Source of the DNA: Micromonospora yangpuensis
Lineage (GTDB): Bacteria; Actinomycetota; Actinomycetes; Mycobacteriales; Micromonosporaceae
Reading direction: 5' to 3'
DNA: 64,000 nt
Assembly (NCBI RefSeq): GCF_900091615.1
Contig: NZ_FMIA01000002.1
Span: forward strand, 3,038,001-3,102,000
A model generated the notes under the pieces. That model saw nothing but the letters and a program-made list of their open reading frames with translations, was not told where the DNA came from and made no database searches. The number at the start of each line of letters is the position of its first letter. Positions within the stretch are counted from its first letter, which is position 1. The translations under genes were made by a program, and so were the position numbers. Shown piece by piece: positions 1-64,000 of the stretch.

Positions 1-509
1 GGTGCCACGGCGGCGACCAGCAGACCCAGGCCGTACATCGCGGCGACGCCGAGCCCGACGACACCGAGGGCGACCCCGAGGTGCGCGGGCGGACGGGCAC
101 CGAGGGCGCTCACCGCAACCGTGTACGCCACGGCGATGCCGACCACGGCCTGCCCCAGGCTCACCACCACCTGTGCGCCGAGCACCATCGCCGGTGAGGC
201 GGGGGTGACCGCGAACCGGCGGAGGATCCCGCTGCGGCGGTAGTAGGCCAGGAAGCTCGGCATGTTGATGATGCCGATCGAGGCGATGACGATGGTGAAG
301 ACCAGCGGCAGGACGTGGACGTCCAGGGCCGAGCGGCCGTTGCCGACCTCCTGCCGCCCGGCCGACGACGCGTTCATCACCATGATCAGCAGAGGCAGGC
401 CGATCGGCACCACCAGCCCGGCGGTGTCCCGGGCCACCATCTTCGCCTCGCACCGGATCAGCGTCAGCCAGGCCCGTGGCCCCGGTCGCCGGGCCGTCGT
501 GGCGGTCAT
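1..509 (-). CDS. ABC-2 type exporter permease (3' end outside window)
   Basis: This is the amino-terminal part of an integral-membrane permease that pairs with the ATPase encoded just upstream. About 169 residues are visible and no stop occurs before the window edge. The N-terminus has a short basic cytoplasmic stretch ending in WLTLIRCEAKMVARD, then a hydrophobic segment (LVVPIGLPLLIMVMN), followed by several more hydrophobic helices rich in Val, Ala and Gly. This is the layout of ABC-2 (DrrB/NodJ-like) permeases that export drugs or lipids. The ATG at 509 overlaps the TGA of the ATPase by 4 bp, so the two are translationally coupled. The exported substrate cannot be told from sequence. Confidence 0.85.
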   Translation of the reverse strand, partial: MTATTARRPGPRAWLTLIRCEAKMVARDTAGLVVPIGLPLLIMVMNASSAGRQEVGNGRSALDVHVLPLVFTIVIASIGIINMPSFLAYYRRSGILRRFAVTPASPAMVLGAQVVVSLGQAVVGIAVAYTVAVSALGARPPAHLGVALGVVGLGVAAMYGLGLLVAAVA

Positions 510-1237
510 GCCGCAGCCTCCCGCCCGAGGTCGCGACCGGTGAGGGCGACGAACGCCTCCTCCAGGTCGGCCGTGCCGGTCCGGGCCACCAACTCGGCCG
601 GGGTGCCCAGGGCGACGATCCGGCCGCCGTCGAGCAACGCGACCCGGTCGCAGAGCCGCTCGACCTCGTCCATCGCGTGGCTGACCAGCACCACCGTCTC
701 GTCGCGCAGCGCCTCCACGCCGGCCCACACCCGGCGCCGGGCGTGCGGATCCAGGCCGGTGGTGAGTTCGTCGAGGATCACCACACGCGGCCGGCCGACC
801 AGCGCGAGGGCGATGGAGAGCCGCTGCTGCTGGCCGCCGGAGAGCTTCTCGAACCGGGTACGCCGCCGGTCGACCAGCCCGACCAGGTCGAGCAGCTCGG
901 CGGCCGGGCGTGGATCGGGATAGAAACTGCGGTAGAGCCCGACCAGTTCGGCGACGGTCAACGCGTGGTGCAGCTGGGCCTGTTGCAGCTGCACACCGAG
1001 CACCTGCCGCAGCGCCGCCCGGTCCCGGCGCGGATCCAGACCGGCGACGGTGACCCGGCCCCGGTCCGGGGTGCGCAGACCGGCGATCAGCTCGACAGTG
1101 GTGGTCTTGCCGGCGCCGTTGGCCCCGAGCAGGCCCAGCACCTCGCCGGCGGCGACCCGCAGACTCACGTCGTCGACCGCCACGACGTCGCCGTACCGCT
1201 TCGACAGGTGTTCGGCACAGATGACTGGTTCGTTCAT
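506..1237 (-). CDS. ABC exporter ATP-binding protein (DrrA/CcmA type)
   Basis: A 243-residue nucleotide-binding subunit. It has a Walker A motif (GANGAGKTT), a Q-loop region, an LSGGQQQRLSIALAL signature, a Walker B (VVILDELTTGLD) and an H-loop (VLVSHAMDEVE). The ATG at 1237 is chosen because the family N-terminus begins there (MNEPVICAEHLSKRYG); the longer open frame upstream runs into a histidine-kinase gene on the other strand. It is followed by its permease with a 4-bp overlap. The divergent sensor kinase/response regulator pair (from 1349) suggests that this exporter is the target of that two-component system, a common arrangement for DesK/DesR-like or LiaSR-like pairs. The substrate is unknown. 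Confidence 0.92.
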   Translation of the reverse strand: MNEPVICAEHLSKRYGDVVAVDDVSLRVAAGEVLGLLGANGAGKTTTVELIAGLRTPDRGRVTVAGLDPRRDRAALRQVLGVQLQQAQLHHALTVAELVGLYRSFYPDPRPAAELLDLVGLVDRRRTRFEKLSGGQQQRLSIALALVGRPRVVILDELTTGLDPHARRRVWAGVEALRDETVVLVSHAMDEVERLCDRVALLDGGRIVALGTPAELVARTGTADLEEAFVALTGRDLGREAAA

Positions 1238-1348
1238 ACCGCCATGGTGGGTGCGCCACCCGGGCCCGCGCCTGTGCCGTCGGTCAGGCGTACCGACCAT
1301 GACTTTCGGCACCGTCGGCGGGCCGTACCCGGTGGGTAGGTTGGACCG

Positions 1349-2458
1349 ATGCGGCGGATGGGGCTGGACGAGTGGTCGGGCCTGGCCATGCTCCTGGTCT
1401 GCGTGGGCGCGGCGTCCCCGGTCGTGGTCGGCGTCGTCGACCCGGACGTGCCGGTGCCGGTCTGGGTCGGGTTGTTCCTGACGACGATGATGGCGGCGCT
1501 GACCGCCGTGGCGGGCACGACGGTCCGGCCGGTCCGGCGCCGGGTGGCCTACGGCACGGCGGTGCTGGCCGGCTGGGCCGTGGTGGTGACCGCACCGCAG
1601 GCCGGCCTGCTGCCGATCCTGCTGGTCGTGCTCGCCGCGTTCGGCCCGGAGGTCGTCCGCCTCCCGGCCAACCTGGTGGTGGTCGCGCTGAACACCGTCG
1701 TCATCGGCGTGGCCATGGGCCGGATCAACGACGTGGGTCTCCAACTCGGCATGGCCGCGGCGTTCTACGGGCTGATCCAACTCGCCACGGTGTTCAGCGT
1801 GACCGCGGTCCGTCGGGAGAAGCAGCTGCGCCGCGAGCTGGCGAGGGCCCACGTCGACCTGCAGGCCGCGAGCGTGCTGCTGGCCGGGTCCGCACGCACG
1901 GCGGAGCGGCTACGGATCTCCCGGGAACTGCACGACCTGATCGGTCACCAGCTCACCGTCCTCACCCTGGAGCTGGAGGCCGCCCGGCACCGCCCGGCCG
2001 ACGCCGCCGGCGCCCACGTCGAGCGGGCCAACCGGGTGGCCCGCGACGTCCTCGCCGACGTCCGCAGCACCGTCGGTACGCTGCGCGCCGGCCCCGCCAC
2101 CGACCTGGCCGAGGCGCTGCGCGCGGTCGGCCGGGACGTGCCGGGGCTGGCCGTCACGGTCGAGGTGGGCGACGACGTACTGGCCGACGAGGAACAGACC
2201 GCCGCCCTGGTGCGTACCGTGCAGGAGATCGTGACGAACACCCTGCGGCACGCCGGGGCCCGCCGGTTGCGGGTGGAGGTCGCGGTCGACGGTGACACGA
2301 TCAGGTTGACCGCGACCGACGACGGGCAGGGCGCGACCGAGGTGGTCGAGGGCAACGGGCTGCGCGGCATCGCCGAACGGTTCGCCGCCCTCGGCGGTGC
2401 CGTCGAGTACGACGGCGGTGCGGGGTTCCGGGTCGTCGGTCGGGTGCCGCGGCGATGA
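1349..2458 (+). CDS. Membrane sensor histidine kinase (NarL-partner, HisKA_3 type)
   Basis: A 369-residue sensor kinase. Residues ~12-155 form five to six hydrophobic segments with almost no extracytoplasmic domain, so the stimulus is probably sensed in or at the membrane. The dimerisation box contains the phospho-acceptor His195 (SRELHDLIGHQLT). A HATPase_c domain follows, with the N-box NTLRHAGA and the G-box residues DDGQG and GNGLRGIAER. The stop overlaps the start of the response regulator by 4 bp. The 111-bp region shared with the divergent ABC exporter contains a GTCGGT/ACCGAC inverted repeat (1279-1297), a possible binding site for the partner regulator. The resemblance to DesK-type kinases is inferred from topology. 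Confidence 0.93.
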   Translation: MRRMGLDEWSGLAMLLVCVGAASPVVVGVVDPDVPVPVWVGLFLTTMMAALTAVAGTTVRPVRRRVAYGTAVLAGWAVVVTAPQAGLLPILLVVLAAFGPEVVRLPANLVVVALNTVVIGVAMGRINDVGLQLGMAAAFYGLIQLATVFSVTAVRREKQLRRELARAHVDLQAASVLLAGSARTAERLRISRELHDLIGHQLTVLTLELEAARHRPADAAGAHVERANRVARDVLADVRSTVGTLRAGPATDLAEALRAVGRDVPGLAVTVEVGDDVLADEEQTAALVRTVQEIVTNTLRHAGARRLRVEVAVDGDTIRLTATDDGQGATEVVEGNGLRGIAERFAALGGAVEYDGGAGFRVVGRVPRR

Positions 2459-3099
2459 CCCGGGTGGTGGTGGTCGACGACCAGACCCTGGTCCGGCAGG
2501 GCATCCGGACCCTGCTCGAACTGGCCGGCTGCACGGTGGTGGGTGAGGCCGGTGACGGTGCGGCGGCGCTGGAGGTGATCGCCGCCAGCACGCCCGACGT
2601 GGTCCTGCTCGACCTGCGGATGCCGCACCGCGACGGCCTCTGGACCCTACGGCAGCTGCGGGAGCGGGCCGTGGACGTGCCGGTGCTGGTGCTCACCACC
2701 TTCGACGACGACACCCTCGTGCTCGACGCGTTGCGCGCCGGGGCGCGCGGCTACCTGCTCAAGGACGTCACGCTGGCCCAGCTGACCCGGGCCGTGGAGA
2801 CCCTCGCGGCCGGCGGGACCCTGATCGCGGTGTCGATCACCGACCGGTTGCTGCGGGCCATCCGGGACACCCCGGGGCCGGTCGGGGTGGAGACACCACC
2901 GCCGCAGGAGCTGACCGAACGGGAGGTGGAGGTGCTGCGGCTGGTGGCCGGCGGGTACACCAACCGGGAGATCGCCGGGATCCTGTTCCTGGCCGAGGGC
3001 ACGGTGAAGAACCACGTGTCGACGATTCTGCTCAAACTGGGCGCCCGGGACCGCACCAACGCGGTCCTGCGGGCCCTGCACGAGGGCATCCTGGGCTGA
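2455..3099 (+). CDS. LuxR/NarL-family response regulator
   Basis: A 214-residue DNA-binding response regulator. The receiver domain (residues 1-~120) has the acidic pair in VVVDDQ, phospho-acceptor Asp53 (VVLLDLRMP) and the conserved Lys in GYLLKDV. The output domain (~150-210) is a GerE/LuxR helix-turn-helix starting LTEREVEVLRLVA and containing NREIAGILFLAEGTVKNHV. It is co-transcribed and overlapped with the upstream kinase. Its likely targets are its own operon and the divergent ABC exporter. Confidence 0.95.
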   Translation: MTRVVVVDDQTLVRQGIRTLLELAGCTVVGEAGDGAAALEVIAASTPDVVLLDLRMPHRDGLWTLRQLRERAVDVPVLVLTTFDDDTLVLDALRAGARGYLLKDVTLAQLTRAVETLAAGGTLIAVSITDRLLRAIRDTPGPVGVETPPPQELTEREVEVLRLVAGGYTNREIAGILFLAEGTVKNHVSTILLKLGARDRTNAVLRALHEGILG

Positions 3100-3207
3100 G
3101 CCGCCGTCCGGGTCGGCCCGGTGCGCACCGGACCGGCACCCCAGGATTCCGGACCGGGCACCCGGTCCCGCTCGATGGGGTCGACCGGGGGGCGGCATCG
3201 TCGGGGC

Positions 3208-3543
3208 ATGACAACCTCCACAGTGCCATCCCGGTCGGGCGGCGTACCCCGGTGGTCGACGCCTACCCACCGCTGGCCGAGCCTGCTCGGCCGGGCGTCC
3301 CGACCGGCGCTCATCGCCCAGACCGGCGCGCTGGTCGGGTTCGGCACCCTTGCGGTCGGTTCGCTGTACCTCGCGCCGACCGTCGGGCTCGTGCTCAGCG
3401 GCCTGGTGCTGGCCGGGCACGGCGTCTGGGACCTGTGGCACTACCGGCGCGACCGGGTGGTGCCCCGGTCGTTGGCCGAGTTCTGCATGCTGCTGGACGT
3501 GCCGCTGGGGGTCGGGTTTCTCGTGCTCGCGGCGCTCGGCTGA
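3208..3543 (+). CDS. Small two-helix membrane protein, unknown function
   Basis: An 111-residue protein when started at the ATG at 3208 (MTTSTVPS). The frame is open further upstream to 3121, but that part has no protein-like character and no better ribosome site. After a Ser/Pro-rich N-terminus there are two or three hydrophobic stretches (ALIAQTGALVGFGTLAVGSLYL; GLVLSGLVLAGHGVWDLWH; PLGVGFLVLAALG). The WDLWHYRRDRVVPRSLAEFC loop gives a conserved-looking cytoplasmic turn seen in small actinobacterial membrane proteins. I do not recognise a named family. Its 3' end overlaps the converging GlxA-type regulator by about 100 bp. Confidence 0.6.
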   Translation: MTTSTVPSRSGGVPRWSTPTHRWPSLLGRASRPALIAQTGALVGFGTLAVGSLYLAPTVGLVLSGLVLAGHGVWDLWHYRRDRVVPRSLAEFCMLLDVPLGVGFLVLAALG

Positions 3544-4505
3544 ACCGTGACCCGGTAGCTGGCCCGGTAACCCGAGGGCGTGACGCCGTACCGGTCGACG
3601 AACGCCTGCCGCAGCGCCTCCGCCGAGGCGAAACCGCAGCGGTCGGCGATCCGGGCCAGCGGCAACCGGCTCGACGCGAGCAGGTGGGCCGCCGCCTCCA
3701 ACCGGACCGTACGGACGTAGCGGGCCGGGGTCTGACCGAGCTGGGCGACGAAGAGCCGGGTCAGGTGCCGTTCGCTGACCGCCGCCCGGGCGGCCAACGC
3801 GGTGAGGCTGAGGTCGGCGGCCGGCGCATCGTTGATCATCGCGACCAGCCGCCGGACCAGGGCGTCACTCGGTGCCGGTGCGGTCAGGAACATGCTCATC
3901 TGTGCCTGGTTGCCCGGCCGGTGCAGGTAGGTCACCAGCCCCTGGGCCACCCGCCGGGCCACCTCCCCGCCGTGGTCCTCGGCCACGAACGCCAGGGCGA
4001 GGTCGAGGGCGCTGGTGACCCCGGCGGCGGTGCTCACCTGACCGTCGCGGACGTAGAGCGGCGTCGGATCGACCCGTACCGCGGGATAGGTGGCCGCGAG
4101 CTGGTCGGCGAACATCCAGTGGGTGGTGGCCCGGCGGCCGTCGAGCAGCCCGGCGGCGGCCAGCACGGAGGCGCCGGTGCAGACCGACGCCACCCGGCGG
4201 GTCTCCCGCGCCAGCCGACGTACGTGCCCGACCAGACGGGCGTCGCCGGCGGCGGCCAGGTGGCCCTCGCCGCCGGCGACGATCAGCGTGTCGATCGGCC
4301 CGCGCAGCCGTTCGAGGCTCGTCTGCGCCGCCAGCGTCAACCCGGCCTGGCAGCTGATCGGCCGGCCACCGGGGGAGGCCACCCCGACCGTGTAGCGCGG
4401 GTCCCGCCCGGCCCGGTTGGCGTAGTCGAAGGTCGTGGTCAGGCAGGCGATGTCCAGCAGCTCGGCCGCCGGGTAGCCGACGACGACCACGCGTACCCCG
4501 CCCAT
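3441..4505 (-). CDS. GlxA-type transcriptional regulator (DJ-1/PfpI + AraC HTH)
   Basis: A 354-residue regulator. The N-terminal half is a DJ-1/PfpI-like glutamine-amidotransferase fold with the nucleophile-elbow region VASVCTGASVLAAAGLLDGRRATTHW. The C-terminal half is an AraC double helix-turn-helix (LTALAARAAVSERHLTRLF and LARIADRCGFASAEALRQAF). Such proteins control small-molecule catabolism or stress operons. The ATG at 4505 gives the expected N-terminus (MGGVRVVVVGYPAAELLDIA). The extreme C-terminus, after YRASYRV, is a ~30-residue Ser/Thr/Arg tail encoded inside the converging gene; the family normally ends near that Tyr, so the stop may have moved. The target is unknown, and the adjacent mmsA operon is a candidate. 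Confidence 0.9.
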   Translation of the reverse strand: MGGVRVVVVGYPAAELLDIACLTTTFDYANRAGRDPRYTVGVASPGGRPISCQAGLTLAAQTSLERLRGPIDTLIVAGGEGHLAAAGDARLVGHVRRLARETRRVASVCTGASVLAAAGLLDGRRATTHWMFADQLAATYPAVRVDPTPLYVRDGQVSTAAGVTSALDLALAFVAEDHGGEVARRVAQGLVTYLHRPGNQAQMSMFLTAPAPSDALVRRLVAMINDAPAADLSLTALAARAAVSERHLTRLFVAQLGQTPARYVRTVRLEAAAHLLASSRLPLARIADRCGFASAEALRQAFVDRYGVTPSGYRASYRVTVQPSAASTRNPTPSGTSSSMQNSANDRGTTRSRR

Positions 4506-4563
4506 CGTCCGACCCTACCGCCGGGCCGGGCCGCCGACGCCCCCGTGGGCCGGGCGGGGCCGG

Positions 4564-6054
4564 TCAGGAGGCGGTGGGGAAGTGGAAGTCGGAGCGGGAC
4601 GCCTCGGCGCGCCCCGGCCACCGGCTGGTGACCACCTTGCCCCGGGTGTAGAACGCCACCCCCTCCGGGCCGTGCACGTGGGTGTCGCCGAAGAGGGAGG
4701 CCTTCCAACCACCGAAGGAGTGGTAGGCCATCGGCACCGGCAGGGGGACGTTGACGCCGATCATGCCGACCGTGACGCCGCGCACGAAACGGCGGGCCGC
4801 CGCCCCGCCCGAGGTGAACAGCGCGGTCCCGTTGCCGTACGGGTTGGCGTTGATGATCCCGATGGCCTCGTCGAGGGTCTGCGCCCGCAGCACGACCAGC
4901 ACCGGACCGAAGATCTCCTCCTGGTAGGCCGACATCTGCGGGGTCACCTGGTCCAGCAGACACGGGCCGACGAAGTACCCACCGTCGTGGCCCGCCACCC
5001 TCAACTCCCGACCGTCGACGACCACGGTGGCCCCGGCCTGCTGCGCCGCGCCGACGGCGGCGATCACCCGGTCCCGTGCCTCGCTGGTCACCAACGGCCC
5101 CATCTGGGCGTGCTCCTGGTCGCCGGGGCCCACCACGACCGTCGCGGCCTCCCGGCCCAGCAGCTGGACCAACTCGTCACCGGTCGACCCGACGGCCACC
5201 ACGGCGGAGATCGCCATGCAGCGCTGCCCGGCGGAGCCGTACGCCGCGGCGGTGATCTGCCGGGCCGCGTCGGCCAGGTCGGCGTCGGGCAGCACCACGG
5301 CGTGGTTCTTCGCCCCGCCGAGGGCCTGGACCCGTTTGCCGTTCGCCGAGGCGCGTCCGTGCACGTACCGGGCGACCGGCGTGGAACCGACGAACGACAC
5401 CGCCTGTACGTCCCGGTGGTCGAGCAACGCGTCGACCGCCGCCCGGCCGCCGTGCACCACGTTGAACACGCCGTCGGGCAGTCCCGCGTCGGCGTAGAGC
5501 TGCGCGACGAGGTTCGACGCGGACGGGTCGCGTTCGCTGGGCTTGAGCACGAAGGTGTTGCCGCAGGCGATGGCGACCGGGTGCATCCACATCGGCACCA
5601 TGACCGGGAAGTTGAACGGGGTGACACCGGCGCAGACCCCCAGCGGGGCGCGCAGCGAGTACGAGTCCACGCCGGTGGACACCTGGTCGGAGTAGGCCCC
5701 CTTGAGCAGCTGCGGGATCCCGCAGGCGAACTCGATGACCTCCCGGCCACGGATCACCTCGCCGCGGGCGTCCTCGACGGTCTTGCCGTGTTCGGCGGTG
5801 ACGAGTCGGGCCAGGTCGTCCTCGTGCCGCTCCACCAGGTCCCGCATCCGGAACAGGACCTTCGTCCGGCGGGACAGCGACATCTCGCCCCACGACTCCT
5901 GCGCCCGGACCGCCGCCGCGACGGCCAGGTCGACCTCCGCCGGCCCGCCGACCGCGACCCGGGCCTGGGGCTGACCGGTGGCGGGCTGGTGCACCGTGGC
6001 GTACTCGGTGCCGGTGACGGACGCGCCGCCGATCCAGTGCTCGATGCTGCGCAC
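4564..6054 (-). CDS. mmsA: CoA-acylating methylmalonate/malonate semialdehyde dehydrogenase
   Basis: A 496-residue aldehyde dehydrogenase of the MmsA/IolA branch, which converts (methyl)malonate semialdehyde plus CoA and NAD+ to propionyl- or acetyl-CoA and CO2. The NAD-binding region (GVTPFNFPVMVPMWMHP; FVGSTPVARYV) and the catalytic Cys279 in SAGQRCMAISAVV are present. The LGGAKNHAVV segment, without the usual catalytic Glu of hydrolytic aldehyde dehydrogenases, fits the CoA-dependent branch. The GTG start at 6054 has an AAGGAG ribosome site 6 nt away. It follows two cupin genes on the same strand (110-bp gap), and that operon has a GntR-type operator before it. It may therefore supply the final step of the regulon, for example malonate semialdehyde from beta-alanine; that link is inference. 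No encapsulation peptide is visible. Confidence 0.93.
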   Translation of the reverse strand: MRSIEHWIGGASVTGTEYATVHQPATGQPQARVAVGGPAEVDLAVAAAVRAQESWGEMSLSRRTKVLFRMRDLVERHEDDLARLVTAEHGKTVEDARGEVIRGREVIEFACGIPQLLKGAYSDQVSTGVDSYSLRAPLGVCAGVTPFNFPVMVPMWMHPVAIACGNTFVLKPSERDPSASNLVAQLYADAGLPDGVFNVVHGGRAAVDALLDHRDVQAVSFVGSTPVARYVHGRASANGKRVQALGGAKNHAVVLPDADLADAARQITAAAYGSAGQRCMAISAVVAVGSTGDELVQLLGREAATVVVGPGDQEHAQMGPLVTSEARDRVIAAVGAAQQAGATVVVDGRELRVAGHDGGYFVGPCLLDQVTPQMSAYQEEIFGPVLVVLRAQTLDEAIGIINANPYGNGTALFTSGGAAARRFVRGVTVGMIGVNVPLPVPMAYHSFGGWKASLFGDTHVHGPEGVAFYTRGKVVTSRWPGRAEASRSDFHFPTAS

Positions 6055-6164
6055 CGTATTCTCCTTCGTCGACCGACGCGAGGTGCGCCGGATGTTGCTA
6101 CGGGGGTGTGCCGATCCGCCGGCCCAGGAGCACCGGGGGTGCGCCGGGCCGGCTCAGCCGGCGG

Positions 6165-6614
6165 TCACAGCCAGCGGGTGCCGATGCCCTGGAGGTCCGG
6201 GGTGCTGAAGGCGTACAGCAGCTCCATGCCGTCCGCGTCGCCGGTCTCGATCGCGTGCGCGACACCGGCGGGGATGTACATCGCCGTCCCCGGGCCCGCC
6301 TCGAACTGCTCGTCGGCCAGCCGGAACAGCGCCGTTCCGGACAGCACGTAGTAGAACTCGGCGGACGCGGCGTGCAGGTGCGGCGGGTGCCTCATCCCGG
6401 GCTCCATCCGGTAGACCCCGGTGAGGAACTCGCAGTCCGGATCCCCGGTCACCTGCCGGTCGACCAGGCGGTGCACCAGTCCCTCGTCGTCCGGGTTGTG
6501 GTTGAGCGCGGAGATCAGCTCGTACGCCAGGTCGGCGCGGTGCAGGACGAAGCCCGCGCGCGTACCCCCGCCGGAGGCGATCCGCCGACCGCCGGTGGGC
6601 GGCAGCGCCGTCAC
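6165..6614 (-). CDS. Single-domain cupin protein
   Basis: A 149-residue protein with one cupin beta-barrel. The first metal-binding motif is visible as HPPHLHAASAEFYYVLSG (His, His and Glu) and the second as GPGTAMYIPAGVAHAIET (with His). The GTG start at 6614 overlaps the stop of the preceding double cupin by 4 bp, so the two are translationally coupled. The N-terminal ~40 residues (VLHRADLAYELISALNHNPDDEGLVHRL) are helical and not part of the barrel. Small cupins like this include isomerases, dioxygenases and sugar- or acid-binding regulators of catabolic enzymes. The specific reaction cannot be assigned. Confidence 0.85.
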   Translation of the reverse strand: MTALPPTGGRRIASGGGTRAGFVLHRADLAYELISALNHNPDDEGLVHRLVDRQVTGDPDCEFLTGVYRMEPGMRHPPHLHAASAEFYYVLSGTALFRLADEQFEAGPGTAMYIPAGVAHAIETGDADGMELLYAFSTPDLQGIGTRWL

Positions 6615-7399
6615 CGCTCGGCGTCCACGCTGGTCGCCCCGAGCGGAATCTGCGGGCTGGTGAGTGGGCCGTGGTGTTTGGACAGGCAGATGGCCTCCCA
6701 GCCGGTGACCACGCCGTGGATGACGCCGGGCTCCCAGCACAGGTACTCGCCGGCGCGGTAGACGTGCTCGGGGTCGGTGGCGCACCAGCCGTCGAGGAAG
6801 AAGATCTCCTCCGTGCTGTGGTGGAACTCCAGCGCCGTCTTGGCGAAGCGGCGCGGCAGGACGAACAGAATGGTGTCCTTGCCGGTCTCCTCGACCCGGC
6901 GCAGCCGGATGCACTGGGTGGGCACCTCGATGTCGCCGTGACTGCTCGTGTCGGTGACGCCCGCGAACGCCTCCTGGACGGGCAGCCAGTTCGTCTGGTC
7001 GAAGATGTCGACGGTCTCGCCGAGCGGCTTCGACGGCGTGGGCCGCTCGTCCGTGCGGACCTCGAACGGCGCGTCCGTCCAGAAGATCAGGGTGGCGCCC
7101 TCGGTCGAGGAGATCGGGCCGAGTTCGGTGCCGGCGGGCAGAAAGAGGTAGTGCCCGCGCCGGCACCGACGTCCGGCGATCGTCAGGTCACCGTCGCGGA
7201 CCAGTAGTTCCAGGTCGGCGCTGTTCCAGTGGGCGGGCATCTGCCAACCGGGCGGGACGTCGACGACGAGCGTCTGCGCGCCGGTCTCCGGGTCGTCGTT
7301 GATGTGCCGGGTGCGTAGTCCGAAGGGCAGGTGCGGTGCCCGCCAGACCCGCTGGGGCACCTGGTCGAGGACGACCCGTCGCTTGCCGGAGTGGGCCAC
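6611..7399 (-). CDS. Double-cupin (bicupin) protein, DUF4437-like
   Basis: A 262-residue protein with two cupin halves. The N-terminal barrel carries PPGWQMPAHWNSADLELLVRDG and GHYLFLPAGTELGP. The C-terminal barrel carries FHHSTEEIFFLDG and GEYLCWEPGVIHGVV, with the typical His/Glu/His metal set best preserved in the second half. The GTG start at 7399 was chosen because AAGGAGG lies 4 nt upstream; the longer open frame has no ribosome site. It is first in a cupin-cupin-mmsA operon. The palindrome at 7423-7438 is 24 nt before its start codon, so the operon is probably controlled by the GntR protein at 25723. Bicupins include ureidoglycine aminohydrolase, but I see nothing specific enough to claim that activity. 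Confidence 0.83.
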   Translation of the reverse strand: MAHSGKRRVVLDQVPQRVWRAPHLPFGLRTRHINDDPETGAQTLVVDVPPGWQMPAHWNSADLELLVRDGDLTIAGRRCRRGHYLFLPAGTELGPISSTEGATLIFWTDAPFEVRTDERPTPSKPLGETVDIFDQTNWLPVQEAFAGVTDTSSHGDIEVPTQCIRLRRVEETGKDTILFVLPRRFAKTALEFHHSTEEIFFLDGWCATDPEHVYRAGEYLCWEPGVIHGVVTGWEAICLSKHHGPLTSPQIPLGATSVDAER

Positions 7400-7422
7400 G
7401 TTGCCTCCTTCAGTCGGAGGCC

Positions 7423-7438
7423 AGATTGTATGTAATCT
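7423..7438. promoter_or_regulatory. Candidate GntR operator upstream of cupin/mmsA operon
   Basis: AGATTGTATGTAATCT is an imperfect palindrome with 5-bp perfect outer arms. Its core TTGTATGTAA matches TTGTATACAA at 8 of 10 positions. It lies just upstream of the GTG start at 7399 of the minus-strand operon. Confidence 0.55.
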
Positions 7439-7531
7439 GCTTGGCATCGTCTAGGGCTCCGCTCCTCCTGTGCTGCTGCGAGCAGGTAGGAGCGGCTTGT
7501 CTCCTCGCTCCACCGGAGGTCTTAGTGATGG

Positions 7532-7541
7532 TTGTATGCAA
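7532..7541. promoter_or_regulatory. Candidate GntR operator (TTGTATGCAA)
   Basis: TTGTATGCAA matches the locus palindrome TTGTATACAA at 9 of 10 positions. It stands in the non-coding stretch between the divergent cupin operon and the hydantoinase remnant. The rest of 7439-7714 shows no gene that I can support. Confidence 0.5.
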
Positions 7542-7646
7542 TAAGCGGCAATGGGGTGTTCCGACGGGGGTGTGCGGGCCGTCACCGGGCCGGGCCGGGG
7601 GAGTCCGGTCGGGGCGGCGTCTGGTTCTTGTGCCTCAGCCGCAGGG

Positions 7647-7656
7647 TTGTATACGA
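7647..7656. promoter_or_regulatory. Candidate GntR operator upstream of hydantoinase remnant
   Basis: TTGTATACGA matches TTGTATACAA at 9 of 10 positions. It lies 58 nt before the ATG of the truncated dihydropyrimidinase-like frame at 7715, a normal distance for a promoter-overlapping operator. Confidence 0.55.
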
Positions 7657-7714
7657 TCTGGCGCTTAGCCTGTTCTGTCGGTCGCGTTTCCTCACCTGTT
7701 CTGATCGGGGAGAA

Positions 7715-8035
7715 ATGCCGCGAAGATGTGGTCTGGTCGGCGGAGCGGTGGTCGCCGAGGACTGCATCATGGTGTCTGACGTGCTGACCTATTCGAGGCG
7801 CATCGAGTGCGTGGGTCCGGTCCGGCAGTCGGCCGACATCGAGAAGATCGACCTCCGGGGCAAGGTCTTCCGTGCTGAAGGTGTCGATGTGCATACACAT
7901 ATAGATGCCCCGTCCGGGCGGTGGTACGTGCCCGGCCAGGTCGACGCGTTTTGCCTCGGCGGCGCGCTGCCCCGTGGCGGGTGGTCCGTCGTGCGCCGGG
8001 GCGCCGGTCGGTTCGTGGCCCGTCGCGCGGAGTGA
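7715..8035 (+). pseudogene. Remnant of a dihydropyrimidinase/D-hydantoinase gene
   Basis: The frame starts at an ATG with GGGGAG just upstream and reads GGAVVAEDCIMVSDVL, then RRIECVGPVRQSADIEKIDL, then GVDVHTHIDAP. This is the N-terminal pattern of the cyclic amidohydrolase (dihydropyrimidinase/hydantoinase) family: a small beta-domain ending in G-x-D-x-H-x-H, whose two His residues bind the metal. After about residue 68 (near 7918) the similarity stops; the remaining ~38 codons to the TGA at 8035 look like random high-GC sequence. A family member should be about 450-480 residues, so most of the gene has been deleted. Family recognition is from memory of the motif. The loss of the gene in a locus that still encodes other ureide-hydrolysing enzymes is notable. 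Confidence 0.65.
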
Positions 8036-8077
8036 GTACCCGCCGGGTCGGCCGCCGGGATTCGGCTGGTCAGAGCC

Positions 8078-8102
8078 TTGACAGGCCGGTATTTGTATAC
8101 AA
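8078..8102 (+). promoter_or_regulatory. Promoter/operator of the transporter-hydantoinase-BMC operon
   Basis: A TTGACA -35 box (8078-8083) is followed at 8093-8102 by the perfect 10-bp palindrome TTGTATACAA, which would occupy the spacer/-10 region. The first gene of the operon starts at 8181. The arrangement suggests repression by a FadR-type GntR protein. Confidence 0.7.
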
Positions 8103-8180
8103 GCATCGCTCGTGTTATCCGCTTTACCGGGTTCGCAGCACTAGATGGAACAAGCTTGCACACAATGTGGAGGTGTCGGC

Positions 8181-9794
8181 ATGGGAAGACGTTCCGTTCG
8201 GGTGCGGGCCGTGGCAGTGCTCGCCGTGGCGGGCCTGGCTCTCGCGGCCTGCGGTGGCGGCGGCGAGCGGGAAGAGTCGGACGCCTCCGGGCGGACGCTG
8301 ACCATCGCCGCCCCGGGAGTCCTGTCGAGTCTCGACTCCGAGCGCTACCAGGGTTACATCTCGATCGATCTGCTACCGAACACCGCCGGCACCCTGGTGC
8401 GCTTCGTGAAGCCCGAGGCCGGCGCGACGAAACTACAGACACCGGACCAGCTCGAAGCCGAACTCGCCGAGTCCTGGACGTTGACCGACGGCGGCAAGAA
8501 GATGTCCTTTACGCTCCGCGACGCCAAGAGTCAGTTCGGCAACCCGATCACCGCCGAGGACGTCAAGTGGTCGGTCGACCGGATGGTCAACAGCACAGGC
8601 GTGCCTATCGCCAAGATCCTGATGGGGATCGGCGGCTGGGACGTCACCAACCCGATCACCGTCGTCGACGACAAGACCTTCACGATCAACGTCGCCCAGC
8701 CCAACGCGGTGAGTCTCTCCATCCTGACCACGTTCTTCATGACGATCTACGACTCGGTGGAGGCCAAGAAGCACGCCACCGCGGACGACCCGTACGCCTA
8801 CAAGTGGCTGGGGGAGAACACGGCGACCTTCGGGCCGTACCAGGTGCGGTCGTTCGACCCGGGCAAGGAGGTCCGGCTCACCGCCAACGAGAACTACTTC
8901 CGAGGTACGCCCAAGGTCAGGGACGTGGTGGTGCGGGCGGTCGCCGACACCTCCAACCGGCTGCAACTGGCCCAGAGCGGGCAGGTCGACGTCGCCACCG
9001 CGATGACCTTCGACCAGCTCTCCTCGCTGCAGAACAGCGGTGACGCCCGGCTGGAACGGGTGCTCTACCCGAACATCGACGTGCTGGTGCCCAACCTCAA
9101 GGCGGAGCCCTTCGACGACAAGCGGGTCCGCGAGGCCATCTCGTACGCGGTCGACCGGCAGGCCATCGTCGACTCGGCGTACCAGGGCTTCTCGGCACCC
9201 TCGACCGACTTCATGCACGACGACTTCGGCGCCCCCGCGGCGAGCCGGCCGCTGGCCCACGACCTGGACCGGGCCAAGCAGTTGCTGGCCGAGGCAGGAC
9301 TGCCGAACGGCTTCCCGATGGAGCTGGCCTACAACGCGGCGAACGTGGGTGCGCACAGTGAGCAGGTGGCCGTGCTGCTGCGGTCGCAGCTGGCCAAGGT
9401 CGGTATCGAGGTGAAACTGAACAACGTCGCCTCCGGCGCCGACTTCGACACCGCCAAGCGCGAGGGCAAGCTGCAGACCTGGCTGGCCACCAGCACACCG
9501 TTGGTCCCCGACCCCGCCTACTACCTGCAGGTCTTCTACTCCACCGGTGGCCTGACCAACCTGCAGAACTACAGCTCGCCCACCCTCGACGGGCTGTCCC
9601 GCCAGATCCTGGAGACCCAGCCGGGACCCGAGCGCGACGCGCTGGTCAAGCAGGTCAACGACTTCCTGGTCGGTGACATGCCGGCGATCCCGCTTGTCGA
9701 CTCCCAGAAGTACTACGTCTTCAAGAAGGGCGTCGACGGCTTCGTCAGCTACTCGCAGGGCCACGTCAACTACTACGACATCAGCGTCTCCTAG
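8181..9794 (+). CDS. ABC transporter substrate-binding lipoprotein, family 5 (oligopeptide type)
   Basis: A 537-residue extracytoplasmic solute-binding protein of the SBP_bac_5 family. The ATG at 8181 has GGAGG 7 nt upstream; the open frame extends 12 codons further but with no ribosome site. The signal peptide ends in a lipobox (LAAC, Cys24) followed by a Gly/Glu/Ser linker. The family signature stretch containing AESWTLTDGGKKMSFTLRD is present, as are the C-terminal lobes typical of dipeptide/nickel-binding proteins. Its permeases and ATPases are encoded at 21798-25660, about 12 kb away, with the enzymes and shell genes between, which indicates that importer and metabolosome belong to one system. 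The ligand may be a cyclic ureide or peptide-like compound; this is inferred from the neighbouring enzymes. Confidence 0.93.
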   Translation: MGRRSVRVRAVAVLAVAGLALAACGGGGEREESDASGRTLTIAAPGVLSSLDSERYQGYISIDLLPNTAGTLVRFVKPEAGATKLQTPDQLEAELAESWTLTDGGKKMSFTLRDAKSQFGNPITAEDVKWSVDRMVNSTGVPIAKILMGIGGWDVTNPITVVDDKTFTINVAQPNAVSLSILTTFFMTIYDSVEAKKHATADDPYAYKWLGENTATFGPYQVRSFDPGKEVRLTANENYFRGTPKVRDVVVRAVADTSNRLQLAQSGQVDVATAMTFDQLSSLQNSGDARLERVLYPNIDVLVPNLKAEPFDDKRVREAISYAVDRQAIVDSAYQGFSAPSTDFMHDDFGAPAASRPLAHDLDRAKQLLAEAGLPNGFPMELAYNAANVGAHSEQVAVLLRSQLAKVGIEVKLNNVASGADFDTAKREGKLQTWLATSTPLVPDPAYYLQVFYSTGGLTNLQNYSSPTLDGLSRQILETQPGPERDALVKQVNDFLVGDMPAIPLVDSQKYYVFKKGVDGFVSYSQGHVNYYDISVS

Positions 9795-9829
9795 GCGAGT
9801 CGGAACTCGAGAAAGCGGGATGTGCACTG

Positions 9830-11890
9830 ATGTACCGACTAGGGGTTGATGTCGGTGGCACCTTCACGGACGTGCTGCTGATCGAGGAGGCGACCGGGCG
9901 GACCCGCCGGACCAAGGTGCCCTCGACACCCCAGGACCAGTCCGTGGGAGTCGTCGAGGGGGTCACCCGGGTCCTCGCCGACGCCCGGGCCAGCGCGGCG
10001 GACATCCGCCAGTTCCTGCACGGCACGACGGTGGCCACCAACGCCGTCCTGGAGCGCCGTGGCGCCCGGGTCGGCCTGGTGGTGACCGTCGGCTACCGGC
10101 AGGTCCTGCACATCGCCAGGTCGTTCGTGCCCGGCGGACTCGGCGGCTGGATCGTCTGGGACCGACCGGCCGAGCTTGTCGCGCTGGCCGACGTCCGCGA
10201 GGTCGGCGGCCGGCTCGACGCCCGGGGCGAGGAGGTCGAGCCGTTGGACGAGGCGGCGGTCCGGGCCGCCGTGCGGCACCTGGTCGACCGGGGCGTCGAC
10301 GCCCTGGCCATCGGCTTCGTCAACTCCTACGCCAACCCCGCGCACGAACAGCGGGCCGCCGAGATCGCCGCCGCCGAGGCGCCCGGCGTGCCGGTCTCCA
10401 CCTCCGCCGGGGTGCTGCCGGAACTCGGCGAGTACGAGCGGACGTTGACCACCGTGGCCAACGCCTACGTACGCCCCGGAGTCGGCTCCTACCTGCGTAA
10501 CCTCAGCGCGAAACTGGTCGACCAGGGGCTGGTGGGCGAGCGCCGGGTGCTCCGCTCCGACGGTGGTCTGATGACCTTCGAACGGGCCGAGGACATCCCG
10601 GTCAGCCTGCTGATGAGCGGCCCCGCCGGTGGGGTCGCCGCGGCGGTCGCCCTGGGACCGGCCGCCGGTCACCCGGACCTGCTCACCCTGGACATGGGCG
10701 GCACATCCACCGACGTCGCGCTGATCGAGAACGGCAGCCCGGTCATCCGCCGCGAGACGACCGTGGCCGACCTGGCCGTCCGGGCCCCGTCGATCGACGT
10801 GCAGACGGTGGGCGCCGGTGGCGGCTCCATCGCGCACGTACCCGAGCTGACCGGTGCGTTGCGGGTCGGACCGGCCAGCGCGGGAGCCCTGCCCGGACCG
10901 GCGACGTACGGCCGGGGCGGGGAACTGCCGACCGTCACCGACGCCAACGTGGTCCTGGGCTACCTGCCGCACGCCCTGTTGGGCGGCGCGATGCCGCTGG
11001 ACGTGGAGAAGGCCCGGACCGCGGTTGGGACCGTCGCGACCCGGCTCGGGGTGTCGGTGGAGGCGGCCGCCGCCGCGATCATCGACATCGTCAACGAGAA
11101 CATGCTCGGTGCGTTGCGGCTGGTCTCGGTGCAGCGCGGCTACGACCCGAGGCGCTTCGCGCTGTTCGGGTTCGGCGGGGCCGGGCCGCTGCACGTCAAC
11201 GCCCTGGCCAGGCTCCTGGGCTCCTGGCCGGTGGTGATCCCCCAGTCGCCGGGGGTGTTGTGCGCCTACGGCGACGCCTCGACCGGAGTCCGGGCGGAGG
11301 CGAACAGGTCGCTGGTCCGTCCGCTCGACGAGGTCGGCGAGGAGCTGCTGCGCCGGGAGTTCACCGAGCTGGCCGGGCAGATCGACACGGAGTTCGACCG
11401 GGCCCGGGTGCCCGCCGAGGCACGGTCGGTGCGGTACGAGGCGGACGTGCGCTACCACGGCCAGGGCTTCGAGGTCTCGGTCGAGGTCGACGCGGCCCGG
11501 CGCACGGACCTGCTCGGCGCACTGCGGGGCGGTTTCGACGAGGCGCACCGACGCCTGTTCGGGTTCTCCCTCGACGAGCGGCACGAGGTGGTCAACATCC
11601 GGGCGGTGGGGCTCTCCGACGCCGAGCGGATCGTTCCCGTCGAGATCGAGTCCGGTGACCGGGATGCCGCGCAGGCGGTCATCGGCCGGCAGCAGGTCTA
11701 CGTCGACGGCGGCTGGCAGGAGGCGGCGCTTTACGACCGCACCGCCCTGCGGGCCGGCAACGAGCTGGCCGGGCCGGCGATCGTGGTCGAGATGGACTCC
11801 ACCAGCCTGGTCCTGCCGGGCTGCGTCGCGCGCGTCGACAGGCTGGGCAACCTGCTCATCCTGCCCGCTGACCAGGGAGGGACCCGATGA
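9830..11890 (+). CDS. hyuA: Hydantoinase/oxoprolinase subunit A (ATP-dependent amidohydrolase)
   Basis: A 686-residue HyuA-type subunit of the family that includes N-methylhydantoinase, 5-oxoprolinase and acetone carboxylase beta. The actin-like ATPase fold begins at once (LGVDVGGTFTDVLLIEEATG). A second phosphate-binding motif is MGGTSTDVALIENG, and GAGGGSIAHV and FGFGGAGPLHVNAL are also family landmarks. The protein is full length. In known members the ATP-dependent ring opening of a cyclic amide needs this subunit plus HyuB. It overlaps hyuB by 4 bp. Immediate linkage to BMC shell genes and to a carbamoyl-sarcosine-amidase-like gene (21163) supports a hydantoin-type substrate over acetone or 5-oxoproline, but the activity is inferred. 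Confidence 0.94.
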   Translation: MYRLGVDVGGTFTDVLLIEEATGRTRRTKVPSTPQDQSVGVVEGVTRVLADARASAADIRQFLHGTTVATNAVLERRGARVGLVVTVGYRQVLHIARSFVPGGLGGWIVWDRPAELVALADVREVGGRLDARGEEVEPLDEAAVRAAVRHLVDRGVDALAIGFVNSYANPAHEQRAAEIAAAEAPGVPVSTSAGVLPELGEYERTLTTVANAYVRPGVGSYLRNLSAKLVDQGLVGERRVLRSDGGLMTFERAEDIPVSLLMSGPAGGVAAAVALGPAAGHPDLLTLDMGGTSTDVALIENGSPVIRRETTVADLAVRAPSIDVQTVGAGGGSIAHVPELTGALRVGPASAGALPGPATYGRGGELPTVTDANVVLGYLPHALLGGAMPLDVEKARTAVGTVATRLGVSVEAAAAAIIDIVNENMLGALRLVSVQRGYDPRRFALFGFGGAGPLHVNALARLLGSWPVVIPQSPGVLCAYGDASTGVRAEANRSLVRPLDEVGEELLRREFTELAGQIDTEFDRARVPAEARSVRYEADVRYHGQGFEVSVEVDAARRTDLLGALRGGFDEAHRRLFGFSLDERHEVVNIRAVGLSDAERIVPVEIESGDRDAAQAVIGRQQVYVDGGWQEAALYDRTALRAGNELAGPAIVVEMDSTSLVLPGCVARVDRLGNLLILPADQGGTR

Positions 11891-13914
11891 GTGCGGTCAT
11901 CGTCGAGACAGCCCGGCAGGCCCGCCCGGTCGAGGTCGAGACCGCGGTGCTCGACATCGTCGAGAACGCCCTGCGCAACGCCCGCTTCGAGATGGACGCC
12001 GTGGTGCTGCGTACCGCGATGTCACCGGGCATCCGCGAGCAGCACGACGCGTTCCCGCTGATCGCCGACCGGCGGGGCCGGATGGTCGCCGGGCAGTTCG
12101 GCTCCTTCATCGACGGCTTCCTCTCCGGCTACGACGGTACGGTCGAGGAGGGGGACGTCTTCTTCACCTCCGACCCCTACGCCTGCGACGGCGCCATCAG
12201 CCACGCCAACGACTGGCTGGTGCTGTTGCCGATCTACTTCGAGCGGGCCCTGGTCGGCTGGGCGGCGATGTTCGGTCACATGAGCGACGTCGGCGGGAAG
12301 GTCCCGGGAAGCCTGCCCACCGATGCGGTGTCGATCCACGAGGAGGGTGTGATCGTCCCGCCGGTGAAGCTGTTCCGGGCCGGGACCCTCGACCAGCAAC
12401 TCCTGGACACCGTGCTCAACCAGGTACGCCTGCCCAGCTGGAACCGGGCCGACCTGAACGCGGTGCTGGCCTCCTGCCGGACCGCCGAGGTGCGGGTACG
12501 TGAACTCTGCGAACGGTTCGGCGTCGACGCCTACCTGTCCACCCTGGAGCTGCTGCTGGAGCGCAACCGGCAGGCGATGGCGAAGCTGTTCCGCCAGGTC
12601 GTGCCCGAGCAGCCGGTCACCTTCGAGGACTTCGTCGACGACGACGGGCGCGGCGAGGGACCGTTCCGCATCCGCTGCTCGCTGTGGCGCGACGGCGACC
12701 AGGTGGTGCTGGACTTCACCGGGACCAGCGACCAGGCCGAGGGATCGATCAACTTCCTGTTGAACGAGAACATCCTGCGGATGTTCTTCGGGGTCTACAC
12801 CATCATGGCGGTCGACCCGATGATCCTGTTCAACGACGGGTTCTATCCGCTGGTCGACGTCCGGATCCCCGAGGGCAGCCTGCTCAAGCCCCGGCGGCCG
12901 GCGGCCGTCTCGTGCCGTACCCACGCCCTGGGGCGGCTGTTCGACGTGCTCGCCGGGTTGCTCGGGCAGTGCCAGCCGGACTTCCTGGCCGCCGCCGGGT
13001 TCTCCTCCAGCCCGCACCTGATGTTCTCCGGCCTGGACCGGCAGGGTAAGTGGTTCCAGCTGTACCAGATCGGCTTCGGCGGCGTCCCGGCCCGCCCGGT
13101 CGGCGACGGCTTCGACGGCCACTCGATGTGGCCCTCGTTCACCAACGTGCCGAACGAGTACCTGGAGGCCTACTACCCGCTGCGGATCGAGTCCTACGAG
13201 TCGGTCCCGGACTCCGGGGGCGCGGGCCGGCACCGGGGCGGCAACGGCATCCGGGTCGGTTACCGCTTCCTCGAACCGGGCGAGGTGTCGATCCACGACG
13301 ACCGGTGGTTCACCAAGCCCTGGGGGGTGCTCGGCGGCGAGCCGGGTGAGCGCGGCACGAAGATCCTGGCCCGGGCCGACGGGTCACGGCAGGTGGTGCC
13401 GGCCAAGTGTGACCACGTCGCGGTCCGACCCGGTGACCTCCTGCACTTCGTCACCTGGGGCGGTGGCGGCTGGGGCGACCCGCTGGAGCGCGACCCGGAG
13501 CAGGTACGCCACGACGTCGAGCGGGGGCTGGTCACCGTCGAGGGCGCCCGCCGGTACGGGGTGGTCCTGACCGGCGGCCGGATCGACGCCGAAGGGACCC
13601 GGGCGTTGCGGGCGAAGCTGGCCGTCGAACGGCCGGCGGAACCGTTGCGGTTCAACCGGGGCGGCACCCTCGACGAACTGCGGGCGCGCTGCCGCGCCGA
13701 GACCGGCCTGGAACCGCCGCGTGCACCGGCGGGCGCCCGAGATGCACCGGAGCCGGCAACCCCCGCGCCGGGCTCCTCCGGTGCGCCCCGGGCCCGCCCG
13801 CGCGGCACCGTGGCCGCAGCGGGCGGCGAACGGCCGACCCGGACACCGCGACCCGCGCGGGCGCCGTTGGAGGCGCTCGTGCACCACATCGCCCGTCAGG
13901 TGACCGGGCGATGA
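11887..13914 (+). CDS. hyuB: Hydantoinase/oxoprolinase subunit B with C-terminal encapsulation-peptide-like tail
   Basis: A 675-residue HyuB-type catalytic partner. The family core runs from AVLDIVENALRNARFEMD through SPGIREQHDAFPLIADRRG, DPYACDGAISHANDW and SGGAGRHRGGNGIRVGYRFL, to roughly residue 612. Canonical members stop near there. This one continues with a ~45-residue linker very rich in Ala, Pro, Gly and Arg, then a short predicted amphipathic helix at the extreme C-terminus (PLEALVHHIARQVTGR). A flexible linker plus terminal amphipathic helix is the hallmark of peptides that target enzymes to the inside of bacterial microcompartments. The BMC-H gene starts 81 bp downstream. I therefore infer that HyuA/HyuB is the encapsulated core enzyme. 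Confidence 0.93.
   Translation: MSAVIVETARQARPVEVETAVLDIVENALRNARFEMDAVVLRTAMSPGIREQHDAFPLIADRRGRMVAGQFGSFIDGFLSGYDGTVEEGDVFFTSDPYACDGAISHANDWLVLLPIYFERALVGWAAMFGHMSDVGGKVPGSLPTDAVSIHEEGVIVPPVKLFRAGTLDQQLLDTVLNQVRLPSWNRADLNAVLASCRTAEVRVRELCERFGVDAYLSTLELLLERNRQAMAKLFRQVVPEQPVTFEDFVDDDGRGEGPFRIRCSLWRDGDQVVLDFTGTSDQAEGSINFLLNENILRMFFGVYTIMAVDPMILFNDGFYPLVDVRIPEGSLLKPRRPAAVSCRTHALGRLFDVLAGLLGQCQPDFLAAAGFSSSPHLMFSGLDRQGKWFQLYQIGFGGVPARPVGDGFDGHSMWPSFTNVPNEYLEAYYPLRIESYESVPDSGGAGRHRGGNGIRVGYRFLEPGEVSIHDDRWFTKPWGVLGGEPGERGTKILARADGSRQVVPAKCDHVAVRPGDLLHFVTWGGGGWGDPLERDPEQVRHDVERGLVTVEGARRYGVVLTGGRIDAEGTRALRAKLAVERPAEPLRFNRGGTLDELRARCRAETGLEPPRAPAGARDAPEPATPAPGSSGAPRARPRGTVAAAGGERPTRTPRPARAPLEALVHHIARQVTGR
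13861..13911 (+). other. Putative BMC encapsulation peptide coding segment in hyuB
   Basis: The segment encodes the last 17 residues of HyuB, APLEALVHHIARQVTGR. Hydrophobic residues at Leu, Leu-Val, Ile and Val recur every three to four positions with Glu, His, Arg and Gln on the other face. It follows a Pro/Ala-rich linker absent from ordinary HyuB proteins. Confidence 0.7.
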
Positions 13915-13995
13915 GTCCACCCCACTTCCAGACCACCACGGTTCTGGGCGACGACGGGCATCCGCCCGCCGACACACTGGTAGAGGAGAACTGTC

Positions 13996-14304
13996 ATGGC
14001 TGACCTGCAGATGTCCGCGCTCGGCATGATCGAGACCCGGGGCCTGGTCGCGGCGGTCGAGGCCGCCGACGCGATGGTCAAGGCCGCCACCGTCGTCCTG
14101 GTGGGCACCGAGTACATCGGCGGCGGCCTGGTCACCGTCGTGGTCCGGGGCGACGTCGGCGCGGTCAAGGCGGCCACCGACGCCGGCGCGGCCAGCGCCT
14201 CCCGGCTCGGTGAGGTCGTCTCCGTGCACGTCATCCCCCGCCCGCACACCGAGGTCGAGGCGATCCTGCCGACCGGGTCGACCCGGGGCGGAACGAAGTC
14301 CTGA
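13996..14304 (+). CDS. BMC-H hexameric microcompartment shell protein 1
   Basis: A 102-residue single BMC-domain protein very close in pattern to PduA/EutM/CcmK. It reads [20 protein letters not shown], then a central EYIGGG segment at the expected pore loop, [20 protein letters not shown], and [14 protein letters not shown]. Six copies form the flat hexagonal tiles of a BMC shell, with the pore admitting substrates. The ATG has AGGAG about 8 nt upstream. The short C-terminal tail ([11 protein letters not shown]) is polar. The assignment as a shell protein is secure from the conserved core; which metabolites pass the pore is unknown. Confidence 0.98.
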
Positions 14305-14338
14305 GCCGGCCCCCATGTTCATCGAAGGAGCTTGACAC

Positions 14339-15157
14339 ATGAGTCGGGTGTGGACTGCTGTCGACATCGAGGACGTCGCCCGGTCGGACGGTCCGCGCGA
14401 GGTCCTGCTGGGCCCGGGTGACCTGATCTCCCCGCACGCGGAGGACATCGCCCGGGGGCTCGGCATCACCGTTCGCCGGGGCGCGGCGGACGGTCGGGCG
14501 GCGTCCGCCCCCGTCCAGGCGACGGCCGGCCCTGCCGGGGCCTCCGCTACCACCGGCACCCCTGCCGGGGCCTCCGCTACCACCGGCACCCCGGGCGGCT
14601 GCGACGACACCGACGGCTGCTCGTGTGGCTGCGAGGGCGCCGAGGAGGCGGAACGGACCATCCGTACCATCGCCGCCGCGGTGGTGTCCGCCAACCCCGA
14701 CGCCGACGCCTCGACGGTGGCGACCGAGACGCTGCGGGCGCTCGGCGCCTACGGCGGGCCGGGCGTGGGCAGCCCCGAGCAGGCCCAACCGCTGCCCGGA
14801 CAGACGCTGCCCCGCAAGGCCAAGGGCGCCCGCCCGCAGTTCTTCGCCGAGCCGGGCATGGAGGCCCTGGTCTCGACGATGGTGACCCTCACCTCGGAGG
14901 TGTGGGTGCTGCGGGAGCGGGTGATGACCCTGGAACAGCTGCTCGCCGACCGGCGGGTGGTGGAGCGGGGTGCGGTGGACGACTTCACCGTCGCCGCCTC
15001 CGACGCCGAGACCAGGGACGCCGAGGCGGCGGCGTTCGTCGCCCGGGTACTGCGGGTCTTCTACGAGTGGCGCGAGGAGATCGTGCGGGAGGAGACCCCG
15101 GAGTCCTACCGGGAGGTCATCCGGCAGGCCTTCGCGCAGGTGGGGGAGGGCAAGTGA
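14339..15157 (+). CDS. BMC-associated protein with EutQ-like N-terminal segment, unknown function
   Basis: A 272-residue protein that I do not recognise as a whole. Residues 1-47 (TAVDIEDVARSDG, VLLGPGDLISPHAEDIARGL, GITV) follow the pattern of the N-terminal segment of EutQ and similar BMC proteins: T-A-x-D-I, then I-T/S-P-x-A-x-x-x-A-x-x-L-G-I. A low-complexity linker follows, with a duplicated PAGASATTGT unit, then a cysteine cluster (GGCDDTDGCSCGCEG; C-x5-C-x-C-x-C) that could bind metal or be redox-active. The rest (~95-272) is soluble and helical, with a proline-rich break and a helix-rich C-terminal half (TLTSEVWVLRERVMTLEQLL; FVARVLRVFYEWREEIVREE). It lies between shell genes, and its TGA overlaps the methyltransferase GTG start. 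A lumen scaffold or cargo role is plausible inference. Confidence 0.75.
   Translation: MSRVWTAVDIEDVARSDGPREVLLGPGDLISPHAEDIARGLGITVRRGAADGRAASAPVQATAGPAGASATTGTPAGASATTGTPGGCDDTDGCSCGCEGAEEAERTIRTIAAAVVSANPDADASTVATETLRALGAYGGPGVGSPEQAQPLPGQTLPRKAKGARPQFFAEPGMEALVSTMVTLTSEVWVLRERVMTLEQLLADRRVVERGAVDDFTVAASDAETRDAEAAAFVARVLRVFYEWREEIVREETPESYREVIRQAFAQVGEGK
14531..14590 (+). repeat. Two exact 30-bp in-frame tandem copies
   Basis: Positions 14531-14560 and 14561-14590 are identical. Each encodes the decapeptide PAGASATTGT in the linker between the EutQ-like N-terminus and the Cys cluster of the BMC-associated protein. Copy number probably varies between strains. Confidence 0.9.
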
Positions 15158-16314
15158 AACAGCAGCACCGGCACGGCCTGTTGCCGACGGAGAACCACGA
15201 CGAACTCGCCCGGGAAACCTTCGTGCGGGCCCTGAAGGCGCACATCTCCACCGAGGTGACCCCCGGGGTCCGGGAGCTGTACGCGCACCGCGTCGCACCC
15301 CGCTACCAGCGGGAGATGGGTGTCCCGCCGCGGGACCGTGAGACGGTCCGCCGGGCGATGGAACCCGAGCCGTACTACCAGCTCTGGAGTTCGGTCCGGC
15401 GGGCGAGCCAGGACCTGCTCTGGAACGTGGTGGCCGACAGCATCGTCCGCCAGCTGGACGACCTGCGGGCGAAGGCGGAGCCGTCCGGGCGGGTGCGGGG
15501 CTCGCTCGAACTGGATCACGACTTCGAACTGCCCTGGTACTTCTGGGGCATCGACATCCACGCCATGCCCGGCGGCTACCGGGGCGAGTACGCCCCGGGC
15601 GACGTCACCGCCGGTGCGCTCTACGACCGGGGCGTCTACGTCTACGCCACCGGGCAGATGGGCGAGCTGAACGACGACTACGGCCAGTCGGTGGTGAACA
15701 ACTACCTCAAGCCGGAGCACCGGGATTTCCGGCCCCGGCGCATCCTGGAGATCGGCTGCGGGGTGGGCAACTCGACCCTGCCGTACGTGGACGCCTATCC
15801 CGACGCCGAGGTGCACGGCATCGACGTCGGCGCGGCCCTGCTGCGATACGGCCACGGCCGTGCCGAGTCTCTGGGCCGCAAGGTGCACTTCTCCCAGCAG
15901 AACGCGGAGGCCACCGCGTTTCCCACCGGGCACTTCGACCTGGTCGTCTCGCACATCCTGTTGCACGAGATGCCACCGGAGGCGGTCCGCGCGGTCCTGC
16001 GGGAGTGCCACCGGCTGCTCGCCCCCGGCGGGATGATGATCCACGCGGACTTCCCGGGCTACGCCGGCCTGGACCCGCTGGCGCAGTTCCTCATCGACTG
16101 GGACACCTGGAACAACAACGAACCGTTCTGGGGGCCGATGCGGGACATGGACCTGGTCCAGGCCGCCCGGGACGCCGGGTTCACCGGCGACTGCACCGAG
16201 CTGTCCTGCAAGCGGGACTGCGTCGAGGAGGTCTCCACCCCCACCGGCCGGGTGCTGCAGAGCGGTGAACGCCGCAGCAGCGGCACCCTGGCCTTGCTCG
16301 TGGGTCGGCGCTGA
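15154..16314 (+). CDS. SAM-dependent class I methyltransferase within the BMC operon
   Basis: A 386-residue protein starting at GTG 15154, which overlaps the previous stop. The Rossmann methyltransferase core begins near residue 195 with motif I ILEIGCGVGNSTLP, then an acidic motif II (VHGIDVGAALL), a motif IV region (FDLVVSHILLHEM) and LRECHRLLAPGGMMI. The ~190-residue N-terminal domain (HDFELPWYFWGIDIHAMPGG is a distinctive Trp-rich stretch) is not typical of small methyltransferases and probably forms a substrate lid. The substrate is unknown. In the context of a ureide-degrading metabolosome, N- or carboxyl-methylation of an intermediate is possible. A methyltransferase set among shell genes is unusual. 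Confidence 0.88.
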   Translation: MKQQHRHGLLPTENHDELARETFVRALKAHISTEVTPGVRELYAHRVAPRYQREMGVPPRDRETVRRAMEPEPYYQLWSSVRRASQDLLWNVVADSIVRQLDDLRAKAEPSGRVRGSLELDHDFELPWYFWGIDIHAMPGGYRGEYAPGDVTAGALYDRGVYVYATGQMGELNDDYGQSVVNNYLKPEHRDFRPRRILEIGCGVGNSTLPYVDAYPDAEVHGIDVGAALLRYGHGRAESLGRKVHFSQQNAEATAFPTGHFDLVVSHILLHEMPPEAVRAVLRECHRLLAPGGMMIHADFPGYAGLDPLAQFLIDWDTWNNNEPFWGPMRDMDLVQAARDAGFTGDCTELSCKRDCVEEVSTPTGRVLQSGERRSSGTLALLVGRR

Positions 16315-16315
16315 C

Positions 16316-16948
16316 ATGGCCCACAGCGCCGTCGAGCTGCGCACCTTCGCGTTCGTGGACCGGCTCCAACCGCAGATGGCCGCCCTGCTCGGCAGCGTGA
16401 TGTCGGGCGATCCGGTGGTCGAGGGGATGTCCGAGCTCTACCTGGAGATCTCCCCGGGCAGCGACGTCTACGCCCTGGTCGACGCCGCGGTCAAGGCTGC
16501 CGGGGTCCGCCCCGGTTCCCAGGTCGTCGAGCGGCAGTACGGCATGACGGAACTGCACTCGATGTCGCAGGACGCGGTCCGTCAGGCCGGTCAGACCATC
16601 CTCGACCTGCTCGGGTTCACCGAGGCCGACGCGCAACCGGCGGAACTGGTCTCGGCGAAGATCGTCTCCAACATCGACGCCTATCAGGCGCAACTGGTGA
16701 ACCGTTCCCGCAAGGGCTCACTGCTGGTGGCCGGCGAGTCGATGCTGGTGGTCGAGTGCCAACCCGCGGCGTACATCTCCGCCGTGGGCAACGAGGTGGA
16801 GAAGTCCGCCGGGGTCAAGATCGTGGACGTCCGGGGGGTCGGCCAGTTCGGTCGGCTGTGGGTCTCCGGGCTGCACTCGGAGGTGGAGTCGGCCCGGGAC
16901 GCGGTCCGCCGCGCCTTCGACACCAGACCCTGGTCGCACCGACGCTAG
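16316..16948 (+). CDS. BMC-T tandem-domain trimeric shell protein
   Basis: A 210-residue protein starting at ATG 16316, one base after the previous stop. It contains two BMC folds. The first is diverged (YLEISPGSDVYALVDAAVKA; VVERQYGMTELHS). The second is clearer (IVSNIDAYQAQLVNRSRKGSLLVAGESMLVVECQPAAYISAVGNEVEK, then VDVRGVGQFGRLWVSG and EVESARDAVRRAF). Three copies form a pseudohexameric tile that often has a larger, gated pore for cofactors. Length and domain order fit BMC-T. Whether the pore is gated, or is the single- or stacked-trimer subtype, cannot be read from sequence. Confidence 0.9.
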   Translation: MAHSAVELRTFAFVDRLQPQMAALLGSVMSGDPVVEGMSELYLEISPGSDVYALVDAAVKAAGVRPGSQVVERQYGMTELHSMSQDAVRQAGQTILDLLGFTEADAQPAELVSAKIVSNIDAYQAQLVNRSRKGSLLVAGESMLVVECQPAAYISAVGNEVEKSAGVKIVDVRGVGQFGRLWVSGLHSEVESARDAVRRAFDTRPWSHRR

Positions 16949-16967
16949 AGGAACGAGGTGGTTCGGC

Positions 16968-17255
16968 ATGCGTATCGCCCGGGTGATCGGCTCGGTGGTC
17001 AGCACCGTCAAGTCCGAGGAGCTGACCGGCGCCAAGCTGCTCGTCGTCGCGCCCCTGGGTGAGACGCACGCCGTGGAGCCGTACGTCGCCGTCGACACCG
17101 TCGGGGCCGGCCGGGGAGAGGTCGTCCTGGTCGCCATGGGTGGTGCGGCACGGCTGGTGCAACGGCAATCCAGTCAGGCGCCCGTGGACTCCACAATCGT
17201 CGCGATCGTCGACCGGCTGGAGACCGAGGCGTGGGTCAACTACGTAAAGGACTGA
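16968..17255 (+). CDS. BMC-P pentameric vertex protein (EutN/CcmL family)
   Basis: A 95-residue protein with the EutN/CcmL pattern: RIARVIGSVVSTVKSEELTG at the start, LLVVAPLG in the second strand, VAVDTVGAGRGEVVLVAMGGAARL in the middle (the family signature G-A-G-x-G-E-x-V-L) and DSTIVAIVDRLE at the end. Pentamers of such proteins cap the twelve vertices of the icosahedral shell. It sits between BMC-T and the second BMC-H, and its stop is one base before the next start. With BMC-H and BMC-T present, the locus has every class of shell component needed for a closed compartment. Confidence 0.97.
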   Translation: MRIARVIGSVVSTVKSEELTGAKLLVVAPLGETHAVEPYVAVDTVGAGRGEVVLVAMGGAARLVQRQSSQAPVDSTIVAIVDRLETEAWVNYVKD

Positions 17256-17256
17256 C

Positions 17257-17577
17257 GTGGACCTGTGGGATACCGGTGCCCTCGGCGTGGTCGAGACGCA
17301 CGGACTGACCGCCTCGATCGTCGCCGTCGACGTGATGGCCAAGGCGGCCCAGGTGCGGCTGATCGGCGTCCGCCGGATCGGCGACGGGATCGTGACGGTC
17401 TCCGTCGTCGGCGACATGGCGTCGGTGACGGCGGCGGTGGAGAGTGCCCGGCTGGCGGTCACCGCGATCGGCGGCACGGTCGCGTCGACGGTCATCGGTC
17501 GACCCGCCGTACCGACGGCGGTCCTGCGTGACGCCGGACCGGTCGAACCCCCCACCACCCGACCTGGGGAGCAGTGA
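17257..17577 (+). CDS. BMC-H hexameric microcompartment shell protein 2
   Basis: A 106-residue BMC-domain protein starting at GTG 17257. It follows the same fold as BMC-H 1 (ALGVVETHGLTASIVAVDVMAKAA; VTVSVVGDMASVTAAVESAR) but is clearly diverged. The pore loop reads RRIGDG where the first paralogue has EYIGGG, so basic and acidic side chains would line the central pore. The C-terminal ~25 residues (PTAVLRDAGPVEPPTTRPGEQ) are a proline-rich tail. The two paralogues probably give tiles with different permeability. GGGGAG upstream of the next ATG overlaps the 3' end of this gene, indicating tight operon spacing. Confidence 0.95.
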   Translation: MDLWDTGALGVVETHGLTASIVAVDVMAKAAQVRLIGVRRIGDGIVTVSVVGDMASVTAAVESARLAVTAIGGTVASTVIGRPAVPTAVLRDAGPVEPPTTRPGEQ

Positions 17578-17578
17578 C

Positions 17579-18385
17579 ATGCGTGGCTACGTCGGCCCGG
17601 CCGGGGCGCAGATCCACTACCGTGCCAGCGGTACCGGTGGCCCCGCGCTGGTGCTCTTCCACGAGTCGCCGCAGGCGTCCAACGTGTTCGAGCCGGCCCT
17701 GCCCGCCCTCGGCCGGTCGCTGCGCGCCTACGCCCTGGACACGCCCGGGTACGGGCTCTCCGACCCGCCCGCCGGCACCCCGGAGATCCCCGACTACGCC
17801 CGCCTGCTGCTCGACGCCGTCGACGCGCTGGGCATCGGCCGGTTCGCCGTCGCGGGGCAGCACACCGGTGCCTCGCTGGCGCTTGCGGTGGCCCACCTCG
17901 CCGAGCCCGGCCGGGTCACCCACGCGATCCTGTCGGGCCTGGTGCTGGACCGGGCCGAACGGGAACGACTGGGCGCGTCCTGGGCGCCGGACAAGCCGAT
18001 CGACCCGGCCGGTGGGCACCTGCGCGAACTCTGGGCCCGCTACCTCGACATCTGGGAGGGGCCCCCGGCACTCGTCAACCTCGCCGTGGCGAACATTGCC
18101 GCGGTCTTCGAGCGTTACAACTGGGCCTACCGGGCCGCCTTCCGGTACGACCCGACCGAGCCGCTGCGCACGGTGCCCTGCCCGGTGCTGCTGCTGACCG
18201 CGGAGCGGGACATGCTGGCCGGCGGCGACGCACTGGCCCGGGAGATCCGTCCCGACGCCACGGCGGTCCGGTTGACCGACACCACCGGTCAGCTGCCGTG
18301 GCGGGTGCCGGAGGAGTTCGCCGCGGTGGTGTCGTCCTTTGTCACCGGGCGTGAGCCGGGGGCCGACCGGGTCGGTGCCCGGTGA
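17579..18385 (+). CDS. Alpha/beta-hydrolase-fold protein lacking canonical Ser and His
   Basis: A 268-residue alpha/beta-hydrolase fold started at ATG 17579 with GGGGAG just upstream. The oxyanion region (LVLFHESPQAS), the DTPGYGLSDPP segment after strand 4 and the acid-turn region (LLLTAERDMLAGG) are as in the family. The nucleophile elbow reads GQHTG (His95) instead of G-x-S-x-G. Where the catalytic His is expected (usually GGHxPxxxxPEEF), this protein has TGQLPWRVPEEF. Two of three triad positions are therefore replaced. Either it is non-catalytic (a binding or scaffolding protein) or it uses different chemistry. Its position between BMC-H 2 and the flavoprotein, with a 4-bp overlap to the latter, ties it to the BMC pathway. 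Confidence 0.88.
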   Translation: MRGYVGPAGAQIHYRASGTGGPALVLFHESPQASNVFEPALPALGRSLRAYALDTPGYGLSDPPAGTPEIPDYARLLLDAVDALGIGRFAVAGQHTGASLALAVAHLAEPGRVTHAILSGLVLDRAERERLGASWAPDKPIDPAGGHLRELWARYLDIWEGPPALVNLAVANIAAVFERYNWAYRAAFRYDPTEPLRTVPCPVLLLTAERDMLAGGDALAREIRPDATAVRLTDTTGQLPWRVPEEFAAVVSSFVTGREPGADRVGAR

Positions 18386-19815
18386 GCGAGCAGGCGGACC
18401 TGCTGGTGATCGGGGCCGGCACCGCCGGTCTGCCGTGTGCGATCGAGGCGGCGCGGGCGGGGCTGCGGGTCGAGCTGGTCGACGTGGGTGCCGACATCGG
18501 CGGGACGCTGGGTGTCTCGGCCGGGCACCTGAGCGCCGCGGGCACCCGTCGGCAACGTCGGGCGGGCATCGACGACGACCCGGACCGGCACTTCGCCGAC
18601 GTGCTGCGGATCGGGCACCACCGGGGGGACCCGGCGCTCATCCGGCTCGCCGTCGACGAGGCCGCGGGGCTCGTCGACTGGTTGGACGACAACGGTTTCC
18701 CCTTCGCTCCGGGCACGCCAGTGGTCTACCACGGGCACTCCCCGTACTCCCGGCCCCGGACCTACTGGGGTACCGGGCACGGCCGGTCGATCCTGGAGAC
18801 CCTGCGACCGCTGCTTGCCGAGCAGGTCAGCGCGGGCCGGGTCAGCCTGCGGCTGGGCACGCGTGCCGCGGAGTTGACCACGACCGCGGGCGTGGTCACC
18901 GGCGCCGTGGTGCATACCGCCGAGGGCCCCCGCGAGCTCCGCGCCGGGGTCACCGTCCTGGCCTCGGGCGGGTACGGCGCCAACCCCGACCTGTTCCGTG
19001 CGCTGACGCCGAACCGGCCACGCCTGGTGACCAACGCGGCACCCACCTCGACCGGTACCGCGATCGAGTTGGCGGTGCCACTGGGCGGCAGCGTCCGCTT
19101 CGCCGACCTGCACACGCCCCGACTGGGCCTGTTGGAGCGCCGCTCCGACCCCGGCCGGGTGGACTTCTGGACCGAGCTGGCCCACCTCGCCCCGGCCGAG
19201 CGCCCGCCTCGGGAGATCTGGGTGAACTCGGCGGGGCAACGGTTCGTCGCCGAGGACCTCGACGACGTCACGCGCCACGAACGGGCCGTGCAGGAGCAAC
19301 CGGGGGCAGAGTTCTGGATCGTCTGTGACGAGCCGGCCGTGGCGGCGGGCGCGCCACTGGTACCCGCCTGGGGTGCCGACCGGTTCCGGACGGAGGCGCG
19401 CCGGGGGGACGTGGCGTGGGTCGCCGACGACCTCGCCGACCTCGCCCGCCGGGCGGGCATCGACGCGCCGGGGCTGGAGCGCACCGTGCGGGCGTTCAAC
19501 CTGGCGGTCGAGCAGGGGGTGGACCCGCTCGGTCGCCGGGTGTTGGGACATCCGGTCAGCCGACCGCCGTACTACGCGGTGCGGTCGGTGGCCGCGCTGC
19601 TGTGCAGTTTCGGCGGACTGGACGTCGACACCGACTTCCGGGTCCGGCGGGCCGACGGCACGGCCGTGGCCGGGCTGCACGCGATCGGGGAGGCCATCGG
19701 GATGGGCGCCACCAGCGGGGCGGCGTTCTGCGGCGGGATGGCGGTGACCCCGGCGCTGGCCTTCGGACGGCGGTTGGGCCGACGGCTGGGCGAGCGGACG
19801 AGTGTGGACCCCTGA
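18382..19815 (+). CDS. FAD-dependent oxidoreductase (fumarate reductase/KstD flavoprotein type)
   Basis: A 477-residue FAD_binding_2 protein starting at GTG 18382, which overlaps the previous stop. The dinucleotide-binding motif is LLVIGAGTAGLPCAIEAARAG with an acidic residue at the end of beta-2 (VELVD). The C-terminal FAD-contact region is AVAGLHAIGEAIGMGATSGAAFCGGMAVTPALAFGR. Relatives dehydrogenate C-C bonds next to a carbonyl (succinate/fumarate, 3-ketosteroids) or act as tricarballylate dehydrogenases. No haem or Fe-S domain is fused. It ends the first transcription block of the BMC locus; a second promoter/operator follows. The substrate is presumably a pathway acid or its CoA ester, by inference. 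Confidence 0.9.
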   Translation: MSEQADLLVIGAGTAGLPCAIEAARAGLRVELVDVGADIGGTLGVSAGHLSAAGTRRQRRAGIDDDPDRHFADVLRIGHHRGDPALIRLAVDEAAGLVDWLDDNGFPFAPGTPVVYHGHSPYSRPRTYWGTGHGRSILETLRPLLAEQVSAGRVSLRLGTRAAELTTTAGVVTGAVVHTAEGPRELRAGVTVLASGGYGANPDLFRALTPNRPRLVTNAAPTSTGTAIELAVPLGGSVRFADLHTPRLGLLERRSDPGRVDFWTELAHLAPAERPPREIWVNSAGQRFVAEDLDDVTRHERAVQEQPGAEFWIVCDEPAVAAGAPLVPAWGADRFRTEARRGDVAWVADDLADLARRAGIDAPGLERTVRAFNLAVEQGVDPLGRRVLGHPVSRPPYYAVRSVAALLCSFGGLDVDTDFRVRRADGTAVAGLHAIGEAIGMGATSGAAFCGGMAVTPALAFGRRLGRRLGERTSVDP

Positions 19816-19821
19816 CCGGCA

Positions 19822-19833
19822 TATGTATGCATA
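19822..19833. promoter_or_regulatory. Auxiliary operator-like palindrome
   Basis: TATGTATGCATA resembles the locus operator core and lies 64 nt before the perfect site at 19896-19907. It could be a secondary site that allows co-operative binding or looping. Confidence 0.4.
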
Positions 19834-19872
19834 AAGGCGCGGACGCCGAGTCCGTGCCGGCAAAAACAAGTG

Positions 19873-19907
19873 TTGACAGCGAGTGGTGCATCACTGTTGT
19901 ATACAAC
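19873..19907 (+). promoter_or_regulatory. Promoter/operator of the CoA-transferase-amidase-ABC operon
   Basis: A TTGACA -35 box at 19873-19878 is followed by an 18-bp spacer and TTGTAT at 19897-19902 as a possible -10. Overlapping it is the perfect 12-bp palindrome GTTGTATACAAC (19896-19907). The first start codon is at 19939. This is the best operator copy in the window. Confidence 0.75.
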
Positions 19908-19938
19908 GACCACTCGGTGGCTGCTATGAGAGGTGTTC

Positions 19939-21150
19939 ATGACTAGCGATCTGCACCACGAAGGACCGCTGCACGGCGTGCGCGTGGTCGAGTTCGGCTC
20001 CCTGCTCGCGGGGCCCTTCTGCAGCCAGCTGCTGGCCGACTTCGGCGCCGAGGTCATCAAGTGCGAGCCACCGCGTCAGGGCGACCCGATGCGCGAGTGG
20101 GGCCAGGAGAAGCCGCACGGCAAGTCGCTGTGGTGGCCGATCGTGGCCCGCAACAAGAAGTCGGTCACCGTGGACCTGCGCACCCCCGAGGGGCAGGACG
20201 TCGCCCGGCGGCTGATCGCCCAGTGCGACGTGGTGGTGGAGAACTTCCGCCCCGGGACGATGAAGCGCTGGGGGCTCGGCTACGAGCAGCTGTCGGTGGC
20301 CAACCCCGGCCTGGTCATGGTCCAGGTCTCCGGCTTCGGCCAGAACGGCCCCTACTCGGCACGCCCCGGTTACGGTTCCGTCGGGGAGGCCATGGGCGGC
20401 CTGCGGTACGTCGTCGGCGACCCGCAGACCCCGCCGAGCCGGGTCGGCATCAGCCTCGGCGACTCCCTGGCGGGCACCTTCGCCGCCCTGGGCGCGCTGC
20501 TGGCGTTGCGGGTGCGCGACCGGACCGGCCGCGGCCAGATCGTCGACTCGGCGATCTACGAGGCGGTCCTGGCGATGATGGAGTCGCTGCTTCCCGAGTA
20601 CGCCCTGGGTGGCCACGTGCGCGAGCGCACCGGCGCCATCCTGCCCAACATCGCCCCGTCCAACGTGTACCCGACCCGAGACGAGGGGCTGGTGCTCATC
20701 GCGGCCAACCAGGACACCGTCTTCCGCCGGTTGGCCGTGGCCATGGGCATGGCGGAGCTGGGCACCGACCCACGTTTCGCCAGCCACGCCGCACGGGGCC
20801 GCAACCAGGTCGAGCTGGACGAGATCATCGCGAAGTGGTCGGGGCAGCACGACACCGAGGAACTGATGGCGGTGATGATCGAGAACGACGTACCGACCGG
20901 GCGGGTCTACCGGGCCCCGGAGATGCTGCGCGACGAGCACTTCGCCGCCCGCGAGGCGATCGTCCGGATCGCCCACCCCGAGTTCGGCGAGTTCCCGATG
21001 CAGAACGTGGTGCCCAGGCTGTCGATGACCCCGGGACGGGTGAAGTGGACCGGACCGCGGCTGGGTGAACACACCGACGAGGTCCTGACCGACATCGTGG
21101 GCATGGAGACGGCCGAGATCGACGCGCTGCGCACCAGCGGCGTCATCTAG
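19939..21150 (+). CDS. Family III CoA-transferase (CaiB/BaiF/formyl-CoA transferase type)
   Basis: A 403-residue class III CoA-transferase, which exchanges CoA between a donor thioester and a free carboxylic acid. The ATG at 19939 is preferred over the GTG two codons upstream because GAGAGG lies 5 nt before it. Family landmarks are VVEFGSLLAGPFCSQLLADFGAEVIKCE, the nucleophilic Asp175 in GISLGDSLAGT and VVENFRPGTM. It begins a second operon of the regulon and is followed 12 bp later by the cysteine hydrolase. It probably activates the acid released by ureide hydrolysis, or a downstream acid handled by the HMG-CoA-lyase-like enzyme; the actual acid is not predictable. Confidence 0.94.
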   Translation: MTSDLHHEGPLHGVRVVEFGSLLAGPFCSQLLADFGAEVIKCEPPRQGDPMREWGQEKPHGKSLWWPIVARNKKSVTVDLRTPEGQDVARRLIAQCDVVVENFRPGTMKRWGLGYEQLSVANPGLVMVQVSGFGQNGPYSARPGYGSVGEAMGGLRYVVGDPQTPPSRVGISLGDSLAGTFAALGALLALRVRDRTGRGQIVDSAIYEAVLAMMESLLPEYALGGHVRERTGAILPNIAPSNVYPTRDEGLVLIAANQDTVFRRLAVAMGMAELGTDPRFASHAARGRNQVELDEIIAKWSGQHDTEELMAVMIENDVPTGRVYRAPEMLRDEHFAAREAIVRIAHPEFGEFPMQNVVPRLSMTPGRVKWTGPRLGEHTDEVLTDIVGMETAEIDALRTSGVI

Positions 21151-21162
21151 CGGCGGCGCACG

Positions 21163-21798
21163 GTGAACGATCTCCAGGGGGACTACCGCAGGGCGGGCTT
21201 CGGCGGCGGCCTGGGGCACGGATCGAGCCGCGCGCTGCTCGTGGTCGACCTCGTCCGGGCCTACCTCGATCCGGCGTCACCGCTCTACGCCGGCCAGCCG
21301 GAACCGCCGGCCCTGCGGGCCTGCGCCACACTGCTCGACGCCGCGCGGCGCCAGCACGTGCCGGTGATCCACACCCGGGTCGAGCTCGCCCCCGGTGGAC
21401 TCGACGGCGGCCTGTTCACCCGCAAGGTGCCGGCCCTGCGGGTCTTCGAACGCGGCGGTGAGTTCGCCGCCGCACCACCGGAGCTGGCTCCCGTCGCCGG
21501 TGAACCGGTGGTGACCAAGCAGTACGCCAGCGCCTTCTTCGGCACCAGCCTGGCCAGCACCCTGCGGGTGCTCGGGGTGGACGCGTTGCTGATCGTCGGC
21601 GCCTCGACGAGCGGGTGCGTCCGGGCAACCGCGGTGGACGCGTTGCAGCACGGGTTCGTCCCGCTCGTCGTGGCCGACGCCTGTCTGGACCGGGACCCAC
21701 GCCCGCACCAGGCCACGTTGTTCGACCTGGCCGCGAAGTACGCCGAGGTCCTGACCCTCGACGAGGCGATGGCGCTGCTCGGACCGGGAGGTGCGTGA
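21163..21798 (+). CDS. Cysteine hydrolase, isochorismatase fold, N-carbamoylsarcosine-amidase-like
   Basis: A 211-residue isochorismatase-fold hydrolase. The triad is visible as Asp29 (ALLVVDLVRAYLDP), Lys119 (PVVTKQYASAFFGT) and Cys152 (VGASTSGCVRATAVDALQHG). The VDLVRAYLDPASPLYAG stretch is typical of N-carbamoylsarcosine amidase and close relatives, which split an N-carbamoyl amino acid into amino acid, CO2 and ammonia. In the creatinine route an ATP-dependent N-methylhydantoinase (HyuA/HyuB type) makes the carbamoyl compound that this amidase hydrolyses. Finding both enzyme types here is the main argument for a hydantoin-like substrate. The GTG start is at 21163; the TGA overlaps the permease ATG. 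Confidence 0.92.
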   Translation: MNDLQGDYRRAGFGGGLGHGSSRALLVVDLVRAYLDPASPLYAGQPEPPALRACATLLDAARRQHVPVIHTRVELAPGGLDGGLFTRKVPALRVFERGGEFAAAPPELAPVAGEPVVTKQYASAFFGTSLASTLRVLGVDALLIVGASTSGCVRATAVDALQHGFVPLVVADACLDRDPRPHQATLFDLAAKYAEVLTLDEAMALLGPGGA

Positions 21799-22811
21799 TG
21801 CGGGTCCTCGGGTACGCACGACGGCGGTTGCTCTTTCTGCCGGTGGGCCTGCTGTCCGTTATCGTGCTGGCGTTCCTTTTGGTCAACGCGTTGCCGGGCA
21901 ACCCGGTGGGGGTCATCGCCGGCCCCGCGGCCGGCCCGGAGGAGTTGGCCGAGATCGAGCGCCGGCTCGGCCTGGACCGGCCCCTGTGGGAACGGTTCGT
22001 CGACTACGTGGGCGGCCTGGTCCGCGGTGACCTGGGATCGTCGTACTACACCGACCGGCCGATCCTGTCCGAGATCGCGCGGTTCGCCCCGGCCACCCTC
22101 GAACTGGTCTTCCTCTCGCTCACCCTCGCCGCCGTGCTCGGCGTGGCTCTGGGCACCGTGGGCGCGTACTTCAAGGGCACGCTTACCGACCGGGCCTCCC
22201 GGTTCGTCGTCACCACGTTCCAGTCGATCCCGGACTTCTTCCTGGCCCTGCTGCTGATCTACCTCTGCTTCTACCTCGCCGGCTGGGCACCGGCCCCGGT
22301 CGGTCGGCTCGGCCTGATGGACGAGCCACCGCCGACGGTCACCGGCGCGCTGCTGGTCGACGCACTGATCGCCGGTGACCTGGCCACCTTCCGCTCGGCG
22401 GTGGCGCACTCGATGCTGCCGGTGCTGACCCTGGGCATCTACTACTCGGCGTACTTCGCCCGCAGCACCTACGCCTCGCTGGTGCCCGCCCTGGAGTCCA
22501 AGCAGGTCGAGTTCGCCCGGGCCTGCGGCCTGCCCGAGCGGACCGTGCTCGGCTACGCCTTCCGGCAGGCCCGGACCCCGATCCTGACCTACGGCGGCAT
22601 CCTGCTCGCCGCGCTGCTCGGCGGCGCGGCGATCATCGAGACCATCTTCTCCTGGGGCGGCTTCGGAGAGTGGGCCATCGACTCCATCCTCCAACTGGAC
22701 ATGCCGGCCGTCCAGGGCTTCATCCTGGTCGCCGGACTCGGAACCCTGTTGGCCTTCACCGCACTGGACATCCTGGTCGCGGTGCTCGATCCGAGGGTGC
22801 GTTATGACTGA
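21798..22811 (+). CDS. Oligopeptide-type ABC importer permease (DppB/OppB-like)
   Basis: A 337-residue inner-membrane permease started at ATG 21798, overlapping the amidase stop (TGATG). It has the family start YARRRLLFLPVGLLSVIVLAFLLVNALPGNP, six hydrophobic segments and the EAA-loop region (VEFARACGLPERTVLGYAFRQA) that docks on the ATPases. With the DppC-like partner it forms the translocation channel for the ligand delivered by the lipoprotein encoded at 8181. An 8-bp overlap with the next gene indicates coupled translation. Confidence 0.94.
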   Translation: MRVLGYARRRLLFLPVGLLSVIVLAFLLVNALPGNPVGVIAGPAAGPEELAEIERRLGLDRPLWERFVDYVGGLVRGDLGSSYYTDRPILSEIARFAPATLELVFLSLTLAAVLGVALGTVGAYFKGTLTDRASRFVVTTFQSIPDFFLALLLIYLCFYLAGWAPAPVGRLGLMDEPPPTVTGALLVDALIAGDLATFRSAVAHSMLPVLTLGIYYSAYFARSTYASLVPALESKQVEFARACGLPERTVLGYAFRQARTPILTYGGILLAALLGGAAIIETIFSWGGFGEWAIDSILQLDMPAVQGFILVAGLGTLLAFTALDILVAVLDPRVRYD

Positions 22812-23670
22812 GAGCCTGGCCGCCGATGCCACCACGGCCACCGCCCCGAAGACACCGAAGCGCCGCCGGAGCGGCCGACGACTGCGGCTCTGGGTGCCCA
22901 CCGGCATCCTGACGGCCATGCTGGCCGCGGCCTACCTCGCGCCCCTGCCGCACGACCCGGCGGAGCCGCTGGCCAACCCGCTCGCGGCCCCCGACGGCGT
23001 GCACTGGATGGGCACCGACAAGTTCGGCATCGACGTCTTCAGCCGGCTGGTCGCCTCGGCCGGTGTGGACATCCCGCTGGCGCTGGCCGGCATGCTGATC
23101 TCGCTCGTGATCGGCGTGCTGCTCGGACTGGCCGCCCTGCACCGGGGGCCCTGGGGTGAGCGCGTCGTCCGCGCGCTCGACGTGTTCCAGGCGTTTCCGT
23201 TGCTGATCCTGGCCATCGCGCTGGTCGCCCTGATGGGCAACAACATCGAGAACGTCGTGGTGGCCATCGCCGTCATCAACGTTCCCCGGTTCGTCCGGCT
23301 GGTCCGCAGCGAGGGCCTGACCATCCGGGAGAGCCGGTACGTCGAGGCGGCACACGCCATCGGCGCGACCGGCCCCCGGGTCATGTTCCGGCACGTCCTG
23401 CCGAACATGACGGGCATCATCCTGGCCCAGGCGTCGCTGGCGGTGGCGCACTCGATCGTCGTGATCGCCTCGCTCTCCTTCCTGGGCATCGGCATCAACG
23501 CCGCCGACGCCAGCTGGGGAGCAATGATCCAGACAGGAGCACAGAACATGACGACCGGCCAGTGGTGGGTCTCGGTCTTTCCCGGCCTCGCCATCTTCCT
23601 GACCGTGCTGTGTTTCAACGCCATCAGCGACGAGTTGCAGGACACCTTCGGCCGGGCGAGGCAGCGGTGA
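22804..23670 (+). CDS. Oligopeptide-type ABC importer permease (DppC/OppC-like)
   Basis: A 288-residue permease. A basic N-terminus (KTPKRRRSGRRLRLW) precedes the first helix. The typical periplasmic GVHWMGTDKFGIDVFSRLV motif of DppC/OppC proteins follows, then five further hydrophobic helices and the EAA loop (YVEAAHAIGATGPRVMFRHVLPN). It overlaps the DppB-like gene by 8 bp and the following ATPase by 4 bp. Confidence 0.94.
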   Translation: MTESLAADATTATAPKTPKRRRSGRRLRLWVPTGILTAMLAAAYLAPLPHDPAEPLANPLAAPDGVHWMGTDKFGIDVFSRLVASAGVDIPLALAGMLISLVIGVLLGLAALHRGPWGERVVRALDVFQAFPLLILAIALVALMGNNIENVVVAIAVINVPRFVRLVRSEGLTIRESRYVEAAHAIGATGPRVMFRHVLPNMTGIILAQASLAVAHSIVVIASLSFLGIGINAADASWGAMIQTGAQNMTTGQWWVSVFPGLAIFLTVLCFNAISDELQDTFGRARQR

Positions 23671-24704
23671 CCGCCCGCGACGTCCTACCCGGCACCGGTG
23701 CCCTCCCCGGGGCACCGGCCACCACCCAGCCGGCGGGCCGTCTGCTGGAGGTGAGCGGCCTGACCACCCGGTTCGACACCCCGGACGGCCTGGTGCACGC
23801 GGTCAACGGCGTCGACTTCCACGTAGACCGGGCGGAGATCGTCGGCGTGGTCGGGGAGAGCGGCTGCGGCAAGTCGGTGACCATCCGGTCGATTCTCGGG
23901 CTGGTCCGTCCGCCGGGGCGGGTGGTGGACGGCACCGCCATGTTCGACGGCGTCGACCTGCTTGGCCTGCGCGGCGCGCAGCTGCGCCGGCTGCGCGGAC
24001 GGCAGATCGGGTTCATCGCGCAGAACCCGTTCAGCGCGCTGAACCCGGTGCTGCGCATCCACCGCCAGTTCGCCAACATCATGGCCGCGCACGGTGTCCG
24101 CTCGGGCGGCACGGCCCGGGACCGGGCCCGGACCGCACTGGCCGACGTCGGCATCGCCGGACCGGACCGGGTGCTCGACGGTTACCCGCACCAGTTGAGC
24201 GGCGGCATGGCCCAGCGGGTCGTCATCGCCATGGCCATGCTGCTCGACCCGGCCCTCGTCGTCGCCGACGAACCGACCACCGGCCTCGACCTGACCGTGC
24301 AGCGTCAGATCCTGGACCTGATCCGTGGCCTGGTCCAGCAGCACGGCCGGTCGATGCTGCTGGTCACCCACGACCTCGGGGTGGTGGCCCAGTACTGCGA
24401 CCGGGTGGTGGTGATGTACGCCGGCAAGGTCATCGAACACGGTGCGGTGCGCGACGTGCTCAACACGCCGCGCCACCCGTACACGCAGGCGCTGATCCGG
24501 GCCGTGCCCCGACCCGGGCAGCCGTTGGTGCACCTCACCGGGCGACTTCCGGACCTGGTGGACTACCCGCGGGGGTGCCCCTTCCAGGCGCGCTGCCCGG
24601 ATGCCTTCGCGCCCTGCGACCACGTGATCCCCGAAGCGGCGACCGTCGGAGGCGGCCAGACGTACTGGTGTCACCTGTCGAAGGAGCCGGAGGTCGTCAG
24701 GTGA
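23667..24704 (+). CDS. Oligopeptide-type ABC importer ATPase (DppD/OppD-like)
   Basis: A 345-residue ATPase starting at GTG 23667 (TGA of the permease overlapped). Walker A is GESGCGKSV, the signature LSGGMAQRVVIAMAMLLDP, Walker B LVVADEPTTGLD, and the H-loop LLVTHDLGVVAQYCDR. The oligopeptide_HPY C-terminal extension carries cysteines (YPRGCPFQARCPDAFAPCDH) that in some relatives hold an Fe-S cluster. It works as a heterodimer with the following DppF-like subunit. Confidence 0.95.
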   Translation: MTARDVLPGTGALPGAPATTQPAGRLLEVSGLTTRFDTPDGLVHAVNGVDFHVDRAEIVGVVGESGCGKSVTIRSILGLVRPPGRVVDGTAMFDGVDLLGLRGAQLRRLRGRQIGFIAQNPFSALNPVLRIHRQFANIMAAHGVRSGGTARDRARTALADVGIAGPDRVLDGYPHQLSGGMAQRVVIAMAMLLDPALVVADEPTTGLDLTVQRQILDLIRGLVQQHGRSMLLVTHDLGVVAQYCDRVVVMYAGKVIEHGAVRDVLNTPRHPYTQALIRAVPRPGQPLVHLTGRLPDLVDYPRGCPFQARCPDAFAPCDHVIPEAATVGGGQTYWCHLSKEPEVVR

Positions 24705-25660
24705 GTCTGCTGAAGTTGGCGAACGTCAGCAAGGAGTTCCCGGTCGGTGGTGCCACCCGCGTCTACGCCCTCGACGACGTGTCGCTGTCGGTGGACGCCG
24801 GTGAGACGCTGGCGATCATCGGGGAGAGCGGGTCGGGCAAGTCGACGTTGGGCCGGCTGGCGCTGCGACTGATCGAGCCGACCCACGGGTCGGTCCACTT
24901 CCAGGGTACGGACGTGCTCGCGCTGCCCCCCGCCGAGCTGCGGCGACTACGGGCGAAGCTGCAGATCATCTTTCAGGAGCCGTTCGAGTCGTTGAACCCG
25001 CGGATGCGGGTGGCCGACATCGTCGGCGAGCCGCTGGCCATCCACCAGCCGAACATCTCGGCGGCCGACCGTCGCGCCCGGGTCAGCGCGGTGATCGAAC
25101 AGGTGGGGCTCGCCCCCGACATGGCGCGGCGGTATCCCGGGGAACTCAGTGGCGGCCAGCAGCAACGCGTGGGCATCGCACGCGCGATCGTGACCAGGCC
25201 GGCCCTGATCGTCCTCGACGAGCCGACCTCGTCACTCGACCTGTCGGTGCGTGCCCAGATCCTGCAACTGCTGGCCGACCTGCAGACCGAACTCGGCATG
25301 GGGTACCTGTTCATCTCGCACGACATCCACACGGTCCGCTACGTCAGCGACCGGATCGCGGTCATGTACCGGGGCCGGGTGGTCGAGACCGGTCCCTCCG
25401 AGCGGGTGTTCGCCGACCCGCAGCACCCGTACACCCGGGCCCTGCTGGCCGCGGCGCTTCCGGTCGATCCCGACCAGGAGCTGCCGCCGGCCCGGCTGGT
25501 GGGCGAGCCGCTGAGCCCGACCCAGCGGGTGACCGGCTGTGTGCTGTACGGGCGCTGTCCGGTCAGCGAGGAGAAGTGTGTACAAATTGACGTCCGACTG
25601 GCTCCGATCGACGCGGACCGGCAGGTGGCCTGCGTGAAACCGGGCGCACCCGGTAGCTGA
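24701..25660 (+). CDS. Oligopeptide-type ABC importer ATPase (DppF/OppF-like)
   Basis: A 319-residue ATPase starting at GTG 24701, overlapping the previous stop. It shows Walker A (GESGSGKST), signature LSGGQQQRVGIARAIVTRP, Walker B LIVLDEPTSSLD and the C-terminal cysteine-containing extension (GCVLYGRCPVSEEKCVQ). It is the last gene of the second operon; a strong hairpin follows between it and the converging GntR gene. Loss of this operon would be expected to stop uptake for the whole BMC pathway. Confidence 0.95.
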   Translation: MSLLKLANVSKEFPVGGATRVYALDDVSLSVDAGETLAIIGESGSGKSTLGRLALRLIEPTHGSVHFQGTDVLALPPAELRRLRAKLQIIFQEPFESLNPRMRVADIVGEPLAIHQPNISAADRRARVSAVIEQVGLAPDMARRYPGELSGGQQQRVGIARAIVTRPALIVLDEPTSSLDLSVRAQILQLLADLQTELGMGYLFISHDIHTVRYVSDRIAVMYRGRVVETGPSERVFADPQHPYTRALLAAALPVDPDQELPPARLVGEPLSPTQRVTGCVLYGRCPVSEEKCVQIDVRLAPIDADRQVACVKPGAPGS

Positions 25661-25685
25661 CCGGGTGCGTGCCGGCCGGGCGGTG

Positions 25686-25719
25686 CCCCCGGTCGATGGT
25701 CGCCGCCGCCGACCGGGGG
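25686..25719. terminator. Bidirectional hairpin terminator between converging genes
   Basis: CCCCCGGTCG (25686-25695) pairs perfectly with CGACCGGGGG (25710-25719) across a 14-nt loop. It lies between the stops of the ABC ATPase (25660, plus) and the GntR gene (25723, minus). There is no clear T-tract, as is usual in high-GC actinomycetes. Confidence 0.6.
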
Positions 25720-25722
25720 TGC

Positions 25723-26385
25723 TCAGGGTCGGGGCTCGGCGCGGTCCGTCATGGCGTCCAGCAGCACCCGGCGCGCGGCCAGCACGTGGGCCCGCATGGT
25801 GCTCGACGCCCACTCGGCGTCCCGGGTCCGCAGCGCCGCCACCAGATCACGGTGGTGCGCCATGCTGCGGGCCAGCGCGTCCGGTGTGTAGAGCCGGAAC
25901 GCCCGGATGATCAGTGGCACCTCCACCACGGCCGACAACAGCGAGGTCAGCCGCGGACTCGCGGCGGCGCTGATGACCAGCCCGTGCAGCTCGGCGTTGA
26001 GGCTGGCGATCTCGTCCAGGTCCGGCGGGGTCATCCGCTCCGCCCGCTGTTCCATCTGGTCGCAGAGCAGGCTGAGCTTCGGTAGCCAGTCGGCGTCGAT
26101 GCGGTGGGCGGCCAACGCCGCGCCGTAGCTCTCCAGCCGGGCCCGGATCTCGTAGGTGTCCTGCAGGTCACTGAGTGACCACTCCGCGACCCGGGCGCCG
26201 CGGTTGGGCTGGAAGACGACGAGCCCCTCCGCCGTGAGCCGGCGCAGAGCCTCCCGGATCGGCGTCCTGCTCACCCCGAACTGCCGGGACAGTTCGACCT
26301 CACCCAACCGTTCCCGTGGGCCGATGGAGCCGCTCAGAATCGCAGCCCGTAACGCCTCGTAGGCGTCCTGGCCGGCATTCGTCAC
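25723..26385 (-). CDS. GntR-family transcriptional regulator, FadR/FCD subfamily
   Basis: A 220-residue repressor-type regulator. The N-terminal winged helix has the classic AYEALRAAILSGSIGPRERL, LSRQFGVSRTPIREALRRL and EGLVVFQPNRGARVAE segments. The C-terminal half is an all-helical FCD ligand/metal-binding domain (ETYEIRARLESYGAALAA-like region, then AELHGLVISAAASPRL and MAHHRDLVAALRTRDA with the His residues that usually co-ordinate metal). It is divergent from the HMG-CoA-lyase-like gene, and their shared 74-bp gap contains TTGTATACAC. FadR-type regulators bind short palindromes of this kind, so it is the obvious regulator of the TTGTATACAA sites across the BMC locus; the ligand is presumably a pathway intermediate. 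Confidence 0.94.
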   Translation of the reverse strand: MTNAGQDAYEALRAAILSGSIGPRERLGEVELSRQFGVSRTPIREALRRLTAEGLVVFQPNRGARVAEWSLSDLQDTYEIRARLESYGAALAAHRIDADWLPKLSLLCDQMEQRAERMTPPDLDEIASLNAELHGLVISAAASPRLTSLLSAVVEVPLIIRAFRLYTPDALARSMAHHRDLVAALRTRDAEWASSTMRAHVLAARRVLLDAMTDRAEPRP

Positions 26386-26449
26386 CGTGCCTCCGTGGTG
26401 TCGAGTGATGGCGGGCTGGCATCCTTGCCGCCCGTCCGACGGTCTGAGA

Positions 26450-26459
26450 TTGTATACAC
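26450..26459. promoter_or_regulatory. GntR operator abutting the lyase start codon
   Basis: TTGTATACAC matches the locus palindrome at 9 of 10 positions and directly precedes the ATG at 26460. A repressor bound here would block initiation of the lyase gene. No Shine-Dalgarno sequence is present, so the lyase mRNA may be leaderless or start further upstream. Confidence 0.65.
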
Positions 26460-27362
26460 ATGACGGTTGGTGTGGTGGAAGTGTCCCCCCGGGACGGGTT
26501 GCAGAACGAGGCCGAGATCCTGCCGACAGCGCGCAAGATCGAGCTCATCCGACGGTGCGTCGACGCCGGAGCCCGCCGGGTCGAGGCGGTCTCGTTCGTC
26601 CGCGCCGACCGGGTGCCCCAGATGGCCGATGCGGAGGCCGTCATGGCCGAGGTGCCCCGACACAGCGACGTATCGTACATCGGTCTGGTGCTCAACCGGC
26701 GCGGGCTCGACCGGGCGCTCGCCGCCGGGGTGGACGAGGTCAACTGTGTCGTGGTCGCCACCGAGACGTTCAGTCGACGCAACCAGGGCGCCTCGGTCGA
26801 CGCCATGGTCCAGCAGTGGGCCGCGATAGCCGGAGCCGCCCACGCCGCCGGCCGGAAGGCCAGCGTCACCGTGGCCGCCGCCTTCGGCTGCCCCTTCGAG
26901 GGCGAGGTCGCCCCGACGGTCGTCGCCGACCTGGTGCGACGGTTGGCCGCCGCCGAGCCGGACGAGATCGCCCTGGCCGACACCATCGGTGTGGGAGTTC
27001 CCGCCCAGGTCCGGCAGCTGGTGCGGGCCGCCGCGGCGGCGGCCCCGGGGGTGCCGCTGCGCGCGCACTTCCACGACACCCGCAACACCGGCATCGCCAA
27101 CGCGCTGGCGGCGGTCGAGGCCGGCGTGCGGGTTCTCGACGCCAGTGTCGGCGGGATCGGTGGCTGCCCCTTCGCCCCGGCGGCCACCGGCAACGTCGCG
27201 ACCGAGGACCTGGTCTACGCGCTGCACCGCTCCGGTCATCCGACCGGCCTGGACCCCCGGCTGGTGATCGGGACGGCCGCCTGGATCGGCGACCAACTCG
27301 GCAAGGCCACTGTGCCGGGTGCGCTCGGTCGGGCCGGCTGGTTCCCGGCCGAGCCGCAGTGA
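26460..27362 (+). CDS. HMG-CoA-lyase-like DRE-TIM metallolyase
   Basis: A 300-residue TIM-barrel lyase of the hydroxymethylglutaryl-CoA lyase group, which cleaves 3-hydroxy-acyl-CoA compounds to acetyl-CoA and a keto acid. The barrel starts VVEVSPRDGLQNE (Arg11-Asp12). The metal-binding HFHDTRNTG (His203, His205) and the catalytic-loop Cys236 in GGIGGCPFAPAATGNVATED are all present. Length is normal for MvaB-type enzymes. The start codon directly follows a GntR operator, and the regulator gene is divergent. In the BMC pathway it could cleave the CoA ester produced by the class III CoA-transferase after oxidation by the flavoprotein; this order is inference. Confidence 0.92.
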   Translation: MTVGVVEVSPRDGLQNEAEILPTARKIELIRRCVDAGARRVEAVSFVRADRVPQMADAEAVMAEVPRHSDVSYIGLVLNRRGLDRALAAGVDEVNCVVVATETFSRRNQGASVDAMVQQWAAIAGAAHAAGRKASVTVAAAFGCPFEGEVAPTVVADLVRRLAAAEPDEIALADTIGVGVPAQVRQLVRAAAAAAPGVPLRAHFHDTRNTGIANALAAVEAGVRVLDASVGGIGGCPFAPAATGNVATEDLVYALHRSGHPTGLDPRLVIGTAAWIGDQLGKATVPGALGRAGWFPAEPQ

Positions 27363-27587
27363 CCGCTCCGACCCCGGTGGTTCGGACGGGCGGTCGCGGG
27401 ACCGCCGTCGTCGCCACGGCCGGGTTGCTCCGCGACACGATCAGGCGACCCCGTCAGGCGTTGTGTCCTCTGTTGGGTTGTTCGTCCTAATCTAGCGACG
27501 TTCACGTTTCTTTCGGTCGTCACCGCGCCGAGTCGCACGGTGACCCGTCCCGACGCGTCCGGCTCGGGCTCCCCACGGAGGTTGCAG

Positions 27588-28499
27588 ATGGGCGATCGTG
27601 TGCGCAGACGTCAGTTGGTGGCTCTCTCGGGCACCGCCGGCGCCGTCGGCCTGCTCGGTCTGGTGGGCGCGGGCGGTGCCCTGGCCGACGGCGGGTCGGC
27701 GGGGCCGGCGGCCACCCCCGGATCGCCACCGGCGCTCGGCGGCCCCGGCGGCCCGGCCCCCTGTCCCACGCCCTCCGCGGCGTGTGGCTTCCCGGCAGAC
27801 ACCGGTGGCCGGTTCGACCTGTGGGACCGGGTGCAGGTCTGCGAGGGCACCAAGGTCGGCCCGCCCTTTTCGCAGTGCCTGCGGACGACACCCACCTACG
27901 TGATCCTCAACGGCGGGTCCGGGTCCAACCACGACTACCTGCTCGTCCCGAGCTGCCGCGTCCGGGGCATCGAGTGCCCGTGAATCACCACCGCCGCCGC
28001 CCCGAACTACTGGCTGGAGGCGTGGAACAACGCACAACCCGGGCAGCCGGGACAGGTCGTGTACCCCAACATCGGGCTGGGGATCAACTCGGCCGACCCG
28101 ACGATCCGTACCCAGGACCAGCTGCACATCCACCTGGCCGGCATCCACTCCGGCATCCAGACCCAGCTGAACAGCCACGACAGCGCGATCAGCAACGACC
28201 CGGCGCGGTGGCGCAACCAGATCGTGCCGATCTGGGGGCTGACGAGCACCGGTACCCCGGCTCCCCGGTCCTACCGGGTGCTGCACGTGGCGAACCTCAA
28301 CGACAACCTCTTCCGGCTGCTGCTGGACAGCGTGGTACGACCGACCGGCTCGACGATGGCCGCGCAGATGATGGCGGTGACGCCCCGCCTGATCGGCAAC
28401 GGCGGGTTCTACGTGCTCAACAGCGAACCCGGACTGCCCGTCGCGATGGGGCAACCCGGCGGCACGGGCACCACCGACTTCCTGCTGGCGTACAACTGA
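27588..28499 (+). pseudogene. CDP-diacylglycerol diphosphatase-like gene with one in-frame TGA
   Basis: The frame from ATG 27588 (CGGAGG upstream) encodes a secreted protein: an Arg-rich start and hydrophobic signal (RRRQLVALSGTAGAVGLLGLVG), a Pro/Gly linker, then FDLWDRVQVCEG and SNHDYLLVPSCRVRGIECP. A TGA at 27981-27983 interrupts it. The same frame continues past the stop without any shift as ITTAAAPNYWLEAWNNA, then INSADPTIRTQDQLHIHLAGI, to a TGA at 28497-28499. QLHIH is the histidine motif of CDP-diacylglycerol diphosphatase (Cdh, HIT-related), and the halves together have a complete-looking family length of ~300 residues. The TGA stands where Trp (TGG) would fit. It is either a recent nonsense mutation, a sequencing error or a read-through codon. 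Confidence 0.8.
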
Positions 28500-28519
28500 C
28501 CGGACAGCGCGTACGATGT

Positions 28520-28710
28520 CCCGTGGTGCTGGTTCGTCCCGCCCGTGAGGGTGGGACGTCGTAAGAGGGAACCCGGTGCGAGACCGGGACTGCCCCGCAG
28601 CGGTGAGTGGGAACGACCGCCGTCAACGAAGCACTGGACCGTGAGGTCTGGGAAGCGACGGCCAGTAGGCGACCTGTGTGTCACGCCCACGAGTCCGAAG
28701 ACCTGCCAGC
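28520..28710 (+). promoter_or_regulatory. Cobalamin (B12) riboswitch upstream of metE
   Basis: The leader contains the conserved core GGGAACCCGGTGCGA then CCGGGACTGCCCCGCAGCGG (28567-28602 region) and the downstream GAGTCCGAAGACCTGCC (28691-28707), which are the diagnostic strands of the cobalamin riboswitch. It precedes the B12-independent methionine synthase gene, which should be switched off when B12 is present and the B12-dependent enzyme can work. It also implies that the organism makes or imports cobalamin. Confidence 0.93.
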
Positions 28711-28713
28711 GCC

Positions 28714-28734
28714 GCGCACACCGCCGGTGTGCGC
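28714..28734 (+). terminator. Riboswitch expression-platform hairpin
   Basis: GCGCACACCG and CGGTGTGCGC (28714-28723 and 28725-28734) are perfectly complementary and follow directly on the riboswitch core. They form a tight hairpin that could act as the ligand-responsive terminator or as part of a structure sequestering downstream sequence. Confidence 0.55.
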
Positions 28735-28839
28735 CGCCGGCGGCCCCTCGGGAGGGTCAGGGCGGAAGCCGGTGCCTCCAGGGCGCCTACCTTCCCCTCC
28801 CGTGCCCGCCGGGCGCTTCGAGGGAAGGACCCCCTGTCG

Positions 28840-31077
28840 ATGAACACCGCATTCGGTCAGAGCACCGTGCTCGGGTATCCGCGCATCGGCGCCGACCGTG
28901 AACTGAAGAAGGCCGTCGAGGCGTACTGGGCCGGCGCCCTCGACGCCGACGGCCTGGCGCGTACCGCCGCCGGCCTGCGGGCCGAGGTGTGGCGGACGCT
29001 GCGCGACGCCCGCCTCGACGCGATCCCGTCGAACACCTTCTCCTACTACGACCACGTGCTGGACACCGCCGTCGCGGTCGGCGCCGTCCCGGCCCGGTTC
29101 GCCCGGTTGGGCCTGTCCGAGATGGACACCTACTTCGCCATGGCCCGGGGCGTCGAGACCGAGCCGGCGTTGGAGCTGACCAAGTGGTTCGCCACCAACT
29201 ACCACTACCTGGTGCCGGAGATCGCCGCCGACACCGTCTTCACGGCGAACCCGGCCAAGGCGCTCACCGAGTACGCCGAGGCCCGCGCGCTGGGGCTGAC
29301 CACCCGGCCGGTCCTGGTCGGACCGGCCACGTTCCTGCTGCTGGCCAAGGGCGACGACCCGTTCGCCCGCCTCGACGAGCTGGTCGGGACCTACGCGGAG
29401 ATCCTCACCGCGTTGGCCGACGCGGGGGTGCCCTGGGTGCAGCTGGACGAGCCCGGCTACGTCACGGACCGCACCCCCGCCGAGATCGACGCGTTGCGCC
29501 GGGCCTACACCCGGCTCGGTACCCTCACCCACCGGCCCCGGATCTTCGTCGCCAGCTACTTCGGCGAACTCGGTGACGCGCTACCGGCGCTGCTGGACAC
29601 CCCGGTCGAGGCGATCGGCCTGGACCTGGTCGCCGGCGCGGGAAACCTCCAGCGGCTGGCCGCCGCCGGCCCGCTGGGCGGCCGGACCATCGTCGCCGGC
29701 CTGGTCGACGGCCACAACATCTGGCGTACCGACCTGCGGGCCGCCGTCTCGATCGGGGCGACGATCGCCGGCCTGGCCGACCACGTCGCCGTCTCCACCT
29801 CCTGTTCCCTGCTGCACGTGCCGGTCGACCTGACCGCCGAGTCGCGTCTGGACCCCCGGCTGGCCGAACGGCTCGCGTTCGCCCGGCAGAAGGTCGACGA
29901 GGTCGTGCTGCTCGGCCGGGCGCTGCGCGACGGCACCACCGTGCTGCCCGCGCCGCTGCCGGCCGCCCCCGCCGCCTGGCGGCACGACGAGGTACGCGGC
30001 CGCCTCGCCGCGCTGCGCCCCACCGACCGGCGACGTGGCGACTACGAGACCCGGGCCGCCCGGCAGCAGGACCGGCTCGGCCTGCCGGAGCTGCCCACCA
30101 CCACCATCGGGTCGTTCCCGCAGACCGACGAGCTGCGTCGGGCCCGCGCCGCGTACCGGGCGGGTGGCCTGGACGACGCCGGCTACACCGCGCGGATGCG
30201 CGCCGAGGTGGAACGGGTGATCCGGCTGCAGGAACGGCTGGGCCTGGACGTGCTGGTGCACGGCGAACCGGAACGCAACGACATGGTGCAGTACTTCGGC
30301 GAGCAGCTCGACGGGTTCGCCGCCACCGAACACGGTTGGGTGCAGTCCTACGGCTCCCGCTGCGTACGACCGCCGGTCATCTTCGGTGACGTGGCGCGTC
30401 GCGGGCCGATGACCCTCGACTGGTCCACCTACGCGCAGTCGCTTACCAGCAGACCGGTCAAGGGCATGCTCACCGGCCCGGTCACCATCCTGGCCTGGTC
30501 CTTCGTCCGCGCCGACCAGCCGCTGGCGGACACCGCCGACCAGGTGGCGCTGGCCCTGCGCGACGAGTGCCACGACCTGGAGGCCGCCGGGATCCGGGTG
30601 ATCCAGGTCGACGAGCCGGCCCTGCGTGAGACGCTGCCGCTGCGCCGGGCCGACCAGCGGGCGTACCTGGACTGGGCGGTGGCCGCGTTCCGGCTGGCCA
30701 CCAGCGGCGTCGCCGACGACACCCAGATCCACACCCACCTGTGCTATTCGGAGTTCGGTGAGGTGATCGACGCGATCGACGCCCTCGACGCCGACGTGAC
30801 CAGCATCGAGGCGTCCCGGTCGAAGATGGAGGTCCTCGACGACCTGGCCGCCGTCGGCTACGGCCGGGGCGTCGGCCCCGGGGTGTGGGACATCCACTCG
30901 CCCCGGGTGCCCCCGGCCGACGAGGTGGTCGAGGCGCTGCGCCGGGCCGTGGCCGCGGTGCCGGCGTCCCGGCTGTGGGTCAACCCGGACTGCGGCCTGA
31001 AGACCCGCGGCTACCGCGAGGTCGAGGCGTCCCTGCGGCAGCTGGTCGCGGCCGCCGCCGAGGTACGCCGGGACTGA
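28840..31077 (+). CDS. metE: Cobalamin-independent methionine synthase
   Basis: A 745-residue 5-methyltetrahydropteroyltriglutamate-homocysteine methyltransferase, normal family length. The N-terminal barrel begins [20 protein letters not shown]. The C-terminal catalytic barrel begins [20 protein letters not shown] and carries the zinc ligands in THLCYSEFG (His and Cys) and NPDCGLKTR (Cys). The ATG at 28840 matches the family start; the frame is open upstream through riboswitch sequence, which is not coding. It transfers a methyl group from methyl-folate to homocysteine in the last step of methionine synthesis. Control is by the B12 riboswitch at 28520-28710, and a strong hairpin follows the stop. 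Confidence 0.97.
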
Positions 31078-31088
31078 CCGCGGCGGCA

Positions 31089-31120
31089 CCGGACGGTCCC
31101 CACTGTCGGGGACTGTCCGG
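31089..31120 (+). terminator. Intrinsic terminator hairpin after metE
   Basis: CCGGACGGTCCCC (31089-31101) pairs with GGGGACTGTCCGG (31108-31120) over 13 positions (12 Watson-Crick plus one G-T) with a 6-nt loop, 12 nt after the metE stop. Confidence 0.8.
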
Positions 31121-31199
31121 TGGCCCGGGGCCCCGCCGGCCGGGCGCCGCCGTGGCGGAGCCGACCGGTTCAGCCGGTCGGCGGGCGCCTGCCGATCGG

Positions 31200-32369
31200 T
31201 CACAGGGCGGGACGGACCCGGAAAGTGGCGGTGGCTGCCGAGGCGCCGTCGCCCACCCGGGAGATCCGCATCTGTCCCCGGGCGTCGTGCCGCAGGTAGT
31301 GCTCCGGATGGTTGGTCGTCCGCAGGGACGTGTGCGCGCCGCCGAGGCCGGGGACCGGGCAGAAGGTGGCGTCGGCGGCGAAGTCGGCACTGCCGTCGGC
31401 GCGGTGCAGGAACACCCGGAACTCGTGGTGGCGCAGGTAGTGGCCGGGGAAGTTCACCGACTCGAAGGAGACGCAGCTGCGGGTACCGAGACCGGCGCGC
31501 ACGACGAACGCGGCGTCGGCCTTCGTACCGGTGTCGCTGCCCGCGTCGACCCGGTCGACGCGGGCCTCGAAGAAGGCGTGCCGGACCCGGTGGCCGGGCC
31601 GGCCGGCCAGTTCCAGGCCGATCCGGGCACCCGGGGTCAACGCGGGTCCGGCCGGGGAGGTCGGCGCGGCCGGAGCCGGCGCGGTGGAGCTGGTGGCGGG
31701 CTTCGCCGGGGTGCTGCCGGCGGTGGCCGGGGTGCTACCGGCGGTAGCCGGGGTGGACGCGTCGTGGTCGGTGCCGGCGGCACGCGGGTTGAGCCCCGGC
31801 TGCACGGTGGGGCCGTCGGCCGGGCCGGACGGCGTGGCGCTGCGTTCGGGGGTGCCCGAGCCGAGACCCTCCACTGTGTACGGCGCGCCGCCGTTGGCGG
31901 GAAAGTCCGCACCGCTCGGCACCCCGGCGACGAACTCACCGCGGACCGGTTCCTGGCTGGTGCCGGCGTACAGCGCCGTCACCGCCACGACACCGGTGAG
32001 GGCGACCAGGGCGACGCCGCCCATCAGCAGGGCGCGGCGCGGGCGGGCCCGATCGGTCAGGCCGCTGCGCGACGGGACGCCTGCCGGCGTGTCGGGTCCG
32101 GTCCGTCGGACGACGACGGCGCTCTGCCTGCCGGCGAGGTCGGCACCGGCCGGAGACACCCCGCTCGGCCAGGCGGTCGGGGGCAGGGTGACCGGAGGCG
32201 GCGGCGGTGCCGCGGCGCGGTGCCGGAGTAGACCGGCGGGCTCGTACCACTGCGGTCCGGTGTCCGGCCGGTCGGACCACCGGTCGGTGATGCCCCGGCC
32301 GGGCGGACCTGACCGGCGAATCCAGCCGCCGATCCGCAGGCGTGACTGGTCGTTGCCGGTTTCGGGCAT
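31200..32369 (-). CDS. Membrane-anchored AbfB (CBM42-like) domain protein
   Basis: A 389-residue protein with a cytoplasmic Pro/Arg-rich N-terminus (~110 residues), one transmembrane helix (RALLMGGVALVALTGVVAVT, around residues 112-132) and a long Thr/Pro/Ala-rich extracytoplasmic linker containing a short repeat (STPATAG twice). The C-terminal domain (~250-389) shows the AbfB pattern: FESVNFPGHYLRHHEFRVFL and LRTTNHPEHYLRHDARGQM are two repeats of the beta-trefoil S-x-N-x-P-x-x-Y-L/I-R-H motif. AbfB domains bind arabinofuranose side chains. No catalytic domain is present, so the protein probably displays a sugar-binding module at the cell surface. GGAGA lies just before the ATG. Confidence 0.85.
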   Translation of the reverse strand: MPETGNDQSRLRIGGWIRRSGPPGRGITDRWSDRPDTGPQWYEPAGLLRHRAAAPPPPPVTLPPTAWPSGVSPAGADLAGRQSAVVVRRTGPDTPAGVPSRSGLTDRARPRRALLMGGVALVALTGVVAVTALYAGTSQEPVRGEFVAGVPSGADFPANGGAPYTVEGLGSGTPERSATPSGPADGPTVQPGLNPRAAGTDHDASTPATAGSTPATAGSTPAKPATSSTAPAPAAPTSPAGPALTPGARIGLELAGRPGHRVRHAFFEARVDRVDAGSDTGTKADAAFVVRAGLGTRSCVSFESVNFPGHYLRHHEFRVFLHRADGSADFAADATFCPVPGLGGAHTSLRTTNHPEHYLRHDARGQMRISRVGDGASAATATFRVRPAL

Positions 32370-32537
32370 AGTGGTCTCCTGCTACTTCCGGCGCACGCGC
32401 TCACCCGGACATGTCAGATTGTTGCCGGCATACGTTCTCATTTCCCACCCGACCAACGCCAGTACGCATGCCGATCCGTGATCAAGTTTATCCGGCGCCG
32501 GTCGAGGTCCACCGTGGACCTACCCGGGGCGCGCCGG

Positions 32538-33337
32538 TCAGCTCATGTCGATGCCGAACGCCTGTTCACGCACGTCGAGGTCCGGATGCCGACGCAGGTC
32601 GAGCAGCAGGTCCCGCCACGGGCCGGGCCACCCGAATCCGGCCCCGTGCCGGACCAACGCCACCGCCAGCAGTCCACCGGCCAGGTCACCACGTCCGGCC
32701 GACCGCCCGACCGTCGCGATGAGCACCGTCGGATCGAGCCGGTCGCGCAGGGCCTGCCGGCGGGCGTCGACCAGGTCGGCGACACCGACGGCGAGGCCGG
32801 GTCGACAGGTGACCGTGTCGGCGATCTCGTCCAGATTGTCCAGCCGGCCGAGGGCGACCAGTAGTTCGGTGGCCGTACCGGTGAAGGTGGGTCGGTCGGC
32901 CAGCCACCGCGCCGCCTCGACCAGGGCGTTCCGGTCGGCACCGGCCGGCCGGCCACCGGAGCGGACGGCCGCACCCCGGGCCAGGAGGTCGATACGGCGC
33001 CGGGCCGGGCGGTCCGCAGCGGGTCCACCGGGCCTGTCGTCGTACGCGTCCTCGTCGACCAGGCGGGTCCCGGGTCGCACCGCAGCACCGCCCCGGCGGT
33101 CTCGGTCCAGATCCGGGCCCGCCGCTCCGGCGGGGCCGCGGCCAGCCGCTCGCCGACCCGCTCCAGCAACGGCCCGGCGTGCCACCGGACCAGCCGTTCC
33201 GGGTGCAGCGCGTGTTCCAGGTCCGGCAGCAGCGCCCGTACCGTGTCGGTGCCGCAGGCGGGCAGTAGCGCGGCCGCCTCCTCGTCGCTGCAGCGCAGCG
33301 CCGCGTGTCCGCTGCCGCGCCGGAACGAGAGCGGGTT
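32538..33337 (-). pseudogene. Frameshifted and 5'-truncated remnant of an unrecognised gene
   Basis: Protein-like sequence runs from just after a stop codon (33338-33340) as HAALRCSDEEAAALLPACG, then LLPDLEHALHPERLVRW and LLERVGERLAAAPPERRARI, up to VLRCDPG near 33070. There the sensible reading moves by one base into another frame (TRLVDEDAYDDRPGGPA, then ALVEAARWLADRPTFTGTA and VRHGAGFGWPGPWRDLLLDL) and continues to the TGA at 32538. No ATG or GTG start exists before the first part. The product resembles a helical-repeat protein that scores residues around LLPDLEHALHPE, but I do not recognise a family. Both the missing start and the frameshift indicate a decayed gene, unless the single-base shift is an assembly error. 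Confidence 0.6.
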
Positions 33338-33368
33338 TCACCCCGGTCGGGCTGGACCGGGCGGCGGC

Positions 33369-34060
33369 TCAGGCCCGGCCGGTGACCAGGAACTGGAGCT
33401 GGTGTTCGTGGTCGGGGGCCACCCCGAACCGGCGGTCCAGCTCGTACACCGAGGTCAGCGGGGTGACCGTGACGTCGTCGAGTCCCGCCTTCTCCAGTAC
33501 GGCGACAGTCTGGTCGATGGACTGTGCGGCGGCCAGCGGCAGCATCGCCCGGACCTGGTCGTCGTAGTGGTCGGCGAGGCCGCCCGGGGTCTCGGGCAGT
33601 CCGTCGGGGAACCAGGTGCTGTCGACGACCGCGACGGTGCCGCCCGGCCGCAGCAACCGGATCCAGTTCGCCACGGCGACCTCCGGCTCGCGCAGCGTCC
33701 ACATCAGGTACCGACTGGTCACCGCGTCGAAGCTGGCGGCGGGAAAGTCGGGGTGGACGGCGTCACCGTGCCTGATCACCGGGCCGTCGGCCATCGCCGC
33801 GGCGTGCCGGCGGGCCCGCTCCAGCATGCCCTCGGCGAGGTCGATGCCGGTGACCCGGTGCCCGAGTCCGGCCAGCACCATCGCGGCCTGTCCGGTGCCG
33901 GTGCCGACGTCGAGGACGTCCAGCGGCGGGTCGGGCAGGGCCCGGGACCAGATCTCCGACCAGGCCCGCTGGTCGTCGGCGAAGCGGTCGGGGCGTTGCA
34001 CGTACTCGTCGTAGCTGGGCGCGCGGCCGTTCCAGTAGGCGTCGATGCGGTGCTGGGCCG

Positions 34061-34064
<4 letters not shown>
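33369..34064 (-). CDS. Class I SAM-dependent methyltransferase
   Basis: A 231-residue methyltransferase of the Methyltransf_11/25 type. Motif I is VLDVGTGTGQAAM, motif II has the acidic GIDLAEGMLERA, and the region FDAVTSRYLMWTL followed by RLLRPGGTVAVVD completes the core. Its ATG overlaps the ATPase stop by 4 bp, making it the last gene of an operon with an iron-siderophore-type importer. Methyltransferases with this placement are often found with FecCD/FecE transporters in actinomycetes, but the acceptor is unknown. Confidence 0.9.
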
Positions 34065-34842
<778 letters not shown>

Positions 34843-34846
<4 letters not shown>

Positions 34847-35835
34847 GGGGCCGCCGGGAAGCGCCGCACGATGCGTTCGAGGCCGTCGATCGACAGCGGG
34901 GTGGGTGGCTCGGTGAAGTTGAACAGCTGGGTCATCACGTTGCCCGCCCGGACGGCCTTGAGCTTCTCGGCGCCGGGCAGTCCGGTGAGTCCCTGCTCGA
35001 CCGCCCGGGGATCACCGTCGCCGTGGAGCAGGATCAGCACGTCGGGGTCGCGGCCGAGCAGTTCCTCCACGGTGACCTCGAAGACCCGTTCCCGGACGTC
35101 GGCGAAGACGTTGCGGAACCCGGCGGCCTCCAACTGGGGGTGGGCCATGCTGGCGGTGCCGTAGGCGTAGGTGGTGCCACCACCGACGGTCGGATACAGC
35201 ACCGCCGCCGTACGCCCGTCAGCCGGCGCCGAAGCCTGGGTCTGGATCCTGGTCATCCGCTCGCGCAGCGCGGTGACCGCCGTGGCGGCCTCGGTGTCCC
35301 GGTCGAACACCCGGCCGTAGGCCCGCATCTGCTCGTAGATGTCGTCGAAGGTCGGCGCACCGGTGCTGTCGGGGCACATGGCCGGCTCCTCCAACAGCGG
35401 GATGTCCACCGCGGAGAGGGTGTCGCGGGACAGGTTGTCGACCTCACCGAGCACCAGGTCCGGCTGTTGACTGATCACCACCTCCTTGGAGATCTGCAGG
35501 TGGCCGCTGGTGTCGGTCTTGTCGGTCAGCAGCGGGATCCGGTCCAGCTCGGCCTGGGTGGCCGCGTCGTAGTACTCCTTCGGGTACTGCCCGGCGCGGG
35601 CGGTGACCCGGTCCATCACCCCGAGCGCGTGCAGGTACGGCACGGCGGAACTCTTGAGCAGCACGACACGTTGCGGCGCGTCGTCGAAGGTCACCTGCGC
35701 GCCGCAGTTGGTCACGGTGAGCGGGTAGCCGGGCCCGGCGGCCGTGGTCGCTCCGCCACCGTCGGACCCGCACGCGGCGAGCAGCAGCACGCAGACGGAC
35801 GCGGCAGCGGTGCCGGCGAGGCGGTACGTCGTCAA
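34843..35835 (-). CDS. Iron-siderophore-type ABC importer binding lipoprotein
   Basis: A 330-residue periplasmic-binding protein (FepB/BtuF class). The TTG at 35835 is taken as the start because AGGAG lies 5 nt upstream and it opens directly into a lipoprotein signal (ASVCVLLLAACGSDGGG; lipobox LAAC). The mature part has the family segments VTVTNCGAQVTFDDAPQRVV-like start (LTVTNCGAQVTFDDAPQRVV), PDLVLGEVDNLS and DPDVLILLHGDGD. The frame upstream of the TTG belongs to the permease region and is not part of the protein. The ligand (ferric siderophore versus another chelate) is not resolvable. Confidence 0.92.
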
Positions 35836-35861
35836 GTCTTCTCCTGGACTCGTCGGGGCGC

Positions 35862-36947
35862 TCAGGCGCCGGTGGCGTGTAGTCGACGGATCAGGACCAC
35901 CAGGAAGGGGGCCCCGAGCAGGCTGGTGATGATGCCGATCGGGATCTCCTGCGGGGCCAGCAGGACCCGGGCCAGGACGTCGGCCCAGACCAGCAGGATG
36001 GCCCCGAGCAGGGCGGCCACCGGCACCACCCGGACGTGCGGTGCCCCGACGATGCGGCGGGCCAGGTGGGGCACGACGAGTCCGACGAAGCCGATGCTGC
36101 CGGCGGCGGAGACCAGCACCCCGACGCTGAGTGAGACCAGCACCAGCAGCCGCATCCGGAACCGGTCCGGTGACACGCCCAGGGTCTGGGCGGTCTCGTC
36201 GCCGATGGCCAGGACGTCGAGTCGGCGGCCCAGCACGGTGAGGTAGGCCATGGTGACGCCCACCACGATCGCGGCCACCAGCAGCAGCGCGTTCCACCGG
36301 GCCAGTCCGAGGGAGCCGAGCAGCCAGAACATCACCGACCGGGAGCCCTCGGCCGAGCCGGAGGCGAAGATCAGGAAGCTGGTGGTGGCGTACAGCGCGT
36401 AGCCGACGGCGACCCCGGCGAGCAGCAACCGGATCGAGGTCACCCGGCCGCCGCTGCGGGCGATCACAAAGACCAGCAGCGACGCGGCGAGCGCGCCGAG
36501 GAAGGCGCTGGTGGAGAGGGCGTACTGGCCGAAACCGGCGCCGGCGCCGAACAGGATCGCCGCCGCGGCACCGCTGGAGGCCCCGGAGTTGATGCCCAGC
36601 AGATAGGGGTCGGCCAGCACGTTGCGCACCATCGCCTGCAGGGCCACCCCGCACACCGCAAGCCCCGCGCCGACCAGCATCCCGAGCAGCACCCGGGGCA
36701 GCCGGACCTGCCAGACGATGGCCTGCTCCGGCAGGGTCCAGGTCACCTCGCCGGGCCAGCCGACGAGCTGGTGCCCGATGATGCGCGCCACGGTCAGCGG
36801 CGCGATCCCGATCGCCCCGGTGCCGACCGCGACCACCCCGGTCACGGTCAGGGCGGCGGTCAGCGCGAGCAGCCAGAGCGCGGTCCGGCGACGCTGCGCC
36901 GCGACGCCGAGCAGTTCCGTCCGGCCGCTCATCAGGGCGGTACCCAC
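35862..36947 (-). CDS. FecCD-family ABC importer permease
   Basis: A 361-residue permease with about ten hydrophobic segments. Family landmarks include RLPRVLLGMLVGAGLAVCGVALQAMVRNVLADPYLLGINSGAS (the R-L-P-R and N-P/D-L-A-D-P signature) and GSIGFVGLVVPHLARRIVG. The GTG at 36947 is preferred because AAGGGG is 7 nt upstream; an ATG five codons inside (36932) is the alternative. One permease gene implies a homodimeric channel. With the binding protein, ATPase and methyltransferase it makes a complete four-gene operon. AT-richer sequence around 36970-37000 is the probable promoter region. Confidence 0.93.
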   Translation of the reverse strand: MGTALMSGRTELLGVAAQRRRTALWLLALTAALTVTGVVAVGTGAIGIAPLTVARIIGHQLVGWPGEVTWTLPEQAIVWQVRLPRVLLGMLVGAGLAVCGVALQAMVRNVLADPYLLGINSGASSGAAAAILFGAGAGFGQYALSTSAFLGALAASLLVFVIARSGGRVTSIRLLLAGVAVGYALYATTSFLIFASGSAEGSRSVMFWLLGSLGLARWNALLLVAAIVVGVTMAYLTVLGRRLDVLAIGDETAQTLGVSPDRFRMRLLVLVSLSVGVLVSAAGSIGFVGLVVPHLARRIVGAPHVRVVPVAALLGAILLVWADVLARVLLAPQEIPIGIITSLLGAPFLVVLIRRLHATGA

Positions 36948-37024
36948 CACCGTTCCCCTTCTGCAGCGCCGATGCTTCTGCAAAAGTATGGCAACAAGCC
37001 GGTGGTGTGATCCGGCCGGGGTGG

Positions 37025-39016
37025 CTAGGCCGGGACCACCTGCGGATCGCCGGCGGCGTCGTGGGCCGCCATGGTCTCCTGCCGGTTGGCCTCCTCGCGC
37101 AGGATGGCGCTGTGCAGCCACGCCGGCGGGATGCCGAAGGCGTCCACCAGCGTGCCCATCTGCGGGCGCAGCTCCTTGAGCAGACCGTTGACCACCGCCG
37201 TGACGGCCTTGGACCGGGCCGGGGTGAGCCGCCCGTGCTCCAGGAACCACCCCTTGTGGGTCTCGATGACGCTGAGCGCGTAGAGGTCGCAGACCCGGGA
37301 GAGCAGGGCCCGCGCCGCCGGGTCCGTGGTGGCCTCGACGCCGGCGACGAACGCCTCCAGGGTGATCCGGTCGACGTGCGCGGCGGCCAGGGTCAGGACG
37401 TGGTCCTGGACGTCGTTGAAGATGTCGAAGGGGCGGTCCTTCTTTGTCGCCGCGCCGTTGCGCAGCCGCCGGATCGCGCCGTCGAGCAGGTGCTTCTCGC
37501 GGTCCTCGAAGACCTTGAGCTGCCAGCCCCGGTCGGTGACGGCGACCTCGTCGTCCTGGCCGGGCACGGCGCTGATCAGCCGCTGGATGAGTGACCGCGC
37601 GGCGGTCCGCTCGATCATCATCTCCCGGACCTGCTCGGCGACGAAGGAGGCCCTGCCCCAGCCGTCCAGCGAGCCGAAGGCGTCCCGGTAGCCGGTCAGC
37701 AGTCCCTTGGCCACCATCTGCAGCAGCACCGTGTTGTCGCCCTCGAACGTGGTGAAGACGTCGATGTCGGCCTTGAGCCCGGGTAGCCGGTTCTCGGCCA
37801 GGTAGCCCGCGCCGCCGCAGGCCTCCCGGCAGGTCTGGATGGTGCGGGTGGCGTGCCAGGTCTGGGCGGCCTTCAGCCCGGCGGCCCGGGACTCCAGCTC
37901 CCGCTGCCGGTGCTCGTCGAGCGGGCTGTCGTCGCGGTGCGCCTGGTCGAGGGCGGTGACCAGCTCGGTGTGCGCGAAGTGCAACGCGTACGTGGTGGCC
38001 AGCGCGGGCAGCAGCTTGCGCTGGTGGGCGAGGTAGTCGTTGAGCAGCACCTCCCGCTCGGCCCCGGGGGTACCGAACTGGCGGCGCAGGTCGCCGTAGC
38101 GCACCGCGATGGTCAGCGCCGACCTGGTGGCCGCCGACGCCGCACCGCCCACGCTGACCCGGCCCCGGACCAGGGTGCCGAGCATGGTGAAGAAGCGCCG
38201 GGAGTCGTTGTCGATCGGGCTGGTGTACGTGCCGTCCGCCGCGACCTGGCCGTAGCGGTCCAGCAGCATGTCCCGCGGCACGCTGACGTGGTCGAAGGAG
38301 ATCCGGCCGTTGTCCACCCCGGCCAGGCCGGCCTTGGGCCCGGCGTCGCCGATGGTCACCCCGGGCATCGGGTTGCCCCGCTCGTCGCGGATCGGCACCA
38401 ACCACGCGTGTACGCCGTGCCGCTGCCCGCCCGTGATCAACTGGGCGAAGACCACCGCCATCCGGCCGTCCCGGGCGGCGTTGCCGATGTAGTCCTTGCG
38501 GGCCGCCTCGTGCGGGGTGTGCAGGTCGAAGGTCTGCGTCTGCGGATCGTAGGTGCAGGTGGTGCGCAGTTGCTGGACGTCGGAGCCGTGGCCGGTCTCG
38601 GTCATCGCGAAGCAGCCGAGGAGCTTCGCCGAGGCGATGTCACGCAGGTACGCCTCGTGGTGCCGCCGGGTGCCCAGGGCCACGACCGCCCCGCCGAACA
38701 GGCCCCACTGCACGCCCGCCTTGACCATCAGCGACAGGTCCACCTGGGCCAGCATCTCGCTGGCCACGATCGAGGCGCCGACGTCGGACCGGCCGCCGTG
38801 ACCGGTGGGGAAGGCCGAGGCGATGCCCACCTCGGTGGGCAGTTCGGTGAGCAGCCGGGTGATCCGCTCCCGCGCCTGGTCGCCGCTCTCGCCGTACACC
38901 GGTAGGAAGCGTTCGTCGAGGTGTGCCCGGTGCGCGTCGCGGACCTCGGCCCACGGGCCGTCGAGCACCTGGCGCAGGACGGTGGGGTCGACGGGGCCGG
39001 GCGCGTGATCGGTCAT
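37025..39016 (-). CDS. Acyl-CoA oxidase (acyl-CoA dehydrogenase superfamily)
   Basis: A 663-residue flavoenzyme, the length of the four-domain acyl-CoA oxidases rather than the ~380-residue dehydrogenases. Landmarks are LGCFAMTETGHGSDVQQLRT (FAD/substrate loop), IGNAARDGRMAVVFAQL, LRRQFGTPGAEREVLLNDYL and the GDNTVLLQMVAKGLL region after DVFTTFEG, where the catalytic Glu lies. It oxidises acyl-CoA to trans-2-enoyl-CoA using O2, giving H2O2. It appears to be monocistronic: the next gene on this strand is the transporter permease 78 bp on. Confidence 0.93.
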   Translation of the reverse strand: MTDHAPGPVDPTVLRQVLDGPWAEVRDAHRAHLDERFLPVYGESGDQARERITRLLTELPTEVGIASAFPTGHGGRSDVGASIVASEMLAQVDLSLMVKAGVQWGLFGGAVVALGTRRHHEAYLRDIASAKLLGCFAMTETGHGSDVQQLRTTCTYDPQTQTFDLHTPHEAARKDYIGNAARDGRMAVVFAQLITGGQRHGVHAWLVPIRDERGNPMPGVTIGDAGPKAGLAGVDNGRISFDHVSVPRDMLLDRYGQVAADGTYTSPIDNDSRRFFTMLGTLVRGRVSVGGAASAATRSALTIAVRYGDLRRQFGTPGAEREVLLNDYLAHQRKLLPALATTYALHFAHTELVTALDQAHRDDSPLDEHRQRELESRAAGLKAAQTWHATRTIQTCREACGGAGYLAENRLPGLKADIDVFTTFEGDNTVLLQMVAKGLLTGYRDAFGSLDGWGRASFVAEQVREMMIERTAARSLIQRLISAVPGQDDEVAVTDRGWQLKVFEDREKHLLDGAIRRLRNGAATKKDRPFDIFNDVQDHVLTLAAAHVDRITLEAFVAGVEATTDPAARALLSRVCDLYALSVIETHKGWFLEHGRLTPARSKAVTAVVNGLLKELRPQMGTLVDAFGIPPAWLHSAILREEANRQETMAAHDAAGDPQVVPA

Positions 39017-39096
39017 GGCTACCTCGCGGGACGCTGGTGTGCGGCACTGAACCTACCCAAGGGTAACAAGTGGTTGATCCCGACAGCCGGCTTCGC

Positions 39097-39127
39097 TTGA
39101 CCCTGACACTGTGACAGGGTTTCCACT
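39097..39127 (+). promoter_or_regulatory. MerR-type promoter with dyad in a 19-bp spacer
   Basis: A -35 TTGACC (39097-39102) is separated by 19 bp from TCCACT (39122-39127). Centred in the long spacer is the dyad ACCCTGACAC / GTGACAGGGT (39100-39109 and 39111-39120, 9 of 10 paired). This is the textbook layout of promoters activated by MerR-family proteins through DNA untwisting. The second gene of the operon encodes a MerR protein, so autoregulation is likely. Confidence 0.72.
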
Positions 39128-39138
39128 GGTGCCTGGAG

Positions 39139-40002
39139 GTGGTCACCATCAACCCGACCCGTTCGAACCCGCCGGAGAGCCGACTGGTCGCAGCCCTGGC
39201 CGCCGGGCAGTCCTCGATCCGGCTCAGGGCCGCCCTGGCCGCCGGCACGCAGCCCGACCCCGCGATGCTGGAGGCACTCGTGCGACGGTGCGCGGTCGAG
39301 CCGGAGCTGTTCGTCCGCGAGATGCTCACCTGGGCGCTGACCCGGCTGCCGCCGGAGACGACGGTGCCCAGGCTCGTCGCCGAACTCGCCGCCGAGGCGG
39401 CCCAGGCCCGCAGTCAGGCGCTGCACACCCTGTCCAAGATCGGCGACCGCGGGGCGTACCCGGCGGTCGTCCGGTCGCTGCACGACGCGGACGACGAGGT
39501 GGCCCGCACCGCCTGGCGGGCCGCCGCCGTTTTGGTGCCCGACGACCAGCGGGAGCCGCTGGCCGCGGCACTGGCCGCCCAGCTCGGTCGCGGCGACCGG
39601 GAGATACGACGCAGCCTCAGCCGGGCCCTGGCCGCCCTCGACGACGTGGCCGAACCGGCCCTGCGGACCGCGGCGGCCAGCACCGACCCGGCGGTACGCG
39701 CGCACGCCCGCGCCACCGAGCTGCTGCTACGCGACCCGGAGGCCGACTTCGACGCCGCGGTCCAGGAGGCGAAGCGGATCGTCGCGCTCGGCCCCGACGG
39801 CGTCGGGGAACCGTTGCTCGGCCCCGACGGCGTCGGGGAACCGTTGCTCGGCCCCGACGGCGTCGGGGAACCGTTGCTCGGCCCCGACGGCGTCGGGGAA
39901 CCGTTGCTCGGCCCCGACGGCGTCGGGGAACCGTTGCTCGGCCCCGACGGCGTCGGGGAACCGTTACTCGGCCCCGACGGCGTCGGGGAACCGGTGTGCT
40001 GA
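39139..40002 (+). CDS. HEAT-repeat protein with C-terminal decapeptide tandem repeat
   Basis: A 287-residue helical-repeat protein. It starts at GTG 39139, close to the expected transcription start of the MerR-type promoter, so the mRNA may be almost leaderless. HEAT-like units are visible (LRAALAAGTQPDPAMLEALV; MLTWALTRLPPETTVPRLVAEL; SQALHTLSKIGDRGAYPAVVRSL; RSLSRALAALDDVAEPALR), suggesting a protein-protein interaction scaffold. The last ~70 residues are seven copies of LGPDGVGEPL made by a 30-bp DNA repeat. The stop lies inside the start region of the downstream MerR gene (7-bp overlap). Function unknown; the pairing suggests that it modulates the MerR protein. Confidence 0.82.
   Translation: MVTINPTRSNPPESRLVAALAAGQSSIRLRAALAAGTQPDPAMLEALVRRCAVEPELFVREMLTWALTRLPPETTVPRLVAELAAEAAQARSQALHTLSKIGDRGAYPAVVRSLHDADDEVARTAWRAAAVLVPDDQREPLAAALAAQLGRGDREIRRSLSRALAALDDVAEPALRTAAASTDPAVRAHARATELLLRDPEADFDAAVQEAKRIVALGPDGVGEPLLGPDGVGEPLLGPDGVGEPLLGPDGVGEPLLGPDGVGEPLLGPDGVGEPLLGPDGVGEPVC
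39787..39996 (+). repeat. Seven tandem copies of a 30-bp coding repeat
   Basis: Units start at 39787, 39817, 39847, 39877, 39907, 39937 and 39967. The first five are identical, the sixth differs by one G-to-A and the seventh by one T-to-G near its end. Each unit carries GGGGAA. The base change in the last unit creates GGTG, which gives the GTG start (39996) of the MerR gene, so the final copy supplies its ribosome site and start codon. Confidence 0.95.
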
Positions 40003-40997
40003 TCGGTGAGGTGGCCCGCCGGTCGGGGGTGAGCATCCGGATGCTGCGGCACTACGACTCGCTCGGGCTGGTCCGCCCGACCGGCCGCACCACCGGCGGC
40101 TACCGGGAGTACTCGGCGCTCGACATCCGCCGGATCTTCCACGTGGAGAGCCTGCGGTCGCTGGGGCTGTCGCTGCGCCAGATCGGCCGGGCGCTGGAGG
40201 ACCCCGCCCACACCCCGGCCGCCGTGGTCGGTGACCTGATCCGCTGGACCGAACAACGGCTGGCGCGGGACCGGGAACTGCTCGACCGGCTGCGGACCAT
40301 CGACGCCTCGACCCCGTCGGACTGGTCGGACGTGCTGCGTGTCGTCGAGCTGATGCGGGGTCTCGACTCGCCCAGCGCCGCGCGCCGGCAGCAGAGCGTG
40401 CTGGTCCCGGCCGATGAGGTGCCGGTCCCCGCCGAACTGCTGGCCGCAGCCGTCCTGGCCGAGGCCGACCCGCACGTCGCCGGGGCGCTGCGGTGGGCGC
40501 TGGCCCGGGCGGGTGACGCCGGGGTGGCCCCGCTCGCCGCCGGGATCCGCTCCAGGCACGTCGAGGTCCGGCGGCGGGCGGTACGGGCGGTCGCCGAGCT
40601 ACCCGGCGACGCGTCGACCGCCCTGCTCACCGAGGCCCTCGACGACCCGGACCCGACGGTCCGTCGGCCCGCCGCCCTGACCGTGGGCACCCGGGGCGGG
40701 GCCGGGGCCGTGCCCACCCTCGTCGCCATGGTGGTCGAGGGCGCCAACGACGTCGAGGCGGCCGAGGTGCTCGGGTCGCTGGCCGCCGCACCCGGCAACG
40801 CGGAGCGGATCGTCGGTGCCCTGGCCGACGAGTTCGCCGCCCACCCGGGGCAGCCGGCGGTGCGGATCCGGTTGACCCAGGCCCTCGTGGAGCTGCCCCC
40901 CGGGGTTGCCGACGGCCTCCTGCGGGAGTTGGCCCACGACGACGACCGGGTGGTCGCCGCCATCGCCTCGGCCCAGCTGGCAGCTGCCGGGGGATAG
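39996..40997 (+). CDS. MerR-family regulator with C-terminal HEAT repeats
   Basis: A 333-residue regulator. Residues 1-70 are a MerR winged helix (LIGEVARRSGVSIRMLRHYDSLGLVRP; YREYSALDIRRIFHVESLRSLGLSLRQIG), followed by the linker helix and, from ~135 on, HEAT-like repeats (AVLAEADPHVAGALRWAL; EVRRRAVRAVAELPGDAST; VPTLVAMVVEGANDVEAAEV). Ordinary MerR proteins have a small ligand-binding tail; a HEAT-repeat tail suggests sensing through a protein partner, plausibly the HEAT protein encoded just upstream. The GTG at 39996 is supported by GGGGAA 5 nt upstream; the same frame is open further upstream through the tandem repeat, but that reading is only Arg-rich noise. Confidence 0.88.
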   Translation: MLIGEVARRSGVSIRMLRHYDSLGLVRPTGRTTGGYREYSALDIRRIFHVESLRSLGLSLRQIGRALEDPAHTPAAVVGDLIRWTEQRLARDRELLDRLRTIDASTPSDWSDVLRVVELMRGLDSPSAARRQQSVLVPADEVPVPAELLAAAVLAEADPHVAGALRWALARAGDAGVAPLAAGIRSRHVEVRRRAVRAVAELPGDASTALLTEALDDPDPTVRRPAALTVGTRGGAGAVPTLVAMVVEGANDVEAAEVLGSLAAAPGNAERIVGALADEFAAHPGQPAVRIRLTQALVELPPGVADGLLRELAHDDDRVVAAIASAQLAAAGG

Positions 40998-41002
40998 CCG
41001 GC

Positions 41003-42583
41003 CTATTCCCGCCAGCCGGTCAGCTCGACCCCCTTGGGGATCTCCACCCGGAACCCCAGGCCGATCTCGCCGCTCTCGCCCGGGCCCAACCGTAGCCGCC
41101 AGACCACCTCACCCAGTTCGCTGCGCTCGGCCGGCGGCGGCACCAGCGTGGTGTCCCGGACGACGACCGCCTCGTCGCGGGAGACCGGCAGCTGGTCGCG
41201 TACCTCGACGGTGGCCGGCCGGGGCGTGTGGTTGGCCACGGTGATCTGGTACTCGACGTCCCGCCGGCGGGTCGAGCCGAGGGTGGCCCGGGTCTCGGTC
41301 CGCCGGTGCAGCTTCCGCTCCACCCGCACCCGGTCGTCCACCCCCAGCGCCAACTCGGTCTCCTCGCCGGGGGCCCAGACGGGCAGCCGGGTGGTCGCGA
41401 CGAAGTCGGCGCCGTGGAACACCGCCGCCGGGCCGGGCGGGAACGTGTGCGCGGAGGTGTTGCCGACGGTGGCCCGCAGGTGCGCCTCGGTGGCGCGAAG
41501 TGGCACGGTCACGTAGTCGGTGCGCGTCGGCAGCTCCAGGACGGCGATGGTGGCCCGGTGCGCGCTGCCGTCGGCCGGCACCGCCACCGGACGGGCCGGC
41601 CGGTAGGTGGCGGCGCTGATGCCCTGCTCCACCTCGGCGACCTGCTCCCGCACCTTCGGCCGGGGCCGACCGGCCCGCGCCGCGACCCCGGTGAGCGCCG
41701 GGCCCCCGCCCGGCGGTGGCGGCGAGCCGAACGAGGCCGTCGGCGCGGGCGGCGGCGGGGCGGGCCGGAACCGGTCCAGATACCAGGGCGACAACTCGGG
41801 TACGGCGGTCGCCGCCGCCGGCCGGGCGGTCGACAGCGCCAGCTCGCACTCCGGCCAGTCCTCCCCGGTGTCCTGGCTGACCAGCCCGAACCAGGTAACG
41901 GTCATGGTCTCCTCGACCAGCCGCAGGTCGTAGGAGGGCTGCCAACGGGCCCCGTCCACCAGGTAGCTGACCTCCAGGTCCAGCTCGGTGTCGTCGGCTG
42001 AGGCCGAGACGGTCACCTCGGCGGCCAGCCGGTCGGGCTCCCGCTTGCCGTGCGCCGCGTCCAGGTGCCGCTGGAGCACTGCCTGTTCCTCGGTCAGCTC
42101 GGTGCGCCGCCGGGCCAGCGCGCGTAGCCGGGCACGGGACTCGGCGAGCTGACCGGCCACCGAGTCGGTGAAGGCGGCCACGTCGGCCGGGCTCGCGTCG
42201 CCGCCGGCCAACGCCCGGGCGTACGTGCCACCGGCCCGCTCGGCCAGCCGGCCGAGGAACTCGCCGCGCTGCTGCTCGATCTCGTCGGCGTCGTCGATCT
42301 CGGCCAACTCCTCGGCCAGCTCCCGGTGCCGTTGCTCCCACCCACTCACCTGGTCGTCGGCGCTGCGGGCCTGCCGCCAGGTGGTCACGTCCACGCCCAG
42401 CACCGTGGCCGCGCCCCGGCCGCCGACCCGGATCGAGTCGCGGTGCAGCCCCAGCGGCAGTGGTGCCAGGCGTAACCGGTGTTCGCCGGCGGCCAGCCGG
42501 GCGCTGCCCCGGCGGGTGATCCGGGCCCGGTCCGGATAGACGGTGACGGCGACGATGGGTGCGTGCAACTCCGCTGTGGTCAC
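41003..42583 (-). CDS. DUF4139 / mucoidy-inhibitor-like protein
   Basis: A 526-residue protein of the DUF4139 (MuiA-like) family. The N-terminal DUF4140 region is VAVTVYPDRARITRRGSARLAAGEHRL with LPLGLHRDSIRVGG. A coiled-coil segment follows (residues ~80-190, SRARLRALARRRTELTEEQAVLQ). The C-terminal beta-rich DUF4139 domain includes LEVSYLVDGARWQPSYDLRL and ends with EIGLGFRVEIPKGVELTGW. The GTG start at 42583 overlaps the end of the upstream flavin reductase by 4 bp. Molecular function is not established for the family. The middle has a Pro-rich, poorly conserved stretch. Confidence 0.88.
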   Translation of the reverse strand: MTTAELHAPIVAVTVYPDRARITRRGSARLAAGEHRLRLAPLPLGLHRDSIRVGGRGAATVLGVDVTTWRQARSADDQVSGWEQRHRELAEELAEIDDADEIEQQRGEFLGRLAERAGGTYARALAGGDASPADVAAFTDSVAGQLAESRARLRALARRRTELTEEQAVLQRHLDAAHGKREPDRLAAEVTVSASADDTELDLEVSYLVDGARWQPSYDLRLVEETMTVTWFGLVSQDTGEDWPECELALSTARPAAATAVPELSPWYLDRFRPAPPPPAPTASFGSPPPPGGGPALTGVAARAGRPRPKVREQVAEVEQGISAATYRPARPVAVPADGSAHRATIAVLELPTRTDYVTVPLRATEAHLRATVGNTSAHTFPPGPAAVFHGADFVATTRLPVWAPGEETELALGVDDRVRVERKLHRRTETRATLGSTRRRDVEYQITVANHTPRPATVEVRDQLPVSRDEAVVVRDTTLVPPPAERSELGEVVWRLRLGPGESGEIGLGFRVEIPKGVELTGWRE

Positions 42584-43131
42584 GGCGGCGAGGGTAGTCC
42601 AACCGCGCCCGTACCGCCCTCCGTCGGCTGCGTAGGCGGCCGTAGTCCGGTGTAGCGCCCACGGTGGTAGAGCAACGGCGCGCCCCCGGTCTGCTGACCG
42701 GTCAGGGGTTCGGCCAGCACGATCACGTGGTCCCCGGCGGGCACCCGCTGCGTCACCCGGCAGAGCAGCCAGGCGATCGGACCGGGTAGCAATGGCACTC
42801 CGTACGGGCCGTTCCGCCAACCGGGGGATGCGGTGAACCGGTCGATCCCACTGGTGGCGAAGGTTCGGGCGATGTCCCGCTGATCCTCACCGAGCAGGTG
42901 CACCGCCACGTGCGCCGCGCCGGCCACGGCCGGCCAGCTCGAGGATGAGCGGGCCAGACAGAACGACACCAGCGGCGGTTGGAGCGACACCGAGGTGAAC
43001 GAGGTGGCGGTGAATCCCACCGGCGGGGCACCTGCGGCGGTGACCACCGCGACGGATGCGGCCTGCTGGCGAAGAAGCGAGCGGAACGTCTCCGGACCTA
43101 CCGGCTCGATCGGCTCGGCGGGGGCAGTCAA
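42580..43131 (-). CDS. Flavin reductase-like (FMN-binding) domain protein
   Basis: A 183-residue protein of the HpaC/flavin-reductase family, which supplies reduced FMN to two-component monooxygenases. Landmarks are FRSLLRQQAASVAVVTAAG, GFTATSFTSVSLQPPLVSFCLARSSSSW and WLLCRVTQRVPAGDHVIVLAEPL. The start is a TTG at 43131 with AGGAGG 6 nt upstream; the open frame further upstream lacks family similarity. It lies in one operon with an OsmC-type protein and the remnant of an NtaA-type flavin monooxygenase, its natural partner. That partner is now broken by the insertion sequence. Confidence 0.9.
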   Translation of the reverse strand: MTAPAEPIEPVGPETFRSLLRQQAASVAVVTAAGAPPVGFTATSFTSVSLQPPLVSFCLARSSSSWPAVAGAAHVAVHLLGEDQRDIARTFATSGIDRFTASPGWRNGPYGVPLLPGPIAWLLCRVTQRVPAGDHVIVLAEPLTGQQTGGAPLLYHRGRYTGLRPPTQPTEGGTGAVGLPSPP

Positions 43132-43187
43132 GACAATCCTCCTGATGGATGGGGCGGCTACCGTCGCGTCGACCGGTCCTGCCGGAA

Positions 43188-43622
43188 TCAGCCGACCGCG
43201 TCGAGGCGGACGGCGATGGGTGCGCCACCCCGGACGAGCGTGTTGTAGATGGGGCACCGTGCGGTGAAGTCGTCGACGTAGCGTCGGCTCAGTTCCTCGG
43301 CGGTGCCGGAGAACCTGAAGCTCAGGTCGATCCACTCGAACCGGGTGCTGTCGTCCGCGTCGACCAGGTACGACGCGGACAGCTCCAGGTGCGGGTACGG
43401 CAACTCCCACTCCACCGAGCGAGCCGCGATCAGGTTCAGCGCACACCCCGCCAGGCCAGCCAGGAAGTAGTGCGCCGTGCCCGCGTGTTCGACGACGTCC
43501 AACAGCTTGCCGTTGTCGATGGTGAAGGTCACCTCCCCGCCGTCGGCCACGAACCGTCCCACCACCGGGGTCGTCCGCAGCGTCAACACGGCCGGCTGGC
43601 GCTCGGTGGCAGTGGTGCTCAT
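43188..43622 (-). CDS. OsmC-family protein
   Basis: A 144-residue OsmC-type protein. The family's central helix carries LAGLAGCALNLIAARSVEWEL with its conserved Cys, and the fold ends with DDFTARCPIYNTLVRGG, holding the second Cys of the peroxidatic pair. Such proteins reduce organic hydroperoxides or act on thiol compounds. The ATG at 43622 overlaps the stop of the monooxygenase fragment by 4 bp. Within a flavin-monooxygenase operon it may deal with peroxide by-products. Confidence 0.88.
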   Translation of the reverse strand: MSTTATERQPAVLTLRTTPVVGRFVADGGEVTFTIDNGKLLDVVEHAGTAHYFLAGLAGCALNLIAARSVEWELPYPHLELSASYLVDADDSTRFEWIDLSFRFSGTAEELSRRYVDDFTARCPIYNTLVRGGAPIAVRLDAVG

Positions 43623-44323
43623 GCCGCACCGCCGGTCTCGGTGGCCGCCGTACGCTCGGCCAACCGGTTCGGCGCGCTCGGGAGCCCGAGGTGCTCGCGC
43701 AGCGTCGAGGTCGTGTACTCGCTGCGGAAGACGCCTCGTCGCTGCAGCTCCGGCACCACCAGGTCGACGAAGGACGCCGCCGGTCCGGGCCAGTAGGGCT
43801 GGCAGATCGCCAGGCCGTCGAACGCCTGCTCCCGGAAGTTGGACTCGATGAAGTCGGCGAGGTCCGCGGCGTCACCCACGATCGCGGGCTGCGACATCGG
43901 GTTGTTGCCGAGGTAGTGGGTCAGGTCCTCCAGGGTGATGTCCTCGTCGTCGAAGCTCGCGATCGCGTTGTCGATGATCCAGGCCTTCTCCGGGGTGAGC
44001 GAGCGGTCGATCGCCGCCAGGACCCGGTCGGTGCCGGTGTGGCCGGACAGGTCGATGCCGAACTGGTCGGAGAGCACCTGCGGGATGAAGACGTTCGTGT
44101 TCAGATCCTGTACCTCACGGAACTTGGCGTGCGCGGCACGCGCGTTCTCCGCGACGTACGGGGTGATCCCCGCGATGAGCAGATGGTCCTCGGCCGGGCG
44201 GCCGTGCCGGACCACCCGGGACTTGACGTCGGCGTAGTACGCCCTGTTCCAGTCGGCGTGCCGCCACTGGATGAACCGCATCTCGGCGTACTTGGCGGCG
44301 TACTCCAGCGAGGGGACTGCGTA
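43619..44323 (-). pseudogene. 3' fragment of an NtaA/SnaA/DszA-type FMN-dependent monooxygenase
   Basis: About 235 codons of the C-terminal half of a luciferase-like monooxygenase remain (YAVPSLEYAAKYAEMRFIQW; LLIAGITPYVAENARAAHAK; SQPAIVGDAADLADFIES; GLAICQPYWPGPAASFVDLV). Full-length members have about 430-460 residues, so roughly the first 200 codons are missing. The loss coincides exactly with the left inverted repeat of the IS256-family element at 44324. The open frame runs ~22 codons into the IS, so a short fusion could be made, but it lacks the FMN-binding N-terminal half. The substrate of the former enzyme (a chelate such as nitrilotriacetate, a sulfur heterocycle or another compound) is unknown. 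Confidence 0.88.
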
Positions 44324-45692
44324 GATTTCCGTGTTTGACCTGGGTGTGGTCCGTTGGACAGGACGTCGATCCTGTCCAGGAAGGACCACGTCATGGCAGA
44401 CAAGAAGAATCCGGTTCAGCTTCCGGGGCCGTCGGTGGCGGAGCGGGAGTTCGCCCAGCAGTTGGTCGAGCGGGCCAAGGCCGACGGAGTCTCGTTGGTC
44501 GGATCGGGTGGGCTCCTCGCCGGGATTACCCGCACCGTCCTGGAATCAGCGCTCGACGCCGAGTTGGACGCCCACCTCGACGACGCCGGTGTTGACGAGG
44601 AGACCGGTCGGCGGGTCAACATCCGTAACGGTCACGGGGTGAAGACGGTGCAGACCGAGGTCGGGCCGGTGCGGATCCAGGTCCCTCGGGACCGGGCCGG
44701 GTCGTTCACCCCGCGGATCGTGCCGAAACACGCCCGCCGCCTTGACGGCTTCAACGAGGCGATCCTGTCGTTGTACGCGAAAGGGTTGACGACCGGGGAG
44801 ATCTCCGCGCATCTCGCCGATGTGTATGACGCCGAGGTGTCCCGGGAGTTGATCAGCCGGGTCACCGACAGTGTCCTGGCCGACATGGAAGCGTGGCGGC
44901 AACGCCCCCTGGACCGGATCTATCCGGTGGTGTTCATCGACGCCCTGGTGATGAAGATCCGCCAGGGGCAGGTCGCGAACCGACCCGTCTACGTCGTCGT
45001 GGGGATCAGCCTCGACGGGGAACGCGACGTGCTCGGCATGTGGGCCGGCACCGGCGGTGAGGGCGCCAAGCAGTGGGCCGCCTACCTCACCGAACTGCGT
45101 AACCGGGGCGTCGAGGACGTGTTCATGGTCTGCTCCGACGGACTCAAGGGCATGACCGACGCGATCGAACAGGTGTGGCCGCTCGCGGTGCATCAGCAGT
45201 GCGTCGTCCACCTCGTCAGAGCCAGCCTGCGCTACACCAACCGCAAGGACTGGCAGAAGATCACCCCCGCGTTGCGGGAGATCTACACCGCGCCCACGGT
45301 GGCCGCCGCCGAGACCCGGTTCGAGGCGTTCGCCGCCGAGTTCGGCGACCGCTACCCGGCCGTCATCAAGCTGTGGCGCCAGTCCTGGCCCCAGTTCGTG
45401 CCGTTCCTGGACTACAACCACGAGGTCCGCAAAGTCCTCTACACCACCAACATCATCGAGTCCCTGAACGCCCGGTTCCGGCAGGCCGCCCGCCGCCGCG
45501 GGCATTTCCCGACCGAGCAGGCCGCGATGAAGGTCCTCTACCTCGTCGTCCAGCAGAAACGCCGGGGCGGCGGGAGTATCACCGGCCGGGTCTACGGTTG
45601 GGCCAAGGCCCTCAACGCCCTGATCCTGGCCTACAGCGACCGGATCACCATCTAACAACCTCGATCACACCACAGGCCCAAACACGGAAATC
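44324..45692 (+). mobile_element. IS256-family insertion sequence
   Basis: The element is 1369 bp. The terminal sequence GATTTCCGTGTTTG occurs at 44324-44337 and its exact complement at 45679-45692; a looser inverted match continues inward for about 15 bp. It carries one DDE transposase gene. An 8-bp-stem hairpin (44356-44363 with 44370-44377) lies in the transposase leader, as is common to block read-through expression. No matching target duplication is visible in the bases just outside either end, and the two flanks belong to unrelated broken genes. Confidence 0.9.
44393..45655 (+). CDS. IS256-family transposase
   Basis: A 420-residue transposase (Transposase_mut family) when started at ATG 44393, which has AGGAAGGA about 8 nt upstream; an ATG-less extension to 44354 is possible but lies in the leader hairpin. 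The DDE triad is visible as the Asp in VVFIDALVMKIR, the Asp in FMVCSDGLKGM and the Glu in LYTTNIIESLNARFRQAA. The C-x2-H-type stretch AVHQQCVVHLVRASL is also typical of the family. Full length, so probably active. Confidence 0.96.
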   Translation: MADKKNPVQLPGPSVAEREFAQQLVERAKADGVSLVGSGGLLAGITRTVLESALDAELDAHLDDAGVDEETGRRVNIRNGHGVKTVQTEVGPVRIQVPRDRAGSFTPRIVPKHARRLDGFNEAILSLYAKGLTTGEISAHLADVYDAEVSRELISRVTDSVLADMEAWRQRPLDRIYPVVFIDALVMKIRQGQVANRPVYVVVGISLDGERDVLGMWAGTGGEGAKQWAAYLTELRNRGVEDVFMVCSDGLKGMTDAIEQVWPLAVHQQCVVHLVRASLRYTNRKDWQKITPALREIYTAPTVAAAETRFEAFAAEFGDRYPAVIKLWRQSWPQFVPFLDYNHEVRKVLYTTNIIESLNARFRQAARRRGHFPTEQAAMKVLYLVVQQKRRGGGSITGRVYGWAKALNALILAYSDRITI

Positions 45693-47171
45693 GCCACACT
45701 CCCCGGCAACATCGATGCGACGACCGGTCTGGTGAACATCGGGGCGCGGGAGTACGACACGGTCGCGGGTCGTTTCGTGTCGGTGGATCCGATCATCGAC
45801 GTCAACGATCCGCAACAGATGAACGGGTACGCGTACGCGAACAACAACCCGGTGTCGTACTCGGATCCGGACGGGTTGCGGGCGTGTGCGGACGACGCGT
45901 GTGGCCCGGGTGCGGACTACGAGGACATGTACGGCAACTACCACAAGGTCAAGGGGCACAACGACGGTTGTGGTGGGTGTTCGGGTGCGTACGATCCGGA
46001 CGAGCCGAAGATCAATGTGCACAACAATCCGCGGGCGTCGGCGCAGGAGCGGGCGGTTGCGGCGCGGGCGGCGGCGGAGAAGGAGCGGCAGCGGCGGATC
46101 GCCGCGGCGAAGGCGAAGATGCTGAACGCCGCGAAGGCGTTGGCGAAGATCCTGATGGACGAGTTGGGCATCACCGACGCCCTGGACTGTTTCCTCAAGG
46201 GTGACATGGGTGGTTGCCTGGCGACGGCGGCGAACGTGGCGGGTGCCGCGATCGGTGGGGCGTTGGGCAAGTTGGCGGCCAGATACGGTGCGCCGTGGAA
46301 GTGGAAGAAGTTCGCGAACCTGACGAGCAGGGTGAAGGGTCTGCTCGGTGACCTGATCGGCGGGGTGAAGAGTTATCTCAAGTGTGCCAAGCACAGTTTT
46401 GCTCCGGGCACGCTGGTGCTGCTGGCGGATGGCTCGGTGCGTCCGATCGAGGCGGTGCGCACGGGAGACCGGGTCGTCGCCGAGGATCCCGAGACGGGTG
46501 CGGCCGGTGTCCGGGAGGTGGTGGCCACCCATGTCAACCTGGATGTGGAGCTTGCTGATCTGACCTTGTCGACGGTTGCCGGGCCGGTGCTGGTCGAGAC
46601 GACGGTGGATCATCCGTTCTGGAGTCGGGACCGGTCGGCCTGGGTCGGGGCGGGTGGGCTGCGTGCCGGTGAGCGGATGCTCTCGGCCGACGGGGCGCCG
46701 GTGACCGTGTCGCAGGTCAGGTCCCACCTCGGCCAGCGGGTAATGTACGACCTCACCATCGACAACATCCACACGTACTATGTTCTCGCCGGCAACACTC
46801 CCGTGCTGGTGCACAACTGCGGTAGTCAGACGCTTTACCGGAGCGACACTCGGGATCCGAGCGAAATATTCGCCAATGGCTTCGAATCTCGTGGGGATAA
46901 CATGGATGTTCTGGAACATGCCTCTGGGTGGTCGCGAGATTCTGGTTATGTTTCCACAACGACAAGCGAGCGCGTGGCGATAAACAGGGGTGGCAACGTC
47001 TATGAAGTGCGCGCGGATGGTGTGGATGTCAACAAGGAATTTCCAGGAAATCCCTTCTCGCATGAGCGTGAAGTAGCAGTTCCTAGAAGCATTGCACCGG
47101 AATGTATCGTCTCCTGTCGCTTGCCTGACGGTGCGCGGGTCGTGAATCCTAATTATGGCGGTGGGAGGTAA
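45693..47171 (+). pseudogene. 5'-truncated Rhs-type polymorphic toxin: HINT domain plus ADP-ribosyltransferase tip
   Basis: The open frame enters directly from the IS end; the first usable start is GTG 45732. It opens with the last piece of an Rhs core (IGAREYDTVAGRFVSVDPI; NGYAYANNNPVSYSDPDG). An Ala/Lys-rich linker follows. A HINT autoprotease-type domain starts at Cys218 (KCAKHSFAPGTLVLLADG) and runs through TTVDHPFWSRDR to the terminal TYYVLAGNTPVLVHNC. The last ~116 residues resemble the pertussis toxin S1 group: LYRSDTRDPSEIFANGFESRG (catalytic Arg370), GYVSTTTSERVA (Ser-Thr-Ser position), VYEVRADG, and SHEREVAVPRSIAPE with a Glu-x-Glu pair (445/447). The toxin tip has lower GC than the core. 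The delivery part has been lost at the IS junction. Confidence 0.85.
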
Positions 47172-47172
47172 C

Positions 47173-47577
47173 GTGGCAGCGATGTTTTACAAATTGTTGG
47201 CCACTGGATCCGACGGTGGGAACGCCCAGGTGGAGCTCACCTTGCTATCCGAGGATCCAGCGGCCCTTCAAGCTCGTTGGGGCCATGGGGAGCCTCGGAA
47301 ATATTCGGGTGTTGACCTGTTTGAGTGTCTTATCTCAGTCCGCGCGGATCTTGAATCGCAAAGTCTGCTCCTGTGTTGCCAAGGGGCTAGGAGGAATGTA
47401 AGTCCATCCGGGATGACGCGTCAGATGAGCAATGGTCGGTTGGCGTACCTGCTTCCAGTTGGACGACCGGTGTCTGACGAGGACCTGGTTGACGTTTTTG
47501 CGCCGGCGGACTGTTCAGAGGTCGTATCAATTGCCGACCAGAAGGCGGAGATCGCTCGGATATTTCGGGGGCACTGA
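47173..47577 (+). CDS. Candidate cognate immunity protein
   Basis: A 134-residue protein that begins two bases after the toxin stop, at GTG 47173 with GGGAGG 4 nt upstream (ATG 47182 is an alternative). It is acidic, without signal peptide or membrane segment, and lower in GC than the chromosomal average. I recognise no family from the sequence (LLATGSDGGNAQVELTLLSED; ARWGHGEPRKYSGVDLFECL; DEDLVDVFAPADCSEVVSI). In polymorphic toxin systems the gene directly after the toxin tip almost always encodes the antidote, and this is the basis of the call. Confidence 0.6.
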   Translation: MAAMFYKLLATGSDGGNAQVELTLLSEDPAALQARWGHGEPRKYSGVDLFECLISVRADLESQSLLLCCQGARRNVSPSGMTRQMSNGRLAYLLPVGRPVSDEDLVDVFAPADCSEVVSIADQKAEIARIFRGH

Positions 47578-48376
47578 GCGGTTGCGTCGTTGCACGGTCA
47601 AGCGGGTCAGGCGGCGCCCTGACGGTCGTCGCCTGCCCTTGCCGTCACGGCTACGTTTCGTAGTCGGGGGTTGCCCGAGGGTGCGGTGGTCTTTCCGGGC
47701 TGTCGTCACGGTCGCCGTCAGTCCGGGACGCGTATCGGCATGCGTCGATTCCCGGGTCCAGGCGTCTGGATGCCGTGCCGCGTAGCGCCGCGGCGTCAAT
47801 CGTCGGGGTCCTTGACGCCCGGGGGTCGGTGAACGGGTTCATTTTGACCCCGGGTCGTCGCCGTGGCGGTGGGTCGGTCCGGTATTGATGGGCGTGCGTG
47901 CCGGCCGTAGGCCTTGAGCGCGTGCGCGCGGCCCGGCTTCTGTCGGACCGCATCTCTTGATCCTGTAGAGCAGTTGTGACCCAGTCGGATCTTGGTCGAG
48001 GGCCTTGGTCCGGCTGGCTTACTGCTTCGGCGTGCGCTGGCAGCTGGTGCGGGAGCGCTTGCCGGGCGGCGTGGCACGCTCGTTGCTGCTGAGACGCCGC
48101 AGGTGTTCAGACTGCTGGGCGAAGTTGCCGCGGTCGGCCTGGTACTTGATTACGGCATCGATGAGGCCGTGGGTCTTGCTCTCACCGACGACTGACACCC
48201 GACCAGCCGCGCCCCGACCGGACCCTCATGCCGCTGACCGGTGGTGGGCTGCTGCAGCAGTTGACCAAGCGGTCCTGGAGTGGGCGTTGGACGGGGAGAT
48301 CACCGATCACGCTCTTCTGCGGAACCGTTTTCCGGCGTATCGTTGAAGTTTGTTAACGAGAGGATTCGCAAGTCTG
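47578..48376. other. About 800 bp without a confident gene
   Basis: Open frames here are short and lack convincing ribosome sites or family patterns. The most protein-like is a minus-strand frame ending at the TAA at 48019-48021, which reads KTHGLIDAVIKYQADRGNFA then QQSEHLRRLSSNERATPPGK; it may be a 59-codon gene or a fragment. Graveyards of displaced cassettes are common behind Rhs-type toxin genes. Confidence 0.4.
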
Positions 48377-48766
48377 ATGTCCATGGTGAGACAACAAGAT
48401 CCAGACTTTCGTATATGCCACATCACCTTTGAGTCATTACTGGAAGTCCAGCGGGACGCGGAGAGTAGCGGCTTCGCCAGCAGGTGGACGTCACTCGATG
48501 CTCTTCGTGCTCAGGTAAAAGAGGACAGTGTTCTGGTGTCACCTTTAATGAGGGAGACGAGAGGTGGCCCGATCCGTGCCTACCGGTGCGCTGTCCTTTT
48601 TTCTGTGACGAGTGGGGGTGGTCGGGGTGGAGTTGCAACTATCGACATTTCTCCAGCGAGATTCGATTCGTTGACGCGTATAGATAGGGATCCAGACGTG
48701 AGGGAGGTTCTAGTAAATGTGTTCGCACTCGCATTGAGCGGAATTTCTACGGTGTCCAAGAATTAG
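48377..48766 (+). CDS. Small hypothetical protein, possible orphan immunity protein
   Basis: Up to 129 residues from ATG 48377 (a second ATG is at 48383, and the frame is open back to a TTG at 48350; GAGAGGA lies 13 nt before the first ATG). The sequence (HITFESLLEVQRDAESSGF; SRWTSLDALRAQVKEDSVLV; VATIDISPARFDSLTRIDRD) shows alternating beta and helical character, no membrane helix and markedly lower GC. I do not recognise a family. Its place downstream of a toxin/immunity pair suggests an orphan immunity gene from an earlier toxin cassette. Confidence 0.5.
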   Translation: MSMVRQQDPDFRICHITFESLLEVQRDAESSGFASRWTSLDALRAQVKEDSVLVSPLMRETRGGPIRAYRCAVLFSVTSGGGRGGVATIDISPARFDSLTRIDRDPDVREVLVNVFALALSGISTVSKN

Positions 48767-49273
48767 TTTCTCAAGTGTCAACTTTCTTGCCCGGAAAATA
48801 CCGTACTGAGTTTGCCAGGGTGAAGATTGTTGGCTGCGCTTCCCGGTGAACTTCATCGGCGATGTGCGTGGTTGTGGTTATTGGTGCGCCGGCCCGACGG
48901 GGATATCTGCCCGGTGGGCCGGCGCCGTCTTGGTGGCACATAGTCGGCCTCGGGATACGGTATGGACGTTTCTATGAATCGGCAAAGTGGCTCCAATTCG
49001 CGGACTATGTCCGGTCCGTAGGGCAAAGTGAGGGGTAGGCGCAGCGGCTTGGTGGCCATCTTGTGTTCTCCACAGGGCTGCGGCGGCGGTGCTGTGGCCA
49101 AGTTGGAAGCGTCGGACTAAGTCTGGCGCCTCTAACCGGGTCATACTGAAAGGAGTAGATCGGATGGCCTTGAGGTCAGGGTGAGGAGGGGCGCAGTAGT
49201 CTGCGATTGACCAGGCGGAAAGTGTGTTTGAAGAAGATGACGTGAATAGTTTAAATATGTCGAGAAGTGACTG
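48767..49273. other. About 500 bp low-GC spacer, no gene seen
   Basis: This AT-richer stretch contains no plus-strand frame of useful length. Minus-strand open frames are present, but their translations look random and they overlap the following gene. Confidence 0.5.
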
Positions 49274-49918
49274 ATGGCCGACGGCTTCGTCAAGTGGGTA
49301 AGAAATGCCTCTACTGGCGATTCTTTTCAACGTCAGGTCACCCTGCTGAAGGGGTGGGGAGTTAATCTGGTTCATCCCGCGAAGGGCGTCGCAGTTCTAC
49401 TCGATATCGACGGCAATGGCGTTGATGTCGCTCCGGAGCGCGTTGCCGAGTTGATCGGCCAACGAGTGGGTCGTGAAATTTCCGTGGAATGGTGGCTTTC
49501 TGCAGATATCGATGTTACGTGCAGTCATGTTTTCTATCCGCGCAACCAGGAAGTCCAGACCTATCATACTGATGGTCTCGAAAGTGCTGAGTGTGACGTC
49601 GTGGTTAGCGCAGTGCGGAACCTTTTTGACGCTGATCCGGAGAATTCCAAAGCTCTAGTGGTGGATGTTCGTGGCGATACTGTCGACTTCGAATGGGAGG
49701 AGTTTCTGCTATACGGGAAGGAGTGTGATGGTGGTGTGCTCGATACGACGGCGAAGACGATCCTTATCTCGGGTAACGCGGCCGGGCTTACTTCGCTCGC
49801 CCGTCACCTGCTCACCCTCGCGCAGCCCAGCGCACCGGCTGGATCGCACTTGGATTTCGACGACTACTGCGGCTGGTTCGAGGAAGGCTCTTTTGGGGTT
49901 CGGATCGAGCTGGAGTAG
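49274..49918 (+). CDS. Hypothetical protein with Imm32-like C-terminus
   Basis: A 214-residue soluble, acidic protein starting at ATG 49274 with GAGAAG 6 nt upstream. The N-terminal part (GWGVNLVHPAKGVAVLLDID; RVGREISVEWWLSADIDVTC) is of unknown type. The last ~70 residues (ILISGNAAGLTSLARHLLTL, then GSHLDFDDYCGWFEEGSFGV) follow the pattern of the Imm32-type immunity domain, with a G-N-x-x-G-L-x-x-L-A motif followed by H-x-D-x-x-x-x-L/F-E-x-G-S. That match is from memory and moderate. The lower GC and position support a third immunity-like gene behind the toxin. Confidence 0.6.
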   Translation: MADGFVKWVRNASTGDSFQRQVTLLKGWGVNLVHPAKGVAVLLDIDGNGVDVAPERVAELIGQRVGREISVEWWLSADIDVTCSHVFYPRNQEVQTYHTDGLESAECDVVVSAVRNLFDADPENSKALVVDVRGDTVDFEWEEFLLYGKECDGGVLDTTAKTILISGNAAGLTSLARHLLTLAQPSAPAGSHLDFDDYCGWFEEGSFGVRIELE

Positions 49919-50130
49919 CGGCCTGCGTGTTCTCCGGCACCGCCACCGTCAGGCTATTGCATAGTCACGTGCCGGGTCGTTGGCCAGGGGTTTTGAGGCG
50001 TGTTTGGTGTTGGTGGAAGCGTAGGAAGCGGGTGAGGGCCTGTCGGTCAGGCCCAGGTCCCCGCACGCGCGTGTCAAGGTCACGAGCAGGCAAGCTGTTC
50101 CGCCCCGCCGCAATCACCGGGAGGGTGCGG

Positions 50131-50973
50131 TCAGCCCTTCAGGCCGGTGTGGGCCAGCCCCTCGACGAACTGCCGCTGGGCGAGCACGAAGATGACCAGG
50201 ACCGGCACGGCGGTCATCGAGGCGGCCGAGAGCTGCACGTCCCACATCGGTCCGCCGTAGATGTCGACGAACTGGGTGAGCGCCTGGGGGAGGGTGAACT
50301 TCTCCGGTGAGGAGAGGAAGACGATCGGCTCCAGGAACAGGTTCCAGCTGTGCAGGAAGGTGAAGATCGCCACCGCGCCGAGGGCCGGCCGGGCCAGCGG
50401 CAACGCGATGCGCCAGAAGGTGCCGAGCCGGCCCAGCCCGTCGACCCGGGCGGCTTCCTCCAGCTCGCCGGGCAGGGTGATGAAGAACTGCCGCATGATG
50501 AAGGTGGCCAGCACGCTCGGCGCGCCGAAGATCGGCACCAGGATCAGCGGCCAGTGGGTGTCCACCAGGCCCCACGAGTTGAACATCCGGAACAGCGGCA
50601 CGATGGTCACCTCGCTCGGGATGAGCAGCCCGACCAGCACCACCACGAAGAGCACGTGCTGGCCCCGGAAGCGGATCCGGGCGAAGGCGTACCCGGCGAG
50701 TGAGGAGACGGCCAGGGTGCCGATGGTGACCACGGCCGCGATGTAGGCGCTGTTGAAGTACTGCTGCGCGAAGGGTTGCAGCTCGAAGACCCGCCGGTAC
50801 GCCGCGAGGCTGGCGTCGGTGGGGAAGAGCGACGGTGGGAAGGCGAAGATGTCGCTGACCGGCTTGACCGACGAGGTGACCATCCACCAGGTGGGGAAGA
50901 CGAACGGGACGGCCAGCAGGCAGAGTGCGCCGTAGAGCGCGACCCTGACCCGGGCGGGGAGCCTACTGTTCAT
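50131..50973 (-). CDS. Carbohydrate ABC importer permease (MalG-like)
   Basis: A 280-residue permease with six hydrophobic helices. The family EAA loop is LEEAARVDGLGRLGTFWRIALPLARPAL, and the first periplasmic region is the usual TSSVKPVSDIFAFPPSLFP. Its ATG at 50973 overlaps the 3' end of the partner permease by 11 bp. It forms the channel with the MalF-like protein. No ATPase gene is adjacent, so a shared MsiK-type ATPase encoded elsewhere, as usual in actinomycetes, would drive it. Confidence 0.94.
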   Translation of the reverse strand: MNSRLPARVRVALYGALCLLAVPFVFPTWWMVTSSVKPVSDIFAFPPSLFPTDASLAAYRRVFELQPFAQQYFNSAYIAAVVTIGTLAVSSLAGYAFARIRFRGQHVLFVVVLVGLLIPSEVTIVPLFRMFNSWGLVDTHWPLILVPIFGAPSVLATFIMRQFFITLPGELEEAARVDGLGRLGTFWRIALPLARPALGAVAIFTFLHSWNLFLEPIVFLSSPEKFTLPQALTQFVDIYGGPMWDVQLSAASMTAVPVLVIFVLAQRQFVEGLAHTGLKG

Positions 50974-51913
50974 GGTGGACCCACCTTCTGCGCATCCGCC
51001 ACTGCACGACGGTGAGCACCAGCACGATCAGGAAGAGCAGCACCGACAGGGTCGCGCCGTAGCCGAACTGGTGGAACTGGAACGCCTGCTGGTAGAGGTA
51101 GTAGACGAGCACCGTGGTCGAGGTGCCGGGCCCGCCCTGGGTGAGCACGGCGATCTGGGCGAACACCTGCAACGAGCCGACCACGGTGATGATCGAGGTG
51201 AGCAGGATGGTCGGGCTGATCAGCGGCACGGTGATCCGCCGGAACCGGGTCCAGGCGCCGGCGCCCTCGACCCGGGCGGCCTCGTACAGCTCCGCCGGCA
51301 CGCCCTGCAGGGCGGCCAGGAACAGCACCATGTTCAGACCGACGTTCTTCACCACCTGCACCACGACCACCGACAGCAGGGCGGTGGTGTCGCCGCGCAG
51401 CCAGTTCGGGCCGTCCACGCCGACCGCGCCGAGCGCCCCGTTGACCCCGCCGTTGTCCTGCAGCAGGAAACCCCAGACGATCGTCCAGGCCACCAGCGAG
51501 ACCACCACCGGGGAGAAGAACAGCGTCCGGAACACCACGGTGCCGCGTAGCCGCTGGTTGAGCAGCACCGCCAGGAGCAGGGCCAGGCTGAGGTTGAGCG
51601 CCACCAGGCCGACCGAGAACAGCCCGGTGGCCCGCAGCACCGACGGCAGGTTCGCGTCCTCGGCCAGGCTCCGGTAGTTGTCCGGGCCGACGAACTCGAA
51701 GGTGCCGGCGAGCACGTTCCACTCGTGCAGGCTGTACCAGAACACCAGGCCGAGGGGGACCAGCACGAACAGCACCGTGCCGACCAGCTGGGGGGCGACG
51801 AAGAGCAGGCCGGCGAGGTGGTCGCGGCGGCGGTTGGTCCACCAGCCGCGCCGGGGCGCCGCGGCGGGCCGGTCTCCGGCCCGCCGCGGGGTGTCCCTGG
51901 TCAGGACCGACAT
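50963..51913 (-). CDS. Carbohydrate ABC importer permease (MalF-like)
   Basis: A 316-residue permease starting ATG 51913. A basic N-terminal tail (PRRGWWTNRRRDHLAG) leads into the first helix (FVAPQLVGTVLFVLVPLGLVFW). The EAA loop is LYEAARVEGAGAWTRFRRITVPLISPTI. It lies 10 bp downstream of the binding-protein gene and overlaps the MalG-like gene. The sugar is unknown; the neighbouring FAD oxidoreductase and GH43-like hydrolase suggest plant-polysaccharide-derived sugars. Confidence 0.94.
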   Translation of the reverse strand: MSVLTRDTPRRAGDRPAAAPRRGWWTNRRRDHLAGLLFVAPQLVGTVLFVLVPLGLVFWYSLHEWNVLAGTFEFVGPDNYRSLAEDANLPSVLRATGLFSVGLVALNLSLALLLAVLLNQRLRGTVVFRTLFFSPVVVSLVAWTIVWGFLLQDNGGVNGALGAVGVDGPNWLRGDTTALLSVVVVQVVKNVGLNMVLFLAALQGVPAELYEAARVEGAGAWTRFRRITVPLISPTILLTSIITVVGSLQVFAQIAVLTQGGPGTSTTVLVYYLYQQAFQFHQFGYGATLSVLLFLIVLVLTVVQWRMRRRWVHHEQ

Positions 51914-51923
51914 CCGGGTTCGC

Positions 51924-53195
51924 CTACTTCGCCAGCAGCGGGTTGATCGCCGCGCAGGTGCCCTGGAGTACGCCCCGCACGTCGGCGTCGGGACGCCACA
52001 GCGGGTCCAGCGCGGCCCGTACCGCCTGGCTCAGCTCGGCCTGGCCGGTGTGGCTGGGCTTCACCACGCCCTCGGCGATCCCGTCGAGCACCACGTCCTG
52101 CAGCTGCTTCGGGCTCAGCAGCGGGTTGGTCTTGGCGAGCGTCTCGGCGGTCAGCAGCGAGGTGCGCGGCGGCGGGAAGAACTGGGCCAGCTTCGCCGAG
52201 TTGGTGGGGTTGGTCAGGTACGCCAGGAAGTCGGCGGCGGCCTCGGCGTTGCGGCCCTGCTTGAGCACGCCCATGCCGCCCTGGCCGATGACCGCGTACT
52301 CGCCCTTCGGGCCGGCCGGCAGCGGCACCAGGTCCCAGTCGAACTTCTGGTCGGCCAGCAGGGAGGCCCGGGAGATCTGGGTGATGGTCATGGCGGCCTC
52401 ACCGGCGAAGAAGTCGGCGGTGGTGCCCGGTCCGGGCAGTGCCTTGTCGACGAAGATGCCCCGGTGCAGGGCGGTCATCGCCTCGACCATCTCCGGGGAG
52501 TCGAAGCCGCAGGTCTTGCCGTCCTCGCTCCACGCCTGGGCGCCCCAGCCGGTCCACACGGTGGAGAGGAAGTCCCAGTTCTTGTAGTCGAAGTCGCGGA
52601 CCACCAGGCCGGCCTTGCCGGTCTTCGCCTGCACCGTCGAGGCGGCGGACAGCGCGTTCGGCCAGGTCCACTGGCCGCCGGCGATCAGCTCCGCCGGCTT
52701 CTTCGCCCCGGCGGTGGTCAGCAGGTCGGTGTTGACGAAGACCCCGAACGGCGAGGTGGAGAAGGGGTACGCGTACAGCTTGCCGTCGGTCTGCCACAGC
52801 TTCGTCGCGGCCGGGGTCAGCTCGTCGAAGGCGTACCCGTCGGTGGCCTTGAGGGTGTCGTCCAGCGGGACCAGCGCGCCGGAGTTGACGAAGTCGGGGG
52901 CCGAGTTCTCCAGCACCCAGGCCAGGTCGGGTGGGTTGCCGCCGGCGATCTGGGTGGTCAGCGTGGTGGTGTAGGTCTCGAACGGCAGCGGGTCGAAGGT
53001 GATCCCGGCGACGTTCGGGTTGGCCGCGGTGTACTCGGCGGCGATCTCGTTGAACAGTTTCAGGTGGGCCTCGTTCGCCGACCAGGTGGTCATCCGCAGG
53101 GTGACCGGGCCGTCGGACTCGGCGGAGTCGCCGCCACAGGCGGTCAGGCCGAGCAGCGCGCTGAGCGCGACGACGGCCGTCAACCGGATCCTCAT
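51924..53195 (-). CDS. Carbohydrate ABC importer substrate-binding lipoprotein
   Basis: A 423-residue family 1 solute-binding protein. Start ATG 53195 opens into a lipoprotein signal (AVVALSALLGLTACGGD; lipobox LTAC). The mature part has the family landmarks LRMTTWSANEAHLKLFNEIAAEY, GNPPDLAWVLENSAPDF, YAYPFSTSPFGVFVN and FFAGEAAMTITQIS. It captures an oligosaccharide for the two following permeases. It is 16 bp after the stop of the FAD-dependent oxidoreductase, so the four genes form one operon, probably under the LacI repressor at 54911. Confidence 0.95.
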   Translation of the reverse strand: MRIRLTAVVALSALLGLTACGGDSAESDGPVTLRMTTWSANEAHLKLFNEIAAEYTAANPNVAGITFDPLPFETYTTTLTTQIAGGNPPDLAWVLENSAPDFVNSGALVPLDDTLKATDGYAFDELTPAATKLWQTDGKLYAYPFSTSPFGVFVNTDLLTTAGAKKPAELIAGGQWTWPNALSAASTVQAKTGKAGLVVRDFDYKNWDFLSTVWTGWGAQAWSEDGKTCGFDSPEMVEAMTALHRGIFVDKALPGPGTTADFFAGEAAMTITQISRASLLADQKFDWDLVPLPAGPKGEYAVIGQGGMGVLKQGRNAEAAADFLAYLTNPTNSAKLAQFFPPPRTSLLTAETLAKTNPLLSPKQLQDVVLDGIAEGVVKPSHTGQAELSQAVRAALDPLWRPDADVRGVLQGTCAAINPLLAK

Positions 53196-53211
53196 CTGGG
53201 TGTGTCCTTCC

Positions 53212-54846
53212 TCAGTAGCCGGTGATGTCGGGCCAGCGCAGCTCGACACCCGCGTCGGCGAGGCGGTGCTGGAAGTCGGCCAGCAGGCCGGGGGTGTAGC
53301 GCACCGCACGGGGGGTGACCCGCCGGGCCAGGCAGAAGTCGGCGAGCAGGCCGGCGACCTCGCCGATGTTCCACTCCACCGGGTGCAGGCGGTACGAGCC
53401 GTTGGTGATGTGGGTGGTGCCGATGTTCTTGCCGGCGGGCAGCAGGTTCTCCACCCGCCGGGGGATCAGCGCGCCGAGCGGGATCTCGAACGGGCAGGAG
53501 GCCACGTCTACGTAGTTGTCGCCGCCGGTGGAGGGGTGCAGGTCGATGCGGTACATGCCGACGCCCACCGAGTCGGCGTAGCTGACCGCGCCCTTGTCGC
53601 CCCGGACCGCCAGGGAGAGGTCCTGCTCGACCACTGTGTACTCGGCGCGGATGCGCCGGGACTCGCGCACGTAGGGGGCCTGGGACAGGCCGCTGTGGGT
53701 GAGGTCGCCACCGGTGGCGGCGGTGCCGTTGCCGGTGACGTCGCCGCGCAGCCGCAGGCTCGGGAAGCCGGTGCCGCCGTCGGTGCGGGGGGCCTCGGTC
53801 TGCAGCCAGTACAGCACCGACAGGGACAGCTCCCGGGCCGCCGCGATGACCGCGTCGGGGTCGGCCACGTCGATCAGCGGCTGCTCGAAGTAGTCGATCA
53901 TCGGCCAGTTGACCAGGCAGATGTCGCTGTCGTACGCCCCGGGCAGGAAGTTGCGCCGGGCGGCGATGCGCCGGAACGTCCACAGGTTGCCGTCGCCGGG
54001 GTTGACCCGCTGGTCGGCCTGGACCAGCCAGGGGTCGTCGTCGGGGTTCGGGGTGAAGCTGCGCTCGGAGATCTCCAGCGTGCGCGGGTTGGGGGAGCGG
54101 AACGACAGCATCCGGTCGCCCCAGTACGGCGGTTGGTAGTCCCGCCAGAAGTCGTACGCCGCGGGTTTGTCGATGGTGTGGTCGCCGTCGACGTGGTCGA
54201 CCGCGAAGCAGACCGACACGGCCTGCATGTTGGTCGGCTGGGCCTGCTCGGGCGCGCTCGGCTCGCCGGTGTCGGCCCGGGACTCGAAGCCGGTGACGTA
54301 CTCGGTGCCGGTCAGCGGCAGCAACTCGCCGGTCTCGGTGGCGTCCAGCACGTACGGCGCGTTCAGGTGCAGCCGCTCGCCGGTGTCCCGGTGCTGCACG
54401 GTGACCCCGGTGACCCGGTCGCCGTCGGTGTCGGCGGCCACCGGCCGGTACGGCTGCAGCACCCGCAACCGCCCGGACCCGCGGTACGGCGCCAGCATGT
54501 TCTCCAGCACCGCCACCGCCACCCGGGGTTCGTGGCAGAGCCGGCTGACGTGGCCGGCGCCCGGGTTCAGCGCGGTGCTGCGTCGGGCCCGGTCGGTCAG
54601 CGGGTACCAGTTGCGGTAGTGCTCCCGGATGCCCTCGCGCAGCGCCCGGTAGCTGGCGGTGACGCCGAAGTGCTCCACCCAGGAGTGTTCGTCCGGGGGC
54701 ACCGCCTGGCTGGTGAGCTGCCCGCCGAGCCAGGCGTACTCCTCGGTCAGCAGTACGGTGCGGCCGGCGCGCAGCGCGGCCAGGGCGGCGGCGACGCCGC
54801 CGAGTCCACCGCCGACGATCAGTACCTCGGCCTGCATCTCGGGCAC
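53212..54846 (-). CDS. FAD-dependent oxidoreductase (FAD_oxidored family)
   Basis: A 544-residue flavoprotein beginning with the dinucleotide fold (EVLIVGGGLGGVAAALAALRAGRTVLLTEE) and WLGGQLTSQAVPPDEHSW, a motif of the FAD_oxidored family often encoded with sugar importers and glycoside hydrolases. The C-terminal FAD contact is NLLPAGKNIGTTHITNGSYRLHPVEWNIGEVAG. No secretion signal is present. It is the first gene of the sugar importer operon, downstream of the LacI gene on the same strand. It probably oxidises a sugar or sugar acid after uptake; the reaction is not known for this subgroup. Confidence 0.88.
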   Translation of the reverse strand: MPEMQAEVLIVGGGLGGVAAALAALRAGRTVLLTEEYAWLGGQLTSQAVPPDEHSWVEHFGVTASYRALREGIREHYRNWYPLTDRARRSTALNPGAGHVSRLCHEPRVAVAVLENMLAPYRGSGRLRVLQPYRPVAADTDGDRVTGVTVQHRDTGERLHLNAPYVLDATETGELLPLTGTEYVTGFESRADTGEPSAPEQAQPTNMQAVSVCFAVDHVDGDHTIDKPAAYDFWRDYQPPYWGDRMLSFRSPNPRTLEISERSFTPNPDDDPWLVQADQRVNPGDGNLWTFRRIAARRNFLPGAYDSDICLVNWPMIDYFEQPLIDVADPDAVIAAARELSLSVLYWLQTEAPRTDGGTGFPSLRLRGDVTGNGTAATGGDLTHSGLSQAPYVRESRRIRAEYTVVEQDLSLAVRGDKGAVSYADSVGVGMYRIDLHPSTGGDNYVDVASCPFEIPLGALIPRRVENLLPAGKNIGTTHITNGSYRLHPVEWNIGEVAGLLADFCLARRVTPRAVRYTPGLLADFQHRLADAGVELRWPDITGY

Positions 54847-54910
54847 GGTCCGTCCTTTCCGGGGGGTGGGGGTGGCCGCCCGCGTGAAGGTGGCGGCCGC
54901 AGGGGTGTGG

Positions 54911-55945
54911 TCAGGGGCGGGGTGGGGCCAGGGTGGTGCCGTCGACCGGTTGGCAGGGCAGCAGCCGTTGGGTCACCGTGTCGGGCAGCGCGGCGAGCAG
55001 CCCGGTGAGCACCTCGACGGCCTGCCAGCCCATCTCGCGGCGGGGGATCCGGAAGCCGGTGAACTCCCGGTCGCTGCTGGTCGGCCGGGTCGGGTCGCCC
55101 AGGGTCAGGATGGACAGGTCGGTGGGGACGGCCAGGCCCCGGTCGTGGGCGACGGCGGCGAGGGCGACGCCGTCGGCGTACTCCTCGACCACCACGGCGG
55201 TGACCCCGTCGGCCAGCAGCGGGTCGAGCAGGTCGGCCGGGTCGCGGTCGGTCGACAGGTGCCGGGCCGGCAGCCCGGCCGCGTCCAGGGTCTCGCGGTA
55301 GCCGGCGAACCGGTCGGCGGGGGACTCCGGGCCGGTGGCGCCCTGACCCAGGTACGCCAGCTCGCGGTGGCCGGCGTCGAGGGCCCGACGGACCACGGCG
55401 GCGGTGGCGGCGCGGTAGTCGGCACCGACGTAGGGCACCGGTCCGCCGGCGTCGTCGCGCCGGCCCACCGACACGAAGGGGTGTCCCTCGGCGACCAGCC
55501 GGGCCAGCTCCTCGGGGTCGAGGGAGCGGCCGAGCAGTATGCAGCCGTCGGCCAGCCGGAGCCGGTTGTCGTGGTGGAAGATGCGGCGTCGGCCGTCGGT
55601 GACCGGGGCGCTGGTGAGCAGCAGCAGGTCGCAGCCGAGCCGTTCGGCGGACTCCTCGATGCCGACCAGGAACGGGTGGTAGAAGTCGCCGGTGCCGGCC
55701 GGGAAGACCGGCTCGTAGGTGAACACGCCGAGGATCCGGTTGTGCCGGGCGGCGAGCCGGCGGGCCACCGGGTCGGCGACGTACCCGGTGGTGCGGATGG
55801 CGGTCAGCACCCGGTCGCGGGTGTCCGGGGCGATCCGGACGGTGCCGTCGTCGCGGCCGTTGAGCACCAGGGAGACGGTGGCCTGGCTGACGCCGGTCAT
55901 CCGGGCGATGTCCTGCTGGGTCACCCGCCTACGCGATCCGGTCAC
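54911..55945 (-). CDS. LacI-family transcriptional repressor
   Basis: A 344-residue regulator. The DNA-binding head is VTQQDIARMTGVSQATVSLVLNGRD with the hinge helix VARRLAARHNRILGVF. The rest is a periplasmic-binding-protein-like sensor (YHPFLVGIEESAERLGCDLLLLTS; ADGCILLGRSLD; VTAVVVEEYADGVALAAVAHDRG). Two matching palindromes lie between it and the divergent hydrolase gene (55969-55984 and 56066-56081), so autorepression and control of the hydrolase and importer operon are likely, relieved by an imported sugar. Confidence 0.94.
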   Translation of the reverse strand: MTGSRRRVTQQDIARMTGVSQATVSLVLNGRDDGTVRIAPDTRDRVLTAIRTTGYVADPVARRLAARHNRILGVFTYEPVFPAGTGDFYHPFLVGIEESAERLGCDLLLLTSAPVTDGRRRIFHHDNRLRLADGCILLGRSLDPEELARLVAEGHPFVSVGRRDDAGGPVPYVGADYRAATAAVVRRALDAGHRELAYLGQGATGPESPADRFAGYRETLDAAGLPARHLSTDRDPADLLDPLLADGVTAVVVEEYADGVALAAVAHDRGLAVPTDLSILTLGDPTRPTSSDREFTGFRIPRREMGWQAVEVLTGLLAALPDTVTQRLLPCQPVDGTTLAPPRP

Positions 55946-55968
55946 GCTCGGTGTCCAATCGTTTCAGT

Positions 55969-55984
55969 GCTAATACGCATTAGC
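55969..55984. promoter_or_regulatory. LacI-type operator 1
   Basis: GCTAATACGCATTAGC is a near-perfect 16-bp palindrome (central two pairs differ), 24 nt upstream of the LacI gene start. Confidence 0.75.
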
Positions 55985-56065
55985 GACGTTGGTGTGAAAT
56001 CCTGCGACCCGGTCCCCGCCGCCGTCAACCCTCGGCGACCGAAAACTTCTCGGCCGCAAGCGCGT

Positions 56066-56081
56066 GATAATCCGTATTAGC
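56066..56081. promoter_or_regulatory. LacI-type operator 2
   Basis: GATAATCCGTATTAGC (reverse complement GCTAATACGGATTATC) matches operator 1 at 13 of 16 positions. It lies about 100 nt before the hydrolase ATG and 97 nt from operator 1, roughly nine helical turns, which would allow looping. Confidence 0.7.
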
Positions 56082-56184
56082 GCCTTGACGCTGGCCCGCG
56101 GACCGCCGCAGACTCATCGATCACGAGGCCCGCTCCCTCGTCGAGCGGGATCTCACACACGGTCACTGACGGTGGGGAGATCCG

Positions 56185-57222
56185 ATGGAGAACGAACCCC
56201 TGCGCAGCCCGTCCGCGTCACCCGGTCCGGCCGCGGTGAGCCGCCGCGGCCTGCTGCGCGGCGCGGCCCTGCTCGGCACCGCGACCGCCGCCGGCACCGC
56301 GCTCGGTGGCACCCTCGCCGCCGGTTCCGCCCTCGGCGGACCGGCCGGTTTCCCCAGCTACCGGTACGTCCGCGACGCGTTCGCCCGACCGCTGGCCTAC
56401 GACCCGACCGGCGAGACGATCTTTCCGTGCGTGCGTGGGGTCTACGACAAGATCTCCGGCGCCCGGGGGCGGTACTACCTCTACTACGCCCCGCACGACG
56501 CCCCCGGCGGCATCTGCCTGGCCTACGCCGACCGGCTGGAGGGCCCCTACACCGAGCACCCGGGCAACCCGATCGTGGACCGGCGGCTGCCCACCACCAC
56601 GGTCAGCCACGTCTCCTCGCCGCACGTGGTGTGGAACGACTCCAGCCGGGAGTTCTTCCTCTACTTCCACGGCGAGAACACCACCACCCGGGTGGCCCGC
56701 TCCCGCGACGGCATCACCTTCACCGACGAGACGCCGATCCTGAGCACCCGCCTGGTGCCGAACACCACCGAGACCTCGTACGCCCGGGTCTTCGCGCACC
56801 GGGTGGCCGGGCGGAACAACACGTACGTCATGCTCTTCATGGGCGCGCACACCGTCGGCCCCGGCACCCGCAAGATCTTCTGGGGGTGGTCGCCGAACGG
56901 GTGGGACCAGTGGCAGTTCGCCCCCAATCCGCTGGTCTCGCCGGCCGGCGACGGGCTGACCGACATCTCCGGCCCGCACCTGCTGACCCGCAACGGCACC
57001 ACGTACGTGGCGTACCACGGCAACGACGGGCGGATCCGGATCACCGAGGTCGGCAACAACTTCGACCGGGAGGTGCACCTCGGGGTCTTCCACGCCCCGG
57101 TTGCCTCGGACAACGGCCGGGTCGCCGCGCCCAGCTTCGGCACCGACGGCGGCGTGTCGTACATGCTCTACGAGGCCGGCCCCCGCCTGGACGCCCGGAT
57201 CTGCGTCGCCCGCGCCGGCTGA
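56185..57222 (+). CDS. Secreted GH43-like five-bladed beta-propeller glycoside hydrolase
   Basis: A 345-residue exported protein with a twin-arginine signal (SRRGLLRGAALLGTATAAGT). The mature part shows the repeated blade pattern of the GH43/GH32 superfamily: RYYLYYAPHDAPGGICLAYADRLEGPYTEHPGNPI, SHVSSPHVVWNDSSREFFLYFHG, ARVFAHRVAGRNNTYVMLFMGAH and SGPHLLTRNGTTYVAYHGNDGRI. Relatives release arabinose, xylose or galactose from plant polymers. The exact catalytic acids were not assigned. It is divergent from the LacI gene with two operators between, so it is probably induced together with the importer. Confidence 0.8.
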   Translation: MENEPLRSPSASPGPAAVSRRGLLRGAALLGTATAAGTALGGTLAAGSALGGPAGFPSYRYVRDAFARPLAYDPTGETIFPCVRGVYDKISGARGRYYLYYAPHDAPGGICLAYADRLEGPYTEHPGNPIVDRRLPTTTVSHVSSPHVVWNDSSREFFLYFHGENTTTRVARSRDGITFTDETPILSTRLVPNTTETSYARVFAHRVAGRNNTYVMLFMGAHTVGPGTRKIFWGWSPNGWDQWQFAPNPLVSPAGDGLTDISGPHLLTRNGTTYVAYHGNDGRIRITEVGNNFDREVHLGVFHAPVASDNGRVAAPSFGTDGGVSYMLYEAGPRLDARICVARAG

Positions 57223-57234
57223 CCCCGCCGGGGC

Positions 57235-57948
57235 TCAGGCCAGCAGGATCTCCCGCATCCGCGCGCCCGGGTTGAACCGGCCGACCACCCGGGCGACGGC
57301 CGGATCCAGCACGTCCAGGGTGTTGTTGCGGCGCATCAGTTCCCGGACCGCCGGGGGCAGCCGGGGTGGATCGTCCATCGTGGCGAGCACCTGGGCGGCG
57401 GTCGAGATGAGCGAGTCGGCCAGGGTGGCGGCATCGGTGTCCAACCGCACCCGGCCGTACTCCCAGCCGGCGGTGGTGAGGTCGAGCACCTCGAACACCC
57501 GGGTCACCACCGGGACCGGGTCGGTGACCCGGTCCAGCCGGTCGGCGTTCGCACCGACGACCGCGACGGCGGCGGTCACCTGCGCGTACGGGTGGAGGCC
57601 GGACGGCAGGGCGAACAGCGGCCAGCGCAGCGCGTGGCCGGCCTCCTTCCACAGCGGCCGGTAGTTACGGCGGTGCACCAGCAGTCGGCGCCCGGTGCGC
57701 CGGTGCACCTCGTGGGCCTGGGCCTGCAGGTCCGCGTGGGCCTCGTCGGCGGCGTCACCGACGATCCGCGCCGCCACCACCAGGCCGTCGTCGTCACCGA
57801 GCAGCTGGGCGACCGCGCCTACCTGGTCGGCGAACCGGACCCGCGCATGGTCGCCGTAGCGGCCCCGGACCTCGCGGAGCAGTTCCTGCTGTCGTACCGG
57901 ATCCAGCTGGACCTGCCTGCCACCCAGTAACTGCCGGAGCCACCGCAT
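57235..57948 (-). CDS. Hypothetical cytosolic protein
   Basis: A 237-residue soluble protein, start ATG 57948. The sequence is helix-rich (VRQQELLREVRGRYGDHARV; AHADLQAQAHEVHRRTGRRL; VRELMRRNNTLDVLDPAVAR) with a hydrophobic but not membrane-like centre (VTAAVAVVGANADRLDRVTD). I do not recognise a family. It converges on the GH43-like gene with only 12 bp between stops and does not obviously belong to either neighbouring operon. Confidence 0.7.
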   Translation of the reverse strand: MRWLRQLLGGRQVQLDPVRQQELLREVRGRYGDHARVRFADQVGAVAQLLGDDDGLVVAARIVGDAADEAHADLQAQAHEVHRRTGRRLLVHRRNYRPLWKEAGHALRWPLFALPSGLHPYAQVTAAVAVVGANADRLDRVTDPVPVVTRVFEVLDLTTAGWEYGRVRLDTDAATLADSLISTAAQVLATMDDPPRLPPAVRELMRRNNTLDVLDPAVARVVGRFNPGARMREILLA

Positions 57949-58082
57949 CTCGCCTCGTTTCAGCAGCCGTCGCGGACCGCGGCAATGCTAGTGCGTCGCG
58001 GCCGCCCGGTGCGGCGGTGGGGGGTGACCGAGCGTTGAAAAATCGACATCAGTCGTTTGACGTGTGATGTCTGGGCCGCTAG

Positions 58083-58844
58083 TCAGCGGCGCAGCCGCAC
58101 CGGGTCCGCGGAGCCGCCCCGACGGACCAGCCAGGCCTCGGTGATGTGGGTGAACATCGCCTGCGCGGCACCCTCCGGGTCGTGCGCGGCGATCCGCTCG
58201 TAGATGAGCCGGTGCCCACGGTTGGACGCCGCGCAGAGCGCGGGTTCGGTCCGGCCCATGTAGCGGACGGTGTTGACGACCTGGCTCTCCAGCGCCCGGA
58301 CGACGCCCCGGGCGATGCGGTTGCCGGAGGCCTGCATGACCGTGTCGTGGAAGGCCCGGTCGTGCTCGTGGTAGGTGACGTGGTCGTCGAGCAGCTCGTC
58401 CATCCGCTCCACCATGGTCCCCAGCCGGTCGACGGTCTCGGCGTCGGCGAGGCGGGCCGCGACGTTGGCCATGTCGGACTCCAGCAGTCGCCGGGTCACC
58501 ACGAGGTCGTCGAGGATCGCCAGGCTGTCGTCCTTGGCGATGGTGGCGGCCAGGACGAGCTCGTCGAGCATGTCCCACATCGCCGACGGGGTGACCATGG
58601 TGCCCGCACCCTGGCGGACCTGGACCAGGCCCTTCTCCTGGAGGATCTTGACCGCCTCCCGCACGACGGTCCGGCTCACCGAGAAGGTCCGGCAGAGCGC
58701 CGGCTCCGGCGGCAGCGGTGTACCGGACGGGTGCACCCCCGCGACGATGCGCTCCACCAGCTCGGCGGTGACGGCCCTGGCGAGGTTGGTCGGCCGGCGC
58801 GACCAGGTCGGAGCGGGCAGGGCGGTCTCCTGCGGTGGCGACAT
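58083..58844 (-). CDS. GntR-family regulator, FadR/FCD subfamily
   Basis: A 253-residue regulator with an N-terminal winged helix (ARAVTAELVERIVAGVHPSG; LCRTFSVSRTVVREAVKILQEKGLVQVRQGAGTMV) and a C-terminal FCD domain with the metal-ligand pattern (DLVVTRRLLESDMANVAAR; HEHDRAFHDTVMQASGN; RGHRLIYERIAAHDPEGA). It is of the type that controls sugar-acid catabolism (DgoR/UxuR-like). A matching site lies 64 nt upstream of its start. Its targets may include the secreted ThuA-domain protein or the RbsA-type importer on its right. It is a different branch from the GntR at 25723, with a different operator. Confidence 0.93.
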   Translation of the reverse strand: MSPPQETALPAPTWSRRPTNLARAVTAELVERIVAGVHPSGTPLPPEPALCRTFSVSRTVVREAVKILQEKGLVQVRQGAGTMVTPSAMWDMLDELVLAATIAKDDSLAILDDLVVTRRLLESDMANVAARLADAETVDRLGTMVERMDELLDDHVTYHEHDRAFHDTVMQASGNRIARGVVRALESQVVNTVRYMGRTEPALCAASNRGHRLIYERIAAHDPEGAAQAMFTHITEAWLVRRGGSADPVRLRR

Positions 58845-58907
58845 GTTCTTCCTCCGGGTGGCCCGCCGTGGGCCCGGCGTCCGTGGGTCAGTCTACGGCG
58901 GAGGATG

Positions 58908-58928
58908 GACGTGATACGTCATACGATC
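58908..58928. promoter_or_regulatory. Candidate FadR-type operator (TCGTATGACGTATCA on minus strand)
   Basis: The minus strand reads TCGTATGACGTATCACG here, containing the GTATGAC core common in DgoR/UxuR-type operators and a partly symmetric TGATACGTCATACGA. It lies in the promoter region of the GntR gene, so autoregulation is likely. Confidence 0.5.
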
Positions 58929-59013
58929 TACCTTTCGGTCTGTGATGGATGATCGGGCCGTCGTCCTGCCGTCGTCGCGCCACGAGGTGTCACCCGCCGG
59001 CCGGCACCGAGCC

Positions 59014-59051
59014 GACGGTCCGGCCGGGACTGACGTCCCGGCCGGACCGTC
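59014..59051 (-). terminator. Perfect 17-bp-stem intrinsic terminator
   Basis: GACGGTCCGGCCGGGAC (59014-59030) is exactly complementary to 59035-59051 with a TGAC loop. It lies 27 bp past the stop of the minus-strand ThuA-domain gene. Confidence 0.85.
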
Positions 59052-59077
59052 ACCGGTCACTAACCGGCGGTGGGCGG

Positions 59078-62000
59078 TCAGGCCGCGCCGAACCGCCACT
59101 GCTGGTTGGTACCCCCGTGGCAGGTCCACTGCACCAGCCGGGCCCCGTCGGTGGTGGCGCCGCCGTTGACGTCCAGGCAGAGCCCGCTCGGCACGCTGCG
59201 CACCGTGTACACCCCGGAGGTCCCGGTGGCGGTGGCGGTGAACTTCTGCTGGTTGCCGTTGGTGCAGGCGGCCTGCTGGAGGAAGGCGCCGGCGGCGGTG
59301 GAGCCGCCGGTCACCTCGGCGCACTTGCCGCTGTGCACCGCCTTGAGGTACACCGCGCCGCCACCGGCGTCAACGGCCTGCCACTTCTGGTTGTTGCCGC
59401 CGGTGGCCGCCCACTGGTTGATCTGGGCGCCGTCGGCGGTGGAGACCCCGCTGACGTCCATCACCTTGCCGCTGTGCTGGGCGGTCAGCGTCCAGGTCCG
59501 GCCGGCCACGCCGGTGGGGCCGGGCGTGCCGACACCCGAGCCGCCGAAGGTGTGCGAGTCCAGGTCGAACCAGTTGTTCGCGCTGCCCTTGAACACCAGG
59601 TACAGCTGGTGGGTGCCGGCCAGCGCGGTGACGTTGACCGGCGGGGTGGACTGGTAGTTGTTCCAGCCGCCGGTGCTGGGCACCGGGGTGGTGGCCAGCA
59701 GCGTGCCGGTCGGTGAGCCGGCGCGCAACTCGATCGTGCCGCCGCCCGAGGGCGAGGACAACCGGTAGCTGACGGTGCTGATGCCCGACAGGCTCATCGG
59801 GGTGAACGCCACCCAGTCGTTGTTGGAGATGTCCCCGACGCGTTTGCCGCTCTCCGCCGCGGCCTGGTCGATCACCCGGGTGCCGGACTGGCTGCTGTAG
59901 TACTCGGCCTGCTTGTGCTTGGGTTGCAGGATCACCTGCGCGTACCCGGTCAGCGGCGCCGCCCCGCCCGCGCCGCCGTTGTCGGTGTAGCGGGCGTTGA
60001 GCACGTAGAACAGGTTGGCGCCGTCGGGGTGCCCGCCGAGCAGGTCGGTGGAGATGGTGCCCGAACAGCCCGGGTACTCGGTGGTCTCGTGCGCGTGGTC
60101 GTCATGGCCGAGCGCCGGGTTGAGGATCACCTTGGCGCAGTCGACCGTGCCGCCGTCCGGATCGGTGACGCTGATCTGGTACGACACCCGGTCACCGAAG
60201 GTGAGCATGCCACCGTTGGCGGGGGTGGTGATGGTGACCACCGGCGCGGTGTTGCCCACGGTGATCGTGACGTTGGCGAAACCGGTCTTGCCGGTGTTGT
60301 CGGTGACCTTCAGCTGGGCCGTGTAGTTGCCGTTGGCGGTGTAGACGTGCGACGGATTGGCCGCCGTCGAGGTGGTGCCGTCGCCGAAGGTCCACTGGTA
60401 GCTCAGCGTGTTTCCGGGGTCGGGGTCGGCGGTGCCGGCGCTGCTGAACTGCACGGTCAACGGCGCGTTGCCGCTGGTCGGAGTGCCGGTCGCCTTGGCC
60501 ACCGGTGACCGGCCGCCCTGGACGTAGTCGATGCGGTACAGCCCGGAGTCGCTGTTGCCGCCACCGAAGTTGGTGCCCCACTCCAGCAGGTAGAGCGAGC
60601 CGTCCCGGCCGAACTCCAGGTCCATCGGCTTGTTGAACCGCCCGTTGGGCAGGAAGGAGTTGGTCCGGGTCACCGCGGTGGCCGAGTCGAAGTGCACCTC
60701 CTTGAGGTAGCTGCGGGACCACTCGTAGAAGAAGTGCACGCCGTCGTAGTAGGGCGGGAACTTCGTAGGCGACGGGTTCGCCGGATCGTACCGGTAGACC
60801 GGGCCGCCCATCGGCCCGGAGCCGCCGGAGCCGAGTTCCGGGAAGTTCGGCGAGGTGCCGTAGCCGTACCACAGGTTGGGCGCGACGACCGGCCGCAGGC
60901 TGGTCAGGCCGGTGTTGTTCGGCGAGTTGTTGACCGGCGCGGAGCAGTTGAACTTCGCCCCGACCACGCCGGTGTCCGGGTTGTACGGGGCGTAGGGCTG
61001 GTTGTCGCCGTGGCAGAACGGCCAGCCGTAGTTGCCCGGGGCCTTGATCACGTTGAGTTCGACCAGCCCCTCGGGGCCCCGGTTGGTCGTCGGCGGGTTG
61101 CGGTCCGGCCCGTAGTCGGCCAGGTAGACCCAGCCGTTGGCGGGGTCGATGGAGAAGCGGAACGGGTTGCGGAAGCCCATCGCGTAGATCTCCGGCCGGG
61201 TCTGCGCGGTGCCCTGCGGGTAGAGGTTGCCCGCCGGGATGGTGTAACCGCCGCTGGCCTGGGGCCGGATCCGCAGCAGCTTGCCACGCAGGTCGTTGGT
61301 GTTGCCGGCGGTCCGGGCGGCGTCCAGGTTCGCCTTGCCGGAGCGCCAGTCCAGCGGGGCGTAGCCCTGCCAGTTGGGGTCGAGGTTCGGCGGCACGTCG
61401 TCACCGGTGCCGATGTAGAGGTTGCCGTCCGGCCCGAACTCGATGTAACCGCCGGTGTGTCCGGGCTCGGGGAAGGTCCGGTCCCGGGTGGCCGGGATGT
61501 CGATGACGGTCACCCCGCTGGAGGTGTTCAGGGTGTCGCCGGTGAGGGTGTAGCGGGAGACCCGGTTGACGTCCGTGGCGCTGCCGGCGGGGGAGTGGTA
61601 CAGGTACACGTAGCCGTTGGTGGCGAAGTTGGGGTCCAGGGCCAACCCGGTGAGTCCGTCCTCGCCACCGGTGTAGACGCTGAGCGTGCCGGCGGTGACG
61701 GTGCTGTTCGTACCGGGTTTGAATATCTTCACCTGCCCGCCGCGCTGGACGTAGAGCACCCGGCCGTCCGGTGCCACGGCCAGCGCCATCGGGTCGACGG
61801 TGTTGTCGTCCAGGGCGCGTTTCTCGAAGTTGCCCCAGACCGTGCCGCCGCAGTCGCCGGGCTCGTTGCCGGCGGCCCACTTGACCCCGCCCAGGATGTG
61901 GTTGCGGAAGTGGGTCTCACTGTAGGACTCGATGGCGTGTCCCATGCCGGTGCTCCACACCCGGCCGCCGGAGACGTTGCGGCACCAGGAGATCGGATGG

Positions 62001-62623
62001 TCGGGCCCCATCGCCCGGGCACCCGGGTTGTACGTCCGCTCGTCCGCGGTGACCAGGACGTGTACGTCGCCCCGGGGATTGCGGTCGAAGTTGTACCACT
62101 CCTCACTGCGGTTCCAGCGGTCCGGCAGGCCGGCCGTCGACGGGTGTTTCCTGTCGGCGACGATGGCGGTGCCGGGCAGCACACCGGGGGAGTGCTCGGT
62201 CATGTGCGCGCCGGCGTTGACCGTCTGGTCCCACCACGGGTACTCGCCCTCGATGCCCATGTCGGTGGCGTTGTGTACCGCGACGATGCCCTTGCCGCTG
62301 GCGAGGTAGCCCTCCACCGCCTGGCGTTGGGCCGCCGAGGTCCACACCATGCCCGAGGTCTGGAACATGATGAGCACGTCGAAGGTGGCGAGGTTGGCGG
62401 GGGTGAAGACGCTGGAGTCCTCGCTGTGCACCAGCTCGAAGTTGTTCGCCGCCGCCTGTTGCTGGAACATCGAGATCCCGGCGGGGATTGAGTCGTGACG
62501 GTAACCGACTGTCTTGGTGAACAGCAGGGCGCGGAAGGCGGGAGCCGCCGTTGCCGGATTGACCAGGGCGAACGCGAGCACCAGGCCCGTGATCACCCCG
62601 GTGATGAGGGTGTTGCGACGCAT
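59078..62623 (-). CDS. Secreted multidomain ThuA / sorbosone-dehydrogenase / PKD / ricin-lectin protein
   Basis: An 1181-residue exported protein. The ATG at 62623 has GGAGA 5 nt upstream and gives a clean signal peptide (LITGVITGLVLAFALVNPATAAPA). Domains in order: ThuA-like (about 30-250; RALLFTKTVGYRHDSIPAG, GIVAVHNATDMGIEGEYPWW), a glucose/sorbosone dehydrogenase beta-propeller (about 265-640; LTGLALDPNFATNGYVYLYH, EPGHTGGYIEFGPDGNLYIG, IYAMGFRNPFRFSIDP), a PKD domain (about 690-775; YQWTFGDGTTSTAANPSHVY), a second Ig-like part, a CBM6-like domain (WVAFTPMSLSGISTVSYRLS), and a ricin-type beta-trefoil lectin at the C-terminus (CLDVNGGATTDGARLVQWTC). Such proteins act on or bind extracellular carbohydrate; the reaction of the ThuA/dehydrogenase combination is not established. 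Confidence 0.92.
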   Translation of the reverse strand: MRRNTLITGVITGLVLAFALVNPATAAPAFRALLFTKTVGYRHDSIPAGISMFQQQAAANNFELVHSEDSSVFTPANLATFDVLIMFQTSGMVWTSAAQRQAVEGYLASGKGIVAVHNATDMGIEGEYPWWDQTVNAGAHMTEHSPGVLPGTAIVADRKHPSTAGLPDRWNRSEEWYNFDRNPRGDVHVLVTADERTYNPGARAMGPDHPISWCRNVSGGRVWSTGMGHAIESYSETHFRNHILGGVKWAAGNEPGDCGGTVWGNFEKRALDDNTVDPMALAVAPDGRVLYVQRGGQVKIFKPGTNSTVTAGTLSVYTGGEDGLTGLALDPNFATNGYVYLYHSPAGSATDVNRVSRYTLTGDTLNTSSGVTVIDIPATRDRTFPEPGHTGGYIEFGPDGNLYIGTGDDVPPNLDPNWQGYAPLDWRSGKANLDAARTAGNTNDLRGKLLRIRPQASGGYTIPAGNLYPQGTAQTRPEIYAMGFRNPFRFSIDPANGWVYLADYGPDRNPPTTNRGPEGLVELNVIKAPGNYGWPFCHGDNQPYAPYNPDTGVVGAKFNCSAPVNNSPNNTGLTSLRPVVAPNLWYGYGTSPNFPELGSGGSGPMGGPVYRYDPANPSPTKFPPYYDGVHFFYEWSRSYLKEVHFDSATAVTRTNSFLPNGRFNKPMDLEFGRDGSLYLLEWGTNFGGGNSDSGLYRIDYVQGGRSPVAKATGTPTSGNAPLTVQFSSAGTADPDPGNTLSYQWTFGDGTTSTAANPSHVYTANGNYTAQLKVTDNTGKTGFANVTITVGNTAPVVTITTPANGGMLTFGDRVSYQISVTDPDGGTVDCAKVILNPALGHDDHAHETTEYPGCSGTISTDLLGGHPDGANLFYVLNARYTDNGGAGGAAPLTGYAQVILQPKHKQAEYYSSQSGTRVIDQAAAESGKRVGDISNNDWVAFTPMSLSGISTVSYRLSSPSGGGTIELRAGSPTGTLLATTPVPSTGGWNNYQSTPPVNVTALAGTHQLYLVFKGSANNWFDLDSHTFGGSGVGTPGPTGVAGRTWTLTAQHSGKVMDVSGVSTADGAQINQWAATGGNNQKWQAVDAGGGAVYLKAVHSGKCAEVTGGSTAAGAFLQQAACTNGNQQKFTATATGTSGVYTVRSVPSGLCLDVNGGATTDGARLVQWTCHGGTNQQWRFGAA

Positions 62624-63113
62624 GCCGTCTCCTAGGTCGGGCGGAGCAACGGGGTGGTGACCACGGGCCACCCGCATCCCCACGGCGCGCCGGGTCGCAG
62701 CGCGCGTGAGGTGCGGGTGTCCGGTCGGTCGTCGTACCGTCCGCCGCGACGGCAGTCAGCGCCGCGATATGTCACGCAGCGTCATTCTTGACCGGGCTGG
62801 AGCCCGTGGTGGCGCAGAGTCAGGATGGGATCGACATCAATGACTGTCAATGTTTTTGCTAACATTTCTTCCCCTGACTGCTCCCCTTTGATCTGTCGAT
62901 CTCGGTCGGGCTGGTGTCGTGTCCGGTCGATGGGTGACGGGAAAGTCTTGGCCCGCCGAGGATTGCGAACTCATACCCGAACATCTATCTTCATACGTGT
63001 GACGTTTCGGTCATGTCAAGAAGAAGTTGCGCACGAGGGCATCGCGGCTGTCCGCAGGGCATGGCGCCCAAATGTTGAGCCCCGTCAATGATTACTGAAC
63101 GTAAGGGATCTGG
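62624..63113. promoter_or_regulatory. Divergent intergenic region with an AATGTT/AACATT dyad
   Basis: This 490-bp region separates the secreted protein from the sugar ABC gene and is locally AT-rich. At 62849-62866 the arms AATGTT and AACATT flank a 6-bp spacer, and the minus strand reads TGTTAGCAAAAACA, similar to sites bound by LacI-family sugar repressors. A minus-strand TTGACA (62845-62850) with CATCCT 17 bp on could be the promoter of the secreted protein gene. I see no gene in the region. Confidence 0.45.
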
Positions 63114-64000
63114 ATGTCGGATGCGCAGCCGTTGCTCGCCCTGCGCGGGGTCGGCAAGTCCTTCCTCGGGGTACGCGTACTCGACGCGGTCGACCTCGAC
63201 GTCACCCCCGGTGAGGTGCACGCCGTCGTCGGCGAGAACGGTGCCGGCAAGTCCACCCTGATGAAGATCGTCTCGGGCGGGCACGCGCCGGACGGCGGCA
63301 CCGTCGAGTTCGCCGGCCGGCCACGTTCCTTCCGTGGCCCGCGCGATGCGCAGCACGCCGGCATCGGCATCATCCACCAGGAGTTCAACCTGCTGCCCGA
63401 GCGCACCGTCGCGGAGAACGTCCACCTGGGACACGAGCCGGTCCGCCGGGGTCTGGTCGACCGGCGGGCGATGCTCACCCGTACCCGCGAGCTGCTCGAC
63501 TCGATCGGGCAGCAGGCGGTGCCGGCGGACGTCCCGGTGCGCCGGCTCGGCGTCGCCCGGCAGCAGGTCGTCGAGATCGCCAAGGCACTCGCCCTGGACG
63601 CCCGGCTGCTCATCATGGACGAGCCGACCGCGGCGCTTGCCGACCACGAGGTCGAGCTGCTCTACGCGCTGGTACGACGGCTGCAGGAGCGCGGCATCGG
63701 CCTGCTCTACGTCTCCCACCGGCTCGCCGAGGTCTTCGACCTGGCCGACCGGATCACGGTGCTCAAGGACGGTCGCCGGGTGACCACCGTGCGCACCGCC
63801 GACACCACCGCCGACGAGTTGGTCCGTCACATGGTCGGCCGGGAGCTGTCCCACTACTACCCGGACCGGGCCCGCCCCGACGACCGTGGCCCGGTCCGGC
63901 TCACCGTGCGCCACGGGACCAACCGGCGGCTGCGCGGCGTCGACCTGGAGCTGCGCGCCGGGGAGGTGCTCGGCCTCGGCGGCCTGCAGGGTTCCGGCCG
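63114..64000 (+). CDS. Sugar ABC importer ATPase, RbsA/MglA type (3' end outside window)
   Basis: 295 codons are visible without a stop; family members have about 500 and contain two ATPase cassettes. The first cassette is complete: Walker A GENGAGKST, Q-loop IIHQEFNLLPERTVAENV, signature region VRRLGVARQQVVEIAKALAL, Walker B LLIMDEPTAALADHEVE, H-loop LLYVSHRLAEVF. The second cassette begins near the window edge (RRLRGVDLELRAGEVLGLGG). ATG 63114 has AAGGGA about 5 nt upstream. Permease and binding-protein genes should follow outside the window. The transporter probably imports a pentose or hexose released outside the cell. Confidence 0.93.
   Translation, partial: MSDAQPLLALRGVGKSFLGVRVLDAVDLDVTPGEVHAVVGENGAGKSTLMKIVSGGHAPDGGTVEFAGRPRSFRGPRDAQHAGIGIIHQEFNLLPERTVAENVHLGHEPVRRGLVDRRAMLTRTRELLDSIGQQAVPADVPVRRLGVARQQVVEIAKALALDARLLIMDEPTAALADHEVELLYALVRRLQERGIGLLYVSHRLAEVFDLADRITVLKDGRRVTTVRTADTTADELVRHMVGRELSHYYPDRARPDDRGPVRLTVRHGTNRRLRGVDLELRAGEVLGLGGLQGSG

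What the first reader, a model, noticed from the sequence alone, without database searches (positions are those of the whole stretch)
7400..27362. A microcompartment locus built around an ATP-dependent hydantoinase instead of an aldehyde dehydrogenase
Seen: two BMC-H genes, one BMC-T and one BMC-P (13996-17577) are interleaved with hyuA/hyuB, a methyltransferase and an EutQ-like-N-terminus protein, and flanked by an N-carbamoylsarcosine-amidase-like gene and a dedicated oligopeptide-type importer. Known: catabolic BMCs normally carry an aldehyde dehydrogenase, alcohol dehydrogenase and phosphotransacylase; some catalogued BMC types lack these and have no assigned function. Inference: this compartment degrades a cyclic ureide. 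HyuAB would open the ring using ATP and the amidase would release CO2 and ammonia. What needs containment could be a reactive or volatile carbamoyl intermediate, or ATP-costly chemistry. A Micromonosporaceae metabolosome of this composition seems little described.
Basis: partly seen in the sequence, partly recalled or inferred. Interest (0 to 1): 0.95.

Follow-up and report, generated by a model that had tools for sequence, protein, structure and literature searches.

The report
Organelle for ATP-driven ring opening
Some Micromonospora bacteria carry genes for a complete protein-shelled compartment whose predicted cargo is an enzyme that would spend ATP to open nitrogen-containing rings rather than the usual aldehyde chemistry; distant relatives carry the core enzymes with no shell genes beside them, so the locus likely shows how a free pathway became an organelle.

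Summary
A full shell set (two BMC-H, CcmP-like BMC-T, BMC-P) shares a tight operon with hyuA/hyuB; 18 genes (8145-27362) keep their order in all 5 of 151 sampled Micromonospora genomes that have the methyltransferase at 88% identity or more. HyuB ends in a fast-evolving linker and a conserved tail of encapsulation-peptide layout, absent from most close homologues and mapping to one clade. The 'EutQ-like' protein joins a EutQ head to a domain that elsewhere is a separate gene beside the methyltransferase, so it is probably its adaptor. Elsewhere in the phylum CoA-transferase, HyuAB and amidase (often with GntR and an HMG-CoA-lyase-like gene) form a module with no shell genes nearby; TTGTATACAA copies mark likely promoters of the locus and of 3 of 9 modules. 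These partners suit a cyclic imide or lactam better than a ureide. Correction: an MMSDH-type aldehyde dehydrogenase lies 2 kb upstream on the other strand. Substrate and encapsulation are untested; identity with the catalogued BUF2 type could not be checked.

The parts
4564..6054 (-). CoA-acylating methylmalonate-semialdehyde dehydrogenase-type aldehyde dehydrogenase; neighbour, membership of the system unsure
   Evidence: TIGR01722 687.5 bits; syntenic in 3 of 4 relatives; termini of the window's protein printed, no encapsulation-type tail seen
6611..7447 (-). ChrR-type cupin; neighbour, membership unsure
   Evidence: PF12973; syntenic in 4 of 4 relatives
8093..8102 (.). TTGTATACAA palindrome, likely GntR operator of operon 1
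   Evidence: conserved in 4 of 4 relatives with at most 1 mismatch
8145..9794 (+). family 5 solute-binding protein (importer)
   Evidence: PF00496 262 bits
9830..11890 (+). HyuA, ATP-binding subunit of a predicted ATP-dependent cyclic-amide hydrolase
   Evidence: PF05378, PF01968, PF19278; CapA model 516 bits, below its 1000 cut-off; motifs DVGGTFTD, DMGGTSTD, GALPGP
11887..13914 (+). HyuB, metal-binding subunit with C-terminal linker and encapsulation-peptide-like tail
   Evidence: PF02538 478 bits; metal-ligand equivalents D54, H106, D109, H131; tail
13867..13911 (+). conserved end of HyuB (last 15 residues), predicted encapsulation peptide
   Evidence: last 15 residues 88% mean pairwise identity in 5 species against 45% in the linker
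13996..14304 (+). BMC-H shell protein 1
   Evidence: PF00936 97.7 bits
14339..15157 (+). EutQ-headed adaptor: N-domain, disordered Cys-containing linker, helix, C-terminal methyltransferase-partner domain
15154..16314 (+). class I SAM methyltransferase, likely cargo through the adaptor
   Evidence: PF13649; close homologues 386 aa; partner pairing
16316..16948 (+). BMC-T, CcmP-like
   Evidence: NF053796 211 bits; best PDB match CcmP 4ht5, 180 bits
16968..17255 (+). BMC-P pentamer
   Evidence: PF03319 93.9 bits
17257..17577 (+). BMC-H shell protein 2
   Evidence: PF00936 68.5 bits
17579..18385 (+). alpha/beta hydrolase
   Evidence: PF00561
18382..19815 (+). FAD-binding oxidoreductase, fumarate-reductase/TcuA-like
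   Evidence: PF00890 201 bits; flavocytochrome c3 134 bits
19897..19906 (.). TTGTATACAA palindrome, likely GntR operator of operon 2
   Evidence: exact in 4 of 4 relatives
19933..21150 (+). CoA-transferase family III, dicarboxylate type
   Evidence: PF02515 434 bits; succinate-glutarate CoA-transferase model 285 bits, below cut-off
21163..21798 (+). isochorismatase-family amidase (maleamate/N-carbamoylsarcosine amidohydrolase group)
   Evidence: PF00857
21798..25660 (+). two permeases and two ATPases of an oligopeptide-type importer
   Evidence: PF00528, PF00005, PF08352
25723..26385 (-). GntR/FCD regulator
   Evidence: PF07729, PF00392; orthologues in 4 of 4 relatives and 37-52% identical in 6 of 9 sibling loci
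26450..26459 (.). TTGTATACAC (one mismatch to the palindrome), likely operator between GntR and HMGL
   Evidence: conserved in 4 of 4 relatives with 1 mismatch
26460..27362 (+). HMG-CoA-lyase-like enzyme
   Evidence: PF00682; NF004283 305 bits, over its 246 cut-off

Best explanation
This is a complete microcompartment gene locus whose predicted cargo is an ATP-dependent cyclic-amide hydrolase, HyuAB, which would be carried into the shell by a helical tail on HyuB, together with a methyltransferase likely carried in by a EutQ-headed adaptor. Shown by sequence: the shell gene set, the tight gene run and synteny, the HyuB tail that most close homologues lack, the adaptor's domain fusion, the conserved operator-like palindromes, and a CoA-transferase/HyuAB/amidase module (often with GntR and an HMG-CoA-lyase-like gene) without neighbouring shell genes in other actinobacteria. 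Inferred: a small cyclic imide or lactam is imported by the ABC system; HyuAB opens its ring with ATP, probably with bicarbonate as in caprolactamase; the isochorismatase-type amidase removes ammonia from the resulting half-amide; the FAD enzyme adjusts the acid, the CoA-transferase makes its CoA ester and the lyase cleaves it to central metabolites. The shell would keep the ring compound and the ATP-spending step apart from the cytosol. The GntR protein likely controls the promoters together through TTGTATACAA. The roles of the methyltransferase and the alpha/beta hydrolase are unknown; a methyl-ester protect/deprotect pair is one guess.
For: Shell genes and HyuAB in one gene run: 10 consecutive junctions from the binding-protein gene to the FAD gene, -4 to 81 nt apart. 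Gene order SBP-HyuA-HyuB-BMC-H-adaptor-MT-BMC-T-BMC-P-BMC-H-ABH-FAD-CoAT3-amidase-importer-HMGL identical in 5 of 5 genomes (ends cut by the fetch are covered). HyuB tail: in 5 species core 93%, linker 45%, last 15 residues 88% mean pairwise identity. A tail pattern matches 22 of 134 HyuB rows, which need one change on the tree; it matches 0 of 2680 28-residue stretches of HyuB cores and 0 of 145 C-termini of MT and adaptor homologues. Tailed HyuB share their longest-contig length with an adaptor or MT homologue in 9 of 17, the other listed HyuB in 0 of 103. The adaptor C-domain is found in a separate reading frame just downstream of the MT paralogue in 13 of 13 held loci of other Micromonospora (14 such matches were listed, 13 had a locus); its N-domain model finds EutQ. 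Sibling module: CoAT3, HyuA, HyuB and amidase in 9 of 9 fetched loci, HMGL in 6 of 9; no shell, adaptor, MT, ABH or FAD gene by tblastn at E <= 1e-4 within the 6 to 20 kb held. Hydrolase side of the HyuAB family: HyuA 412 and 406 bits to N-methylhydantoinase and caprolactamase, 143 to 279 to carboxylase subunits; HyuB 225 and 189 against 69 to 127. One sibling (L179) abuts a three-subunit molybdenum hydroxylase of xanthine dehydrogenase type, which suits an N-heterocycle; imide opening followed by half-amide hydrolysis is the published end of fungal nicotinate breakdown, by unrelated enzymes (PMC9304392, passages read).
Against: No assay, transcript or micrograph. The first tail pattern matched 14 rows and missed the window's own clade; I widened it after seeing that, so it is fitted to these rows, and two further rows with a related tail (P0193, P0209), which the first form had matched, escape the widened one. 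Hydrophobic moments of the tails overlapped those of controls (window tail 0.18; two tail-less controls 0.57 and 0.67), so that measure does not support an amphipathic helix. Over 21 tailed rows the last 15 residues average 54% identity with a minimum of 0; they were compared without gaps and some tails are shifted. Only HyuB was seen to carry such a tail; whether amidase, CoA-transferase and lyase are inside is unknown. The adaptor model has pTM 0.31 and no structural match at E <= 0.001. An MMSDH-type aldehyde dehydrogenase stays next to the locus in 3 of 4 relatives, which fits a more classical reading. In one sibling (L180) two unrelated genes separate HyuB from the amidase, and the other sibling neighbours scanned showed no common theme. 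In 6 of 9 sibling loci no palindrome copy with at most one mismatch was found.
Confidence: 0.57

Rival explanations
1. One reading: the compartment degrades a cyclic ureide (hydantoin, N-methylhydantoin or dihydropyrimidine). HyuAB would make an N-carbamoyl amino acid and the amidase would release CO2, ammonia and an amino acid; for dihydropyrimidines the neighbouring MMSDH-type dehydrogenase could finish beta-alanine or beta-aminoisobutyrate breakdown.
For: HyuA and HyuB score best with an N-methylhydantoinase in the PDB; the amidase scores 147 bits with N-carbamoylsarcosine amidohydrolase and weakly with biuret hydrolase and RutB models; MMSDH next door.
Against: The partners that follow HyuAB and amidase outside the shell are CoA-transferase III (9 of 9) and HMG-CoA-lyase-like (6 of 9), which an amino-acid product does not call for; no aminotransferase family was hit among the 18 genes, and the sarcosine-oxidase-type DAO model matched the FAD enzyme only below its cut-off.
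Confidence: 0.22
2. HyuAB is a carboxylase and the shell is a carboxysome-like device that feeds CO2/bicarbonate to a ketone carboxylase, followed by CoA transfer and lyase cleavage.
For: Same superfamily as acetone and acetophenone carboxylases; the BMC-T is CcmP-like; CoA activation follows carboxylation in ketone breakdown (recalled).
Against: Scores favour hydrolases by over 100 bits for HyuA and about 60 to 155 for HyuB; no third carboxylase subunit among the genes scanned; the conserved amidase is then unexplained.
Confidence: 0.07
3. A disguised classical metabolosome: the real core is the neighbouring CoA-acylating aldehyde dehydrogenase (4564-6054), with HyuAB and partners only generating its semialdehyde.
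For: MMSDH-type enzyme syntenic in 3 of 4 relatives; metabolosomes usually hold an aldehyde dehydrogenase (PMC8217296, passages read); one sibling stretch (L178) has a 63% identical dehydrogenase about 6 kb from the module.
Against: It is on the other strand, 2.1 kb away, and was not found in the 14 kb fetched from one relative; no terminal tail seen in the window's protein; no palindrome copy before it in the relatives at up to one mismatch; no phosphotransacylase or alcohol dehydrogenase hit among the 18 genes.
Confidence: 0.1
4. Shell and HyuAB share an operon but HyuAB stays outside; the methyltransferase is the only cargo.
For: The adaptor with EutQ N-domain pairs with the methyltransferase; sibling HyuAB loci have no shell genes nearby.
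Against: The HyuB tail lies on the branch that carries adaptor and methyltransferase and is conserved at its end while the linker drifts.
Confidence: 0.08

Closest known systems
BUF (BMC of unknown function) loci, BUF1-3 (Axen 2014 PMC4207490, passages read; Sutter 2021 PMC8217296, section 8 and passages read)
   Same: Complete shell, no aldehyde dehydrogenase in the locus; the 2014 BUF locus also lists amidohydrolases, an isochorismatase and a 'carbon monoxide hydrogenase'; BUF2 is confined to one phylum, and the text places BUF2/3 (printed 'BUF23', my reading) in the tree of BMC-T(dp) proteins.
   Different: The 2014 BUF is from Firmicutes with other enzymes; the word hydantoinase does not occur in either main text. 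Locus diagrams are in Supplementary Data 2, which could not be read here, so identity with BUF2 is open.
Caprolactamase CapAB and ATP-dependent hydantoinases (PMC8453981, passages read)
   Same: Two-subunit ATP-dependent hydrolase with the same ATP motifs and metal ligands.
   Different: CapB (581 aa) aligns to its end with the HyuB core, so it has no such tail; substrate here unknown; scores are below the CapA/CapB model cut-offs; no vicinal Cys pair in HyuB.
ARO compartment of Micromonospora (PMC10470539, passages read)
   Same: Same genus, ring-compound catabolism in a compartment.
   Different: ARO uses a 2-aminophenol/catechol dioxygenase and an aldehyde dehydrogenase, and its shell has one BMC-P and two BMC-H types (PMC8217296 section 8).
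EutQ
   Same: N-terminal segment.
   Different: No EutQ/cupin family was hit; the C-terminal part is a methyltransferase-partner domain.
Cyclic-imide branch of fungal nicotinate breakdown, HxnM/HxnN (PMC9304392, passages read)
   Same: Order of events proposed here: imide opened to a half-amide, then amide hydrolysis.
   Different: Unrelated enzymes; nothing in the passages read about ATP use at that step or a protein shell.

Membership tests
Bacterial microcompartment | BMC-H and BMC-P shell genes (PF00936, PF03319) | tested here: met
   two BMC-H, one BMC-T, one BMC-P over the Pfam cut-offs; whole-genome searches: PF00936 2 matches at E <= 0.001 (the BMC-T falls short there), PF03319 1 match
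Bacterial microcompartment | cargo with encapsulation peptide (amphipathic terminal helix on a linker) | tested here: inconclusive
   layout and conservation of the HyuB tail fit; hydrophobic moment does not separate it from controls; no localisation data
Bacterial microcompartment | visible polyhedral particles | not testable with these tools
   needs electron microscopy
Classical metabolosome | aldehyde dehydrogenase plus phosphotransacylase plus alcohol dehydrogenase in the locus | tested here: not met
   no such families hit among the 18 genes; one aldehyde dehydrogenase lies outside on the other strand
BUF type | complete shell, no aldehyde dehydrogenase in the locus | tested here: met
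   definition read; the nearby AldDH is a reservation
BUF2 specifically | shell-protein HMM types and locus diagram of Supplementary Data 2 | not testable with these tools
ATP-dependent lactamase/hydantoinase family | ATP motifs and metal-ligand tetrad | tested here: met
   HyuA D7, D288, GALPGP 352; HyuB D54, H106, D109, H131
ATP-dependent lactamase/hydantoinase family | hydrolysis of a cyclic amide | not testable with these tools
   needs assay
Caprolactamase proper | NCBIfam cut-off for CapA and CapB | tested here: not met
   516 and 188 bits against 1000 each
ARO compartment | pfam02900 ring-opening oxygenases and an aldehyde dehydrogenase | tested here: not met
   neither hit among the 18 genes; definition

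The most novel reading that the evidence does not exclude
A further compartment paradigm beside carboxysome and aldehyde metabolosome: the shell isolates an ATP-dependent ring-opening enzyme. CapAB, a relative of HyuAB, burns ATP almost as fast without substrate (0.44 against 0.51 U/mg, both with 50 mM bicarbonate; PMC8453981 Table 2); a shell could hold the enzyme with its ring substrate and limit this futile, bicarbonate-dependent ATP loss. The passage from free pathway to organelle is written in the sequence: HyuB apparently gained a tail once, and a methyltransferase partner was fused to a EutQ head.
Probability: 0.3. Interest if true: 0.92.

Novelty: new variant of a known kind. Interest (0 to 1): 0.81.

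Why it matters
Compartments without an aldehyde dehydrogenase were flagged in 2014 as a possible third kind and have no assigned function in the passages read here. This locus names a concrete candidate signature enzyme with a targeting-type tail, gives sibling operons without neighbouring shell genes as natural controls, and gives a regulator with a defined candidate operator, so that the question 'what does a non-aldehyde compartment do' becomes testable in culturable actinomycetes. It would also show how cargo is recruited: by a new tail on one subunit and by grafting a targeting head onto a partner protein.

Tried and rejected
The 3.2 kb stretches that brought in the BMC-P genes of 21 other genomes of the order (22 of 397 with own) show no HyuA or HyuB either. 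A fold search with the adaptor model gave nothing at E <= 0.001. Hydrophobic moment did not separate tails from controls. MT in 396 genomes of the phylum at E <= 1e-30: only the window's genome has a close copy, two others 31-36%. HyuB sibling searches: 11 of 396, 1 of 3 and 8 of 66 genomes, overlapping sets that count the own or centre genome. Literature: no paper in the held library has 'bacterial microcompartment' with 'hydantoinase' and 'actinobacteria'; two have the first two and by title are about enzyme scaffolds (listing only); 'BUF2' occurs with 'microcompartment' in one paper; no paper joins three of hydantoinase, HMG-CoA lyase, CoA transferase and isochorismatase; a microcompartment/Micromonospora search listed only the ARO paper and the catalog; a citrazinic/isonicotinic search gave nothing useful. 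An isonicotinate/citrazinate route was considered from recall and is not claimed. Rows dropped: adaptor alignment used 23 of 25 hits (P0132 partial and P0138 of odd length left out); the contig-length comparison used 114 of 120 listed MT hits; identities of linkers over tailed rows used 21 of 22 (one lacks the anchor motif); sibling loci fetched 9 of 10 non-own hits; EutQ-head hits scanned 10 of 14.

Full report
What is there. The window lies in an actinomycete genome of 6.52 Mb. On the + strand from 8145 to 25660 lie 17 genes: solute-binding protein, HyuA, HyuB, BMC-H, a EutQ-headed protein, a methyltransferase (MT), BMC-T, BMC-P, BMC-H, alpha/beta hydrolase, FAD enzyme, CoA-transferase III, isochorismatase-family amidase, and two permeases plus two ATPases. 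Junctions run from -8 to 117 nt. A GntR/FCD regulator follows on the - strand (25723-26385) and an HMG-CoA-lyase-like gene on the + strand (26460-27362).

Conservation. MT at 88% identity or more occurs in 5 of 151 sampled genomes of the genus, own included. In all five the 18 genes from the binding protein to the lyase keep order and strand (genes cut by the fetch are seen whole), and GntR is present in 4 of 4 relatives. In 396 sampled genomes of the phylum no other close MT copy was found. Protein searches add Luedemannella (HyuB), Streptosporangium violaceochromogenes (MT, adaptor) and metagenomes. So the type is rare in these samples but not confined to one strain.

HyuB carries the ticket. 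After the catalytic core, HyuB of the five species has a linker of about 49 residues with 45% mean pairwise identity and then 15 terminal residues with 88% (core 93%). A terminal helix of 15-20 residues on a poorly conserved, disordered linker is how encapsulation peptides are described (PMC8217296 and PMC12339742, passages read). The 17 best HyuB hits end in such a tail (656-686 aa); of 121 rows examined (120 hits plus the window), 87 have fewer than 25 residues after the core motif, though these are 63 to 71% identical to the window's HyuB, and six of the other hits are fused to a short-chain dehydrogenase domain. On a tree of 134 HyuB rows cut at residue 600, before the tail, the 22 rows with the pattern need one change. 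Two rows next to that clade (SH-aLRT 82; P0209 from an Acidimicrobiia record, P0193 unnamed) have a related tail that the final pattern misses. The pattern was widened after its first version missed the window's clade; with the widened form the background is 0 of 2680 core stretches and 0 of 145 other C-termini. Longest-contig lengths, used as a fingerprint, link 9 of 17 tailed HyuB hits to an adaptor or MT homologue and 0 of the other 103.

The EutQ-headed protein is an adaptor. Its first 50 residues are predicted with block confidence 90 to 95 and its residues 53-97 are disordered. An HMM of that head finds proteins in other BMC loci, at E from 1e-7 to 0.24; of ten scanned out of 14, seven are EutQ by Pfam, one is a flavoprotein, two have no family. 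An HMM of its C-terminal domain finds a separate reading frame directly behind the MT paralogue in 13 of 13 held loci of other genomes of the genus (14 matches listed) and, at E <= 0.001, in 1 of 4 loci of two more distant genomes. Hence the C-domain is likely an MT partner, and the fusion would bring MT into the shell. In one such locus (L140) the pair sits with an Old-Yellow-type flavoenzyme, an importer, an M20-type hydrolase and an alpha/beta hydrolase. The reaction of MT stays unknown; its PDB matches are weak and its NCBIfam matches lie below their cut-offs.

The pathway looks older than the shell. Nine fetched HyuB sibling loci (9 of the 10 non-own hits) all hold CoA-transferase III, HyuA, HyuB and the amidase close together (CoA-transferase cut by the contig end in two; two other genes between HyuB and amidase in L180); six hold the lyase-like gene; six hold a GntR 37 to 52% identical; by tblastn at E <= 1e-4 none holds a shell, adaptor, MT, alpha/beta-hydrolase or FAD gene in the 6 to 20 kb held. 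The rest of those genomes was not searched for shells. The shared core is therefore CoA-transferase, HyuAB, amidase, often lyase and GntR; shell, adaptor, MT, hydrolase, FAD enzyme and this importer are the additions.

One regulon. The palindrome TTGTATACAA with up to two mismatches occurs 8 times in the window against 1.23 expected, 0 of 100 shuffles reaching 8. Copies with at most one mismatch lie before the binding-protein gene (8093), in the longest gap of the gene run, before CoA-transferase (19897), and between GntR and the lyase (26450). All three are kept in 4 of 4 relatives at up to one mismatch, and a copy lies directly before GntR in 3 of 9 sibling loci; in the other six none was found. 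That this palindrome suits a GntR/FCD protein is recalled. Two more one-mismatch copies (7532, 7647) between the cupin and binding-protein genes were not seen in the relatives.

What HyuAB does. HyuA keeps both phosphate motifs and the adenosine motif, and HyuB keeps the four metal ligands mapped from caprolactamase. Scores place both subunits nearer to N-methylhydantoinase and caprolactamase than to acetone and acetophenone carboxylases, and no third carboxylase subunit was hit. I conclude a cyclic-amide hydrolase. Ureide or imide? The amidase fits both (157 bits to 3ot4, 147 bits to N-carbamoylsarcosine amidohydrolase). The company of a dicarboxylate-type CoA-transferase and often an HMG-CoA-lyase-like enzyme suits a product that is an acid to be activated and cleaved, thus imide or lactam. 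A molybdenum hydroxylase of xanthine dehydrogenase type, in three subunits, next to the module in L179 hints at an N-heterocycle upstream. Fungal nicotinate breakdown shows imide opening followed by half-amide hydrolysis, with intermediates that slow growth. The exact substrate is not identified.

Against. An MMSDH-type aldehyde dehydrogenase (687.5 bits, cut-off 448.5) lies at 4564-6054 on the other strand; it is syntenic in 3 of 4 relatives and the cupin between it and the locus in 4 of 4. Its termini in the window show no tail, and no palindrome copy at up to one mismatch lies before it in the relatives. It weakens the phrase 'instead of an aldehyde dehydrogenase', and leaves a small chance of a classical core. 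One sibling stretch (L178) also has a 63% identical dehydrogenase about 6 kb from the module. The own genome has 19 aldehyde-dehydrogenase matches in all. The hydrophobic moment measure did not set the tails apart.

Compared with known types. The locus meets the definition of BUF (complete shell, no aldehyde dehydrogenase in the locus). The catalog says BUF2 is confined to one phylum and places BUF2/3 among BMC-T(dp) types (the print reads 'BUF23'), so this may be BUF2; the diagrams are in a supplement I could not open. The searches made found no paper that links hydantoinase with a microcompartment in the sense meant here (listings only). I therefore rate it a new variant of a known kind: shell ordinary, predicted core chemistry and cargo recruitment new.

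Noticed in passing
window 4564-6054 (-) and 6611-7447 (-): CoA-acylating MMSDH-type aldehyde dehydrogenase and a ChrR-type cupin, divergent from the compartment operon and syntenic with it in 3 of 4 and 4 of 4 relatives.
   Followed up: partly
P0168, P0182, P0187, P0207, P0226, P0247: HyuB homologues without the tail fused to a short-chain dehydrogenase domain (849-914 aa), hinting at the next step in some sibling pathways.
   Followed up: no
L111-L123, L140, L141: A second MT/partner pair in other Micromonospora, in L140 with an Old-Yellow-type flavoenzyme, NMT1-type importer, M20 hydrolase and alpha/beta hydrolase: probably another catabolic operon.
   Followed up: partly
P0193, P0209: HyuB with a different terminal helix-like tail (P0209 from an Acidimicrobiia record), possibly a second compartment lineage.
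   Followed up: no
L179 1-4023: Three-subunit xanthine-dehydrogenase-type molybdenum hydroxylase next to the sibling module.
   Followed up: partly
window 28678-31077 (+), 31200-32369 (-), 34843-36654 (-): Cobalamin-independent methionine synthase, an AbfB-domain protein and a periplasmic-binding protein (PF01497) downstream; no link seen.
   Followed up: no
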